Assembly (NCBI GenBank): GCA_009739215.1
Contig: VSJF01000001.1
Coordinates: forward strand, 2,108,001-2,172,000
Direction: 5' to 3'
DNA length: 64,000 nt
From: Floccularia luteovirens
Lineage: Eukaryota > Basidiomycota > Agaricomycetes > Agaricales > Squamanitaceae
Below, piece after piece: positions 1-64,000 of the stretch. Numbering within the stretch: the stretch's first letter is position 1; every line of letters begins with the position of its first letter. The position numbers and the translations under genes were made by a program. The notes beneath the pieces were generated by a model. It did not search any database, was not told the origin of the DNA, and saw only the letters and a program-made list of their open reading frames with translations.

Positions 1-101
1 TTTTTGATAAGATAGTACTGTATATATAACATTACACATGTCAGTGATGTCGTCACACATAGTACCAACTCCGAGTCCTATCTTGCTTCTGGATTCCCCT
101 C

Positions 102-1995
102 ATGTCAGCCTTGAATTTCGCCAAAACAAAATTTGTCAAGGAGAAACCTCATGTATGTTGTACTCGAATGTTTTCAGTATATCAAATCCTTCAATCCTGT
201 CCCATAGTCCTCTGTCACAGACTGGGTCGACATTCTCACCGCAGACAATGTATCAAAAGAAGTCTATGATGGGTAAATCTACCTCAAATCTCTCAATCTG
301 TGTACATCTATCAACTTGTAATCCAAAAGTATCCCAGAACTCGTCGATGCTATCAACCTTCAGGCTTCAGGGTAGATCCTTTCCAATCAGTAGATCTGAG
401 TGACGAACCATTCAATTGATCATCTGCTTGTTATCTAGTCCTGCAGAAGCGTCGCGAGCCCTTCGGAAGAAGCTTAAACATGGTATTCCTCATCAGCAAT
501 ATCGCTCCTTGGTGGTCCGTACCATATATCCACCGTAATCCCTTTGTTTACGCTAATCTCAATCTTATCTTAGGTCCTGAATGCTCTTGTGGAGAACGGC
601 GGTCACAAATTCCAAAGTACGTTTCCATACACCACGATTTGTAATCACTTTGAATCTAATTCTATATCCTCAAAGCATCCTTTGCGGATGATCAACTTAT
701 AGATACAATGAAACATCTCGCAGCAGACGTCCATGCCGATGTTAGAGTCAGAAAGAAACTATTCGCTATCCTCGCCTCTTGGCACGATCAATTCAAAGAC
801 GATAAGTCAATGTCAGTTGTAGCTGGTCTCCACAAGCAATTGAGAGGTGAAGGCAAACGTCTAAGTACAATAGAGATAAATAATCTCGTGGGCCTTGTAC
901 CTACTGCTGAGGATAAACGAAGGATTGAAAAAGAGGAAGCCCAGAGGAAGGAAATGGAGGAAAGGGAGGAAAAAGAGAAAGCAAAGAAAAAAGCGAAGGC
1001 AAATAAAGCAGAAACGAAGCAGGCAAGAAATAGACAGAAGAAACCCGCGTTTGACTTTGAAAGGGTAAGCATCTCTACCCTTGTGTCCTAAATATCGACA
1101 TTGAATGTAATGCAAGGACAAACCGAAAGTATTGAATAGCATCGCCGATGCCTCACGGGCATCTAGTAATTTGGTGAATGCTATCATGGTTCGTGAGATT
1201 ACTCCCGAGTAATGTACAGCTTTCCTGACATCGTTTCATCAGCTTGTAAACCCGGATAAGGAAAGTCTGCAAGAAAATGAACGTGTTCAGGAGTGCCTAG
1301 AAATGGCTAAGCAAGCCAGAAAGTCGGTTGTTCGATATATCCAGGCATGTTTGTTTACTTTCTCGGGTGTTAATACTCGTATTCATGGACCCATATAGTT
1401 AGTAGAGGATGAGGAGCTGATCGGAACGCTGATTGTAACCAACGAGCGAATTATATCCGCACTTGAGATGTACGACAGGAATTGTGCAGGAGCTATGGAA
1501 GACCATGCGGATGAAACTGCTGCTATCACTGCCCGGATGGCCGCAGCTGATATCGGTACCCCCGAAAGTGAAGTGAGCAGGTTGCAGGAAAAACAACGTG
1601 CTGCTGTACAGAGAGCCTTGCAAAACGCCGAATCAAGGAATAGTGGAGCAGATGATAATGGTCATGTCCATCCTGATTTACAAGATCTGAGCTTTGGACC
1701 CCTCGGACATTCGTCAACTAACCTCCCCCCACCAATGCGACCGTCTGCATTATCTGACGATGACTATGGTCACGAAGAACACGGCACTTACAATGTTCAC
1801 GGCTCTCTTTCTGACTTTAGCGATTATGAATCCTCCGACGAGGAATCACGCAACAGAACTGGAGGACCATCCCGCAAGAGAGCATATGTAACTGTGTCTG
1901 ATGACGAAAGTGTCATTGCTCCATTCGCAGGTCAAAGGGAAGACCCTTTTGCTGACCCATTCGCCGACGAGAGTAGTAGCGTGCATGCGAGATAA
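102..1995 (+). CDS. LSB5: LSB5-like VHS and GAT domain protein
   Basis: Likely an endocytic/trafficking adaptor related to yeast Lsb5, which links actin-patch assembly to ubiquitin-dependent sorting. The N-terminus (MSALNFAKTKFVKEKPH) runs into a VHS domain assembled from several short exons: SSVTDWVDILTADNVSKEVY, IPELVDAINLQ, then ALRKKLKHG, VLNALVENGG and the exon around 690-1068 with DVRVRKKLFAILASWHD. A Lys/Glu-rich linker follows, then a GAT-like helical domain (CLEMAKQARKSVVRY, LIGTLIVTNERIISALEMYD) and an acidic serine-rich tail ending DPFADPFADES. About seven introns of roughly 50 nt are needed; one donor is probably GTCCGT near 526. The start is the first ATG in frame with the VHS domain. 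Family assignment rests on VHS plus GAT without a GAE ear domain, so Lsb5-like is preferred to GGA. No frame break was needed. Confidence 0.78.
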
Positions 1996-2090
1996 CAATG
2001 TACTGATTGATGTATAGATGATAAGGATAATACTTGAAAAGACCAGAATATTTATGTTTTAACTGGGTGATTCCATTGAGAAACGGGATT

Positions 2091-3634
2091 TTACGGAAGG
2101 AATGCAAAAGACTCATACCTCCACCGGATAATGCTGTTATCATTGTTTTCACCAACCCAGAAGGGTCTGAGTGCCGAGGGCAAATGCAACGCCATAATTT
2201 CGCCATTTTCATCGAACAATGCACCATTCTCCAGAAGAGCTACGATGAGTCTTGGAATCGCGGCAGCTGTACCATTCAAAGTATGCGTGAATGGGAGACG
2301 TGACATTGGAGAAGATGAATCGGTCAAGCTATGCTGGTCTGATGGACGATATCGAATATGCAAGCGCCGTGCTTGATAATCTGTGCAATTTGATAGAGAA
2401 GATACTTCTCCCCAGCTTCCACGTCCTGGCATCCATGCTTCAATATCGTATTTTCTGTAGGCGCTTGCGCCTAATTCCTCAGTTGGCATATCAAGGACTC
2501 TTTGTAACATATCAGAGTTTTGGAGGTAAAAATAACTCTATAGAGCTTCACCTGAAAGGAAATTCTAGGCCACTGAGAATCTTTTTTTGAATAGACAACA
2601 TTTCATCCATCATAGACTCGCTCTGGTCTTCTTCAGTCACTGAAAAAAGCTCCACCTTCGTGAATTGATGAACCCGATACAGGCCTCGAGTGTCTGCTGA
2701 ACGGGCACCAGCTTCCTGACGAAATGCATGACCAACTCCAACTACCTTTAATGGGAGTGTGGTCGACGGAAAAACCCTGTTTGCGAACATGCCTCCCAGT
2801 GGGATTTCTGAAGTCCCGGACAGAACTAGTTCAGGAGAGGATGTATTTGTTGGTGTGATATGATACATGTGAGATACAGGTGGGTATGAATCGTCGCGTG
2901 GTTGAAATCCGCACCGTATCGCAATATCAGAACGGACGATATCGGGTGTAGTTACAGGTGTGAAAGCCATTTTGAATAGCAATAGACATAGCCATAGTTA
3001 GTCAATGCGAGCTCGAGAAGTGCAGCTTCATTCTTCAAGAAGTACCAAGATGATCCGGTAACAGTTGAGCCACCTTCCAAGTCCAGAAGATCGAATTTCT
3101 TTGCTACAGCTACGTGGTCACGAGCAGTAGTAGCAGGATAAAGGTGAGGGGCCATGACTTGATATTGCCGTAGCAGCCGCTTCTGGGCCCTAGTGGTGTA
3201 TCCGGATGAGTATCATTTGGAATTAGTATTGCCATGCCGAGACATTGTCTCTCTGCAGCTTCAAGCATGACTTCCAACTCCTTGACCTCTTTCTTCAACC
3301 TGGTAGCTTTTTTAAGTGCTGCATCTTTACCTGATGCATCTTTCATCTCAACCGCCTTCTTCAATTGATCCCCAACTATTGAGCGGGCATTTCGTTTAGC
3401 ATTTAGCTCATTCAATATACGTTTCCATTCAGTATATGCACGCGCTACAGCAGGAATAGCATCTGGAGGAAGTCGGGCCTTTCGATTTTTAGCATTTTGA
3501 ATTTTTAGTACAATATTTTCAGATATGTTTCGATAATCCAGCCGGGGTTGTGGAAGTTCGCTGTTAGGTAGTTTTGAAGAAATTTGGCGTTTTAGTGGCG
3601 CCCTAGCTCGATTCCTGAAAGTTGGATTTGGCAC
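2091..3634 (-). CDS. DIA4: Mitochondrial-type seryl-tRNA synthetase with four +1 frame breaks
   Basis: Class II aminoacyl-tRNA synthetase that charges tRNA-Ser, probably in mitochondria. The basic N-terminus ([17 protein letters not shown]) could act as a targeting sequence. A long charged helical arm follows ([19 protein letters not shown]), then the catalytic core with the motif 2 region FRQEAGA...[13 protein letters not shown] and the motif 3 region [20 protein letters not shown]. One ordinary intron lies around 2503-2560. Between the arm and motif 2 the conserved protein is readable only by changing frame four times, always by +1: near 3184-3192, 3141-3150, 2990 and 2962-2967. The intervening pieces ([48 protein letters not shown]) all match the family. 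No GT-AG intron can account for these. Either the gene is broken, the assembly has insertions, or the insertions are compensated. The N-terminus and C-terminus are otherwise normal. It is divergent from RFC4 with 177 bp between start codons. Confidence 0.85.
2962..2967 (-). other. +1 frame break in SerRS (GF|TPVTTPD)
   Basis: Coding-strand sequence GGCTTTCACACC must lose one base to join GF to TPVTTPD. Removing a T after C (GGC[T]TTC) or the C at 2962 both work. There is no intron signal. Confidence 0.75.
2988..2996 (-). other. +1 frame break in SerRS (LTNYG|MSIAI)
   Basis: Coding strand TATGGCTATGTC. One extra base separates LTNY from MSIAIQNGF; the extra T at 2990 (GGC[T]ATG) is the simplest choice. 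Confidence 0.75.
3141..3150 (-). other. +1 frame break in SerRS (SSHGP|..ATTARDH)
   Basis: Coding strand GGCCCCTCACCTTTATCC. One base must be skipped between SSHGP and [11 protein letters not shown]; the exact base is ambiguous (CCC[T]CAC or a nearby T). Confidence 0.7.
3184..3192 (-). other. +1 frame break in SerRS (DTP|GPEAAAT)
   Basis: Coding strand CCACTAGGGCCCAGAAGC. One base must be skipped between HPDTP and [12 protein letters not shown]. Candidates are the A at 3184 or the T in CAC[T]AGG at 3192. Confidence 0.7.
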
Positions 3635-3811
3635 ATTTGGTAGACAGAAGAGAGCTTACTAGCTTGTTTCAGAGAAGAGTATAGATGCAAACATCGATAT
3701 GTGGTTGGAACGAGAAAGACCATAGAAAATATTTAGGAAGAAGATTGTTTTTGTCACGCGGTGTGACGCAACGCGTTTCAATTTCTGTCGCGTTACATTT
3801 GAAATATCTGC
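3635..3811. promoter_or_regulatory. Divergent promoter between SerRS and RFC4
   Basis: 177 bp lie between the two opposite start codons, so both promoters must share this interval. No clear TATA box or other named element was recognised. Confidence 0.5.
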
Positions 3812-5267
3812 ATGGCCACTTCTTCAACAAAACCAACGGGATCCAATCCTAATGGCTCTGCAGAGCTAGCTTATGAACTTCCATGGTATGTCTATGATAA
3901 ATTTATCAGTTGCTTCTGTCTGTATGAACTGGGCAGGCAGGGTTGAAAAATATCGGCCGAAGGTCTTGGATGATGTTGTTGGAAATACGGACACAATCGA
4001 ACGTCTAAAAGTGATAGCTCGAGACGGAAATTGTCCCCATATCATCATTTCGGTGTGTTCAGCTATTTCCCAAAGTGTCTTTTTTCACTCAGACCTATAC
4101 TGGCAGGGTATGCCCGGAATCGGGAAAACTACAAGTATACATTGTCTGGCGCACCAGCTGTTGGGGGACGCATACAAGGAAGGAGTATTAGAATTGAACG
4201 CATCAGATGAGCGGTGAGATTAACTTGGATCTTCGTGACCTCTCGCCTAATATGAATTACGAAGCGGTATTGACGTTGTACGAAACAAAATCAAGGCATT
4301 TGCGCAGAAAAAGGTTACATTACCTCCAGGACGCCACAAGATTGTTATATTGGACGAAGCTGACAGGTAACCGCCCATATCACTGCTTTCCCACATTTTT
4401 GTAACTAATATCAACCAGTATGACACCTGGTGCGCAGCAGGCCTTGCGACGAACAATGGAAATATTTTCCAATACGACACGGTTCTGTCTTGCATGTAAT
4501 ATGAGCAACAAGATCATTGAGCCGATACAAAGTCGATGTGCAATTCTACGTTATGCTAAACTAAGAGATCAAGAAATTCTAAAACGTTTGTTAGAGATTT
4601 GCGAAATGGAGAAGGTGAGTTGACTCTCATAATCCACAAGGGAGGATGTATTGTATTTATTCGATGATCTTAGGTGGAATATAATGACGATGGACTTACT
4701 GCTCTGATATTTACATCAGAGGGTGATATGCGCCAAGCTATAAACAATCTACAATCTACACACTCTGGGTTTGGTTTTATCTCAGGAGATAATGTCTTCA
4801 AAGTCTGTGATCAACCGCACCCTATTATAATACAAGCTGTGATAAGAGCATGCCTGAAAGGGGACATAGACAATGCCTTGGAAAAACTCAACCAACTCTG
4901 GGATCAGGGATACAGCGCAGTGGACATTGTTGTCACAATTTTCAGAGTAGTCAAGATATTTGACGAGTGAATTGCACATATTATTTTCTTTCTCGTAACT
5001 GACGCATTTCTAGAATGCCTGAGTACACGAAACTGGAATATATCAAGGTTCACAATTTTATTTGGAGGTGTATGTATCCCTTGCTAACTTGATTACAGGA
5101 AATCGGCTTTACTCATATGCGAATACTTGAGGGTGTTGGGACATTGATCCAGTTAGCTGGTCTGGTTGCGCGACTCTGTAAGATGGTGGGTTTGTATTAC
5201 TATGCACTGTTTATACCTGCTTATAGTGATGTTACAGAACGTCAAGCCAGAGCTTCTTCGTATATAA
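3812..5267 (+). CDS. RFC4: Replication factor C subunit 4 (clamp loader AAA+ ATPase)
   Basis: Small subunit of the RFC complex that loads PCNA during DNA replication and repair. It is the orthologue of yeast Rfc4 and human RFC2. The start [10 protein letters not shown] leads to the RFC box [18 protein letters not shown], with the first intron splitting the W codon. Walker A is GMPGIGKTT, followed by [20 protein letters not shown], Walker B VILDEAD and sensor 1 [12 protein letters not shown] with the SRC arginine-finger motif (QSRCAILRY). The C-terminal collar region includes [14 protein letters not shown] and ends [14 protein letters not shown]. All exon joins (about eight GT-AG introns) keep frame, so this gene has none of the +1 breaks seen in the neighbours on either side. 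Confidence 0.93.
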
Positions 5268-5464
5268 ATTAAATGTAATACATAGTTTTGTTATGTATGC
5301 CACCAAAGCTTAGTTGTGCGCAAAGTCAAACAATGCGAAAGCGATCGAAACACCGAGTTGGGTACACACGGTCTTCAGTGGAGATTATTATTCAGCGGAC
5401 ATTATGATACCAAGAAAATTTGCTTGCGTCTATATCATGATCTTCCTTCAATTATACAGTCATC

Positions 5465-6366
5465 ATGTCTCTGGATAATGCCATCACACGCCGTCTTACA
5501 TCTGTAAAGAATGTTATTATTGTGCTTTCAGGCAAAGGCGGAGTGGGCAAATCATCTGTGTCTACGCAGCTGGCACTCAATTTACATATCTCATCACCGA
5601 CAGCAAGGGTCGGGATTCTCGATGTAGATCTTACTGGCCCTTCAATACCGCGGATGTTAGGAGTCGATGGACAGAGCGTGCATCAAAGCAGTGACGGATG
5701 GGTCCCTGTATTTGCGGACGGATCCTCTGCAAGACTAGCATGCATGAGCGTCGGATTTCTGCTCAAAAAGAAGGGAGAGTCGGTGGTGTGGAGAGGACCG
5801 AAGAAGAATGGAATGATCAGGCAATTTCTAAGTGACGTCCGATGGGGTGACTTGGATTATCTTGTTATTGATACGCCTCCTGGTAAGTCTCTTACTGCCA
5901 CGCTGATTCTACTCTGCTTTTTACACAATTTATATATTAGGTACATCAGATGAGCATCTTTCACTGATGGAGCACATGGCTGGACTGCACTCTCGTATTT
6001 CCGCAGTCATTGTTACGACACCACAAGCAGTGGCTTTGATGGATACTATGAAATGTCTTTCGTTCACTCGCGCAGTAAACTTGCCTGTCCTAGGACTTAT
6101 TGAGAACATGAGCGGCTATGTATGTCCATGTTGTGGGGAGGTTAGCAACGTGTTTCTCAACCGGAGGGGGAGAGTCGATGGCAAGCAAAGAAAAACTGAA
6201 ATTTCTGGGAAGGCTTCCTGTTGACACGGAGCTTGTGAGTTTGCTAGATGGGGGAGAAGGGGGAGCACTGGTGGAGAAGTACGAGAATACGGCAACGGCC
6301 AAGATGTTCGGGAAGATAACGGAAGAGATTAAATCCCAGCTCAATGAAAATAAAATAAATAAATAA
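5465..6366 (+). CDS. CFD1: Cytosolic Fe-S cluster assembly P-loop ATPase (CFD1/NUBP2) with one +1 frame break
   Basis: Scaffold ATPase that, with Nbp35, assembles Fe-S clusters in the cytosol. The protein starts [10 protein letters not shown] and has the deviant Walker A motif [17 protein letters not shown], the [15 protein letters not shown] switch region, [12 protein letters not shown], and [15 protein letters not shown] spanning one intron (about 5885-5940). The cluster-binding motif is CPCC in [11 protein letters not shown]. Immediately after it, GEVSNV is in one frame and [20 protein letters not shown] is in the next, with no room for an intron. The shift is +1, within GTGTTTCTCAACC. The length and C-terminus (LNENKINK) are otherwise normal. 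A shorter product ending [17 protein letters not shown] would result if the break is real and uncompensated. Confidence 0.88.
6150..6157 (+). other. +1 frame break in CFD1 ([13 protein letters not shown])
   Basis: One extra base, most simply a T in GTGTTTCTC, separates [10 protein letters not shown] from [14 protein letters not shown] neighbouring intron would have to remove conserved residues or be under 25 nt. Confidence 0.8.
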
Positions 6367-6690
6367 ATAATGAGAAGCCTCGTTGTATGTTGAACAGTCC
6401 CAAATAGGAAAGATAGCACTTCACGTTGAATTAAACAACACAACTCGCGTTTCTCCTTTCCTTCCCCCCTCATGTTCCTCCTTTAAATCAGTCTCAATCC
6501 ACAAAATCTTCATCCTGCGTTCTTGTATTTTTCTTTTTTTACCCTTTCTAGCTCTACTCGACATATCACACGACACTTATTCACCACCTACCCCATTGGA
6601 ACAATACCGCGAAAGAAACAAAGGTCTGCTGTTTACCTCTTATTAAAAAAATTTTTACTCATTTATATCCAAAGGCAACATCTCTCTGCA
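6367..6690. other. Intergenic, 3' of CFD1 and leader of the next gene
   Basis: It contains an AT-rich 3' flank after CFD1 (repeated AAATA at 6355-6370), then pyrimidine-rich tracts (6450-6560) typical of fungal promoters. No gene seen. Confidence 0.4.
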
Positions 6691-8262
6691 ATGTCAGAAG
6701 ACCTCCCGTATACACTGCCAGAAGAAGATCCATTTAATGTCGAACCCGTGCTTACTCAATTAAGGCGCAGACGCTCAAGCATGCTCGATAAATGGATACA
6801 AGAACAACAACTTCAACCACTCATCACAGACCGCGACAAACTGAATGCTGCAAACAAATCCTGTGTTGAATTTTCCAGATCACCCACAAATCCTTACCTC
6901 GCGTACCCCGACTTGCGCCACCCATCCCTGGAGCGTGAAACTTCCCGAGATGATGCCATAACGCTAAACAGTTTTGTTCTTGTCGAGGACTCTGATTTTC
7001 CACTCGGTGATAATGCGGTAGCCAAGGTATTTCCCCCACATTCATTTAATCCCTCTGGTTTCAATTTCAAATGCTGTTACCCAAAAAGTTACCTTCAACA
7101 CCAAATAATTCTCGGAGAACCTCTAAAAATATCCTTTCCCCTTCGTCCTTTCGCAAGCTCAATATTTCTTTCCGTTCCATTCCCACCACAACCATGATCG
7201 AAGACCCTTCTCCTCGATCTACGCTCAGAAACTCTCTCTTTCCTCGTGGCCCTCGTCAGAGTATTGGTTCAACTACAAGCAATAACACCCAGATACAGCA
7301 TTTACGATCATCTAGTATGTCTTCTGTTGCGGATTTCTCTAGTTCTCCAAGGTCGAAAACTGGGACCTCCTCCAAATGGCGTCCCAGTGTTCTGAATCAC
7401 TTCTCTCAAGCATCTACAACCCAGCCCTCGTCACTACCTTCCGAAACCTTTTCGACACCTTCCCGTCCAAGCGTCTCTTCAGCAGATACCCAGTATACTC
7501 ACTCGTCTGCGACTACCCCAACTATTAATAGTTATACCTCTTCTCCCTCCAGGCCCTCGTTTATTGATTCAATGCGGTCACGTAACCGCTGGTCTCAAGC
7601 AAGTGCTTCCAGAGCTAAGCCGGGGTCCATTTCTTCAAGCTCAGCTTGGTCACAAAATCAGTTACCATACCCTAGCCCAATAGAACCAAACCTCAAGATT
7701 GAGCGAACTTATTCATCAGTATCTTCCTTTCCTCCTCGTTCTCCCCTTTCCTCAATACCAGGTTCAAACCTTGGGAACCTAGAAGACATCGAAGACGATG
7801 GACTCTCATTCCATTCACCAAAATATGATACCGTTCAGCCACCCGTTACGTATGCTTCAAAGCGTTCTTTTTCACAGGCTGCATTTTCCTCGCTAAGTTC
7901 CCGTGGTCATAAAAGGAAAAAATTGGTGATAAGCGGTGTAGGATGTCATGAGGTGCGCAAGTTCGAAGGTCTTAAGCGATGGTGTGAGGTACGAGTGCAT
8001 GTGTATCCATTTGATCTTACAATCATGACTAATACCCCTCAAGAGCTTTGGCGAGCTGCGTCAAATTACCAGAATACCTAATGGTGACCTGCATGTAGAA
8101 TTTCGACGCGCGGACGTGGCAGATACGGTACGCACGGATTTTTTTACCGTGCGATTTAATACTCAGGACCCTTGGCATGAACAGGTATGCCGCATACGTG
8201 CCAGAGTTTTCATTTCTGGAGTTGGTAGCGTGCAGCTATCTTGGTTCTGCGAAAAACGATAA
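6691..8262 (+). CDS. Serine-rich protein with a conserved C-terminal domain, function unknown
   Basis: Start MSEDLPYTLPEEDPFN; exon 1 continues to DNAVAK and joins across the intron 7027-7088 to LPSTPNNSRRTSKN. The middle is a long low-complexity Ser/Thr/Pro-rich stretch (for example SVADFSSSPRSKTGTSS). The C-terminus is more ordered: KKLVISGVGCHEVRKFEGLK, RWCE, then after an intron SFGELRQITRIPNGDLHVEF, RRADVADTV, and a last exon CRIRARVFISGVGSVQLSW ending FCEKR. The IPNGDLHVEF-RRADVADTV segment has the size and beta-alpha-beta pattern of an RRM-like fold, but I do not recognise RNP motifs. Function is unknown. The start is the first ATG after a long pyrimidine-rich leader. Confidence 0.65.
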
Positions 8263-9109
8263 AATAATGAATTCTCCCGTTTCTGTATTCTGTCATCGTA
8301 AGGTCAGCCGTAATGCTCAAGTCTATCTTTATAGTCGCTAAATCCGCAAAACAGCATTGACGACCATTGTAACGACTTCTCTGTTCAAGATGCCACATAC
8401 CCCACTTTATTTCCCCACCCTTGTCTCGGTTAATTTTTATATTGCCGCATTGTCTGCGACGAACTGTACGAATCTCTTACGTTCTTTATGACCCCCCTAT
8501 GAATTTCCCTCAGAAAAAAAAACCAATATGCCGTGCGTCTACATGTTTCTTGTGACCTTTCAAAGTTGGCTGATTGTTTGTTTAGACCTCATGCCATTCC
8601 CAATCACGCAAAAGCTGTATCACAATTACATTGTTGACCCTTTTCTCTCTCTGATCACCTACATGTCTCTAGCCTACCTTGGTTCTAATATAATACTGCG
8701 ATTGTGACTTTTACCTCGGACAATCTTTTTGGGGGTTCCTCATGTTTTGTATACTACATACGTACAAAGCAATTTACAAGGACACTTTTTTCACATCAAT
8801 AAACCCTGAATCATTTTTGAAAACCGCAACCCTGCCTTTGGGAATTGGTTACATTTATTCAACTTGGATGAAAAAGAATGTATGTACAATGTTCATGACT
8901 TGTGACAATGCATAACATGATGAGTAATGCGAAATAAAATAGCTCTTTTGTTAACAAAGCCGAGGTCCAAATGTGCAAATAGAAAAGCCCGTCGAACTTG
9001 TCCTAGAGCAGAGTTCGGGGAGTAATGAACGAAAACAGAAAACAAAGGGTATGTACAATTAAAACGCAAGGGTAAACGATTAAAATAGACAATTCAATAA
9101 AAATGGAAA
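8263..9109. other. Intergenic between convergent genes
   Basis: 847 bp between two genes ending toward each other. AT-rich, stop-dense in all frames, presumably 3' UTRs. No RNA gene or repeat recognised. Confidence 0.4.
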
Positions 9110-12100
9110 TCATTGACCCCATTCCCCAACGCCTGTCCTGGAACGATAGCCTCGGTATGGAGATTGGCGCCCACCTTCTGTACGTTCACTAAACCCATTG
9201 GTCTTACGGGCGTTGCGCGGTCCAACGGAACGTGTATAGGTATTGCGACCAGAGGAATATCCATTTTGTGGATCTCGGCGAGGACCCTGCCTCCTCTGGT
9301 GAGGCGAAGCATGCATGTTAGAGTTATTATTGAAATCAGTTTGGGAATGAGTTGATGTTATATGGGAATTGGGTTGGGCTGGCAAATACATAGGTCGGGG
9401 AGGACAAGTTACCCATTGTCCGACATTTGGCGTGTTTTGGTGCATTTGCCTAGGTGGTAATCCCGTCTCTTGGGGAGGAATAGTTGGTATAGGGTAGTGA
9501 TAAGATGGGACTTGAGGCCAACCATGAGCGTTTGATTGGTGCAAGTTGTCACCAGCAGACTGAGATGGTGGTCCAGTGGTCATATACTGGTCTAGTGCCT
9601 CAGATGGATAGACGGCAATTAAGGTTCCCTGATCATTCTGCATGAACCCTGCTGGTGCGACCGGAGGTTGTCCGTTGAAACCTTGTTGAGAAGCTTGATC
9701 TGGACTTTGGTTGAGTCCTTGCGTTGCGCCCGGAACAAACTATACTCAAATATGGGCTGTATCCGCACAAAATAATAAGAATACTCACCCCGAACATCCC
9801 CATTGCTGGCCAAGGAGCGTGGGTACCTGCCCCCGGCCTGCTAGCATCCTGACATGGAGGACCAGTGAAGGTTTGCGTGAGTTGAGGACCCGGAAGAGGA
9901 TAGCCCATGTATGGCGTATAGTAAGGCATCGGATATTGTGCAAATTGCGGATAAGGATTGGCCCAAAGCGGTGCTCCATACCCTGGTAGGGGATACGGAT
10001 ACATAGATTGGGGCATTGTATGTGCACCCGTTGAGATTGAAGAGCCTATGGAAGATGGTGCTGGTGTAGTGGCTGGTTCATCGTACCACTCACGATAAGC
10101 AGTTAGCGATGTTTCAGATGTATTGGCCATGGAAGGCACAGGAGAGGGGCGGAGAGACTCTGTTCCAGGCTGTGCACTGTCCTGGAGATCTTTTGGGTAC
10201 TTTCCGTCATGCTCAGCGGATATGGACTTGAATTTGAGTTCTAATTTGGTGTCCGAATTTTCCATATTCAGGACAGTCGGGGATTGGTCCGATGAAATAA
10301 GCGATGGAGATTCCCCCAAGTGCGCAGTAACTGATTCCTCATAATGCCTATGAGGGTTATAAAAATTATTGTTTTGTGGTCTTCCGCGTCCCTGTCCAAA
10401 CTTCCAAGGAGTGCGAGGTGGATTGTAGTCACGGAGTTTAACACGTATTGTACGGCCGTCATATATGCGATTATGCTAAGTGGGGATGAGCGCGACTGCA
10501 ACTAAACTCAAAAAGGACATACTTCTTCTGAAATTGCACGCGCGGGGGACTGTGCATTATCAAACTTGACGAACGCAAAAGCCGCTCCAGAGTTCACTAT
10601 ATGCAAGGTTAAGAACCAAATTAACCAGTTGGCATAAGATACTTACTTGGTCGAACGACTTTGACACTTTCAAGGCCTCCGAATCTAGCAAATAACTTTC
10701 TGACCTTTTCTTCATCCCACGCAGCATGTCCATACATTTCTAGTCCACCAACAAAAAGTGTAGTTGGATCGGTCTCTTTTTCTGGTTGGCTGTCATATAA
10801 GCGTGATACACGTTCATTACTATCATAGCCTTTATATGCCTGACTATGTGACCCGTAGGTTGAGTTAGACGGCGTGATTGGGAATGACTTTGGAGATCTT
10901 GAGGCAATTAGAGATGGATTCGGTCCAGGTGCCTGCGGTAGACACGACTCCTTTTCTGGCTCGATACATGTGGTGCTTTGATCTAAGCTTCCATCGGAGT
11001 AGTTGGTGGAAGGAAACCTTGTGCGAGCATTTAGAGATTTATTCGCGATGCAACGAAGAAAATATACTTTTCTCTGCGTTGATCATCCTCAACACAAGTA
11101 GCCCAATCAGATTTTATATCCGAAGCTACCTTTCCAATGGGGGACGGACCTATTTCGGCCCATTTGTTATTGGTGTTTTTTGCAGTTTCGAACCCATCCT
11201 CGGGGTTGGTATGATCTTGAGATTGCTGCTTTGCATCGTCAGATATACCAGAGATGAGGGTGTCTCCAGTTTCTTCCTTCCAAGTCTCATTTCCTTGGCA
11301 GGATCGAACGTTATCTCGGTGATGACATTCGGTGCCTTTTGGATTCATGAGGGTCAAGGTGTCCAGGCCAATGGTTATATGAGCTTCTGTATCTGTTGGT
11401 GGAAGGTGACGGCCGGTAATACGTGGGGTAACTGGAGTCACAAGAGAAGGCTTATTAGTGGCCCTTGGCGAGGGAATGTAGTGAAGAGAATTGCCGGAAG
11501 TATTGCACGGCGATGCTGGATAATTACGAGGAGAATACGACTGATCAAAGGCATTACCGGATGGTTGATGTGCCCATGTGACACTAAGATGGGGGACTCT
11601 GCGTAGTGTCTGTTCATATATGCGCATTAATTCCAGTATTATCAGGCTTTTCAGTGGATATTACCATTAAAGCATTCACACAATCATCACGATGTTCCCA
11701 TTTAATTTCCCAGCACAATTTTTCCATATTTTCCGAACGAATAGAATTATGGGGAGCTGGATATGATTTCCACACTTGCGCTCCATCGGAGTGGCTGTCA
11801 CCAAGAGACATTCTATCTGTATTATGATTGATTAACGGGCTAGAAGATATGTAGGTCCATGCATACCTCCTGTTTTATATATAGAGAAATGCTCTAACCG
11901 ACCAAAATAAGTAGCTAAACCATAGAGTGCCTGACAGTTGTAGATGAGAGTGTATACCACATATATGCGTATTAAATATCACCTCAGCATCAAAAATTAT
12001 GGGTTGTATGAAATGAGCGTCGCCTCTTGGGGAAATATCGCGCTTTTCCGCTTCGACTGCTTCGCTATCATATAGAATACTGTGAAATCTTGATAATCCA

Positions 12101-12871
12101 ACCATTAACAACATGACAGGGAGATTCAGAGTCGTTATGTACCTAGAATTTTTTGTTTTGGATAGCCTCATTGCGTAGGGAAGCTGTAGCTCGACAGGTT
12201 GGTCTGAATGGAAACTATGATCCAGGAACGGATCGTCAGATACTCCATGCCTTCGAAGCTCCAGTGGTTTACTTCAAACGGTTGCTTGAGCAGGGACGTA
12301 ATCGAGGTCAAATGCATACACGTACCGGTATGATATTAAGAGCGTTCTGAACGCTCTTGCAGGTTCGTAGCGCAAGATGCGACCTAAGAATGGCTTCGGT
12401 TCACTCGCATGCAGCGTTTGAATCAAAGCAGAAGCGGTAGTGGCGTTCTAGTAGTCATTTAGTAACACCAAAATTGAACGATACAATTCTAGAGGAAATA
12501 CCTCGCATTGCACAAATGCGCAAACGCCACCTTTGAAATCACGGACAACCTTGATATTTTTTACTTCTGTATGCTCAGAAAGGTGTTCCAAAAGCATTCT
12601 AGTAAGATCTCCTTGATCAATATTGGACGGGAGACTGTAGTGTGTGGTGTTAGTTGGAGTCATTAATGTAGAAGTCGACGAACTACCTTCCAACGAAAAC
12701 ACTTGCATCATGAGGAGGTTTTTCGTCCCTTTTCTTGAACCCGAGCTCGGTAATCGATCCAGAACTGTTTGAATTAGGGTACTCGCAAGCAGACGGAGAA
12801 GAGGGAGACATCTGAAGAGTATCAAAGCGTGTGCCCCATGAGCGCGGTTGTGATGAAGGCTTTGGAGGCAT
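9110..12871 (-). CDS. Multi-RRM RNA-binding protein with Pro/Tyr/Gln-rich C-terminus
   Basis: The start MPPKPSSQPRSWGTRFDTLQ precedes a first RRM (SVFVGSLPSNIDQGDLTRML, KVVRDFKGGVCAFVQC). A less standard second RRM-like segment follows, in pieces such as ALIQTLHASEPKPFLGRILR and RFHSILYDSEAVEAEKRD, with ALYGLATYFGRLEHFSIYKT and CWEIKWEHRDDCVNALM. After a low-complexity linker comes a clear third RRM (TTLFVGGLEMYG, LFARFGGLESVKVVRP, GAAFAFVKFDNAQSPARAI). The tail is rich in Pro, Tyr, Gly and Gln (YPQFAQYPMPYYTPYMGYPL) and ends with an RG-rich stretch. This architecture fits a fungal mRNA-binding regulator, but I cannot name an orthologue. About ten introns; every join kept frame. The stop is at 9110-9112. 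Confidence 0.75.
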
Positions 12872-14051
12872 GTTGAGTACTAATAGTTGTTAGAAGATGT
12901 GTCCTTGTGGTATGTGGATAACAAAGTGATGCAGGGCGAAAAATGAGCGGGTACTGGAGTGGCGGTCTTAGCCTAAGCCAATAAGACGGAATATGATTGG
13001 AGAGAGAAACTCTGTAGAAAAGCAGAAGACAAAAATGCATGATAAACGTGAGATAGTGATAACTCGAGATTGGCATTTCTTTCGTTGTCACATCATCCAC
13101 TGGGCTCAACCAAAACTCCCTTTAATTTCATTAACAGTGATAAGCACAATCGAGATAAAATACCGCGGGACCCAGTCAGATGCAAAGGATTAATCAATTA
13201 TAACCAGCTGTGAAGAGCTGCTGCTGATTAACCGTGGTTTGGTGCGCCATCAAACACATTTAACGACGACCGACGCAAACCAAACTTGTGATGTGATAAA
13301 TCGATAAAGAGTCACGCTGGCGCATATGCGACGATCGCATCATCGCTTTTAGCCTGGCTAGCTTCCTGTCATGTCAGTTCTTCAATAAAGACCTTGCCTC
13401 TTCCTTTTCAGATACTTCTTCCTGCGATCAGAAATCATCTAACACCTGAAAAGCCACTGTATGCCGAAGAGAGTCTGAATTGGCACAAGAGTTTTGAGCA
13501 CAAATAATACTCGAATGCTAGTAAGTACATACCACGCCGTACTGTGCATACAGTGAACCGGTAAGATTCTTTGGAGTCAATTGAGATACATATCAGAATG
13601 TCTCGAGATTCGTTTTAACAAGACAATCATAACATGTCATTGCAGAACACGATCTACAGGGCACACAAAGTAGGACAGCTTCTCACAACATCAGAAGAAA
13701 GTGTCGAAGTTTGCATCAATATTCTCTCAAGAAGGTCCAGAATAGAGTTGTCAGGTCTGGCACTTCTGGACGACAAGAGATTCCTATTCTAACCCGGTAC
13801 CGAGGCAACAAGAAAGGTAAATTCAATCAATGACGATACCGAGCAAACTGTGTAGATCCAACAAAGCCGCGGTCGTCTTCAAGTTAAGATTGAGGCCAGA
13901 AAATGGGCTTTGATAGAAGGCATAACGTCGGTCATCCTGTCCGAAGGACTATTTTATTAGTAGTTTAAAACTCCGATGAGATCTGTTTTGCCCTTTTGCC
14001 TTCCAGCGTCTGCAACATTCTATATTCATTTCTTTCCAGCTAATTATTTCT
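12872..14051. promoter_or_regulatory. Long divergent intergenic region between the RRM gene and RPB6
   Basis: 1.18 kb separates two opposite start codons and must hold both promoters. All frames are broken by stops. No tRNA, repeat or conserved protein fragment was recognised; an unannotated non-coding RNA cannot be excluded by eye. Confidence 0.4.
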
Positions 14052-14732
14052 ATGTCTGACGACGAGTATGGAGGTGGCAGAGGTGGTGATGACTACGACT
14101 ACGATGCTCCAGGGTTAGCCTTTTTATTGGATTACTTTTGTTGTTTAGCAATTTCATAAATATTGTCCCCTGTCTAGGTTCAACGAAGATGGTTTTGTAT
14201 GTACTTAGCTTGGGGTACCGAATCCCAAATTTGTCTTAAGATTATATTTAAGGATGAGGGCTATGACCTCCTGGCGGCAGAACAAAATGGGGAGCTGCAA
14301 ACCGAAGCAACAGAGGATGGTGCTACAGGAGGAGAGGAGGGTGTTCAGGTCAACGGTGTTAGAGACGACCGTGACCAGGATATGGGGGATGGAGGAGAAC
14401 CAACGGTTGGTGCTGGTCTAACCAGCGAACGCCAACCAAACAAAGTACGAGTGACCACACCTTATCTCACCAAATATGAGAGGGCGAGAATATTGGGAAC
14501 CAGAGCGTTACAAATCAGGTGAGTTCCGTAGTACAGAAATGTATCCTATCAGATTTAATCTATCTTGAATAGTATGAATGCACCAGTTTTGGTTCCATTA
14601 GATGGTGAAACAGATGCACTCCAGATTGCCATAAAAGAGCTTTCACAGCGAAAAATCCCTTTAATCATCCGACGATATCTACCGGACGGCAGCTTCGAAG
14701 ACTGGAGTGTGTCAGAACTAATCAGCGATTAG
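14052..14732 (+). CDS. RPB6: RNA polymerases I, II and III shared subunit RPB6 (ABC23)
   Basis: Small common subunit that contacts the clamp and stabilises polymerase assembly. An acidic N-terminus ([20 protein letters not shown]) is followed by a tiny exon encoding FNEDGF and then EGYDLL. The conserved C-terminal half has the signature [20 protein letters not shown] and ALQIS, then [39 protein letters not shown] and a C-terminal [12 protein letters not shown]. Three short introns; all keep frame. The acidic linker between EGYDLL and the core is somewhat long, but the family is variable there. It lies tail to tail with the sirtuin gene, 189 bp apart. Confidence 0.95.
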
Positions 14733-14921
14733 TTGTGTAATTCGTACATACTTCTGGTACGTATCGGCGTCGGCATAAAAATATATGGTACAATTAAAAA
14801 TGGAGAATAGAGTCCCATTAATTAACTTATAGATAGTAAACCAACACCTTCTCCTAGACATATTCTCTTCTAACAGAGAGCCGAGAACGCACCCACTCCA
14901 CAATGTTCAGCTACTCCCTTA

Positions 14922-16756
14922 TTATCCCTTTTTAATTTGCCGCATCGAAGCTGAACGAGTTTTTGAACGTTGAGGAAGAGGCCTTAGGTTGGCCTTCCCT
15001 GCGCGTAACCCTGAATCTTTCCCCTTGGGTGGAACAAGTTTTGTGTCCTGTAATGTTCCCGAAACCATTTCTTTTACCACAGCTTCCACATCTTGCATGG
15101 AAAGGTCGAACATGTCTGGCTCTCCCTTCGTAACACTCCGGGTGACCTTGCTCGTGGTTGCTAATATATTTATGCTTTCTGCAAAGAGGACTTTTCTCTC
15201 TTCTGCTGGCATGGCATCCACGAGGGCATCGGCAATACGTCGCTTTGATGGGCTGGATTCGTTACTATTGTAGTGTGAGGCTCTTTGGCGCCTTTTGCCA
15301 GGGGAATGTGGGGTTTCGCATCTTTGATTTATAGGAGACGAGATATCCATAGCGGCAATTGACTCCACTGTCGGTGCAATATTTTCTTCATATGTTTTTT
15401 TCGTTCCTGTAACAAAAGTGGTAAGAAAGAGGAATTCTTGTGTGTCTCCTGCACATGGACTCACCTTTCTTTTGGAGCGAGTTGACAATCTTTGTAACTT
15501 TGAAACTGCTACTCATACTAATATTGCCATTAGCAGATACCAGTGTTTGTTGTGTCTCCCAATCCATTGGTCTCATCTTTTTCCAGTCTTCAATTACTCG
15601 ACTGGACCAAGCATCCGTTTCACCCGCGATGTGGTAATCAAAAATATCAGCCCACTCAGCCCCTGGCGCAGTTTTGTTTATAAAGATTGTTCTCGTGTGC
15701 TTCTTTGTCGTCGATGTGGTACCGGCTCTGGAGGCTTTGACAGTCCGGGCAAAATCCTTCACTATTTTCTTGAGGCCATGCACCTTGAGAGAAGTTCCCA
15801 TTACGATGAGCAGATCTGGTTTACGGGAAACATCAGCGGTGTGTATAGCACCAATCTCGTCTCCTAGTGGGTGGGGTTCGTCATAAAGTACGATCGCAGG
15901 GCGAAGAGAGCCGACACGTAATGGACGCGCTGAACGGGCAGTACGAGCTTCTGCTACAGAAGAGAAGGATAATAAATAAACGTTGATAAATGTCATACGT
16001 TGCTACTTACAGCGTTTGAGGCATTCAGGACAACCTGGTGGTGTCCCAGCATTGAACATATCAAGATGTTCTTCCGTACACGGATATTCCGCAGAACAGG
16101 ACATACAACGCACGAGATGGATATCACCATGTAGCTGTACATTGCGAACATCTTTAGGTCTTGATTTTCTGCTTTCCCTTTCCCGCTGATTTTGCTGCTT
16201 GACAAGACGTCCCGAGTAAACCCACGCGTGCTTCGAGGCCGTCAATATTCTGTGTGTATGACCGCAACAATTTTTTCTTGTTATCAAGAATTTTAATGAA
16301 ATGATGTGTCGGAGTTGGCGTTGCACGATCAATAGAGCGCTTGAGCTGGGAGATGAACGTATAAAATACGGCTGTTGATGTCGCGTCGCGAAATAGAGAC
16401 GCGTCAAAAAGGTCACGACCTTTCAAAATTACGTCGGGATATTGTTGTTTGACAAGAGCATATAAGCCATCGGATGAGCGGAAATCCTATAGGAAAACCT
16501 CTATTAGCTGACAGGATACTTGTGCTGGGCAGTATGATTTACTTACAGGGATTCCGGATGAGCACGAAATTCCAGCACCAGTTATAACAACAGCTTTTTT
16601 GCTCTTTGCCACTGCCATTGAGATTTCGGTCAAAGTGCGGCGGGTGTGACTGTCCGTGGTGGATGCATCTAAGTTGAGGGTGATTGTCATTGTCGTAGCC
16701 AATGCAAGTCTAATAGCTTTGGCCTGGTCATTAAACAACTCAAACAAGTCTGGCAT
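14922..16756 (-). CDS. NAD-dependent protein deacetylase (sirtuin, HST3/HST4-like) with one +1 frame break
   Basis: A class I-type sirtuin, probably a nuclear histone deacetylase related to Hst3/Hst4. The NAD-binding motif is VVITGAGISCSSGIP, then FRSSDGLYALVKQQYPD, the catalytic region LRSYTQNIDGLEARVG and VQLHGDIHLVRC (catalytic His), and the zinc cysteines CMSC and CPEC. IVLYDEPHPLGDEI and LLIVMGTSLKVHGLKKIV complete the Rossmann core. The C-terminal extension is Ser/Lys-rich (HSPGKRRQRASHYN) and unlike the core. Start is the ATG at 16756; a GTG just upstream was not used. Within the linker before the LHGD motif, GKGKQKIKT and KDVRNVQLHGD lie in different frames, offset +1 at ACC[T]AAA (16156), with a stop otherwise. 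Confidence 0.88.
16154..16160 (-). other. +1 frame break in sirtuin (KIKT|KDVRNVQLHGD)
   Basis: Coding strand AAGACCTAAAGATGTT. Reading straight gives T-stop; dropping the T at 16156 joins KIKT to KDVRNVQLHGD. No splice sites are placed to do this. Confidence 0.75.
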
Positions 16757-17135
16757 CACTTGTTTGTCTCAAACGCGCCTGTCACGTGAGTCCGCGCCAT
16801 CATGACTAGACATAACACATCTTGGTACTTATGTCTGCACACATATACATCCATCTTTTCTATTCACCAAAAATACACCACTTGGAGACCAGCTGAATCA
16901 ATGTGAAGGACTCTGAAATTCGTGATAAATCGTAGTAGATACATTTCTATATTCTCGTTTTCCTTGCATCCCCTCATCGTCATCCTTTCATTTCAACAAC
17001 TTCAAATCACGTACTTCCTGCTCTGACGATGCCGTCCTTTCGAAGTACCAAATCCCTTCTTTGGCACAAGTTGATGGCGTAGTCGAGTCCAACGTTTTGT
17101 AATTACCAAATTGCTCCTATTTTACGAATGCCTCG
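16757..17135. other. Intergenic between sirtuin promoter and RNase T2 3' end
   Basis: 379 bp. Contains the sirtuin promoter and the RNase T2 3' flank. No gene seen. Confidence 0.35.
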
Positions 17136-18205
17136 TTACTGATGAACGTGCGCAAGCAGGGGTTTGTGACTCACTGTCCCAAAAACGTGGTTGAAATACC
17201 AGACCTCATTCAACATAGTTCCGTTTCTTGTGCAACCAAAGAACGGAATGGATCCGGTCTGTGACTTGATCGCATTCTGTAACTGGGAAAGACTATAACT
17301 TGTTCTATTCGATGGCACTATGCCGAACCTGTCATCAGCGTTAGCATGAACATCAGCTTTCATAGTTAAAAAATCATACGCTGCAAGCATGTCAAATGTC
17401 GGGTACTGGTGGAATGCTCTGATTGTAGCATCGAAGAAATCAATGACTTCTTCGTGCTTTTGGTACGAACCCCCATAACAAGCAATATCGAAAGTCGAAG
17501 TGCACGTCGCGTGTTTCGAAAACTACAATCAAGGTCTTACATTAATTTGTGTTAATGCATAAAGTGGAAAGAGCGGACCTCGTGTCCCCAGAAATCAACA
17601 TTTGGTGCTCCTTGGTTGATCCAGAAGGTATTCACTGGATAAAAGACAGACTTCAATTCGAAGCACTACCTATCACATAGAGAACTTACTGTATTCCAAC
17701 AAATCCTCCCGGCCGAATTGCTTTATAAAGGTGTCGACGCCTGGACCTTTGTGTGGCGGAACAACTGTACCGTCGGGCAAAACAGCTGGGGATGGATTCG
17801 GGTCGAATTGTCGTGATAAGTCACAGTACTGATCGAAAGAACTTATTCGAATGTCAGGATGTCGTGTTCATCAATAAATATCAAAAAGGAACCCCACCCG
17901 TCACAGTTATCGGGCCATAGACCGTGGATTGTCCAACTTCCTTTCGGTAACTTTTGGCCTTTTTTCTCCAATCCCGTGAATGTACTCCAAAATTGCGTCT
18001 GTAATACAAGTCCGCCAGGTGTCGGAGAACAGCACGTATTGCTAATGGCCGTCGTGTTCTCACAGGAAAAGAAGGAAGGCTGTTTGAGACATGACAAAAG
18101 GTCCGGGAAAGTGTTCGGAACTTGCGGGGAATGCCCAATCGACTTCGCTAGGGAAGTTGTTGAGAGAAATAATCCGAACGATATCAAGGACCTGGTGTGC
18201 AACAT
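17136..18205 (-). CDS. Secreted ribonuclease T2
   Basis: Endoribonuclease that cleaves RNA through a 2',3'-cyclic phosphate, predicted to be secreted or vacuolar. A hydrophobic N-terminal signal peptide (MLHTRSLISFGLFLSTTSLA) is followed by cysteines typical of fungal T2 enzymes (SCLKQPSFFSCENT, NTCCSPTPGG). The first active-site segment is WTIHGLWPDNCDG. The second is WGHEFSKHATC, where most family members have KHGTC, so Gly is replaced by Ala next to the catalytic His. The C-terminal region (NAIKSQTGSIPFFGCTRNGT, LNEVWYFNHVFGT) is conserved in fungal members. Four introns of about 50 nt, all in frame. The ATG at 18205 opens the signal peptide. Confidence 0.9.
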
Positions 18206-18764
18206 CCTAGAGTGTCTCAGCCGTACAAAACTCCTAGGTAATACGAAAACTGTACAACGACTTTTATACTCATTGCCTCGGTCGGCTTTAAATGTGACCT
18301 AGGCACAGAAGTCATAGAGAAGCGTGGGGCAGCGAACGTGCTTGAAGAGATTACATGTGGTACTTATTAGACTTCAGAGCTCTATTGCCATGCGACCATG
18401 TGTCCAGTTCGCTGCATTTCCGAATTGACTATGTGGAGTGTCTTTAGTGGATCAAATCTTATGAATGAACAACCTCGGACCGCTTGAACTTGGGTCCCTA
18501 ATTACAACATCCGGAGATACATTTCGAGCTGCAGTTGGAGACATTTTGAAAACATTGAATTCATTCTATGACTCCGTGTATACAACAGACTACATTTATA
18601 CTCCACGTGGCTAGAATCATATTTTTAACTCTTATGTAACCCAATACCTAAAAAGGGTCCGAAAGCTCCACAAGAATTGAGTATTGTACACCGTCCAGCT
18701 TTAGTCAGGAGCTTGCAACAGTAAAATATGAGCGAAATTTGAAGCAGTCGTATTTTGACTGCTT
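18206..18764. other. Intergenic, RNase T2 promoter and DMC1 3' flank
   Basis: 559 bp. No coding signal, repeat or RNA gene recognised. Confidence 0.35.
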
Positions 18765-20750
18765 TCAAACGTCAGCCCAACCTCCTTCGTCTAATTTGTA
18801 TGATGCCTCGCTTTCTGGGCGATCTGGGCTGTCGACCAGTTTGGCGACACGTTCTTCAGCCCGACCTTACGGATATGATGATATAAGAATTGAACCAAAA
18901 TAAGCTGTGAATACTTCACCTTTGCGAAGGAACATTCTTGTTGCCGATGCATGTGACAAAATATGACCACCAATGGGTTTCAAAGCACCACCGGCTACAA
19001 ATGTCATCGTAGCTCCTGGGTCCGCTAGTCGAAATTGAATTACAGACCGTTATCAGCGAAATACAAAATAATCTTACACTGCACCTGATTCGTGATAAGA
19101 ATTGCAACCTATAACTAGAATATTAGAGGATTATCGTAGACGAGAAGGAAGGGTACATTGTATTCCTCAGAAAGTTTGGTTAGTTTAGAGAGCATCTGTT
19201 CGATTCTGCTGGATGGTTACTGCAATTAGAAATGAAATATAGTTGCCGAACCTGGGCAAGCTAAAGACGGAATTAGTCAGCTCCAGATTTCTAGATTCAC
19301 TGTACCTTCTGCTGCCTTTCACTCAACTCCCCCCTCCCTGAGTAATCTACTCGAAAGAGAGCCATGATGCTATCAACAATCTAAGCCACTCTTCAGCTTA
19401 GTTGAAACTAGGTATGAGGTCAGAAACTCGCCAAAAGCCTGAAATCTTTGTCTTCCGCAAATCGAAGAGAACATTCGTTTATAAGCTCCATCTAGGATAT
19501 TGTGATGAAAAAGGGAAAACTTTGATCATTGATTTCTTGGCTACCTGGTGCTCACTATTGAAGGCGCGTGCTAAAGATCTGGTATAGTCTTTACACACAA
19601 GCATGAACAAAAAAGTTTACCATAGAGGATGTTTTCCAACGCCATATTCCCATCAACCCCAAATCGGTCGGCTATTGATCGTATTCGATCTGGTCGAAAA
19701 GTTCCTGGATATAGATGATGTAAAGGCACGGAGATGATGTTTTGTGGAGAAACCATACCCTCTGTGTCAATATATGCGACCTAAGGTACATTGTATCGGT
19801 ACCTCTATTCATAAATTAAAAATATACCTTTCCGGACGCTCCTCCAAGTTCAGGTGGTAGTTGAGCCACAACACTCATTGTGTGAGCAAGTTGAGTTTTT
19901 CCGGTTCTGAATTCTCCATAAACTACAAAGAGAATAAACAAGAAAAGCGACAATACACCACAATATATTCACGTACCTTCAGATATAGATTGTGACATTA
20001 GGCCGCCTTTAATAATCACATAAGGGTCATGCAGTAAATAATTCCAGGAACAACAACAATTACCACCAAGAATCAAATCCACCGATTTACTACCAGTGCT
20101 AATAGCTGTGACTCGTCTTCGTTTATCCTGAACTTCGACACCAGTAGCAAATGAGGAGCCCTACTGGACGTTAGTAGTATAAAAAACTTATTCACTACCG
20201 GGCTCACCAGGATTTTGTTGGCTGCTTCCTATTCATGAAGGCATCAGGTTTGTATATTCATATGCAATGAGTCGTATGCACTATACTTTTATTTTCTCAA
20301 CCTTAGCTTCGGACATACCCTTTGGGATGCAAAATGAACAATAATTAACCGTAAATTGTGATAGTTAATATTACCTTGATCTTCAACATCTGACGTCGTG
20401 TGGTCATATTCACTCCGGAAACGGTATTAATTGCGGCCGACTGTAACGCATGGATAAGGGATGCTTAAAGCTGACGGCAAAAAATACCTTGAGCTTCAAG
20501 ATATCTTGAACGTTGATTCCCTGGAGCATGTGCAAATAAAGCTGAATATATGCGTGAAAAGCACCATAACGTGATACACACATGTTGTTGCAGGACGTCT
20601 ACGCTGTCAAAGAATGGGGTCTGTAGCAGTAGCTCAAGGCATGGAGGGCATAAATATATGCGTGTAAAATACCTCGCCTTCCTCATCAACAGGAGTAGGA
20701 GGTCGGGATGGCTCAACAGATGCTTGAGAGGGAGCACGGCGAGGAGGCAT
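18765..20750 (-). CDS. DMC1: Meiosis-specific RecA-family recombinase DMC1
   Basis: Strand-exchange protein of meiotic recombination. The start [20 protein letters not shown] leads to the N-terminal DNA-binding helices ([39 protein letters not shown]). The core has Walker [15 protein letters not shown], then [32 protein letters not shown], Walker B ([17 protein letters not shown]) and [28 protein letters not shown]. The ending is [15 protein letters not shown], then [20 protein letters not shown] plus a final V. It is DMC1 rather than RAD51 by the [11 protein letters not shown] end and overall pattern. The gene is cut into about a dozen exons, including a 9-nt microexon and one probable GC-AG intron. 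No +1 break. Confidence 0.92.
19252..19260 (-). other. 9-nt microexon of DMC1 encoding LAQ
   Basis: CTTGCCCAG is flanked by a TTTAG acceptor and a GTTCGG donor. It supplies exactly the LAQ needed between SERQQK and MLSKLTKL. Confidence 0.75.
19381..19431 (-). other. Probable GC-AG intron of DMC1
   Basis: 51 nt beginning GCGAGT and ending CTTAG. Splicing here joins DFRLL to IVDSIMALF exactly; the nearest GT donor breaks the frame. Confidence 0.6.
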
Positions 20751-20918
20751 TTAAGTAAACTGGTATTGAGTGAGATTAGATTATTGGTGTGAGGACAAGG
20801 AGGTATAATTTTAAATGGCTTTTTGTCGCACGTGACAGGAAACTACAACCAGTATTTCAATGAGTACGATAAAGATAACATTGTACATGATAATATGAAC
20901 GGTACAAATGATAATAAT

Positions 20919-22274
20919 TCAGTCAGCATCAACAACCATTCCACCACGGCCTCTTCTGATCCTGTCTTCTAAACCACCAACTCCTCCGAAAACTCTTTTC
21001 TGTTCTTTGTTGATAAACTCGCTCATTCCACCAGATTTTGCTCTTGCTGACTCTTCACGCTCGTGTTCGGCTTTCTCCTTTTTAAGCAAAGCCGCAAGTC
21101 TCTCTTGTCGTTCAACCGCCATATTAGATGCATTGGATGTCATTGCTGCTAATCGCGCGGCACGTTCTTCAGCAATGCGGTCAGCATCAGAACGGGCAGG
21201 TTGTGAATTGGAAGGTGGTGAGCGGTCATAGCGTGGCCGTTTTGCACTTCTGTTGTCTGTCTGTCGGGGACTTGGACTTGGAGGTTTCTTAGTAGAGTCT
21301 GAACGCCTGTATGGACTTCTGCTTCTGGTTCTATAGTCATTATACCGGGTAGATGAGTCTCGACCCCGAATTTCCATTCGTCGACGCTCTGAATCGTGAT
21401 TGGAACGATGATAGTCCGACGATTCAGGGCTCTCACTGCTCCGCGAGTTTACAAAACGATGATCTTGATAACGACCGTTATTACGTTCGTTATCATAATC
21501 TCTGCGAGAGTGGTATCCATCAGGACTTCTTGAATAACGACCTGGAGAACGAGACCGCTTTCGATCTAAGCGCTCGACAGGGCTGTAAGACCTGGCATCC
21601 CTTTCATGACGGAGTTTCTTTTCACGTTTCAATCTCTTCTTCTCTTCCTTCTTATCCTTTTTTGACTTGATACCATTCCTCTCTTGCATTTCTCGCAGTC
21701 GAAGTGGGTTGGACATCAATGCTTGATATGCTGCTTGTTCTTGCTGTTTGATAGCTAATAAAGGATCCTCCCGAATCTTCGCTGCAATGTCTCGGGCACT
21801 ATTTGCGTTTTGCACCGCAATGAAATTTTTGTGGGTTGCTCCCAGCTACTTAATGGTAAGATCACTTGGATAAACAATTAAATTTCGGCCACACACCTTA
21901 GCATTTTCATCTGCTGTCAAAATCTTGTCGACTCGTTTTTTGCCAAGCAGATAATCTTCTAGATCGTTTGGATTCTGACTACTACCAGTAGCAGGTGTAG
22001 AGTACATCCATTCCAATTTCTCCGTCCGCTTTTTCCCTGTCTGTTCTTCTTGAAGGCGTTGTAGCTCCTGCAGCTGACGTTCTTCTTCCTTCTCCTTTCT
22101 AAGCTGATCGAGTTTCTTTTTCTCCTCGAGCTGTGTATTTCATCAGGAAAACCATTTCCAGAACCGAAGGCATTAATAACTTACAGCTTTCTTCTCCTCG
22201 AGCCATACCCGCTCCTGATTCTTCAGAAGGAGCGGGTGCCACGACTTTTTCATATTCAGATCGCCGCCACCCAT
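20919..22274 (-). CDS. CWC25: Pre-mRNA splicing factor CWC25
   Basis: Spliceosome factor needed for the first catalytic step. The N-terminus is the conserved CWC25 signature: [30 protein letters not shown], a coiled coil ([20 protein letters not shown]), then [14 protein letters not shown] and [14 protein letters not shown]. The next conserved block is [20 protein letters not shown] and [20 protein letters not shown]. The C-terminal third is a long Arg/Ser/Asp-rich low-complexity domain, ending [15 protein letters not shown] and a GRGG stretch, as in other fungal orthologues. Introns near the 5' end keep frame. Start is the ATG opening the MGGGDLN motif; the stop is at 20919. Confidence 0.9.
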
Positions 22275-22473
22275 GATTGCGTATTTTTCCTTGGTTAACG
22301 ATTATTAGAAGTTGAAGTATGTGGGAGTCAGAAGGAAGCTTGAATCACTGAAGCATTATTTGGCATTGTGGATATTTGTGTTGCACGTGATGTAATACAT
22401 GCTGTGGGCGGCGCAGTGCTGATTGATATTACACAATATGCAAGTTACGAGTTAGTTGTACTCGTGGACTGCT

Positions 22474-23416
22474 ATGTCACTTCCTACAGAGAACCCATTT
22501 CAAGATCCTCAGTACCGGGATACCAATGATGTGGAACCCGCACAAAGTCGCATTCCAGAGCAGCCAACGTAGGTTATCTATTTTCTTTCTGTTACGAGTA
22601 ACATGTTCAAATGCTTAGCAGACCTACTCGTTCAATATATGCCTTAACACGGAGCGAAATAACGAGGGGTGTTGCCAATCGTTTTGTTCATTCAAGGACA
22701 TACATATTCTTATACTTGGGCATGGCAGCCTTATCTGTTACGACAGTTGTACTAAGCCTGACCGACGGATGTCCTGGTCTCGCATTTTACATTCTTGAGG
22801 TTATTATCAACTCAGCGATGATATTAGAAGTTGGAATACGAGTTCTCGCACTTGGTCGGGTAAGCTTTTTATTCCTCAGCATTTATGACAATATCTGAAT
22901 CCCTTGTAATTCTCTATCAGCAATTCTGGAAATCGCCTTTCAATATTATGGACCTAGTTTTAACTGCGTTTTGCGCATTGACTTTACTGGTCCTAGCTTT
23001 TGCAAAATGTGGTTCTGGGAGTAAAGAGGAGGAGATTTTTGACACCCTTCTTTTGGTTGCAAGGAACATTCTTCAGTTTGGTCGACTTGCAGCAGTCATG
23101 AGACAGTATGTTACTTTGTCCAACCTCATGATATTACCTACAAACATCCCCAACCAGGTCTGGTCAGTCTATATTTTCAAGACCAAAACCAATAGACATC
23201 AATGCTGCTCGGAGAGCGGGTATCGGTATTGATTTAGATATGGACAGTGACGATGAAGATGATGCGGAACTCAGTCGCCCGTTGGTGCGCAATCCGGTGC
23301 TATTCGATGCAGGACATGATAATCCAAGTCGTGAGGGAGGATTCACTGATATGCCACGCGCAGCACAAGCCGTACACGATCGAGACGCCGAAGACGTTTG
23401 GGCTGAGCTGGGTTGA
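22474..23416 (+). CDS. Small multi-pass membrane protein with ion-channel-like helices
   Basis: Start MSLPTENPFQDPQYRDTNDV. Three or four hydrophobic helices follow: YIFLYLGMAALSVTTVVLSL, LAFYILEVIINSAMILEVGI, and NIMDLVLTAFCALTLLVLAF. After the last comes an amphipathic Arg-bearing helix (VARNILQFGRLAAVMRQ) resembling the voltage-sensor half of an ion-transport domain. The C-terminal tail is cytosol-like and acidic (DLDMDSDDEDDAELS) and ends EDVWAELG. There is no pore-loop signature, so it is probably not a complete channel. Similar predicted vacuolar membrane proteins occur widely in fungi. Introns at the GR|QFWKSP and RQ|SGQSIFS junctions are regular. Function unproven. Confidence 0.65.
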
Positions 23417-24171
23417 AAAGGACTGTTATGACTGAGCTATAGTCTAGAACATGGTAATATATTTTATGTGAAAAGGACGCTGCGAACTTTGTGCTCGGTA
23501 CTAATGATATGGGTGAGATATGTGCAAAATTCGAATATGCGAAGTTGAGTTCTCTACGGCAAAGACTAGATTTACCGAGGCCCCTTGTTTACCTGTGAAT
23601 AATTGGAAGCATTCGCCATAAGCGGAGTGTGATCATTGTTGTTGCTTGACACGGTGCATTGCGGCGTGGGATGGGTCGTAAGAATGATACCGACGGATTG
23701 TGAAGACTTTGGTGATCAGAAAATTAAGATTCGCATCAAAAAAAAAAGGATCAGTCAAACGTGTCTGGGAATATATCGTGATTTGTTTTCGGTTATACCC
23801 CTGTAAACCTGACCTGGGGATTGGAAACGGTGGTAGCTAACGTTGTGAACAGCAGCCGATACGTAGGGTTGGCAACGAACAAGCAAAGAGAAGAGACAGC
23901 TATCGAGATTTGTTGGGATGACACACGACACATCAGCCAAACCTTGAGAAAAATAGAAAATCATACGGACTTCTGGTGCCAAGTTGGCCCCGTGGGCAAG
24001 CAATACTCTTTCTCAGTCCTATCCTCTCCCCCTTCATGCCACCAGCTCTTTCTCATTCTTGACTTATATCCAACTCTCCAACCTTGTATATCTCGGTCAT
24101 ATCGGATATATATATTTCATATTTCAACGATCACTTTCAACTCAGTTATTTCTGGCTTTGCGACACGCTCA
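23417..24171. other. Intergenic between two + strand genes
   Basis: 755 bp with no convincing coding frame. Probably the 3' UTR of the membrane-protein gene and the promoter/leader of the next. A run of nine A at 23739-23747 is the only simple-sequence feature noted. Confidence 0.35.
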
Positions 24172-26539
24172 ATGTCTTCTGCACTTCCTTCTGCCAATTC
24201 AAATCGTGCTTGGTGGTCCTTGTCCCCCAAAAGTTCTCCGTCGCCTTCCGAGAAGGACTTCAGGTCAAATGCAACGTTCGATTATGTACCCAAACAGCAC
24301 TCCAAGCCTTCTACTTTCAACTCATTCGCGTCTGCTATGGGCTTCAAAACAAAAAAGCAACACCCATCTCTAGCCATTCAACCACCTCCCACGTCCTTGA
24401 CAAGCTCTCTTTCTTCCCCCACAAGCAGCTATACCAGCAGCTCGAAACGCAGCGTCCCGTCCATGACCAAATCTATACAGGATGCAGCGTCCAATGGCTC
24501 ACCCTTGGACCTGAACGAACCCCAGAATTCTTTTCGTCAGCATGGACAGGCACGTCAGTCATTGCTGACACTTTCTGACGCCGACCCTTTTGCAGGGCAC
24601 AGTGTAACAACAATTTCTATGTCTCGTGTTCCTTCAAATAATCAGAGATCTTCCGCTTCCTCCTCTCTCGCACAGAATAATAAGCCCAGATCAGATGGCT
24701 TTTACTTTTCATCCACACCTGAGAAACGTCGAAACTCACCAGGCTCCCCGTACGTATTTCCTTTGAATGTCTGTGTCAAACGTAACTTAAATGTCCAGCA
24801 GAGTAAAGGTTTCAAGTTCGAAACAATCTTCCAGCGGTGATTCTCGGTTTCTTACAAACAATTCGCAAAGTTCTATCGCCTTCATGTCAAAGTCAAGCAG
24901 TCCTCATAAGGATGCAACCCAACTGCAATCTCCTCAAGATAGTCGACCACCCTTGCGTGCTAGAGGTATGACTTACAGTGGCACAATAAAGCGACCCAGC
25001 TTCTTCTGCAATCATTCAATGCCGTCACGACCGGGCTCTTCTCCAAAGCCTTCGCATTCCCAGAGTTCATCCACGGCGTCCTTGTCCCCACGCGTCATTA
25101 TACGCCAAGCTTCCGTTTCTCGCTTTGGTCTTGGATCACCCCCTAGTGCACCCCCCACTCAAGAATTACCAGCGACACCCAATATTCCATTTAACGGACT
25201 TGTCAAACCAGATGCAGTGCTTTCGCGTTCGGAGTCTACTTCTTCAAATATCTCGGCTTCTTCTTCGGCGTCATCCAGTGTAGATAGATTGCTAAAGCAG
25301 CCGTACGTTTGGGGGCGACACAACGACCTTGAGGACGACGATATTGTCATAAGAGGAAATGAAGTTACATATAGTGCTGGTTCCATCGGCACAACGCCCA
25401 TTTTCGGACTCAAATCTTACTCGTTGAAGAAAGCTGTATCACATCAGTCCCTCTTAAGTCGTACACCTCCATCTGAAAAGGCGAACCCCACCCGCATTCC
25501 CGAGAAAGCTACTGAAAAGATACCCCGCAAACAGAGCTCTTTTCACCACCTTCGAAAACCTATGCCAATTCCTTCTTCTCCTGCTTCCCACACAAATATC
25601 AGCGCCGCATCTTCCCCAGATCGAAGCGAGTTTGTAAACATTGTTGCCATTGTCCAAAGACGAGGCAGTATAACCAATTCGTCGTTACATACACGAAAAC
25701 GATTATTTTCTGGTTCAAGCAGTCGTCCATCTATATCTCAGGACTCTCACGGGCAGCATTCTGAATCCAAAGTACGACCTGACTCTAGTGCACTAGGCTT
25801 ACAAGAAGCCTCACCCTTTGCGAGTCCCTGGCGTCATCATTCTTCTCAACCGGCTTCTTTGTATGAGAGCACGATTGATACAATATCCAGTAGTCCTGCA
25901 CAACCTTCTCTGTTGGAGTACACACCCCAACAAATCATGTCTCCTGCTAAGATGGCCGAGGTCGAAGCTGGCATAAGTATGGAAAATCAATGGACATTCC
26001 CCTCTGTCACTTCCCCAGTATCAGATTTCGAATGTGTCACTCCTGTATCAAGTTCATCGCCGCTGTCACTACAAAACCAGGGCCAAGGACGACACAATCA
26101 AATCGTTCGAACCAAATCCTTGAAGCAGTTACCCACTGGAGGGCTATCATCAGTTTCAGGCCGTCCATCCACTGCGCAGCCATCATTCTCATCACCTATG
26201 CCAGACGCATCGAGACCTTCCTCGTCCCCAACGATCTCCATGACGAGCCTTCCCCCACCTCCTCGACCTCGCCAGCGACCAGCAGGAACTGTACATACAG
26301 ACCATATCAACGCTATACCAACGTATTCTTCTCCACCAGTTGTAAAACCTCTTCGAAAGAAAATATCAGTTGAGAAAACGATTAGCCGTAGATCGGTGAT
26401 GCGAAAACCCTCATTCCTTGATATAGACGACGAAACGGATAAGGATGCCGATACTGATGACAACGACGACTCTGTCGGCGGCAGCTTCCTTGACTTGGCA
26501 AGAGAATCTTTTGATACAGTACGCACCGATTACGATTAA
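24172..26539 (+). CDS. Serine/proline-rich low-complexity protein, function unknown
   Basis: Two exons joined at about 24748-24799 (SPGSP then RVKVSSSKQ), otherwise one open frame of roughly 770 codons. Composition is dominated by Ser, Pro and Thr (SSLSSPTSSYTSSSKRSVPS), with scattered short ordered motifs such as SVDRLLKQPYVWGRHNDLED and IVIRGNEVTYSAGSIGTTPI. The C-terminus is acidic (DETDKDADTDDNDDS) and ends GGSFLDLARESFDTVRTDYD, which looks like a conserved short linear motif. No enzyme domain was seen. It may be a cytoskeletal or signalling scaffold; that is inference from composition only. Start is the ATG giving MSSALPSANSNRAWWS, as the upstream frame has no similarity or composition bias. 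Confidence 0.65.
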
Positions 26540-26706
26540 TCATTTCATGTATTTACTTGCGCCATACCTTCGTATCACTTGTTTTAATAGTCTTGCAGCG
26601 TATGTTTTACTCAATACCACATGTAAATTGACATAAATGAATTCGTAGAACAGTTACACAAGGGAAATCAATATTTTTCATAAATCATTTATAGACTCCT
26701 TCCAAA

Positions 26707-29700
26707 CTAGTCCGTCTCATCGGTATGATATCCGGCTCTTCTCATGGCTCCGAGGCGATGCCGTGCAGCGCCAAGCTCTTTCTCAAGTTTCAAGATCTCT
26801 ACTTGTTGCTCCATCTCCCTCTTCTTGAACTCCAGGACCGCCATGTTCTTGTAGTCGACATCTTCTTCCTCGCTTTGTCGTGCTGACACAGCCTTGACTT
26901 GTCTTACAAGAGCTTTGCAAGCTTCTGTCACAGCTTTCGCCGCAGCCTCGAGTCTCTCTTGAGTCTTGGACATCAAATTTGCCTTTACTCTGGATGCTGC
27001 AACGAGCTGAGCCGTAGCCGCAGCTACCTCATTTGAAGCTACTATAAGCTGCTCCAAGGAATGGGTTCCCGATAAAACGCCATCAGCACTTTCAATCAAT
27101 AGGTTCGTGGCGAAAGCAACAGCTTTAGCTGCAGAGATCAAACCTTCTGTCCAGCGGTTGTTACGTTTGTAAAACTGTTGAGTCGTACTGGAACCTTTCC
27201 CCTGAGCAACAATTTCTTGTTGGGAGTCGGTCGCGGCTTTGATTAGACGTGATATGGCATTGGTTATAGCCATTGCCGCAGCAAGGATGGAATCATGGAC
27301 CTGCAAATCGACAGCACTGAATTTGGAAGAGTCCCTTGGACGCGACATGAGTTGTTGTAGGCGTTCTGTTGCTAGTTCGATGGCCCGTGCAGCACTCGAC
27401 ATCTCCTGTTCAACAATGTCTCCTATGTCGCCGTTTGCTCGTGCTAAGGCACCCGCTTTGGCACCCTTGGGAATAAGGCCATCAACTACCTCTGACAACC
27501 TAGTCAAAGCACCCCGAGCCTGACTGTTGTTACGCATAGCAACTTCTTTGCGTTGACTCGGTTGCAAAAGGTCCAGTTTATATGTCTGAAGGTTTTCAAA
27601 GAAACGAAGGCCAACATCCCCAGCAGATTTTGCAACATTGATTATCTTGTCCGAAGCATCGTCATCACTGGCAAGACGTGTGATACCTTTCGTGTTGATT
27701 AGGACATCGGAGATGGATTGAGCAAATTCGTTCGCAGATTTTATGACTTCAACATGGTCACCACCAACATCGCCACTCAGGTAGAGATTATATATGGTTG
27801 CGAATTCCGTTGCGTTATTGAGGCCTTTTTCGATCATTGATAAAGTATATTCCGGTGTGGAATTAAGATTACCGGCCTGAGTGGGTGATTCCAGTTCATA
27901 AATCGCGTCATCCACCTTCTGGACGCATGCCTGGAGAATCGAATCTTTTGGAAAGTTTTAGATCGGTTTTGGTTCCGCACTGCAGGAACATACCGATGAT
28001 TTGATTCAGTTTCTTTCTGCTATCCAGAATCAAAGTATCAATCTGAGCGTTTGTTGTCTCATCCACTAGGCCTTGGTTCTTGATGAATGACGTTAATTAT
28101 CCATAAAATAAAGGCAACATATAATATACTTACCTGTTGGGCATCTGACAGCTGCTGAATGGTACTATCCATTCCTTCCTGCAAAATCATGATTTCTTGA
28201 TCCTTTTCGTCCCTCAATCGTTCCAAATCTCCTTGAGCATTATTCAACTTGTCTAGTAATTCGTCGATATGAATTTGTTTGGCCTGCCAGTGAAGATTAG
28301 ATGGAACATGAGCGCATACAAGGTGAAAATCATACGCGTAATGAATCCTCGAGCTCTGATAACTGCCTATTGTACTTGGACATGACAGTAGAAACCTCCG
28401 AGTTCTTCGAACGTGAAGCATCTTCTGCACGCTCATTGGAGAAGTTCAATTCTCGGCGGAGTCGATCAATATCTTCCTTATGAGAAGACTTCTGCCTATC
28501 TATTTCGAATCTTGCGCGGTCCCGCTCTCGCAACATATCGGCTAATTCGAGATTCTTTGCCTTCAAATCGCGTTCCATCCTTTCCATACGATCTACGGCC
28601 TCTTGGGCTGAATTTGCTTTCAACTGCATTTGTTTGAATTTGGACAACATGTCCAGATGCTCAGTCCGCAGTTGGCTGTAGAGTTTAGCGAGTGCCTCGT
28701 ATTTGTTGCGCCACAGAGTGACTTGATCTTGAAGTTGCTTGATTAATTCGTCCTTCGAAGCCATCTGGGAATTAACATGATTTTGCATCCCACTCAATTC
28801 AGCCTCCAAAGCTTTAACTCGCTATAACCGTGTTAAGTTAAAAGTACCCCAAGAGAGGATAATAACAATACTTACCCGGTCATACTGTTCCAAAAAGATT
28901 TGGTCACGTTCATACTGCCCTCTCATTGCCAAAAGCTCTCGTTCAAGTTCGCTCGCTTGCTGGGCGACTGCTTGATTGCTATACATCATTTGTTGTTGCA
29001 TAAGTTGCTCTTGAGCAAGCCTTTGAGCTTCAATCTGTTCTCTCTGTCGTTGTTCGAACTCCCTCTGCTGTTGTTGTTCAAGTTCCAAGCGACGTCGTTC
29101 TTCGGCTTCCCTCGCAGCCTGTAGAGCTGCTTGTTGATCTTCATACTGTTTCAACATGCGGGCTTGTTCATCAATCTCTGCTGCACTTGGGGAGGGAGCA
29201 GTTGGCGGCGGTGCAGGTGATTTTGCGCCCGTTTTGGGACGTGGAGGCAAATCCGGAACATCACTTGAGTCAAGCAGGTTTGGAGGTTCCTATGCAATTC
29301 AAAAGTGAGAGAGAATTCTCTTCAGAATTTGGAAGGACTTACATGTCCTAGCTTCGGTACGTTTATAAGACCGGTTAGATACTTCAAATTGGAGCATTCG
29401 TAGTAGAATTTGCGGAGATTATAATGTTGAGAAGTATATCTTTCTTTCAAAGGTTCCAAAGCGTCATTATCATTCGTCCCTATATGGCCCGTGATGAATA
29501 ACGCATATCACAGCTGAGGACGTGATAATGTGACGTACTCCTGTACATCGCTCGTAGCATGCTAGTAATAAACCTATATATGCCCCAAGATTCCTTGACA
29601 AGAGGTACCAGCGCAGATATGCGGCACTCGTTATTCGCCGAAAGTCTGAAATGCGAAAAGACCATCTTCTGAAAAGAGTCAATCTGGTCTTGTAAGCCCA

Positions 29701-30502
29701 TTAGATCAGATATCGTTTCATAACTAAACTGGAATCAACACATGAGATCACGAATAATTGAATTAGGACATACCCCTCGTTCGGATCGTCAATTCCCTTG
29801 AGTGTGACATACTCTTCATACTCGAATAAACCGTTGAACTCGGGTCGTAGTCGATGAAACCTCAGCTTTGAGAGTACGAATTGTACATATGTCCTTATCA
29901 ACGATGCATACCCTTAAATGCAGCTTCAGTAAAATGAACGTTTGATTTCGGATAATTTCACCTTTTTGAGCATCAACACCAGTTGTTCTGGCACACGTTT
30001 CAAGCCACGCAGTTTGACCGTGAGCTTCTTTGATAGTCTTACAGTAATTAGTGAGGACAATAACAAGCCAGATGGATATTGTGAACATACGTTTGGATGA
30101 CCCTCCTGTAATACTTTGTGAACTGTGATGAGAGCTTTGAATGTTTGCACTTCATCAGCTAAGATGGGCTGTACTCGTAAGCCGTTCCAAAATGATATCG
30201 ATGAATGGTAATCCCATGTGAAGACGATACATTCTGCGCTAGGTCAATAAAAAATATAGTATAATGAAATTATAAACATACTGCGGACATGCTTCTGCTT
30301 GGGGGCAGTTTCTTCTGGACTTGTCGCTTTTTTGATATTAACAACCAGCTCCTGTTCTGCTTTCTCTTTGTCAACGGGCCGCGTGGGGTAGTGAACTTCG
30401 TCATCAACGTCGAATCCCGTCTGCCTCGCTCGATTTCCAAACCTAGGTTGAGATGAATAACGATAATTGAAGCTGATATTGCTAATATCAGAGAACTTAC
30501 AT
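26707..30502 (-). CDS. SLA2: Endocytic actin-clathrin adaptor SLA2/END4 (HIP1R family)
   Basis: Links clathrin-coated endocytic patches to actin. The N-terminal ANTH domain binds PI(4,5)P2: VVNIKKATSPEETAPKQKHV, CIVFTWDYHSSISFWNGLR, TFKALITVHKVLQEGHPN, FHRLRPEFNGLFEYEEY. A proline-rich linker and a long Gln/Glu/Arg coiled coil follow, ending around DELLDKLNNAQGDLERLRDE. The C-terminal I/LWEQ actin-binding domain is NRWTEGLISAAKAVAFATNL, LIVASNEVAAATAQLVAASR and ends AMRRAGYHTDETD. All domains are present and in frame. The start codon appears to be created by splicing: AT at 30502-30501 plus G at 30442, giving MFGNRARQTGFDVDD; otherwise no ATG opens this frame close to the ANTH domain. SLA2 flanks mating-type loci in many ascomycetes. 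Confidence 0.93.
30443..30500 (-). other. Intron splitting the SLA2 start codon (AT|G)
   Basis: 58-nt intron, GTAAGT to CCTAG, lying between the AT and the G of the inferred initiator codon. The exon before ends AACAACAAT and the next begins GTTTGGAAAT. Confidence 0.65.
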
Positions 30503-30696
30503 TGTTGTTCAAATCGACAGCGCAAGTGGGTGTGTGGTGGATAGAGACAAGTACACTTGCGACTACTTACGATAGCTCTGCCGCCTATCAATAATGTACT
30601 GCAGTCCGACTCCGTCAATTGTTCAATTGATACAAATTCCAGAGCACGTGAACTGGGATCAAAACATCCATTGCACACTTGCTGATATCCAAGTCC

Positions 30697-31754
30697 ATGT
30701 TTTCCAACAAATTTAGACCAAGACTAGTTAGTGTTCCTGCTCAAGTTAAGAAGGTACAAAGCCGAACTTTTCTGCGCACACGTTTCAGAGTCAAGACTTC
30801 AGATGTTCCGGCCCTTTACAAGGCAAAACGCGACTCATGGGTCAGTCCGACCATGGTACTCATCGGAATAATTCCATTCTTTACCTTCGCTTTGGGAACA
30901 TGGCAACTCAAGCGCCTCAAGTGGAAGGTTAATTTAATAGACGAGCTAGAGGAAAAGTTGCAACTACAACCGTTGTCTTTGCCTAGTAAAATAAAGTAAG
31001 CTTATTTCTCCCCACCTGCACAGCAAAATTTTGATCTTTTAGTATTGAACCAGCCTATCTGTGATCCCGGACTTTGTCTTCAGGAAGGTCATACTCAAAG
31101 GAAAATGGGACCATGCACACACAATGTTACTTGGTCCCCGCGTTCGAGAAGGAGTCCATGGTGTACATGTTGTTACTCCGTTGGTGCGGGAGAATGGATC
31201 GACTGTTCTAGTTGACCGCGGCTTCATACCAAATGAGTTTACTTCTAGTTCATTTTACAAACAAGAAACTGGCGACGTCGAAATCATTGGCATGCTCCGA
31301 ACGTCACAAATTCGAAACATGTTTACTCCAGATAATGAACCCGCGAATGGCCGATGGTATTGGACTGACGTGGAAGGGATGTCAGAAAATGCAGGGGGAA
31401 TGCAGGCTGGAGTTCAACCAGTCTTTATTGAGCAGATATTTGGTTAGTGGAGTCCTAGTATGTACAAACAGTAACGTTGCTGATCCACCGTGCAGAGGGA
31501 CATGCGGGAGAGGCAGAGTCTCGAATTCAAAAAGGACTTCCTGTTGGACGAGCGCCTACTGTTGACCTGAGAAACTCACATCTATCATATGTAATCACTT
31601 GGTATGAGATAATGATTTGAGGTGACAAACTGCTTATTAACTCAAAATTGGGCCTAGGTATGCACTTTCCGGACTGACTACATTGATGTTTGCACGACTT
31701 GTAGCAAACAAAAAGCAGTCGTCTGTTGGACGGCGGTTACCTCGATTCAGTTAA
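30697..31754 (+). CDS. SHY1: SURF1/SHY1 cytochrome c oxidase assembly protein
   Basis: Mitochondrial inner-membrane factor for complex IV assembly. The basic N-terminus (MFSNKFRPRLVSVPAQVKK) is a plausible presequence. The first membrane helix is MVLIGIIPFFTFALGTWQLK, with the SURF1 signature FALGTWQLKRLKWK. The intermembrane-space domain includes FVFRKVILKGKWDHAHTMLL, STVLVDRGFIPNEF, and RWYWTDVEGM. The second helix is YALSGLTTLMFARLVA near the C-terminus, ending RRLPRFS. The exon join near 31053 uses the second of two AGs to keep frame (SKINLSVIPDF). It is divergent from SLA2; less than 200 bp separates the start codons, and the SLA2 leader occupies part of it. Confidence 0.92.
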
Positions 31755-31878
31755 CTGTATATATAGATACATGAAATGATAATAAGATAATAAAAAACAG
31801 TGTGATATCACGTGTCAATTACTTTCATTTACATTAAACGTTGTTCCTGTCCACGAGCAACAGCAGTGACACCAAGCC

Positions 31879-34800
31879 ATGGATTATACAACCACCTCCA
31901 ACTCACCCAATGATACCACCCGTACTAAACCCCACTCCTCCTCCTCCATTCACTCTGCTCGTATCCATTTTCATGCTAACGACCCGAGTCCCTCTCGCCG
32001 CAACCACTTACATTCTCATGCTGAGGTGAGGTGGAGTCTTCCATATCAATCATCAGCCTGGTATCATTATCTTATTATTGTTGCTACAGAAGGGACCGCA
32101 TACCCCGCATCCACGGCGAGCCGGCCGTTCCATGGATCCAAAAGACAAGCCGACTACGACTCCTCCGCAGAGGAAACTCTTCGTTGGCTCTATGGGTCTA
32201 GACGAAAGAAATGTGTCACCACAGCGGGAACCAGACGACCATACTGATGCAGAAATGCAAGTGGGTGTATTTTCGAACGAGTATGATTTAGGTGCGTCAT
32301 TATCTCCTACTTGTCAATGCTGACTATCTAATTATATTCCGCATTTGCAGCCCATGAAGGCAAAGTCACTTGTTTTATTTTTACGTTTCTCCTGACATAT
32401 TCCCCTTAGATCCCAGGATTCTTCAAGAAGTACAACGAGCATTGAGAATGAAAGCACGTCGTGAGGCCCGCTTGAAGAGAGAGATAATTACGATCCCAGA
32501 GAACGCGTTAACCACCCCGGCGACCAAATTTCCTCAATCAAATCACACCCCACCCAAACGTGGTATATTTCCTCTCTCACCACCTTCTTCTCCAACGCCA
32601 CCCCGAAAATTAAGCAATAGCACAATGTCGGATGTAGATTTTAGCCCTTCCACTGGCGCATTCAATATCCCCTTCCCTCACCCAGTGCCGTCATCACCTG
32701 ACAATGGTATGACGTTAGACTGGACAAGTTCAGTATCAGATGAAGATCGACATGATAGACGCTGGGCAATATCGATGCATAAAAGAAGGGGCAAAGATAA
32801 AGTTGTTCCGCTGAAGGACACTATAGAGCAGCAAGAACGGTTACACAAAGGTTAATAATTCTCTTATAAGACTATTGCATTTCCAACCTTCGTTAACAGA
32901 AAAACTTTCGAGAATCAAGACTATCGCATCCCCTCAGACTATTCGCAAAGTAAAGATAATCAGCGAACAGCTTGAACGCCGCTACAAGCTCATATATGGC
33001 TCGATTTCAGCTCATTCACAACCTCTGAATATTGCGAATATTGCACGTTGGTATGGCTCCCAAGATGATCTGATTAAAAACGCACTAGAAAAGGCGGAGC
33101 CTTTGACATGGTTGAAACACCTAGACAAACGAGGAGTCAAACCGAAGCGCTTGCAATGGCATTTGTCCGCCTTGATTCTCGAAGAATACTTTGTGGCTCA
33201 AAACCGACATGACCAAATGGAAACTATTCCGGAAGACTCACCTTTTCAACCTGCTTTCGTCGATACGTCCAGATTACCACGGAGCCCGCCTGCCTCTATA
33301 TTTTCACCTACGTTCCACATCTCCCCTCATTCGAACGGGACTTCAAATCCGTCATATGAGGCTCTTATTCAATCTGAACCAAACCGCGAAATGGAAACGG
33401 AGTCACGCAAAAGTACAGAGTCTGGATTTAGTAATCCTGTTGGTGCCAATACCGTTCCATCTGCTACGTCTTTGCTTGGAAGTCGCTTACAGATGCTAAA
33501 TAATGAAGCTGAGGACCTATCGCAAACTAGCGATGATACAAACGAACGAGTCTATAATCGGTACTCTACTCCAGAACGTGCCGAACAAAGATCAAGCTCT
33601 CCTTGGAGCTCTAGAAACAGAGCTGAGTATAACACGGTGAACAAACCAGAAATTAGGGTCATCATCTCGCACAGCCCGGAGAGGAAGTCAGGACAACTAG
33701 CAGACCATGGTACTTCCTCAAGGTTGAGAGTTTCTGCATCCCCGTTATCAGATAAAGAAGACAGTTCAGCTGTTGAGCATTCACCTGCACGTCTTTCTCA
33801 AACGGCTATCAATCGCAAGTTAAAATCTCGTAGAGTGAGGATGTCTCTTCCAACTGAACTACCTGAAAACAAACGTGCGCACGAAGCAGAGGAGGTTTCG
33901 CGTCACGAATACGAAGTCAAGGCGAGGTAGGTTGTACAATTTTGTTTATTGTACTTGGTATAATTAAGATTTGACTTCTTAGACTCCTTGAGCAAGTAAC
34001 GGCCAATAACCATAGGATCAGACAATTGCTTAATCGTATCGCCAGTGGGGTTAGAGAATATGAGTTGGGCCAGTCAAATGCCATGCGAACACTTGGGGTA
34101 TCATACAGCGGTCTTCCACGAGAATTAATCGAAGCATTTAGTCATGACCCCGCTGCCGTTACGGGGTCCACCCGCAGGTTAACTGGGTACAAGGCTGTGG
34201 AGGATATACATGATCGGCTTTCTCGTCAACGCGCGACATTGCAGAATTTCATCACCAAAAGATGTAATCAACCATCAGGAAGTGTCCTGCACGATCCCAT
34301 CAATGCCCTGCTCAAGGATCTCAAGGACTTGGAAGATCATAAGCAAGCAATAGCTTCGAAAGTTTGTCTTACGACCAATCTACTCCAGAAAGTTCAAAAG
34401 CTTCATGGAGAGGTCAAAGAGAACTACAACGATGCACTATACAAGACATCTATTGTGTATCCGGAGGTGTGTGACAACCTCATGTTTTTTGAGCTATGTT
34501 TGACACCTTCTTTTTTAGCTTTCGCACCTTGTGGATTTGGAAGAAAACTATCGATATCAATACCAACAATTTTGGGAGTTCGGAATGGACGCGCTTACTT
34601 TCTTACTTGATACTGTGACGCCTTTCTGGAGAACTTACGGGAAACGAATTGGAGAGGATGTTCGAGACTTCCTCATCGTCCCTTTATACCGCAATGAGTT
34701 CACCGGAGAAGCGAAAAGATACTTGATTAAAGAGATGCCCAAAAGGTCACTGCGGCACTGGATGGGCTTGTTGACGTTTTTCATTCTCTCTTTCACTATC

Positions 34801-35013
34801 ACCATACTTCAAGCGCGTGCAGCTATCTCATCCTCTTCTCATTGCCGACTTAGATGGATACCATATGAAAGCGTGCGGTACACCGCACTTCCATTTTTCT
34901 GGTTTGGAATTTTAATGCAGTGGTTAGTAGTTGTTATAGAGTTTGCTATCGTATTCATGCAGGTGGGGATTGTTGCTTGGTGGGCAGGCTGGTCAGTGAA
35001 GATTTTCACATAG
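31879..35013 (+). CDS. Conserved basidiomycete membrane protein of unknown function
   Basis: Starts MDYTTTSNSPNDTTRTKPHS, followed by a long disordered part with several small exons (PQRKLFVGSMGLDERNVSPQ, NEYDLAHEDPRILQEVQRAL) and a folded central piece (RKVKIISEQLERRYKLIYGS, KHLDKRGVKPKRLQWHLSAL). A coiled coil follows (LKDLEDHKQAIASKVCLTTN). The C-terminus carries two or three membrane helices: LLTFFILSFTITILQARAAI, LPFFWFGILMQWLVVVIEFA and FMQVGIVAWWAGWSV. The pattern (N-terminal coiled coil, C-terminal anchors) suggests an organelle or nuclear-envelope protein; this is inference. No orthologue recognised. A 9-nt microexon at 32351-32359 followed by a GC-AG intron is needed for the LAHEDPRI join. 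No +1 break. Confidence 0.7.
32351..32359 (+). other. 9-nt microexon plus following GC-AG intron (32360-32409)
   Basis: CCCATGAAG sits between a TTTGCAG acceptor and GCAAAG. Joining it gives NEYDL-AHE-DPRILQEV in frame. The downstream intron starts GC and ends CCTTAG. Confidence 0.6.
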
Positions 35014-35069
35014 TAGACGTATAATTTATATATATTATATTATTCGTTTATATTCCATAATATAAACAA

Positions 35070-36714
35070 CTAGGACGTCAATGTGGCTTGGGTGGTCGTT
35101 GTTTGGGGAACCTGTTGTTTATCTTGTTCGTTATTGACAGGTCCTGCAATAGAAATACTTGGAGTTGTATGAGTCAATGGTGAAATGAATTGGGATGTAT
35201 CTTCCGGTTGCCTTCGCGTGTTTTCAGCACACGGCCTACAGTATCCTAGTGATAACATATTACAACTTTCGTTAATTGACCTGATGATCACAGGGAAAAC
35301 TTACTTCCTCCCATGATAAGTGGTACATCGGTTTTCTTACAAGTTATGCAATGTATTGGATTGGCGGGGATGGAGCTTCTGGGTCGACGCCTTTTGGCAT
35401 CAACGTTATCACCAGACCCAGTTTTGCTCGGACGTGTGGCAGATCCATCAGGGTTTTTCTGTACAGGAGCTCGTCGTGGACGTGGGTTGCGCACAACAGT
35501 TGGTCCTTGTTTCAAGAACTTCATTGAGTATTGAGGTGATGCGGCCTATTGAAAACTATAAATAAAAACCTCTGTACTTTGATTTGTGAACTTACGCTTT
35601 GCAACTGCGATAGAAGAGTTCCTTCCGGTAATCGATACCCTAAGTAGACTCGCTCAGCTGGCACCTAATAATAATATCATCATAAATATAGCCAATGACG
35701 GATGATAGTTTATTCACTAGATCTTGCAGGGCCTGACGTGCTTCGTTGATCTTCTCTGGCCCACCAATCCAGCGTCTTATTGTATCTTCGATCGCAAAGG
35801 GCACATTCCGCAAACGGAAATTGACGGCCTGTGGGGGCGATGGTTCACTTAATGTAGTGGTACTTTCATCCTTTCCGGGTTCAGAACTATTCGCGAGAGA
35901 TGCTTCGATGCCGGGAAACGGAATCCGAGCAGAGAGTAACGCATCATGTTCTCTACTTTGTGGATCTCCGTTTATAGGTCGCTCGTATACACATGGCCCA
36001 CGTGGAAAGAGCCAACGCTCAGAAGGATGCTCATGGAACTCAATCACTAGGTCGAACTCCTTCACAGGGGGAATCTGGGCTATTCTGGGAGGAGTATTCA
36101 GATGTTGCTGAGACTCTGTATGACTATTGCTAGAAGTCAATGGTAAAGTTTCAACCGTAGCCAATGACTGTATCAGAAGGCCAAGTGTTTTTAATTGGTC
36201 TGGGGTTGCCCTTCCCGCTGCCGCGAGTTGAAGTAAATTTGCTAAGATTGGATTGGACGAAGCCGCAGAGTTAACCTGATTTATGAGAGCGGGCGTGATG
36301 GTAGTTACTGCGGTCAGCGACGTGATGAGAGGTGCTGAAGTTTTGTCAGGTTCTACAGCATCTGATGTTGACAATGATGGAGTTGAAGTTGACGTGCTCT
36401 GCGCGCTATATACAGATGTCGTCATGTATGAAGACGTCGCTTTCTCAGTAGCATTATATCTAGCACTAGAAGGTTGGTATGGATGCGATGTTGTGAATGA
36501 GGCTTCGGCAGGTAGGTAATGTACCTCGTAAAAGATTGTTTCGGGGAAGATATGTGGTCCAATTTCCAAATCACACCTGCCCCTAGTTTGAATTGTATGG
36601 GGAGGTGGTTGGGGATTACTTGCTGACTTGTTCGTGCGATTTTTACTGGAGAATTTTGGAAAAGTTCGCAAGAGCCATTTCTCGCGAGCTGCATAAAGTG
36701 GGTTAACGGACATT
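35070..36714 (-). CDS. Disordered protein with a C-terminal four-cysteine zinc-binding-type motif
   Basis: Start MSVNPLYAAREKWLLRTFPK. The middle is Ser/Thr-rich with conserved islands FDLVIEFHEHPSERWLFPRG, VNFRLRNVPFAIEDTIRRWI and, after an intron, VPAERVYLGYRLPEGTLLSQ. Near the end a basic stretch (KRRRPRSS) precedes NPIHCITCKKTDVPLIMGG and, in the last exon, YCRPCAENTRRQPED. The two CxxC pairs (CITC, CRPC) form a GATA-like or treble-clef zinc site split by an intron. The basic patch suggests a nuclear protein, possibly part of a chromatin complex, but this is inference. I do not recognise an orthologue. Start chosen as the ATG opening the conserved AAREKW segment. Confidence 0.6.
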
Positions 36715-37103
36715 GTAAAAATGAGCATCACTCACATTGCCTCAGAGACTGCAGAATTACACCGCTAAGGATAGCAATAAGCGGCTTTAGTAACTATATC
36801 ATCTGAGACTAAGTCGTACCTCTCAGGATATACCATGGAGGTCATCCTCATCTGACACAGCAGTTTCCCATGATGGTTTGAGCCCTACAGGTAGGTATAT
36901 GTTATTCTTGTTGTTTCGTTGTACATTCATATTAGCTTCTTTACATGAGTACTTTCAATTATGATTGGTCCTCAAAGCTGATTCTAAAAGATGGCGTATA
37001 TTTGCTGTTGTTGACCAAAAGCTTTAGATTAATTGCTTCAACCGCCCAGTAACATTTAAAAATTCGACTTGTCTAGTATAGAGACCAACGTTGTGCAGTA
37101 CCC
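36715..37103. promoter_or_regulatory. Divergent promoter between the zinc-motif gene and BDP1
   Basis: 389 bp between opposite start codons. No coding signal and no clear TATA box. Confidence 0.4.
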
Positions 37104-38888
37104 ATGACTAGTCGAGTGCGTAAGTACAATGTATCAGCGTATCTTCATCTCTCTCACATTTAATGTCGAGCAGAAAAGGGCGGAACCATCTTCAAGCCAG
37201 TTGTGAAGTCAAGACCTCGGTCGGCTACCACTCAATCTCGTCAGACTTCCATTGTGCAAGACCACCATACCGCAGAGTCACACAATGTGCAACTCGAAGG
37301 TACTGCACACGAAGCGATAGCCCCCATTTTGATCCAAGACACACTGATTCTGCCACACGAGAGACATTCAATTCCACCTATACTAACTACGTCGCAGAAA
37401 GTCAAACTTCCAACGCTCCAAGACCGAACTGGTCCCACCAACATCAATACTCCAATGCCGCCAACGCTTATTGCCGCTCCCAGACCTATATTCACAAGCG
37501 AGAGACCTAATAGTTCCGTCACAACGCACGTCTCTGTTGTTGCTAGTGACCAAGCGATGGGAGCTTTGAGTGTAGAATTTGGTAACGCGACAGGATCCCC
37601 TTCTGCTCTGGACCTCAATATCCATCAATCTAATCCCTTGCTACCTGAGTCATCCAATCCAACACATTCCTGGCATTTCAGTGCAACCCATCTCTCACGC
37701 TTCAGATAATTCCTCTAGTCCGAAGAAGAGAAGGAAAAGTCAAAGCGTCAACGAAGGATATGAGGAGCTTACACTGACCAAACAGCCAAAGTCCATGAGC
37801 GGCACCGATCAGATACGCAGATCAAGAGTGCCATCTCTACCTCCCTTTGACCCAAATGCTAACCCTGGAGAGGAGATTGACCCAACTGTTGTTACAATGG
37901 CGGCATTGTGTAGTGATACAGGCCAAGGAAGAGTGAGCAGCAAAGCTATAGAGATTTTATCAAACCACGCTTCTTGGAAACTCAAGAATAGGGAGAAGCG
38001 AGCACGTATGAGGGCTATGATGGAGGCTAAGAAGTATGGCAGGGATGGCGATGAGGATTCTGGAAATCAAGAGACTACGGAACAGACTAACTATCGAGAT
38101 CAGCCCAGTGCTGAACCAGGAGCGTCGTTGACTACATCACAAGGAGATACAGCACCAGCTGCTGATGAGTTTGATTATACGCAAGACCTAGGTGACTAGC
38201 AGGTTCAACGTGCAAGTCAGAATAGGTCCCAATGGAGAAACCATCATTGATGAGGATTCCCTTGTTGTGGATCGCGTTGAAGGCGAAGACACCGAGCACT
38301 ACACGCATGTTGTTGAGTCAGACACGACGAAGTTCGTCAATTCTGGGACATATGGAAAACGATTTCGAGGCTCACGATGGAGTGCGGAAGAAACCGAATT
38401 ATTTTATGATGTATGGATTTTTTTTTGTTTGGAGACCTTCCGGTTAACGTTGATCAGGCCCTTTCTCAATATGGAGAAAACTACGAGCTTATAGCCTATG
38501 TGTTACCTGGTCGTGACAGGAAGGCTTGTAAGAATAAATTCAAGATTGAAGATAGGAAGAACCATGCAAGAATAAACTACTGTCTAGAAAACAGTATCCC
38601 AGTTGGTGCGCTTTTCTGTATCTGTATTCCTAACCATCGGTTGATTTCAATATTACCTCAGATATCAAAACACTCTCCCGGATGACAGGAAAGGACTTTT
38701 CAGGGCCCGTGCCCGAAATAAAAATTCCGAAAGCTTCTGCAGCCCATACAGTAGTCGCAGAGGAAGTTATTCACGTAGAGGATGGTTCATCTCGTCCTCA
38801 GAAAGCCAGAAAAAGGAGTCGGAGTCGGCCCTCTGCCTCCAATGATGAGGCTGTGATAATTGGAGACGTGGACAATTTTGATACATAA
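37104..38888 (+). CDS. BDP1: TFIIIB subunit B'' (BDP1) with one +1 frame break
   Basis: RNA polymerase III initiation factor. Exon 1 is MTSRV; splicing gives MTSRVQKGGTIFKPVVKSRP, a start typical of fungal BDP1. A disordered region ends with the basic SSSPKKRRKSQSVNEG. Then come DPTVVTMAALCSDTGQGRVS and the SANT domain: RFRGSRWSAEETELFYDALS, QYGENYELIAYVLPGRDRKA, CKNKFKIEDRKNHARINYCL. The C-terminus ends IGDVDNFDT. At about 38187-38191, FDYTQDL and TSRFNVQVRIGPNG are in different frames offset by +1, with no intron possible. The earlier join near 37581-37707 is also a +1 frame change but could be a 127-nt intron (SVEF-DNSSSPKK). Confidence 0.88.
38187..38194 (+). other. +1 frame break in BDP1 (YTQDL|TSRFNVQV)
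   Basis: GACCTAGGTGACTAGC reads into a stop. Dropping one base (T in ACC[T]AGG at 38189, or the G at 38191) restores TSRFNVQVRIG. Confidence 0.78.
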
Positions 38889-39086
38889 CCCCAAATTTAT
38901 TCGTATTATAGTTCGTGTTTTGCCATGTTAAATTCGCATAATCAACCATGTACACGGTCATAATTAATTTGTATCATTGTAGTAAATTCGGTATATATCT
39001 ACGTCATTGCTCTTGCAAATATAAGATGTTAATTACTACATAGCTCGGCTTTCGATTTACTTCTGAAACATTTCACCATTCACAAC

Positions 39087-40281
39087 ATGGCTACATCATC
39101 GGCTTCGAAGGTAGTAATATGTGGGGCAGGTTTCGTGGGTCTGGATGACACCCTCAATAAGTTTGATTACTCTTATTCTAACTCTGGTCTTAGGGACTCA
39201 CATTGCCAAAATTGTCGCTACCGATGCAAGAGTGCTACGCTCAGTGCAAATTTCGTCTCGTAGTCCTCAAAAAGTCTATTCAAATCTTGTAACTTCTGGC
39301 ATCCCTAAAAATCGCCTGTTACCCCCGGTTTCAGTTGACGTCACAAACCCTGCTACACTTGATGCCGCATTCAAGTCGGCTGGTGTAATCATATCTCTGG
39401 TTGGGATAATGCATGGTACGGCCAAAGATTTCGAGGAAATACAATGGAAGGGAGCAGAGAATGTTGCGCGAGCGGCTCGAAATGCTGGAGCAAAACTCAT
39501 TCATTTCAGCGCTATTGGAGCGGATAGTGATAGCAATATTCCTTACTATAAGACAAAGGCGATGGGCGAAAAATCTGCACTCAATGTTTGTCCAGACGCA
39601 ACTGTTATTCGTCCCAGCATCGTCTTTGGACCAGAAGATGATTTCTTCAATGTGGGCCCCACGCCTCGTGGTTTTGAAACTTTCGCTAAACATTCATGCA
39701 CACAGAGATTTTCTAGACTATCACGGGTTCTGCCAATATTACCGGTATACGGCGGGGGTAAATCGTTATTCCAGCCTGTGTATGTTGGGGATTTGGCTCG
39801 GGCAGTGGAAATCATCTCTAGGAACACCGATGATATCAAGAATCTTGTCTCTGGCAAAGTCATTGAAGCTGGAGGGCCAGAAGGTGCGAAACCTTTTCGT
39901 CTGCCTTCAGCTGACTTCTGACTTGCAGATATTGTAGTATATACCTTTCGCGAGCTCATGGAATTGGTGCTAAAATACAATCACCGAAATCGCCCTATAG
40001 TCTCCTTCCCATTCATACTTGGTACCATTCAAGGTGCTATTTTGGAAAAGTTTCCTGTAAATTTATTTACGGTAACACGAGCACAGGTAAGACCTCACTC
40101 TTCTGTAAGATCGAAATAAAATCTAATAATATTGATATTGAAGGTCAACCAGCTCAAGCTGGATAATATTATTAGTGGACAGCCAAACCCTTGCCATGTT
40201 TCGTTTCAAAAACTGATTGAGCGATACACTGATGGGTCATTGACATCCATCCGCAGCGTCTTACCTACGTATTTAAGCTGA
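39087..40281 (+). CDS. NDUFA9-like NAD(P)-binding short-chain dehydrogenase
   Basis: Atypical SDR of the NDUFA9/Coq11-like group, probably mitochondrial and either a complex I accessory subunit or a ubiquinone-related oxidoreductase. Exon 1 (MATSSASKVVICGAGF) and exon 2 form the dinucleotide loop GAGFVGTHIAKIVA, spliced at about 39137. The core has AGVIISLVGIMHGTAKDFEE, AGAKLIHFSAIGADSDSNIP, YYKTKAMGEKSAL (the YxxxK pair) and ATVIRPSIVFGPEDDFFN. Then come LPVYGGGKSLFQPVYVGDLA and, after an intron, YTFRELMELVLKY. The end is IRSVLPTYLS. No classical long presequence is seen. Other exon joins are regular. Confidence 0.8.
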
Positions 40282-40573
40282 CTCACAGTGTCTCGCTAGT
40301 AGTTCTAGTCTATTTTCAATTTGTATGCGGGTTACCAATAGTACTCCAAATAATAATTCATTTATTTTTAGAATTTTTACATAAGCAGAAGCAATGAAAT
40401 TAAACAAGTGTAAATATTGCTTAGAGCATCAGCAAAGTCTTCAAGCTGCGTTTGCAACCTACTGCCAGTGCTTTTCAAGCCACTTTGGTCTGGAAGACCG
40501 TATACGAAAACATTTCCACCCTTGTCTACGCGAGCTCATTTTGTGCTGAGTAGAGTGGTCATAACTGGTCACA

Positions 40574-43500
40574 ATGATGAGTCAAGGTATTTCAACTGTC
40601 ATTCCTGCTATGCAGTTTATTTATTTCTGCAAGACTTCGATCCCTCGCAAGATCCCTACGCATATGACGAAACAAATTATGCCATGGAAGAGGACGAAGA
40701 TGGTTATGAGGAAATTACCCAAGAAGATTGCTGGACAGTGATATCCAGCTTTTTTGAACAAAAAGGACTTGTTCGTCAACAATTAGACTCATTTGACGAA
40801 TTCGTGCAGAATACGATGCAAGAGCTTGTGGACGAAAATTCAGATCTTATACTTGACCAGGCAGACCAACACACGGGACATGACACAGATATGACGCGCC
40901 GTTATGAGATAAAATTTGGTCAGATTTACCTCTCTCGCCCGACAGTGACGGAAGCCGATGGATCTGTCGTTCCTGTGTTTCCTCAGGAAGCGAGGCTGAG
41001 AAATTTGACCTACTCCGCTCCATTGTACATTGAAATGAGGAAAAGGGTCCTCATTGGACGTGAAGATCCTGAGGGAATGCCAGGTGACATAGCATGGGAA
41101 GCAGAACATGAGGATCATCCAGATGATGCCACCAAAGTATGGATTGGCAAGGTGAGTTCGAGGCAATTGTCAAGTACGCTCCAGCTTTACAGTATTCATT
41201 TTTACACTAGGTACCTATCATGTTACGGTCAACTTTCTGCATTCTACGTGACCTCCAAGATCAAGATTTATATGATTTAAACGAATGTCCTTATGATTCT
41301 GGAGGATATTTCATCATCAATGGCTCGGAAAAGGTGCTCATTGCTCAAGAGCGCATGGCTACAAATCATGTCTACGTTTTTGCGAAGGCACAGCCCTCGC
41401 CTATTAACTTTCTTGCGGAAATCCGTAGCGCTGTTGAAAAAGGAGGGAAGACCATAAGTCAGTTCCAAGTCAAAATGTTTCATAGAAATCAGGAGCGGTC
41501 GGTATGTCAATTCAGTGTTTTGCTTGATATATTGAAACTAAGTATCATTAGTTAGGAAATGTCATGAAAGCTACAATTCCCTACATCAAAGTTGATATTC
41601 CAATATGGGTCGTATTTCGTGCTCTCGGTGTAATATCTGATCGTGATATCTTGGAACACATCTGCTACGATATGCAAGATGCACAGATGCTCGAGATGCT
41701 CAAGCCTTGCATTGACGATGGTTTCGTTATACAAGACCGAGAAGTTGCACTGGATTTTATTGGAAACCGTGGGACCACAACAGGCCTTTCCCGAGAGCGT
41801 CGTATTCGTTACGCTCAAGAGATCCTCCAGAAAGAGATGTTACCACATGTGTCTATGGCCGAGGGTTCAGAGTCGAAAAAAGCATATTTCTTTGGTTATA
41901 TGATTCACCGTCTTCTTCTTGCGGCCTTGGAACGTCGTGAGCTTGATGATCGTGACCACTTCGGTAAAAAGCGCCTTGATCTTGCTGGTCCACTGCTCGC
42001 CAATCTTTTCCGTATGTTGTTCAGAAAATTAACAAAAGATGTATATCGATATTTACAAAAGGTCCGATCTTTTATTCTTTCTATTAGATCCTTCTCATAC
42101 CATAAATATATAGTGTGTCGAAACCCACAAAGAATTCAACCTTGCCCTCGCCGTAAAGCACCAAACTATCACCAATGGTCTGAAATACTCGCTAGCCACC
42201 GGAAACTGGGGAGATCAGAAGAAGTCCATGTCATCTAAAGCCGGAGTATCACAGGTTCTCAACCGATATACATACGCTTCCACATTATCACATTTACGTC
42301 GTTGCAATACTCCTCTCGGACGAGAAGGCAAAATCGCCAAACCCCGTCAGTTACACAACACACATTGGGGAATGGTTTGTCCTGCAGAAACTCCCGAGGG
42401 ACAAGCTTGTGGTCTCGTTAAGAATTTAGCCCTCATGTCTTGCATATCCGTCGGATCATATTCTGCACCAGTTATTGAGTTCCTGGAAGAATGGGGTTTG
42501 GAGTCCTTGGAGGAGAATGCCCACTCATCCACTCCGTGTACCAAAGTCTTCGTCAATGGGGTTTGGATGGGTGTCCATAGAGACCCTGCTAACCTTGTTA
42601 AGACAATAAAGAAGTTGAGACGGAAAGATGATATTAGTCCTGAGGTTTCGGTCGTCCGCGATATCCGAGAGAAAGAATTACGGTTATACACAGACGCAGG
42701 ACGCGTATGCCGCCCCCTCTTCATAGTCGAGAATCAACAGCTCGTGCTGCAGAAGAAGCATATCAGATGGCTCAATAGCGGTGTGAACGACGAGGGAGAG
42801 GAATACAAATGGGAGCATCTTGTCAAAGGCGGGATTATTGAACTTCTGGACGCAGAGGAGGAAGAAACCGTAATGATTTCAATGACCCCAGAAGATCTAG
42901 AGAACTCGCGTCTCCAACAAAGCGGCGTTGACCCACATGCGAATGACGGAGAGTTCGATCCAGCCGCGCGATTGAAAGCAGGAACACACGCCCATACTTG
43001 GACTCATTGTGAAATCCATCCAAGCATGATCCTCGGAATATGTGCCAGTATTATACCTTTCCCGGACCACAATCAGGTATGTTTTGTAGATGTCCTACGC
43101 ACAATCTCTAATAATCATTCAGTCCCCCCGTAATACATATCAATCTGCTATGGGCAAGCAAGCCATGGGAATTTACTTGACAAACTTCTTGATTCGAATG
43201 GATACTATGGCAAACATTCTTTATTACCCGCAGAAACCTCTTGCAACGACTCGTTCCATGGAATACCTTAAGTTCCGAGAACTCCCTGCAGGGCAAAACG
43301 CCATTGTGGCTATTCTTTGTTACAGTGGCTATAATCAGGAAGATTCCGTCATTATGAACCAAAGTTCGATCGATCGTGGGTTGTTCCGTAGTATATATTA
43401 CCGAAGTTACATGGATCTGGAGAAGAAATCTGGTATACAACAATTAGAAGAATTCGAGAAACCACTGAGAGAAAACACTCTACGAATGAAACACGGCACT

Positions 43501-44718
43501 TACGATAAATTGGAGGATGATGGCTTGATTGCCCCTGGAACTGGTGTAGCCGGTGAAGATATAATCATTGGCAAAACTGCCCCGATAGCTCCTGACAGTG
43601 AGGAGCTTGGTCAGCGTACACGTACTCATACCCGTCGGGACGTTTCAACGCCATTAAAGAGCACAGAGAGCGGTATTGTTGACCAAGTCTTGATTACAAC
43701 AAACTCTGAAGGGCAGAAGTTTGTTAAAGTCCGGGTCAGGTCGACCCGTATACCTCAAATTGGTGACAAGTTTGCTTCACGTCATGGTCAGAAGGGTACA
43801 ATTGGTATTACATACCGCCAAGAAGATATGCCTTTTACCGCAGAAGGCATTGTCCCAGACATCATAATCAACCCTCACGCAATCCCTTCTCGAATGACTA
43901 TTGGTCACTTGGTCGAATGTCTACTATCAAAGGTTGCAACACTCATCGGAAACGAAGGAGATGCAACTCCATTCACGGATTTAACAGTCGAGTCTGTTTC
44001 CACCTTCTTGCGGCAGAAAGGATACCAATCACGAGGTCTTGAAGTCATGTTCCATGGTCACACGGGGCGGAAGCTTCAGGCCCAAATATACTTGGGACCA
44101 ACATACTATCAACGGCTTAAGCACATGGTTGACGACAAAATTCACTCGCGAGCACGAGGTCCGGTTCAAATTCTAACAAGACAGCCTGTAGAAGGTAGGA
44201 GTCGTGATGGTGGCTTGCGTTTCGGAGAGATGGAGCGTGATTGTATGATATCGCATGGTATTGCTGGATTCTTAAAGGAGCGTTTGTTCGAAGCGAGTGA
44301 TGCTTATCGCTTACACGTTTGCGATATGTGAGTGGGTGACACGTATTCACAGATACAATCTCACACATTCTCCTTAGTTGTGGCCTTACTGCAATTGCTA
44401 ACCTTGTGAGTACACTGTAATCGTGGAGTTCTGTGCAATTCTCATCCTTACATCATCAGAAAAAGCAAAGCTTCGAGGTACATGATTTTTCTAAATCTTT
44501 TGTTCTATAATCTTTATCTTCCTCCAGTGCCGTGCCTGCAAAAATAAAACTGCATGTTCTCAACTGTACATTCCATACGCTGCAAAATTGTTGTTCCAGG
44601 TATGATATTCTAGATGACGGATTGAACCTCACTTATCGATATGCAACAGGAATTACAAAGCATGAACATAGCTGCCCGCCTTTACACGGTGTCGTCTGGT
44701 AGGATAAGAGACTCCTAG
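40574..44718 (+). CDS. RPB2: RNA polymerase II second-largest subunit RPB2
   Basis: Catalytic-cleft subunit of Pol II. The short first exon MMSQ joins [20 protein letters not shown]. Conserved segments run in order: [20 protein letters not shown] (lobe), [40 protein letters not shown] (fork), [31 protein letters not shown] motif [40 protein letters not shown] (hybrid-binding), and KARGPVQ-type region. The C-terminal clamp zinc site is CDICGL...CRACKNK, ending [12 protein letters not shown]. About 1,200 residues, all exons in frame: no +1 break in more than 3.6 kb of coding sequence, a useful internal control for the frame anomalies nearby. Confidence 0.96.
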
Positions 44719-44816
44719 CTTATTAAATGTATTTTATAATAAATATCATCCATATCTGAGACGACGCAATTTTAGGCTGGAGGGAATCGCCATGCTTCAG
44801 TATAATGCAGAGTATT

Positions 44817-47330
44817 CTAATCATCTCTATTTCTGGCGTTGTTGCCAATAAGCCCTTGTCTCTCCGTCTCATGGCCGTCGTTATCCTCCCCGGACACACG
44901 ATTACCTCGTTTTATCTTATTCCCGGATTCGTCCTCGTCCTCATCTTCATCACCAATCTCGAATACAACATTATCCTCGGCCATGGAATCCGGGCCACCG
45001 CGTCTGCCCCCAACCAATGTAGCGTCGTCATCATCATCGTCCCTGAGCCTGCCGTGACCGTGCATTGTCTCCAGATCATAGTCTTCCGCGTCTTGTTCAT
45101 CTTGAGCAATTTCATCCGACATAGCTAATGTAATAACGAAACGATTGTCAGTTCGATGAATACTAATCATGACGAAAATCATAACATATCTTCTATTATT
45201 GGCGGATGGCCTCCATAAGAATGAAATGGCTACAAAAGCCACGAGGTAAAGTAGTGCCAACCACCCGTCCAGAAGCCACCACCGAACGCGCCAAGTTTTT
45301 GCGGCATAATCTGTTATGATAGATGAATACTTCACAAGTACCACTACCCTCAAAATACTCACCCTCTGCAAGACGTCCAGAAAAGGAGAAGGAAGAGACA
45401 ACGAAAAAGGCCGCTATGACAAGGACAGTAAATATCAGGATATGACGCAACCTTTCGAACATCCTCAGTTTATAACGTTGCTTGCGTGACTTGAGTTGTA
45501 CAATGGTTGCTAAGTATTCACAAATGTCAGGATATCAACGCCATTGAACTGTTTCCAAGACGAACCATTAAGTGAATACATTATCCATAGTAAGAAAGCA
45601 CTAAGGGTGAATGCAAGGGGAACTATGAATAGGAGAAGAAGTAGGGCAGAAGTAGATTCCAGTTCAAGTTCCACGATCCCTATGGCATACAATACTTGAT
45701 TGTTGTCAGTTCAAGTGCCACAGTAAAGCACGATTAACTTACTGCCGAAGAGGAAATGAGCTGCAGCAAGGCCTTGGCACTTTAGCATGGTTCGACCAAG
45801 CGACTCATTGACAACACTCAAACCCAGGGATACAACAAGCAACATGAAGAATGACATTGAATTTCTTCCTGCATCCAAAACAGCCACTGAACCGAAATAG
45901 TTTAGTAGCATAGCAATGAAATCTTACGGGTTACTAACCAACAATGAGGAATATTGTTGAAGCAGCACTTTTTCCATGCGCATTAAGGTACCGGTAATAT
46001 GCTGTCGTGAGGGTTAACAACACAATGTAAATTTGCAATGAAATGCACACCCCAGTTTGCCACCATCTCTATGACAAGCAAACCCACAAGACCTGACAGG
46101 TAATACTTTTGAAATCCATCAGTAAACAATTCCAGACCCGACTTGACAGGATAGTTCACCTGAATAGGAAGTAATTCATGTATATGTTGATAACATAACC
46201 ACCCCCACATTGCAGCAATTAAAGTATAAACTATGAACATGGAGAAATAGAACTAGATGGAACAGAATGTTAAATTGCTAATCGGCCACTAGAAGGTGCA
46301 TTAGTACTTACGTTAACTTTTGGATAATCTGTAGCTGGTAGTTGCCCGTCAAAAGTATTCTTGAATAGAACGGAACCTGTAAACGATGGGTGAGGTGATA
46401 TATCCGTATCTGCACGACGCGTCCCTCCAGATTTTACAGAAAATGGCACAACAGCTAGAAGTAGGAGTTACAGATTGCAATGCGAAAATAAGGCGCCATA
46501 AACATACCAACACAGTAATATCCCGTTTTTTTAACAGGATACTGGATTGGTTCCGTATAAGAGTAAAGTCCATCTGGACTGGGGTTTCTCGTTTGTATTG
46601 TTGAGATGGACTCAGAGAAGTCACGCCTCCAAGGCGAATCATACTTGCTAGCTGGCAGGGGTGGGATTGTTTCCTGAGTCCCAAAGCGAGTCATCTGCGG
46701 AGGTGCGCGATGGAGCGCTTCCCGGCAATACCACCCTCGCCAACCAGAAGGTTGAATTGTCCAGAGACCTTCCCTCAGGAAGGTCAAGGATGAAACGACC
46801 AAGTTGATCCCGGGTACAAAATCCTGCAGACATCGCACTTGATGTACAAACATATGTTTTCTGTGAACATTAGAGATTAAATCTTTTCGAGATATCCTAA
46901 GTTCAGAACTCACAGGTATAAGGACATCTGTTGGGTCTGTTATTTTGCCAAGATATTGTGAGTCTGCCCACTCATAAACCACCATAGCAACTTGACCCTG
47001 GGACGAAGCATCGAAACTGACTATATTTATGATGTAAGTTCGTAATAAATGATAGGGCATTGAAAGCTGGATGCACCATTTATATATGTCGATGCACCAC
47101 CCCACATTCCACTACATACTTGCCGTGAATAGTCTGATGATTCATAGATGTTGAGGAACAGTACAGATGGGATGACAGCGGAGACTCATACCTGTGTCGA
47201 AAATGGGAACTTCATAGGAGTATACGGTAGGAAGAGTAAATAGAGAGAACCAAAACGCGATGTTGACTAAATGAAAGTATGGCCAGTGCATGGAAGCCAT
47301 GACAAGAAGTGTTGTTGTTGCTTGTTTCAT
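44817..47330 (-). CDS. PTM1/GPR107-like seven-helix membrane protein with one +1 frame break
   Basis: Member of the lung 7-TM receptor/GOST family found in Golgi and endosomes. The start MKQATTTLLVMASMHW opens a signal peptide (LVNIAFWFSLFTLPTVYSYE). A lumenal domain with conserved cysteines follows (CSGMWGGASTYIN, TGYYCVAVVPFSV), then seven helices: FYFSMFIVYTLIAAMWGWLC, YYLSGLVGLLVIEMVANW, STIFLIVVAVLDAGRNS and others down to WWLLDGWLALLYLVAFVAIS. The tail is very acidic (DEDEDEDESGNKIKRGNR). At about 46648-46653 the lumenal domain changes frame by +1 between SGNNPTPA and SKYDSPWRRDFSES, next to an in-frame TAG. The alternative TTG start upstream is not needed. Confidence 0.82.
46648..46655 (-). 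other. +1 frame break in PTM1-like gene (NNPTPA|SKYDSPWRR)
   Basis: Coding strand CCTGCCAGCTAGCAAGTATG. Reading straight meets TAG; skipping one base (AGC[T]AGC) restores SKYDSPWRR. No splice signals fit. Confidence 0.75.
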
Positions 47331-47392
47331 TCCAAAGCTGCGCCTTTGCAACAAATCATTTTATGTAATTCAAGTTTATCCCTTTCCTCATC
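47331..47392. promoter_or_regulatory. 62-bp divergent intergenic between PTM1-like and SNX4
   Basis: Only 62 bp separate the two opposite ATGs, so the leaders of the two genes probably overlap or start inside each other. Confidence 0.5.
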
Positions 47393-49220
47393 ATGCTCGG
47401 TGACGACGAAGATGTATTTGACAGTGTCACTTGGGAGTCTCCAACTGCACCAGTTTATGACAATCACAATGCACCTCCATCTGGTCCTGGTTTCAGGCAG
47501 AGTACTTCAGATACAAACGAGGATCCGCACCAACCAAAGTGGGAAGGCCACCTTATCACTTTCGTAAAAGACCCCGTGAAGGAATTGGCAGAAACTAAAG
47601 ATGCTTATGTCTCGTACTTGGTATCAGCTAAAGTGTGTGGACTTTCAAATTTCTATTCCAGTTTCTCGTATTAATATTCGCGGAGACGAACCTACCAATA
47701 TTCTCTACCCCAAACCCCTCCTCACGACGCCGTTTTCAAGATTTTGTATTTCTTCGCGAACACCTTGTGCGTGATTTTCCTGCATGCGTTGTCCCTGCCC
47801 TACCAGACAAACACCGGTTAGGTATGTACATTCCCTGTTGTCCGAGTACTTTCTGACGTTACTGTGCAGAGTACATCACGGGTGACAGATTTAGCCCAGA
47901 ATTCATGGAGCGTCGACGACTGGAGTAAGTCCATTCTGCAGCCCGCTCAAACTTGAGAAATAGGCTGATTAAATACGCCATCAACAGTCTGCACAGATTC
48001 CTACAACGACTATCCCGGCATCCAACGTTACAGCGCAGCACACTCCTCCGGGCATTTTTTGAGTCAACAGAATGGGTAAGACATTCAAATTCAAATTCAA
48101 AAAAGATCTGACGGCCTTGTCCAGCATGTACACATGCATCATCATATTGCACATCCACCAGGCGCCTGAGCCATCTCCTGGTATCATTGATAACATATCA
48201 GATACTCTTCTCAATGCTTTTGCCCGCGTCCGGAAACCTGATGAGAGGTTCCTCTCCATTCGGGAAAACGTCGACAAGTTTGAAGAAGGGCTGGTGCTAT
48301 CTGAAAGACTGTATAATCGCGTGAGAAGTAGAACAAGCGGTGAGTTTCTATTCACACATCCCTTTTACCTTATTTTGTGGTCTGAGGCTGAATGAGATGG
48401 CAATCCCGAATCTGGTGAAGATCTTACGGCGGATTATCATGACTTGGCTGTCGCCGTCCAAGGTTTAGGTTTCTTAGAGTCCGGCATTACAGACCCGTTG
48501 AATCACTTCTCAAATACTCTGCTGGAATTCTCGGCACTGTTGCGGCATCTGGCACGTATAGTGTCCCATCATGGGTTGCTTTAACTGAATGTATTTCCAG
48601 ACACAAACTACAACCGACCCTTTGTTGATTCACCTCCATTCTTTGCTAACTTATTCGTATGCGAATCGTGCGGTTCTAAAACTAAGAGATCAGAAACAGC
48701 TCGATTTTGAAGAGTTATCTGATTACTTGTCTGGTCTCACATCAGAACGAGACAGGCTCGCGGCTGTTATCAGTGGACATGCTGGTAGTTCAGGCCTTGG
48801 ACTTAGTGCTTATCTGAAGGACCGCGTTGATGCTATTCGCGGTGCAGATGATGACAGAAGTAGAGTCGAAAAGATGCGGAAATTAGATGTCAAAATCAAA
48901 GAAGTAAGTGTCACTTTCTTTCAACAGTACTCTTGTTGACGCAGCGCGACTATTAAAGCTCCAAGATGCAGTTACAACGGCTCATGAAACGTCAGATGCA
49001 TTCAATGACGAGACAGTTGCGGGAACAAGCTATCTTCCAATATTCTAAAGAATCGGAAATGAAAGAGATGTTGGGAAACCTTGCAGATGGACAAATTGAA
49101 TTTTACAAAGCGGTAAGTATGGATGCAATCTTTGATAGTCTGATTACTTATAAGATACAGGCAATGGAAGAGTGGGAAAGAATTATACCTATCATCCAAC
49201 GCATACGTGTTGACGTTTAA
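47393..49220 (+). CDS. SNX4: Sorting nexin SNX4/ATG24 (PX-BAR) with one +1 frame break
   Basis: PI3P-binding sorting nexin for endosome-to-Golgi recycling and selective autophagy. The PX domain is spread over several exons: EGHLITFVKDPVKELAETKD, YVSYLVSAKTNLPIFSTPNP, SRRRFQDFVFLREHLVRDFP, LPDKHRLEYITGDRFSPEFM. The BAR region includes SNTLLEFSALLRHL, YSYANRAVLKLRDQKQLDFE and GLTSERDRLAAVISGH. Near the C-terminus LQDAVTTAHETSDAFNDET is in one frame and IFQYSKESEMKEMLGNLADG in the next (+1, window 49013-49030). The end is AMEEWERIIPIIQRIRVDV. Genes for PX sorting nexins are reported near the MAT-A locus of other Agaricomycetes. Confidence 0.88.
49013..49030 (+). other. +1 frame break in SNX4 (AFNDET|IFQYSKES)
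   Basis: Between ETV and IFQ one base must be skipped in ACAGTTGCGGGAACAAGCTATC. Candidates include the G at 49019 (giving VREQAIFQ) or the T in AGC[T]ATC. Confidence 0.75.
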
Positions 49221-49283
49221 CTGTTTTGTAAAAATCATTAAATGCTGTTGATGTACATTATCTTCATCTGCCCGTTATAATAC

Positions 49284-50385
49284 TTATGGCTGTTTAATAT
49301 TTGCGGATTCGTCTTCCTTGTTGGCATCGCGTTCACGCCGTAATTTTTCACCCGACTCCTGAACAGCAAGAGATAACTAACGAGAGTCAACTTTGGCGCT
49401 AGTCTGCAAAGACTGTTGAAGGATACTTACATTAATGATTCCTGTATTCACCGCACGGATCATATAGAGTTCTGCGTCATCTGAGGTACCCGAAGTGGTG
49501 TGCTGTGTGACCGCAGGGATCCAAGGAGGAGGCTCCTGATTAAAAGCCGAATAACGCTTAAATTCTGCACCAGTCAGGAGTGCTAAGTACATGCCTTGGT
49601 TTTCGTCACTGATGGGGCTTCATTGTCCTTTAAGTTCTAGTACTATCGCAAAAGATGCGTCGTCTGCCGCATAGAGATCGTCAAAATCGAACCGTCAAAA
49701 TACTAAAAATCGGAACTTGCCCCCAAGATCCATCTGGCCCAGTTGCGTTTCAATCATGCAGAGTTTGATCAAGAAGGAACGGAAATACTGGACTAGGGAA
49801 GCAGCTGTCATAGCTCCCTCCACCCTTGAAAGTATGCATGAGCAGATTGAGGGAATGGTAATTAACTGATTGTACTTTGTATCCTTATTGAACAGTTCAA
49901 CAGTTAACCATGTTCTCCAGAGAAAAGATGAATCGTTCCAAAGCGACTTGTTCCTTGTCTTTAATGACGACGACTACTTTATCAACATGTCCCTGCCAGT
50001 GGTTATCTATATGTCGTGATGCCCTGAACTCGCATAGAAAATAATCTTACGTGGATTAGTTCTTCTCCAATGGCCTTGATGGCCCCAGAAATGTAGTCAT
50101 TGAGGGCAGGATGACGTGACTGGAACACGGGGGTGTCATATTTTTTACGGCGGACGAACAAATCTGGAGGATATATTTGGCGCACATACAATATTGTATG
50201 GATCGCGACTTCGACTAGGTGGAAGAACTAGTACAGCAGAAGCGATTTGAACACGAATTTGGTGGTACATACTAAAGTCTGTGATACCATGGACGACTTC
50301 TGTTTGAGAAATTAATGAATTTTACTGAAGATAACGAAATAACAGGCTAGTACGAACGGTTAAAAGTCAAATTCTGGTCGCTCAT
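49284..50385 (-). CDS. REV7: DNA polymerase zeta HORMA subunit REV7 (MAD2L2)
   Basis: Non-catalytic subunit of translesion polymerase zeta. Three small 5' exons assemble as MSDQNLTFN, QVVHGITDF and IEVAIHTILYVRQIYPPDLF, aligning well with the start of the HORMA domain in human MAD2L2. The next segments are VRRKKYDTPVFQSRHPALND, GHVDKVVVVIKDKEQVALER and LVQYFRSFLIKLCMIETQLG. The C-terminal safety-belt part includes WIPAVTQHTTSGTSDDAELY and MIRAVNTGIIN, ending ESANIKQP. Introns use both AG sites of a pair near 50208; the second AG (CCTAG) is the one that keeps frame. It is divergent from the beta-lactamase-like gene with 108 bp between starts. Confidence 0.85.
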
Positions 50386-50493
50386 CGCGCTGTTCGGTAC
50401 AGAGGGTCAGAGTAACAACACGTGTTTTATAATCAAAACATCATGCAAGTCAATTGAACTCACCCCCACAGTCGGCGTTTATGTACCTCAGTC

Positions 50494-52557
50494 ATGTACG
50501 AAGACGACAAGGGCCGACACAACGATCCTGATGCTAACGGACCAGACCATTCTCTTTTCTACAGAATCACTAAATGCTGCTTCCTACTCAGCGCACTCGC
50601 ATATATATCGGTCTTTTTGTCCGGTGAATTCCCTTCCCTTCCGCAGCGGAGCAGGAATCCACCTTCTCGAGTGAACCGCCAATGCCGATTTCCTTTACCC
50701 AAACTTCTAGCTCATACACCACCTCACGAATCAAACAATGAAATCATCAAGGCTTCGATATCTTTGCGCAATGTTCTGACAGATATAGTAAATAGAGGGT
50801 TCATTGATAGTTTGAATGTTGCCGTGGTCACCCCTGCGGGAACAGTCTTTGAGAAAGGTTATGGGGTTCTAAGAGCAAACGAAACAATAAACGGTAAAAG
50901 AGGGACAGTTGACCGCAATTCAATCTACCGGATTGCAAGCATCACCAAAATGTTTACTGTACTCGAGACACTCATTCTTCGCGAGCGCGGCGCCTTGAGC
51001 TGGTATTATCTTTACTTCAGCTCTGCATTTTACCATTTAACACCGTTTACTTACATTCAGGGACGATCCTGTCAGCAAGTTTCTTCCAGATCTCAAATAC
51101 CCTAGTTATGGGTGGTCAGAGAGAGTACTTGAAGGGAGGCACGATCCCGGCTACATCTCAGAGAGATATGCCTCGTATTACATTGCGCCAATTGGCAGCA
51201 CACATGGCTGGTAAGTTTTGTTGAATAAAGTAGATAAGGTTGTGCGATAAGCCATTCACAGGCATTGGTCGAGATTACCCTCCCATTGATATTGGGGATT
51301 GGCCCCGCAATGATATGAAATACGATCCGAAACCCCCACAGGAAAGCTATGAACTTATCCTAGATTCCGTATCAAAATTTCCCTTAGTCAACCTTCCTTA
51401 CGAATACCCAGTATATTCCTAATATCGGCATGTCTCTTTTGGGTTTAGCAAACGTTGCAGCTAACAAAATGATGAATGGAGACAAAGCTAAGCCTGAATC
51501 TCACAAGGACCTTTTGAAAAGGGATATTTTCGACAAGATCGGACTAAATAGCAGCTTCTACGAGATTCCTAGCGATCCGGATGTCAAGCAACGTATCACT
51601 GTACCTTCGGAAGATACTAGCTGGGTTGTAAGCGCCATCTATTTCAAACTTCACTATATGTAATCTCAGTACAAAACAGGATTATACCTTTGATAACAGT
51701 ATTGCTGCAGCAGGAGGTCAATATAGTTCTTTGGGGGATTTAGTGACCATTATGCGCACATTTCTATCGCCAACTGCAGAAAATGGTGTCATATCTGAAC
51801 ACACAGTTCGGGAATGGTTACGTCCTTTACACGCATGGCAAGACGGCTTTCATCAAGTCGGAGCTCCCTGGGAAATAATTACTGGGACGAATCAAGTGCC
51901 TCTATATACCAAATGTGTGTTATGAAATTTGGCCTTTTTCTATCTTTCAACTAATGAGCGGGACTACATGTAGCGGGATCGATCAATGGGTATCATTCAC
52001 AATTTGCACTCGATCCCGAATTCTCGTATGGTGTAATCGTTCTCACAACAGGCGCAAGTGTCAGTACAGGTTCAATCGTTTCGAAAATTGTATCCCATTT
52101 CCAGCCAGCTTTTGCAAAAATATTAGAACAGCATGTAGGAGAACGTTATGCAGGGGCATGGTCATCGAATAAAAATGATACAGCGGTTGTTACAGTACAC
52201 CACGGGATATTGTACCTCCATAAGCTCGTAATTCGGGGGACAGACGTGCTACGTCTTGTGCAAAATCCAGGATCCAAATCCCCTAGAAAGGCTAGGCCTG
52301 CACAACTCTGGACGACTGGACGACTAGACGAATTTAGGCAAGTTGTAATCTGGAATGACACATGCTTCTTATTCAAACATCTATACAGAATAGCCATTGG
52401 TCGACCGGACACCGATCCAGACGAAGTAGGGTGTCTGCCATCCTGGGTTACTATTGATATTGGGCTGTATGGTCGTGGCGCTCCAATTGACCTTATTTAT
52501 TGGGAAGATAACACACTTGTATATCCATCTGCTGGTGTACGCTTAGTGAGATCATAA
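50494..52557 (+). CDS. Beta-lactamase-like serine hydrolase with two +1 frame breaks
   Basis: Member of the class C beta-lactamase/LACTB superfamily common in Agaricomycetes; probably a secreted or membrane-anchored esterase or peptidase, not an antibiotic resistance gene. An N-terminal hydrophobic segment (CCFLLSALAYISVFLSGEFP) may anchor it. The nucleophile motif SxxK is in YRIASITKMFTVLETLILRE. The YSN motif is in EYPVYS|NIGMSLLGLANVAA and is interrupted by a +1 break at 51420, where the straight frame hits TAA. An earlier +1 break at about 51127-51152 separates YGWSERVLEG from DMPRITLRQLAAHMAGIGRD. Downstream AAAGGQYSSLGDLVTIMRTF and SGSINGYHSQFALDPEF are intact, and the C-terminal domain ends YPSAGVRLVRS. 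Confidence 0.8.
51127..51153 (+). other. +1 frame break in beta-lactamase-like gene (SERVLEG|MPRITLRQ)
   Basis: YPSYGWSERVLEG and RDMPRITLRQLAAHM are offset by +1 without an intron. GGC[T]ACA at 51152 and GTAC[T]TG at 51129 are both possible. Confidence 0.72.
51417..51420 (+). other. +1 frame break inside the YSN motif
   Basis: TATTCCTAATATC should read Y-S-N-I. One extra C or T turns the third codon into TAA. Confidence 0.82.
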
Positions 52558-53408
52558 CAGGTCTCCGAAAAAAGAATAGTAACAATAGACTTTTTTGTCC
52601 AGACGGATAGACTTCGATCTAATTAATGATTTGAGGTCGACGTCTCCATTGGCTCGGATCAATTCATAATCATAGCGGTACTCTTATGAATATAAACCAA
52701 CCATTTTGTACCTAGCAAAGACTATTGCTGATAAATTTGTTACTCACAAACTTCCGAAGTATCCCATTAAAAATTTTCATTTTTATCTTTATTAGGGTTA
52801 CTGGCTATCTGCCTTAATGATCGATTGGTGAAATATGCTGTTCTACTTCTCGGGGACAATCTTCTACTGATAAGATTTACAACTATACATAACCCCTTCG
52901 ACAGATATAGCATATAAATATCAAACTTACGACAATTTCTCCGTTCCGTCGGAAATACAGTCTTGTAATCATCAAAAACATATGTTTGTTGTCCCCGCAT
53001 CTTTTCGGTGAATAGGATCTCATGAAATCGCTTGTTATTTACTGATCCTCCGCATTACATTCCGAGGTTGCACCTTGTCTTGACACAACCAGGATAGTCT
53101 GATCAAAATTGTGCAATTTGAAAAATGGTACATATGCGTATCAACGTTGTTCTAATAGGATCTTTTATGTCGTCATTTCGTGGATCAATATTCTGTGGGG
53201 GGAATCTAGGTAGGGGACTTAGGAGTATAAATTAGCCATGATTCATGGAAAAGCCGTCTATGTTATTGGAAGTTTCAATTGCGAGGGTGCCAAAAGAATT
53301 CCAAGTAATTTTGTATGTGGACTAAAAAAGCTGCACTAGATGCTCGGACAAAACCTAAAATGATAGCTTAGCACAGGTACAAGTCAGGCGATCAGCAACA
53401 TATGATGC
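52558..53408. other. Intergenic between convergent genes
   Basis: 851 bp of AT-rich sequence between two 3' ends. No coding signal or RNA gene recognised. Confidence 0.4.
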
Positions 53409-55571
53409 TTACCAGTCATATTTGACCATATCATCCGCATTGACGATGGCAGATGAGATGAATGAGCGGGCTTCTACCCAAACCCATACCTACGCAAAAT
53501 GTCAAAATCGGGTTCGAGAGTTACATTGCATCAAGATAGATAAACCGTACCTTCAACAATGCACCTAGATTACTTGATGGAAGGTCTTTTGTCATGGATT
53601 CTCTGGTAGCCATTTGACCACCAAGCTTCCTCAATATCGGAAGGGCACTTGCGAACAGATCCAGTGTTGGGTCCAGCCTACGTCCAATTCCTTCCAGAAG
53701 CAGGATCGAGATGACAGTGTTGATGAAATCGCCTTCCATTTTGACGTGATGCTCTCGAACAGACTTGAGTACGTCTGTTAGCAGGTCTGATATTTTGATC
53801 TGACCAAGAGAAAACGTCTTCCTTTTGATGCTGAGTACGAGATGTTGCATCTTTAATGCAAATGTTTCTGTATCGATAGCGAGCTCCGGATAACGAGAGC
53901 GTTCAACCATGAGGTGTCCTGTGCGGTACCCATCAAACTCAGCTACGGCTCGGAAGAGATCAAGAAAGTTCTTTCGGTTTGTTGCATCAAGTGTGGTAAT
54001 GAGACCTGCATCAATGAATACAATCTCCGGAATATATCCAATGCTATGGAGTGAACTTAGTTTTGCGCGCCATTCGTCGGGGGTCTGGGCAAGTGTACGC
54101 AAGCTCGAGACTATTTCGTCGGACTCTGAATGACCCGGGTGTACTATGAAAGTGTTGTCGTTCTGTTTATTGAATATATGATTATAGACTGTTCTTTAAA
54201 AGTTCTTGAGTGGTGGGTGGCTTGTTAAACTTGATCATAATGTTGCCAGGATGAAGGTCTGCATGGACAAAATTATCGAGAAGCAGCATATTCTATCGAA
54301 GAATCCATTCCATAAGTTATGTATCCATACGTGCATGGTTACGGTACTCACCAGAAAAGCATCTAGGCCAATCGTGGCCACCTCGTCGTCATAGGGACCA
54401 CCACCATTTCTCAAAAATAATTCAAGAGGCAGAGCATTTTGATATTCCTCTACGAGTAAGTCTTTGGTGGACCATATTTTCAAGGGCCGAGGAAAGGTTA
54501 CAGGTACTTTTCTATGCGCAAAGTTATTCTCAAAAGCCAATAGATTGTCTGCCTCGTTCCTTAGGTCAAGTTGCTGATACATCATAGTGCCAAATGATTC
54601 AACTTCTTCAGGAAGGGATAGCCATTGCATGCCGGGAAGAATAGATATACAGTGTGCAAAGAAGGACATGATAGATAAATCACGAGATATGGTCTTGGAT
54701 ACACGCGGATGGAGGATCTTAATTGCTACAGTGGCGGTTGGGACAGACGTTGGAGGATGCTTGAGAATCACTGGATTAAGCGCCCCTGCGCGTCTTTTGC
54801 GAGAACGGCGAGGACCAAGGTATGACGGTGGGATGAGATCTTGCTTAAGAGTTGCCCTGTATACCTGTATAAATTTCAGTTTTATATCAAGTAAGTAGAG
54901 CAAAAGTGACGCACTTGTGCGATTGCGCCTGTCCCAATTGGCACTTGGTCAAAGTGTTCAAAAACTTGGTCAAATGGGCGTTGAAAAACATTTTCGATGA
55001 CTTTTTTGGTATGAGACAAGGAATGTGGCTTTCCCTGAGAGTGCAAAGAACCCAATCTCTCGCATAAGTAGACAGGAAATAGGTCTGCACGCGATGCTGC
55101 CCATTGAGCAAGCTTGATGAAAGTTGGACCGGCAGACTCCATCTGACGGACCAATAGACCATACCACCAAATTGCGCCCCATCTATCACCCTTGAGCTTC
55201 TTTTCGGGTTTTCCTATAAGAAGCATCGGGCTTGTGAGGATAACGGGAACAAAAAGAGTGAAGAGAAAGATGAAACGCTTTGCGGTGAGAAGGGGTTCCC
55301 ATAACCTGTCGCGTAAGAAGTCTAGGATGCGAGAAGACAGAGAGAGATGGGATTCTAAAGGGGAAAGGATGATGGGTTGGGGAAGAGTGGGACAGGGACA
55401 TGGTATGAGGGTGGGTGAAGAGAGGACGAGGGGAGAGAGGGGAGGGGCAGGGGAGAGAGAGTAGAGAGCAAGACCGCTTGTGAGAGGAAATAGGTAGTAA
55501 AAGCGGGGTAAACGACGAGCAAGGAAAAGGGAACGACAACGGAGAAGAGGCCTTGAGAAGACAGCCGCCAT
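53409..55571 (-). CDS. ADCK2-like atypical kinase (ABC1/UbiB family) with one +1 frame break
   Basis: Mitochondrial protein of the UbiB/COQ8-like family, closest in layout to ADCK2 and yeast Mcp2, linked to lipid and coenzyme Q homeostasis. The Arg/Leu-rich N-terminus (MAAVFSRPLLRCRSLFLARR) fits mitochondrial import; a membrane segment (FIFLFTLFVPVILTSPMLLI) follows. The family motif KxGQ appears as SAGPTFIKLAQWAASRADLF, the Ala-rich-like loop as VPIGTGAIAQVYRATLKQD, and the catalytic loop as NFVHADLHPGNIMIKFN, with FIDAGL as the metal-binding motif. Between them, at 54186, a +1 break: ELLKNS meets CTATAA; dropping the T gives an open frame HNHIFNKQNDNTFIVHPGHS. The end is AIVNADDMVKYDW. Confidence 0.85.
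54183..54190 (-). other. +1 frame break in ADCK2-like gene (LLKNS|HNHIFNKQND)
   Basis: Coding strand AACAGTCTATAATCAT. Dropping T at 54186 (GTC[T]ATA) removes the TAA and leaves the frame open through to the next conserved block. The only alternative is a 27-nt intron that does not keep frame. Confidence 0.75.
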
Positions 55572-55887
55572 TGTTCAAGTCAAGTAAAATTTACAGTTTC
55601 TGATGGAACACGAAAAAAGCAGGGACAGAGCACTCTCCATATGTTCCGTTTCTTCCGAGGATACGAAGAGGTCCCACTTATCCGCGATTTGGGGTTCAAA
55701 TGCGAATATACCACAGTCTACAGCTAAGGCACTCCTCTAATCTTTGTTGGCTCTTGTTGCTCTCTGCCGTAAGCATCTTCAATTTCAATCACCAAGACCC
55801 TACTCCTTGTCCTCTGACTGTTCTTGACACTTTTTCTTCGCGGTGTCTGCGTCCCCGCCTTCGCAGTTTTGACTGCCTTTGCGGTCT
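55572..55887. promoter_or_regulatory. Divergent promoter between ADCK2-like and glycogenin
   Basis: 316 bp with pyrimidine-rich tracts before the glycogenin ATG. No named element recognised. Confidence 0.4.
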
Positions 55888-58800
55888 ATGGCCAGCCCAT
55901 ATGCATTCGTTACTCTTGTATCATCCGATTCTTATCTTCCTGGCGCGCTTGCACAAGCTGCAGCTCTCAGAGATGTCCATCCCTCCCCACCTGTAGATCC
56001 AGAAGTCGAATTTCAGACTGTATGTCTAGTCACTCCAGAGACTGTTGATGTCTCCACCATTAAGCTCCTGCGGAAAGCGTTTAACGTGGTCATCGGTGTC
56101 GAAGTGCTCGAACAGGAGAATCCTAAAAATCTTATACTTCTTGGTAACTGTTTTTTCTTTCCCATCCTGAAAATTTTTTTCGTCAGGCGCGTGAATGCGG
56201 TGAGGGTTTCGTTTGTGAGCAGCAAACTTGATACGTTCATATACTGCATATATGCGTTGTGTTATCCTCATCCACTCATCGTTTGGTTATCAAGCGCAAT
56301 TCAATGCTGACAATATGTTTCTTAGGACGTCCTGACTTGAATACTGTCCTTACGAAGCTGCATATATTTCGTTTAACTCAATATTCCAAAATTATATTCT
56401 TGGACGCCGATGTACTTCCGATACGACCCCTCTCTCATCTTTTCAAATTGCTTCATGATTTCTCTGCTGCGCCTGACGTCGGTTGGCCAGATATATTTAA
56501 TTCTGGTGTCATGGTCCTCTCTCCAGGCGAGGACAAATTTAGTGAACTCCAGGAACTCTTGAAATCGAAAGGATCCTGGGATGGCGGTGATCAAGGAATC
56601 CTCAACGAATGGCGCGGCGGTGATTGGAACAGGCTAAGTTTTACGTATAATACTACGCCGACTGCAGCTTATACGTGAGCATCTCCTTGAAATTATCACT
56701 AGACGTATTTGCTAATTAATTCCCCTCTAGGTACGCCCCTGCGTACGAGAGATATGGATCGCAGATATCTGCCATTCATTTCATTGGACCGAATAAACCC
56801 TGGAAGTCCATCGCATATCGTGCCCCGTTTGCGAACGACCAAAGGACCACCAATCAATTTGATTCCAGCTCCCAACGTCCTCAGCAAGCCTACGATTACG
56901 AATCTTTAGTGGATAAGTGGTTTGATGTTTACGACAGGCATTATCGCTCCACTGCCCTTTCTCCACAACCTGAGTTCGCTATACAGCGTTACTCTCCAGC
57001 ATGGGACAATGGCAGTGCCAGCCTTGAGATATCTTCTCCTGGAACAACGGTTTCTGCTCCAACCGTTCTGAGCTTAGAAGACCTTAGGAAGTTGGCAATC
57101 GAAGGCTTAAGTTCTTCTGGAACTGCCATCACAACATCTGGTCGGAGAAGGCGAGTACAAGAGCCTTCCTCTTGATGGCCGCGTTGACTTGATGCGTCCG
57201 CGGAGGGAGCCTCCGAAAGAGGTACCTGCAGATCATGACTTTCCGGGAAAAGGTAAAGGCGATGTGATCGAGCTTGAGGATACAGTCTCGACACCCCTCG
57301 CCTATCATGCAGTCTTCCAAAATGATCCTCCTCTATTACACCAGAATCCTTCGACCCCTGGCCCAAATGAATTGCCACCTAGTCTACGTCCCCAGCTCGT
57401 ACCTCTTCCCTGGGAACCTTCTCATTCTAGGATCGATGATCAGCCTTTCATTATATCCAATGATCAGTCTGAAGCGCAACAACCCTTACAGCAGCATACT
57501 CACCAATCACAATCTGAAGAACAGGTAAAGCAAGAAAAAAATATAGGGCATGGTAATATCTCATATGTTCAACAACCATCACTTCCATCACGTCAGCAAT
57601 CTCATAATGAGAGACACGAGTCTGAAGCCTAGACCTGAAGTTGGTGTTCCATTTCAAATGAAGGAAAGTCAACCAGTCGTCTCCCAACAGTCAGAACAAC
57701 ATACAAGGCATGAGGAGGTGCGACGTCCCATTTCTCCACCACTTCTTATATGGAATCCTGCTGTGGAACCGCCTCCCACCACCGCACCCGCGCTGTCATC
57801 ATTTCCAGCGGATACCTATTTCCCAAATATTTGGGATCGGAGTCCGTCTAGGCATCATGACCAAGTTCATCAAGGACAATCACCTCTTGATTCAGGAGGG
57901 TTTTTCCAGCCTCCCCCAACAAGTGAGATACCTATATCTCTGATACGGCAAGGCCATTACAGAAATGTCACTGGCGAGGATCCAATGGGGGTTGTTCCCA
58001 GTCCAGATCGTAACTAAAGTGAAAACGGTATTTCCCTGGGAAGAAAAACCCCGTCACCTTCCAGGGAGGGTCTTTCCAGAATCTGATGCTCCATCACCTT
58101 CACTATTCCTGAGTCCAGGGAGCCAAACGTCAACCATTGCCCCTAGCACCCCTGAGTCAAAGCCAGTACCAATTCGCACTCATCAGCTTTCTCCGTTGCA
58201 AGGCTTTCCGCCAAATCTCACGTATGCCAATGCATGGGATACAATTCCAAGTATCCAGAAGTACGCTTCCAAGCTTGTTCGCCCACCGCAGACTAATTTA
58301 GCTGCTCCGTTTGATGAAGAGGGCTGGACAAAGAAGCATATGAGTTGGGACGAGAGACTGGAAGCTAATAGCCGTGATGGGGACGACGAAGATAATGCTG
58401 ATGAGGAGGATGACAAGCCTCCTCTTTTGGAAAACAAGTCGGATGATAGCGATTACGAAACATCGAAGAGCGTGTCATTACGTCGTTCCAGAAGTAGCTC
58501 ATCTGTGTCTGCACATTCTACACGTAAAGGGAAGAAAAGGGAATATAGATCACTCGGTGTCCAGACAACCATCATCGAACAACGAAACCAAGCTGTTCAG
58601 GTCGATCCTCCAAGGCCAACAAAGGAGCGGAAGTCTTCAGTATCAAGTAAGCGGAATAGCGCTTCATCGACTAATTCAAGTCTTATCCTTCCCGTTACTC
58701 GTGAGGTGAGCGCAAAAATTGACTTGCCCATGTCTACAGCGGTTCCTTCTCCTACCTCCGAACTACCACCACGGACCCATAACTTGAAAATACCTTTACC

Positions 58801-59182
58801 AATTGGATCTCCTTCCCAACTCTCCCCTTTACGTTCCCCTCGTGAATTTGTTGTTTCACCTTCGCAAACTACAGTTCGTCCTGTATCGCCCAAAGCAAAT
58901 CATACTCCAGCAAGACAGGGTTCACCACCAAAACCGACAGTCCGAACGAGCAAAGTCCCCGCAGTTGTTGCTCGCCAAATCTCTAATGACTCCACTGTTG
59001 GCTCACCACCGTCCTCGATTGGCCCATTATCACCCCAAGATGGTCAGCCCATCTCGCCACCATTTACGAGAAAAGGTACTCGCGTCTGGGATCCTGCTCG
59101 CGGTGTAGACCTATTTAAGCGTGGTTCTGAAGAAGTTTTGGCACGGTTTTTAAAAATGGGCTCATGGGAGGATGAGCACTAA
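55888..59182 (+). CDS. Glycogenin (GT8 glucosyltransferase) with two or three +1 frame breaks
   Basis: Self-glucosylating primer of glycogen synthesis. The GT8 domain starts MASPYAFVTLVSSDSYLPGA and has RPDLNTVLTKLHIFRLTQYS, the DxD motif IIFLDADVLPIR, FNSGVMVLSPGEDKF, GGDQGILNEW and IHFIGPNKPWKSIAYRAP. A very long disordered tail follows and ends VLARFLKMGSWEDEH, the conserved fungal glycogenin C-terminus. In the tail, ITTSG and GEGEYKSLPLDGRVDLMRP are offset by +1 at 57137-57143, and SPDRN and KVKTVFPWEEKPRH by +1 at 58015. A third +1 change lies at 57525-57632 and could be either a 103-nt intron (gtaaag...gaag) or another extra T (GCC[T]AGA). Glycogenin is a recurrent neighbour of the MAT-A locus. 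Confidence 0.88.
57137..57143 (+). other. +1 frame break in glycogenin (ITTSG|GEGEYKSL)
   Basis: ACATCTGGTCGGAGAAGG. One extra base separates TSG from GEGEYKSLPLDGRVDLMRP. ATC[T]GGT or the C at 57143 both work. Confidence 0.75.
58012..58018 (+). other. +1 frame break in glycogenin (PDRN|KVKTVFPWEE)
   Basis: CGTAACTAAAGTG reads into TAA. Dropping the T at 58015 gives NKVKTVFPWEEKPRH. A 40-nt intron with a poor GTCACT donor is the less likely alternative. Confidence 0.65.
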
Positions 59183-59621
59183 TTGTTTCCCACCTGACGA
59201 CCCTCAATTCAGCAGAAGTTTTCCTACCAAAGTCTCGTGTTTATTCTTTTATTCTCACTTTGTCATATCAAGTTGCTACCACGCATCCGCAGACTTTCAT
59301 TTTCTCGCGTCCAACCTGACTTTGGACATGACCATACCCACATGCACTTTCCTTCCAGTATTTTGCCATTCCACCGTACTTTCCTCAAAGCGCGCTTGTA
59401 CACAGCCTTGTGATCGAATTACAATAGATGACCGATGAGTACTCCACCAACATTATTGTAAACAGCCGTTTCTGTCATCATCGTCATGCTCTGCCTTATG
59501 ACGTCACTACCTGTATTGTTTCCAAGACATGCCACTCAGCTCATATAAATATCGCTTTCAACGACATTATCCTTAAATATTCACACCCTGTAACAACTCT
59601 CTTAGTATCCAATACCCAACA
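59183..59621. promoter_or_regulatory. Promoter of the LEA-like gene with a TATA box
   Basis: 439 bp without a gene. TATAAAT at 59544-59550 lies 72 bp before the ATG, a good TATA position, as expected for a strongly induced gene. Confidence 0.55.
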
Positions 59622-60503
59622 ATGTCTCACCCTTCTCACTCTATATTCAACGTCGAAGAACCCCATGGTAAAGAGTAGGACTGCCGCTTTCAGACTTTTG
59701 TATTATCATTGAGACTACTGTATAGAAAAGTTGAGCTGGAAACGACCGCTGGAGAGGCTCAAATCAATGCTCCGGATGCAGTAGCTGCCCGGCAAGTAGA
59801 ACGTAATGCTGATAGAGCTCATGAAGCTGCTGCCCAAGCTGCTTCTATCGCGAAGGTGCGTTACAGTCAATCCAGTTACAGATTTGATCTCAAGATTACA
59901 TCAGACCATGGGCTCAGATCTCACAGGCGAAAAAACAACTGCTATAGATCAATTCCGCAACGAAGCGTCGAGGACCACTGACGCCGCCGTGTCCGAAGGG
60001 AAGCACGATGTCGATGCAGCTAAAGCTACGGGTGTCGGCTATGTGGAGCAAGCAAAATCAATTGCTTCGAATGCTATTTCAACTGCTCAGGTACTTCAAA
60101 ATCATACCTCAATTGGATATTGGTAATGATTATAATCAGTCCTACCTACCCGCTGCCGTGGGCGGCAAACAGACCCATGACTCCACTACTGGCTCGAGCA
60201 ACCCACCTGGAATAGTCTCTTCTATCCAATCGACAGCGTCATCTGCGCTGAACACTACATCCCAATGTATATCCGCTGCTAAGGACAGTGCGCAACCCCA
60301 ATTGGAAAAGGTGAAAGGTGTTGCACAAGGTTATCTTGGCACTGCAGGAACACAAGGCTCTCAAGTCAAAGGAAGCAGGTGATATTCCCGCTACCAGCGC
60401 GCCTTTGGAGAGCGGACCCCATACAATCGGTACCCCTTACCCGTCAACGACGACCACGGGACCGGGTGTTGCAGCAAATCAAGGTGACCGGAGTGTCAAT
60501 TGA
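59622..60503 (+). CDS. LEA-like stress protein with one +1 frame break
   Basis: Small hydrophilic, Ala/Thr/Lys/Gln-rich protein resembling late-embryogenesis-abundant proteins, which stabilise membranes and proteins during drying. Start MSHPSHSIFNVEEP, then VELETTAGEAQINAPDAVAA and RQVERNADRAHEAAAQAASI, with amphipathic repeats such as VGYVEQAKSIASNAISTAQ and SAAKDSAQPQLEKVKGVAQG. The tail is SAPLESGPHTIGTPYPSTTT. Between GYLGTAGTQGS and AGDIPATSAPLES the frame changes by +1 (about 60355-60378). A TATA box lies upstream. The first intron uses the AAAAG acceptor to keep frame. Confidence 0.72.
60355..60379 (+). other. +1 frame break in LEA-like gene
   Basis: In GGCTCTCAAGTCAAAGGAAGCAGGTGAT one base must be skipped to reach DIPATSAPLESG. 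GGC[T]CTC gives GLKSKEAGDIPATS; other positions are possible. Confidence 0.68.
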
Positions 60504-60743
60504 TGATAGATTATACCTCATTACTTATTGTAAACTAAATCATCCATCTCTTTGGTGTAAATGTAATATCCCTCACATGTGTATGAAACAATTCAAAATG
60601 AAGCATTTTTTTTTCACGTCCTGAAATGTATAATTGATTATACATTGAATTAGATCACGTTCTATCTTTATCACACTACCTTTCCTTATCCAATCCTAGC
60701 CACAAGATTCAACCAAGCTCCACAAACATCTTTCGATACTACC

Positions 60744-61734
60744 ATGGTGAGGTCCACTATATTGCAGCTGTGGCTTATGTGCTGAATGAAAAATAGGACT
60801 CTTTCGTGAATATGGCTAAGCAAGGCTACGAAACCTACAAATCACACTGTAAGTCTGAGCTACCCTTTGATCACAGATCCGATCCCCCCTTAGGTGATGA
60901 TCAGGAAGATCGTTAATCTCCCTGCCCTCACTAGCCGATGTAGCAAAGACAGGTGGGCAAGAGTATAATTCTCCTCACCATTCTGGACAGGACGGGTCTG
61001 GAAATAATGGCCCCGATTGTAAGTAAATCATATCTAGTTTTCTGGCAAGCAGATTTGTAAGACTTTCTTGGTGGTGCAGTCGATCGCGACGAAGTAGTGA
61101 GGAGCGCTCAAAGCCATGGTCAAGGAGACAGTTCTTTGTTTTCCTCTGCGCTCAGTTTCCTGTCCGATAACAAGGTAGGTTTTCTATATATTAAGACGCT
61201 AAATATATAATAATTTTGCTTGTAGCAAGCCCACACTGAACCTGTTAATGAGGATGAAGTTACCAGAGCGCACGCCCAGGCATACAACAACTGGAAACAC
61301 CAGTAACATGAGTGCCGATTTGTTGGGTGGTGCTGCTGCGATGCAGGTAAGTTCTCCCCTATTTGCCGCAGTGCAGGGATATCCAGTCAATTAACTTGTA
61401 TATTCAGATTATGAAACAATTCGTTTCTGGAGGACAAATCTAGTGGTAGTTCTGGCGGGAACTCTCAGACTCAACTAATTAGTATGGCTATGGCGGAGGC
61501 GACAAAACTCTTCGATAAGTCTGGTGGTGCAGCATCTGGTAACAAACAGGACGCTGTCAACGGAGCTGCTATGACTGTTATGAAACTTCTTGTTCAATCT
61601 AAATTCAGTGGTGGCGTTATGGGAGGGGGGAATTCAGGCGGGCTTGGTGGTTTGATGAGCCTTGTGAGTGTTTGCACAACTGATGACATCGGAATTAACT
61701 GACAATAAAATAGGCATCTCATTTTACTAAATGA
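60744..61734 (+). CDS. Beta-flanking protein (beta-fg) with two +1 frame breaks
   Basis: Protein of unknown biochemical role, well known as the gene flanking the A mating-type locus in many Agaricomycetes. The start codon is followed at once by an intron (60747-60796). Exons give DSFVNMAKQGYETYKSH, FDRDEVVRSAQSHGQGDSSL, FSSALSFLSDNK and EDEVTRAHAQAYNN. At 61292 the frame shifts +1 to GNTSNMSADLLGGAAAMQ, and at 61435-61441 again +1 between QFVSGG and SSGSSGGNSQTQLISMAMAE. The conserved core ATKLFDKSGGAASGNKQDAV and NGAAMTVMKLLVQSKFSGG is intact, ending GLMSLASHFTK after a last intron. Direct neighbour of HD1 on the left. Confidence 0.82.
61290..61293 (+). other. +1 frame break in beta-fg (AYNN|GNTSNMSADLL)
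   Basis: AACAACTGGAAACACC. Skipping the T at 61292 gives NNGNTSNMSADLLGG; the straight frame ends at TAA soon after. Confidence 0.75.
61435..61441 (+). other. +1 frame break in beta-fg (FVSGG|SSGSSGGNS)
   Basis: GGAGGACAAATCTAGTGG reads into TAG. Skipping the C at 61435 or a T in ATC[T]AGT restores SGSSGGNSQTQLISM. Confidence 0.75.
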
Positions 61735-62115
61735 ATATGTACACTGCATATGGAAAGCTAAATTTCTCTATTACAAACAAACATGTACCAGGCATGAGGA
61801 AATGTGAGAATAAGTACTTACTGTACTATAGTATTAAAATTATCGCAAATACCAGCTGTGACTGGAGAAAAAGTCATATTAACCTTGTGTCAGGCTCCTA
61901 AAACCAGCCACTCACTGCGCTTCACCTAGTGCGTGATGCGTGACGATCGAAAGATGGAGCTTTTGCTTGTAATTATTGATATTTGGTTGTAGAACAATGG
62001 GTGTTGGATTTGTTTGATTTCATTTGTCCTTTCGTTTATCAGTACGAAGTTAGTTAACTAACCTCACTCTTACTCACCTCTCATCCTCAATCCTCACCCT
62101 TCGCATTCGAACATC
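61735..62115. promoter_or_regulatory. Intergenic before HD1
   Basis: 381 bp between beta-fg and HD1. No coding signal; presumably the HD1 promoter. There is no room here for an HD2 gene. Confidence 0.4.
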
Positions 62116-63686
62116 ATGGAAGACCTCTCTGACTCTGGCGTGCACGACAAGCTACTCGTGCTACAACGAAACTTCTTTATATCTTTAACAAATGGATCTG
62201 AAGCCCTCCACTCGTTTCTGGGTTCGTGGGAGGGTTTTTACAAGAGCCTAGAATCAGTTGAACTCTCGACCCATACATTGGATTTAATATACACAGTTGC
62301 AACTGCAATATGTGATGTCTCTACAGGAATTATGGAACTTCACAGGACTAGTGACGATGTTGCTGATGAATTCGTAACCAATATAAAGGAGGTTCTAAAT
62401 GAAAATACGGTTTTACAATCAACTGATACAGGTAAGTTGTTAAGTTAGCTAGATGTTGTCCCATACTCATGTCTTGTATAGCTATTCCAACATCATATCC
62501 AGCCTACATCGAACCGTCATGTGAATGGCTACTTAATAATCTTCACAATCCATACCCCTCGAAAGAAACAAGGATCGCTATCTCCACTCAAACAGGGTGT
62601 CCTCGCAGATACATTGATAACTGGTTTATTGATGCTCGTAAAAGAATTGGTTGGAACACCCTCCGAAGAATTCACTTCTCAAATAAACGGATGGATGTTA
62701 TTGATGCGGCTACTCGCTTTTTCATTAAGGATGACCCGGACCGTCCTCTTGCTGTTGCCATTGAAATGGAATTTGCTACTATGCAGACCAGGGCTCAGCT
62801 TCTACGTGCAGGGAAGTCTAAGGGGAGTCCAAGCACTGTTGTGGAGAGTGTTACAACATGCATCGGAGGACAAGAGCAAGGTGTTGCATCATATCCATCC
62901 CCAGAGCCATCTCCAGGGCCACTTTTGCGGATGTCCTTGCTGCCGGCTACAACAGTAGAGGTTTCTGATCGAGCTGCTCGCAAACGTAAGAATTCGGCGA
63001 TAAGTCTTGAATATGATTCTGCTGGCTTGCCCAGCAAACGCCCAAGGTACGTTCGAAATTACAAACTATTGGTTAGGGGTTCAGTCTCATCGATATTCGG
63101 ATAGGTTGGATGTGGATCACGCTCTCCCATTACCTGCGTGGTCTGTGGATGATCCTGAGCCTCCTTCCCCAAATAAGAGGAAAAGGAGGGTGTCAGATAG
63201 CGGTTGTCATGGCTTTCCAAAGCGGATCTGTAATGATACCTCCCTAGGTCCTCGTCTACACGCGGTATCGGATCCTACGCCTCTTGATGAATGGTTTCAT
63301 GATTTTTTCGAGTCGGTTAGTGTGGACGCACCGGATTCTTCTGCTCTCCTAGATATCAATCTCTTCGATTGTACACGTTTCGACTTACAGAAGAAATCTT
63401 CTGGTAAGTAATCCGACACAAACATTTATTTTATGGTGTTAATACGATACCTATAGGTCTTAATTCGCCATGCCATATATTCTCGACCGATAATGAAAAC
63501 GACTTAGCGAACTTAGACTTATTCAGTTTCGGTGATGACTTTTCTGCAATCCTACCTCAAAGTGAGTTCATTTATTTTGAAACCGCAACGATATCAATAA
63601 CGTGGCTTGCAGGTGTGCTAAACCCTTCTTTGCTTGGGTCTACACCTTCTCATCAGCTGAAACATGCTTGTTATCCTACCCCCTAG
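62116..63686 (+). CDS. HD1 homeodomain mating-type protein
   Basis: HD1-class transcription factor of the A (HD) mating-type locus; it dimerises with HD2 from a compatible allele to start dikaryon development. The N-terminal part (MEDLSDSGVHDKLLVLQRNF, ELSTHTLDLIYTVATAICDV) is the variable specificity/dimerisation region. The homeodomain follows the first intron: AYIEPSCEWLLNNLHNPYPS, KETRIAISTQTGCPRRYIDN and the recognition helix WFIDARKRIGWNTL, with Asp where canonical homeodomains have Asn. The C-terminal half is Ser/Pro-rich with basic patches (AARKRKNSA, NKRKRRVSD) that may be nuclear localisation signals. The end is HQLKHACYPTP. All exons are in frame, although high polymorphism is expected at this gene. 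Confidence 0.9.
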
Positions 63687-63783
63687 CGCCCACATAATAT
63701 CTTAACATTGTATTTCTATTCCGTACTATTATTTACTTATTTATAGGAGTCTACACAATGGCATGAGTTTTTCAACTGTTCAC

Positions 63784-64000
63784 CTATGTAGTACGAATGT
63801 CTCCAGTATAGAAATCAGTTTCCACTGATGGCTGTCCCCTTTCAGACGGTGAACATATTTCGGTTTCTCTCCGTTCAATGTAAAGCCTGGGTGGATGGTC
63901 GTGTCGTCCTCGACCACGGATAACTAGAGCATTTTCATCCAAATGAGAAAGGAGCTTAGCTAATATCGCACTTTGGTGGGATGATGAGACCTTCAGTGAA
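63784..64000 (-). CDS. Partial open frame running off the right edge
   Basis: An open frame on the minus strand ends at a TAG (63784-63786) and remains open to the window edge, about 71 codons. It includes HQSAILAKLLSHLDENALVI, RGRGRHDHPPRLYIERRETE and ends TGDIRTT. It is convergent with HD1. It could be the C-terminus of HD2 or another gene of the mating-type locus, but I recognise no motif, and an open run of this length can occur by chance. Confidence 0.4.
   Translation of the reverse strand, partial: SLKVSSSHQSAILAKLLSHLDENALVIRGRGRHDHPPRLYIERRETEICSPSERGQPSVETDFYTGDIRTT

Follow-up and report, generated by a model that had tools for sequence, protein, structure and literature searches.

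Recurrent +1 frame breaks in conserved genes of Floccularia luteovirens are probably heterozygous bases written twice in the assembly

When the haplotypes of Trypanosoma brucei Lister 427 were collapsed in assembly, genes seemed to be frameshifted and indel errors arose close to allelic variants, false indels by which real genes were truncated; the causes given there are differences in repeat length and misalignment close to such variants (PMC8445201). A remark made in the description of HiCanu holds that collapsed heterozygosity leads to a mosaic consensus whose coding sequences contain frameshifting errors (PMC7545148). In Euplotes, many genes apparently require a +1 shift of the ribosome that is programmed, and internal stop codons specify the shift (PMC10235951, PMC4759687).

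We have analysed a stretch of 64,000 nt of Floccularia luteovirens (assembly GCA_009739215.1, contig VSJF01000001.1, positions 2,108,001-2,172,000 of the forward strand), hereafter the window. The original prediction was that conserved, otherwise intact genes in it recurrently carry single-nucleotide +1 frame breaks that no intron could bridge. We consider that these breaks are probably unphased heterozygous sites written twice in the assembly, i.e., an artefact and not a new form of gene decoding. The pattern resembles that of the collapsed T. brucei assembly, where allelic variants likewise turn into false indels, but differs from it in fitting a doubling of single substitutions, with a +1 shift in every case tested; the HiCanu remark names the same class of artefact, and no doubled-allele signature is described in it. 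As in Euplotes, a +1 shift would seem to be required in many genes; unlike in Euplotes, an in-frame stop is absent at the break in SNX4 (49013) and SerRS (2990-2996), while it is present at four other sites.

Three genes (SerRS, SNX4 and ADCK2) were profiled against 120 relatives each, over 1,586 modelled residues that comprise all but the first exon of SerRS and the last exon of ADCK2. The comparison yielded seven +1 breaks and no -1 break: four in SerRS, clustered within 232 bases, two in SNX4 and one in ADCK2 (Table 1). At each of them, the flanking blocks are contiguous in nearly all of the relatives and one base is surplus. Over the modelled residues of these genes, no stop, deletion, -1 or larger lesion was found; the predicted uniform direction and absence of other lesions are both borne out there. 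A third suspected break in SNX4 was rejected, as the junction reads as a GC-AG intron, and the frame changes in PTM1 other than the one near 46677 read by eye as GT-AG introns. RPB2, predicted to be clean, is indeed unbroken in the part checked.

Five further breaks, in CFD1, the sirtuin gene, BDP1 and (two) a LACTB-like gene, are less fully backed, by profile or PDB alignments and three-frame views. In CFD1, a match to positions 123-189 of the Pfam ParA profile runs in one frame as far as base 6155, and a second, to positions 191-245, begins at 6157 in the next frame with a score of 23.7 bits, under the cut-off of 27.1; a single 186-base probe found no second copy of the gene, which counts against doubled alleles. 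For the sirtuin, SIR2 positions 12-95 lie in one frame and 99-139 in the next, where the second piece is below the cut-off (16.1 bits, E 0.011). Homolog support for BDP1 comes from the downstream block, which matches TFIIIB B'' chains in PDB. Out of five pieces of the LACTB-like gene submitted, the N-terminal one gave a Pfam match; its breaks are placed by open frames and by family motifs. The frame change in PTM1 near 46677 and those in the C-terminal part of glycogenin, the LEA-like gene and "beta-fg" fall where sequence conservation is weak, and are left out of the break counts.

Table 1. Frame breaks, one intron and one control reading frame in the window (position 1 is the first base of the window).
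Feature	Observation	Position	Strand	Basis
SerRS (mitochondrial-type) site A	+1 break	3181-3193	minus	120 homologs; synonymous A/G reading in Leu codon
SerRS site B	+1 break	3135-3141	minus	120 homologs and enumeration of readings
SerRS site C	+1 break	2990-2996	minus	120 homologs and enumeration of readings
SerRS site D	+1 break	2962-2968	minus	120 homologs and enumeration; third-position C/T or T/C pair possible
CFD1 (cytosolic Fe-S scaffold ATPase)	+1 break	6150-6162	plus	Pfam ParA profile, PDB 6g2g alignment
Sirtuin	+1 break, upstream limit loose	16154-16175	minus	Pfam SIR2, three-frame view
BDP1 (TFIIIB B'')	+1 break	38191-38200	plus	three-frame view; stops of both frames enclose the zone
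RPB2 part (control)	one open frame, no break	43090-44328	plus	403/413 residues match Rpb2 chains, best 3h0g_B
SNX4 site 1	+1 break	48161-48167	plus	homologs and enumeration of readings
SNX4 junction	no break; 49-base GC-AG intron	48552-48600	plus	homolog columns R-H-x-T-Q, segment offsets
SNX4 site 3	+1 break	49013-49019	plus	enumeration of readings
LACTB-like serine hydrolase site 1	+1 break, placement loose	51119-51134	plus	three-frame view
LACTB-like serine hydrolase site 2	+1 break	51417-51423	plus	three-frame view
ADCK2-like	+1 break	54187-54196	minus	homologs and enumeration of readings

Elsewhere in the genome, pairs of matches in neighbouring frames were judged by eye in family listings, several of which were scored in part (e.g., for 123 of the 275 candidate kinases and 9 of the 121 candidate sugar transporters). 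All the checkable frame changes outside the window were in the + direction, in five conserved genes: those for CCT7, CCT8 and three kinases. The affected conserved genes sit on different contigs. Two listed pairs, SNF2 (C1:1382089-1382105) and DEAD (C17:1515504-1515516), were left out of the counts, and a suspected break in a kinase gene on C17 turned out to be an intron. A frameshift-aware ab initio gene model called no shifts in 314 kb when the penalty was -11 or stricter; relaxed to -7, it gave 11 +1 versus 7 -1 shifts, and is too weak to be informative on direction.

The letters at the breaks fit doubled synonymous transitions. Two adjacent letters that can be read as a C/T or A/G pair at a third codon position, synonymous in either form, are available at all 16 tested sites, against 11.05 of 16 expected from bases inserted at random in these zones (tail 0.0017); at most of these sites, the third-position reading is not the only one possible. 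The original prediction had the phase within the codon vary from site to site, which is not confirmed. Among the profiled breaks, such a reading exists at seven of seven, and at six of seven under a stricter rule, by which SerRS site A is left without a passing reading owing to a flanking residue that is rare among relatives. For the seven sites, the log-likelihood is -11.3 for a doubled SNP in random order, -18.9 for random insertion and -23.0 for duplication of a neighbouring base, i.e., the doubled SNP is ahead by about 7.7 and 11.8 log units, respectively. The order of the two letters is ascending only at eight of the 16 sites, descending only at four (a kinase site on C22, one CCT7 site, CFD1 and ADCK2) and open to both at the remaining four. 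Because of the four descending-only sites, an expansion of ambiguity codes in strictly alphabetical order (Y to CT, R to AG) is not supported; its log-likelihood, -15.9, is also poorer than that of doubling in random order.

Three profiled sites are counterpoints to doubled alleles, in that the residue specified by the synonymous transition reading is rare among relatives. At SerRS site B, it is Ser (3/120), where 103 of the 120 have Pro; at SerRS site C, Gly (8/120), where 106 have Ala; and at SNX4 site 1, Ala (5/120), where a synonymous transversion reading retains Gly-Pro (92/120 and 81/120 relatives). At SNX4 49013, the sole reading permitted by relatives is a doubled A/G pair that specifies Thr both ways. 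As only this pair is permitted and no run is present, homopolymer error is excluded there. Nor is there a T after a C, and the original prediction that each site is compatible with an extra T after a C fails here, besides being a poor fit for SerRS 3181-3193 and ADCK2.

Two alleles at detectable divergence are present in the genome, as seen in one short stretch on contigs other than that of the window: the allelic contigs C6 and C18 differ over 2,900 bases by 14 substitutions, of which 13 are transitions, and by no indels. Ten of the substitutions fall within 170 bases, and the four SerRS breaks cluster likewise. That the two letters at a break represent the two alleles, and by which step they were written, we infer from the sequence. 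The sequenced mushroom would carry two slightly different haplotypes, and in collapsed stretches, some heterozygous substitutions would have been output as both alleles, consecutively, in place of one. Candidate steps include the calling or polishing of a consensus from mixed reads, other post-processing, or the expansion of ambiguity codes. Since each doubled site would add one base, every break would be +1; third positions and C/T or A/G pairs would be favoured because neutral heterozygosity in conserved genes looks so. Both haplotypes presumably carry intact copies of the genes. We favour doubled alleles as a sharper form of the directional consensus error that was among the three explanations originally offered.

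Plain insertion errors of the long-read consensus, by a random base or by extension of a homopolymer and unrelated to heterozygosity, are an unlikely source of the breaks. A homopolymer reading is possible at six of the seven profiled sites, SNX4 49013 being the exception, and in the VGP, the commonest errors before polishing were short indels causing frameshifts (PMC8081667). Long-read errors are, however, described as insertions or deletions (PMC8445201), so that -1 events would also be expected, yet the + direction alone is seen; moreover, the synonymous transition reading is found at seven of seven sites versus an expected 0.27-0.28 per site.

It is very improbable that the nuclear DNA really contains the extra bases, that essential genes tolerate them and that, at many post-wobble sites, ribosomes skip them by a +1 shift or they are removed from the RNA. 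Such an origin would suit the conserved protein flanking each break, the exclusive +1 direction and the presence of SerRS, CCT7 and CCT8 among the broken genes, the latter two being essential in yeast; a zero-frame stop codon follows at BDP1, the sirtuin, LACTB 51417 and the C1 kinase. Against it stand the two sites without a stop, the heterozygosity of the genome (C6/C18) and the fit to third-position synonymous pairs. Ty1/Ty3-type +1 frameshifting involves a shared slippery heptamer; comparison of the 16 site strings by eye revealed neither such a heptamer nor any other common motif. The proposal of skipped or removed insertions is unsupported, because synonymous heterozygous transitions fit better and the C[T] signature fails in places. 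Allelic decay, whereby the assembled haplotype would carry pseudogenes, is the least probable account: several broken genes do lie in one region, but the three profiled genes, as far as modelled, lack nonsense, -1 or larger lesions, conserved genes on different contigs are hit alike, and a single SerRS stretch, conserved in other respects, contains four breaks.

In an otherwise contiguous assembly, doubled alleles would disrupt conserved genes (chaperonin subunits, kinases, a tRNA synthetase) without any outward sign, and pseudogenes, split genes and false introns would be overcounted. The resemblance to pervasive +1 recoding is close enough that even a careful reader can be misled; real skipped insertions, if true, would make a second eukaryotic lineage beside Euplotes with a non-triplet code. 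Even without reads, such assemblies could be flagged by scanning for breaks that are exclusively +1 and carry a transition pair at the third position. A literature search on this particular assembly found no paper. A point against doubled alleles is the impression, not a computed density, that the window is richer in breaks than the families searched in other parts of the genome; patchy heterozygosity, the sole account that we offer, may explain this.

The window genes were read in three frames, and those for SerRS, SNX4 and ADCK2 were each compared with 120 listed relatives. Agaricales are the closest named relatives at the protein level among the matches listed, with Crucibulum laeve proteins sharing 71% (SerRS), 92% (SNX4) and 80% (ADCK2) identity. 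The SerRS model, which lacks the gene's first exon, has 471 of its 481 residues in aligned blocks; for SNX4 the figure is 460 of 468, and for ADCK2, modelled without its last exon, 634 of 637. Blocks are joined across gaps of 48–66 bases, readable as introns, and at seven places across exactly one surplus base. Of these seven places, four belong to SerRS, two to SNX4 and one to ADCK2; a missing base was seen nowhere in these three models, in agreement with the original observation that all breaks are +1. The four SerRS breaks lie within 232 bases, and an intron there is not plausible, because nearly all 120 relatives keep these columns free of gaps. In the presumed first SerRS exon (window 3610–3720, minus strand), joining the best donor and acceptor yields a stop codon; another excess base or another exon may occur at the gene start.

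Nine pieces, including those of CFD1, sirtuin and the LACTB-like gene, were submitted to a family profile search, in which four, all LACTB-like, had no family match. The second CFD1 piece scored under the family cut-off. Sirtuin, BDP1 and the LACTB-like gene are further cases, less precisely placed. At the LACTB-like junction 51620–51670, the obvious GT-AG intron fails to keep phase; a third excess base or other splice site is possible. In the one RPB2 frame sampled, of 413 residues, 403 match without a break. Some of the frame changes first listed do not hold: the SNX4 junction 48552–48600 is to be read as a GC-AG intron from the homolog columns, and the PTM1 frame changes except that at ~46677 are readable by eye as introns.

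A search of the whole genome (27.0 Mb, 22 contigs) with ten protein families listed at least 455 stretches, from which neighbours in different frames without room for an intron were picked by eye. Five genes stood out among the matches listed and were then read; a sixth candidate turned out to be an intron, and two further pairs stay candidates. Among these matches, inspected by eye, no −1 change was found outside the window.

Frame breaks in the window and elsewhere in the F. luteovirens genome (C, contig)
Gene	Position	Excess	Basis
SerRS	3181-3193, 3135-3141, 2990-2996, 2962-2968 (minus)	+1 each	comparison with relatives
SNX4	48161-48167, 49013-49019 (plus)	+1 each	comparison with relatives
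ADCK2	54187-54196 (minus)	+1	comparison with relatives
CFD1	profile positions 123-189 end at 6155; 191-245 start at 6157, next frame		profile match
CCT7	near C1:3061400	net +2	whole-genome family search, sequence read
CCT7, further break	near C1:3061505	+1	whole-genome family search, sequence read
CCT8	near C14:328593		whole-genome family search, sequence read
Kinases (three)	near C16:1521627, C1:2651665, C22:631820		whole-genome family search, sequence read

The +1 breaks, a good observation, are most likely an artefact. At SNX4 49013, a doubled A/G pair, coding for threonine with either letter, is the sole reading that relatives permit; since the site has neither a run nor a T following C, homopolymer error is ruled out there, and the proposed extra T after C at every site fails. 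All 16 sites with anchored zones (11 from the window and five from elsewhere in the genome, a set without sirtuin, PTM1 and the doubled pair in CCT7) admit a reading in which the two letters are a synonymous transition pair at the third codon position, against 11.05 expected under random insertion in the same zones (tail 0.0017). When homolog profiles are used, random insertion and neighbour duplication have null rates per site of 0.28 and 0.27, respectively. By a stricter rule, one of the seven profiled sites, SerRS 3181–3193, passes no reading; the ADCK2 break also permits a conservative Ile/Val pair, better backed by relatives than its synonymous readings. Over seven sites, log-likelihoods are −11.3 for a doubled SNP in random order, −15.9 in ascending order, −18.9 for random insertion and −23.0 for duplication. 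Expansion of ambiguity codes would likewise write both letters, but the two should then always stand in alphabetical order, and for this the data give no clear support. That the excess bases are real insertions in the genome is highly improbable.

The genome is heterozygous where sampled: contig C6 (275 kb) is allelic with part of C18 and, by sequence, looks like its haplotig; the assembly would, therefore, keep both haplotypes in places. Over 2,900 aligned bases (C6:254401-257300 versus C18:1258201-1261100; 99.5% identical), there are 14 substitutions, 13 of them transitions and 10 inside 170 bases, and no indels; this one short stretch, in which the haplotypes are assembled separately, shows no excess base. 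Breaks and allelic differences share transitions, clusters and silent positions. Economically, both alleles of some substitutions would have been emitted in collapsed stretches: an aligner favouring two gaps over one mismatch would give each allele its own column, and both letters would be written by a consensus rule that accepts the two columns. Apparent frameshifts from haplotype collapse, here proposed for F. luteovirens, are documented in a passage on Trypanosoma brucei (PMC8445201), and a passage of the HiCanu paper names them as a risk (PMC7545148).

Repeats were also encountered: a class I tRNA-synthetase stretch present twice close to a contig end, the copies being separated by ~14 kb (C17:23787-24158 and 37482-37844), a cluster of cytochrome P450 genes that resemble one another and lie in tandem (C2:542493-559273; fetched part repeated at 69–86% identity) and a direct repeat of 4.3 kb with ~80% identity, located downstream of the window (C1 ~2183800-2192400).
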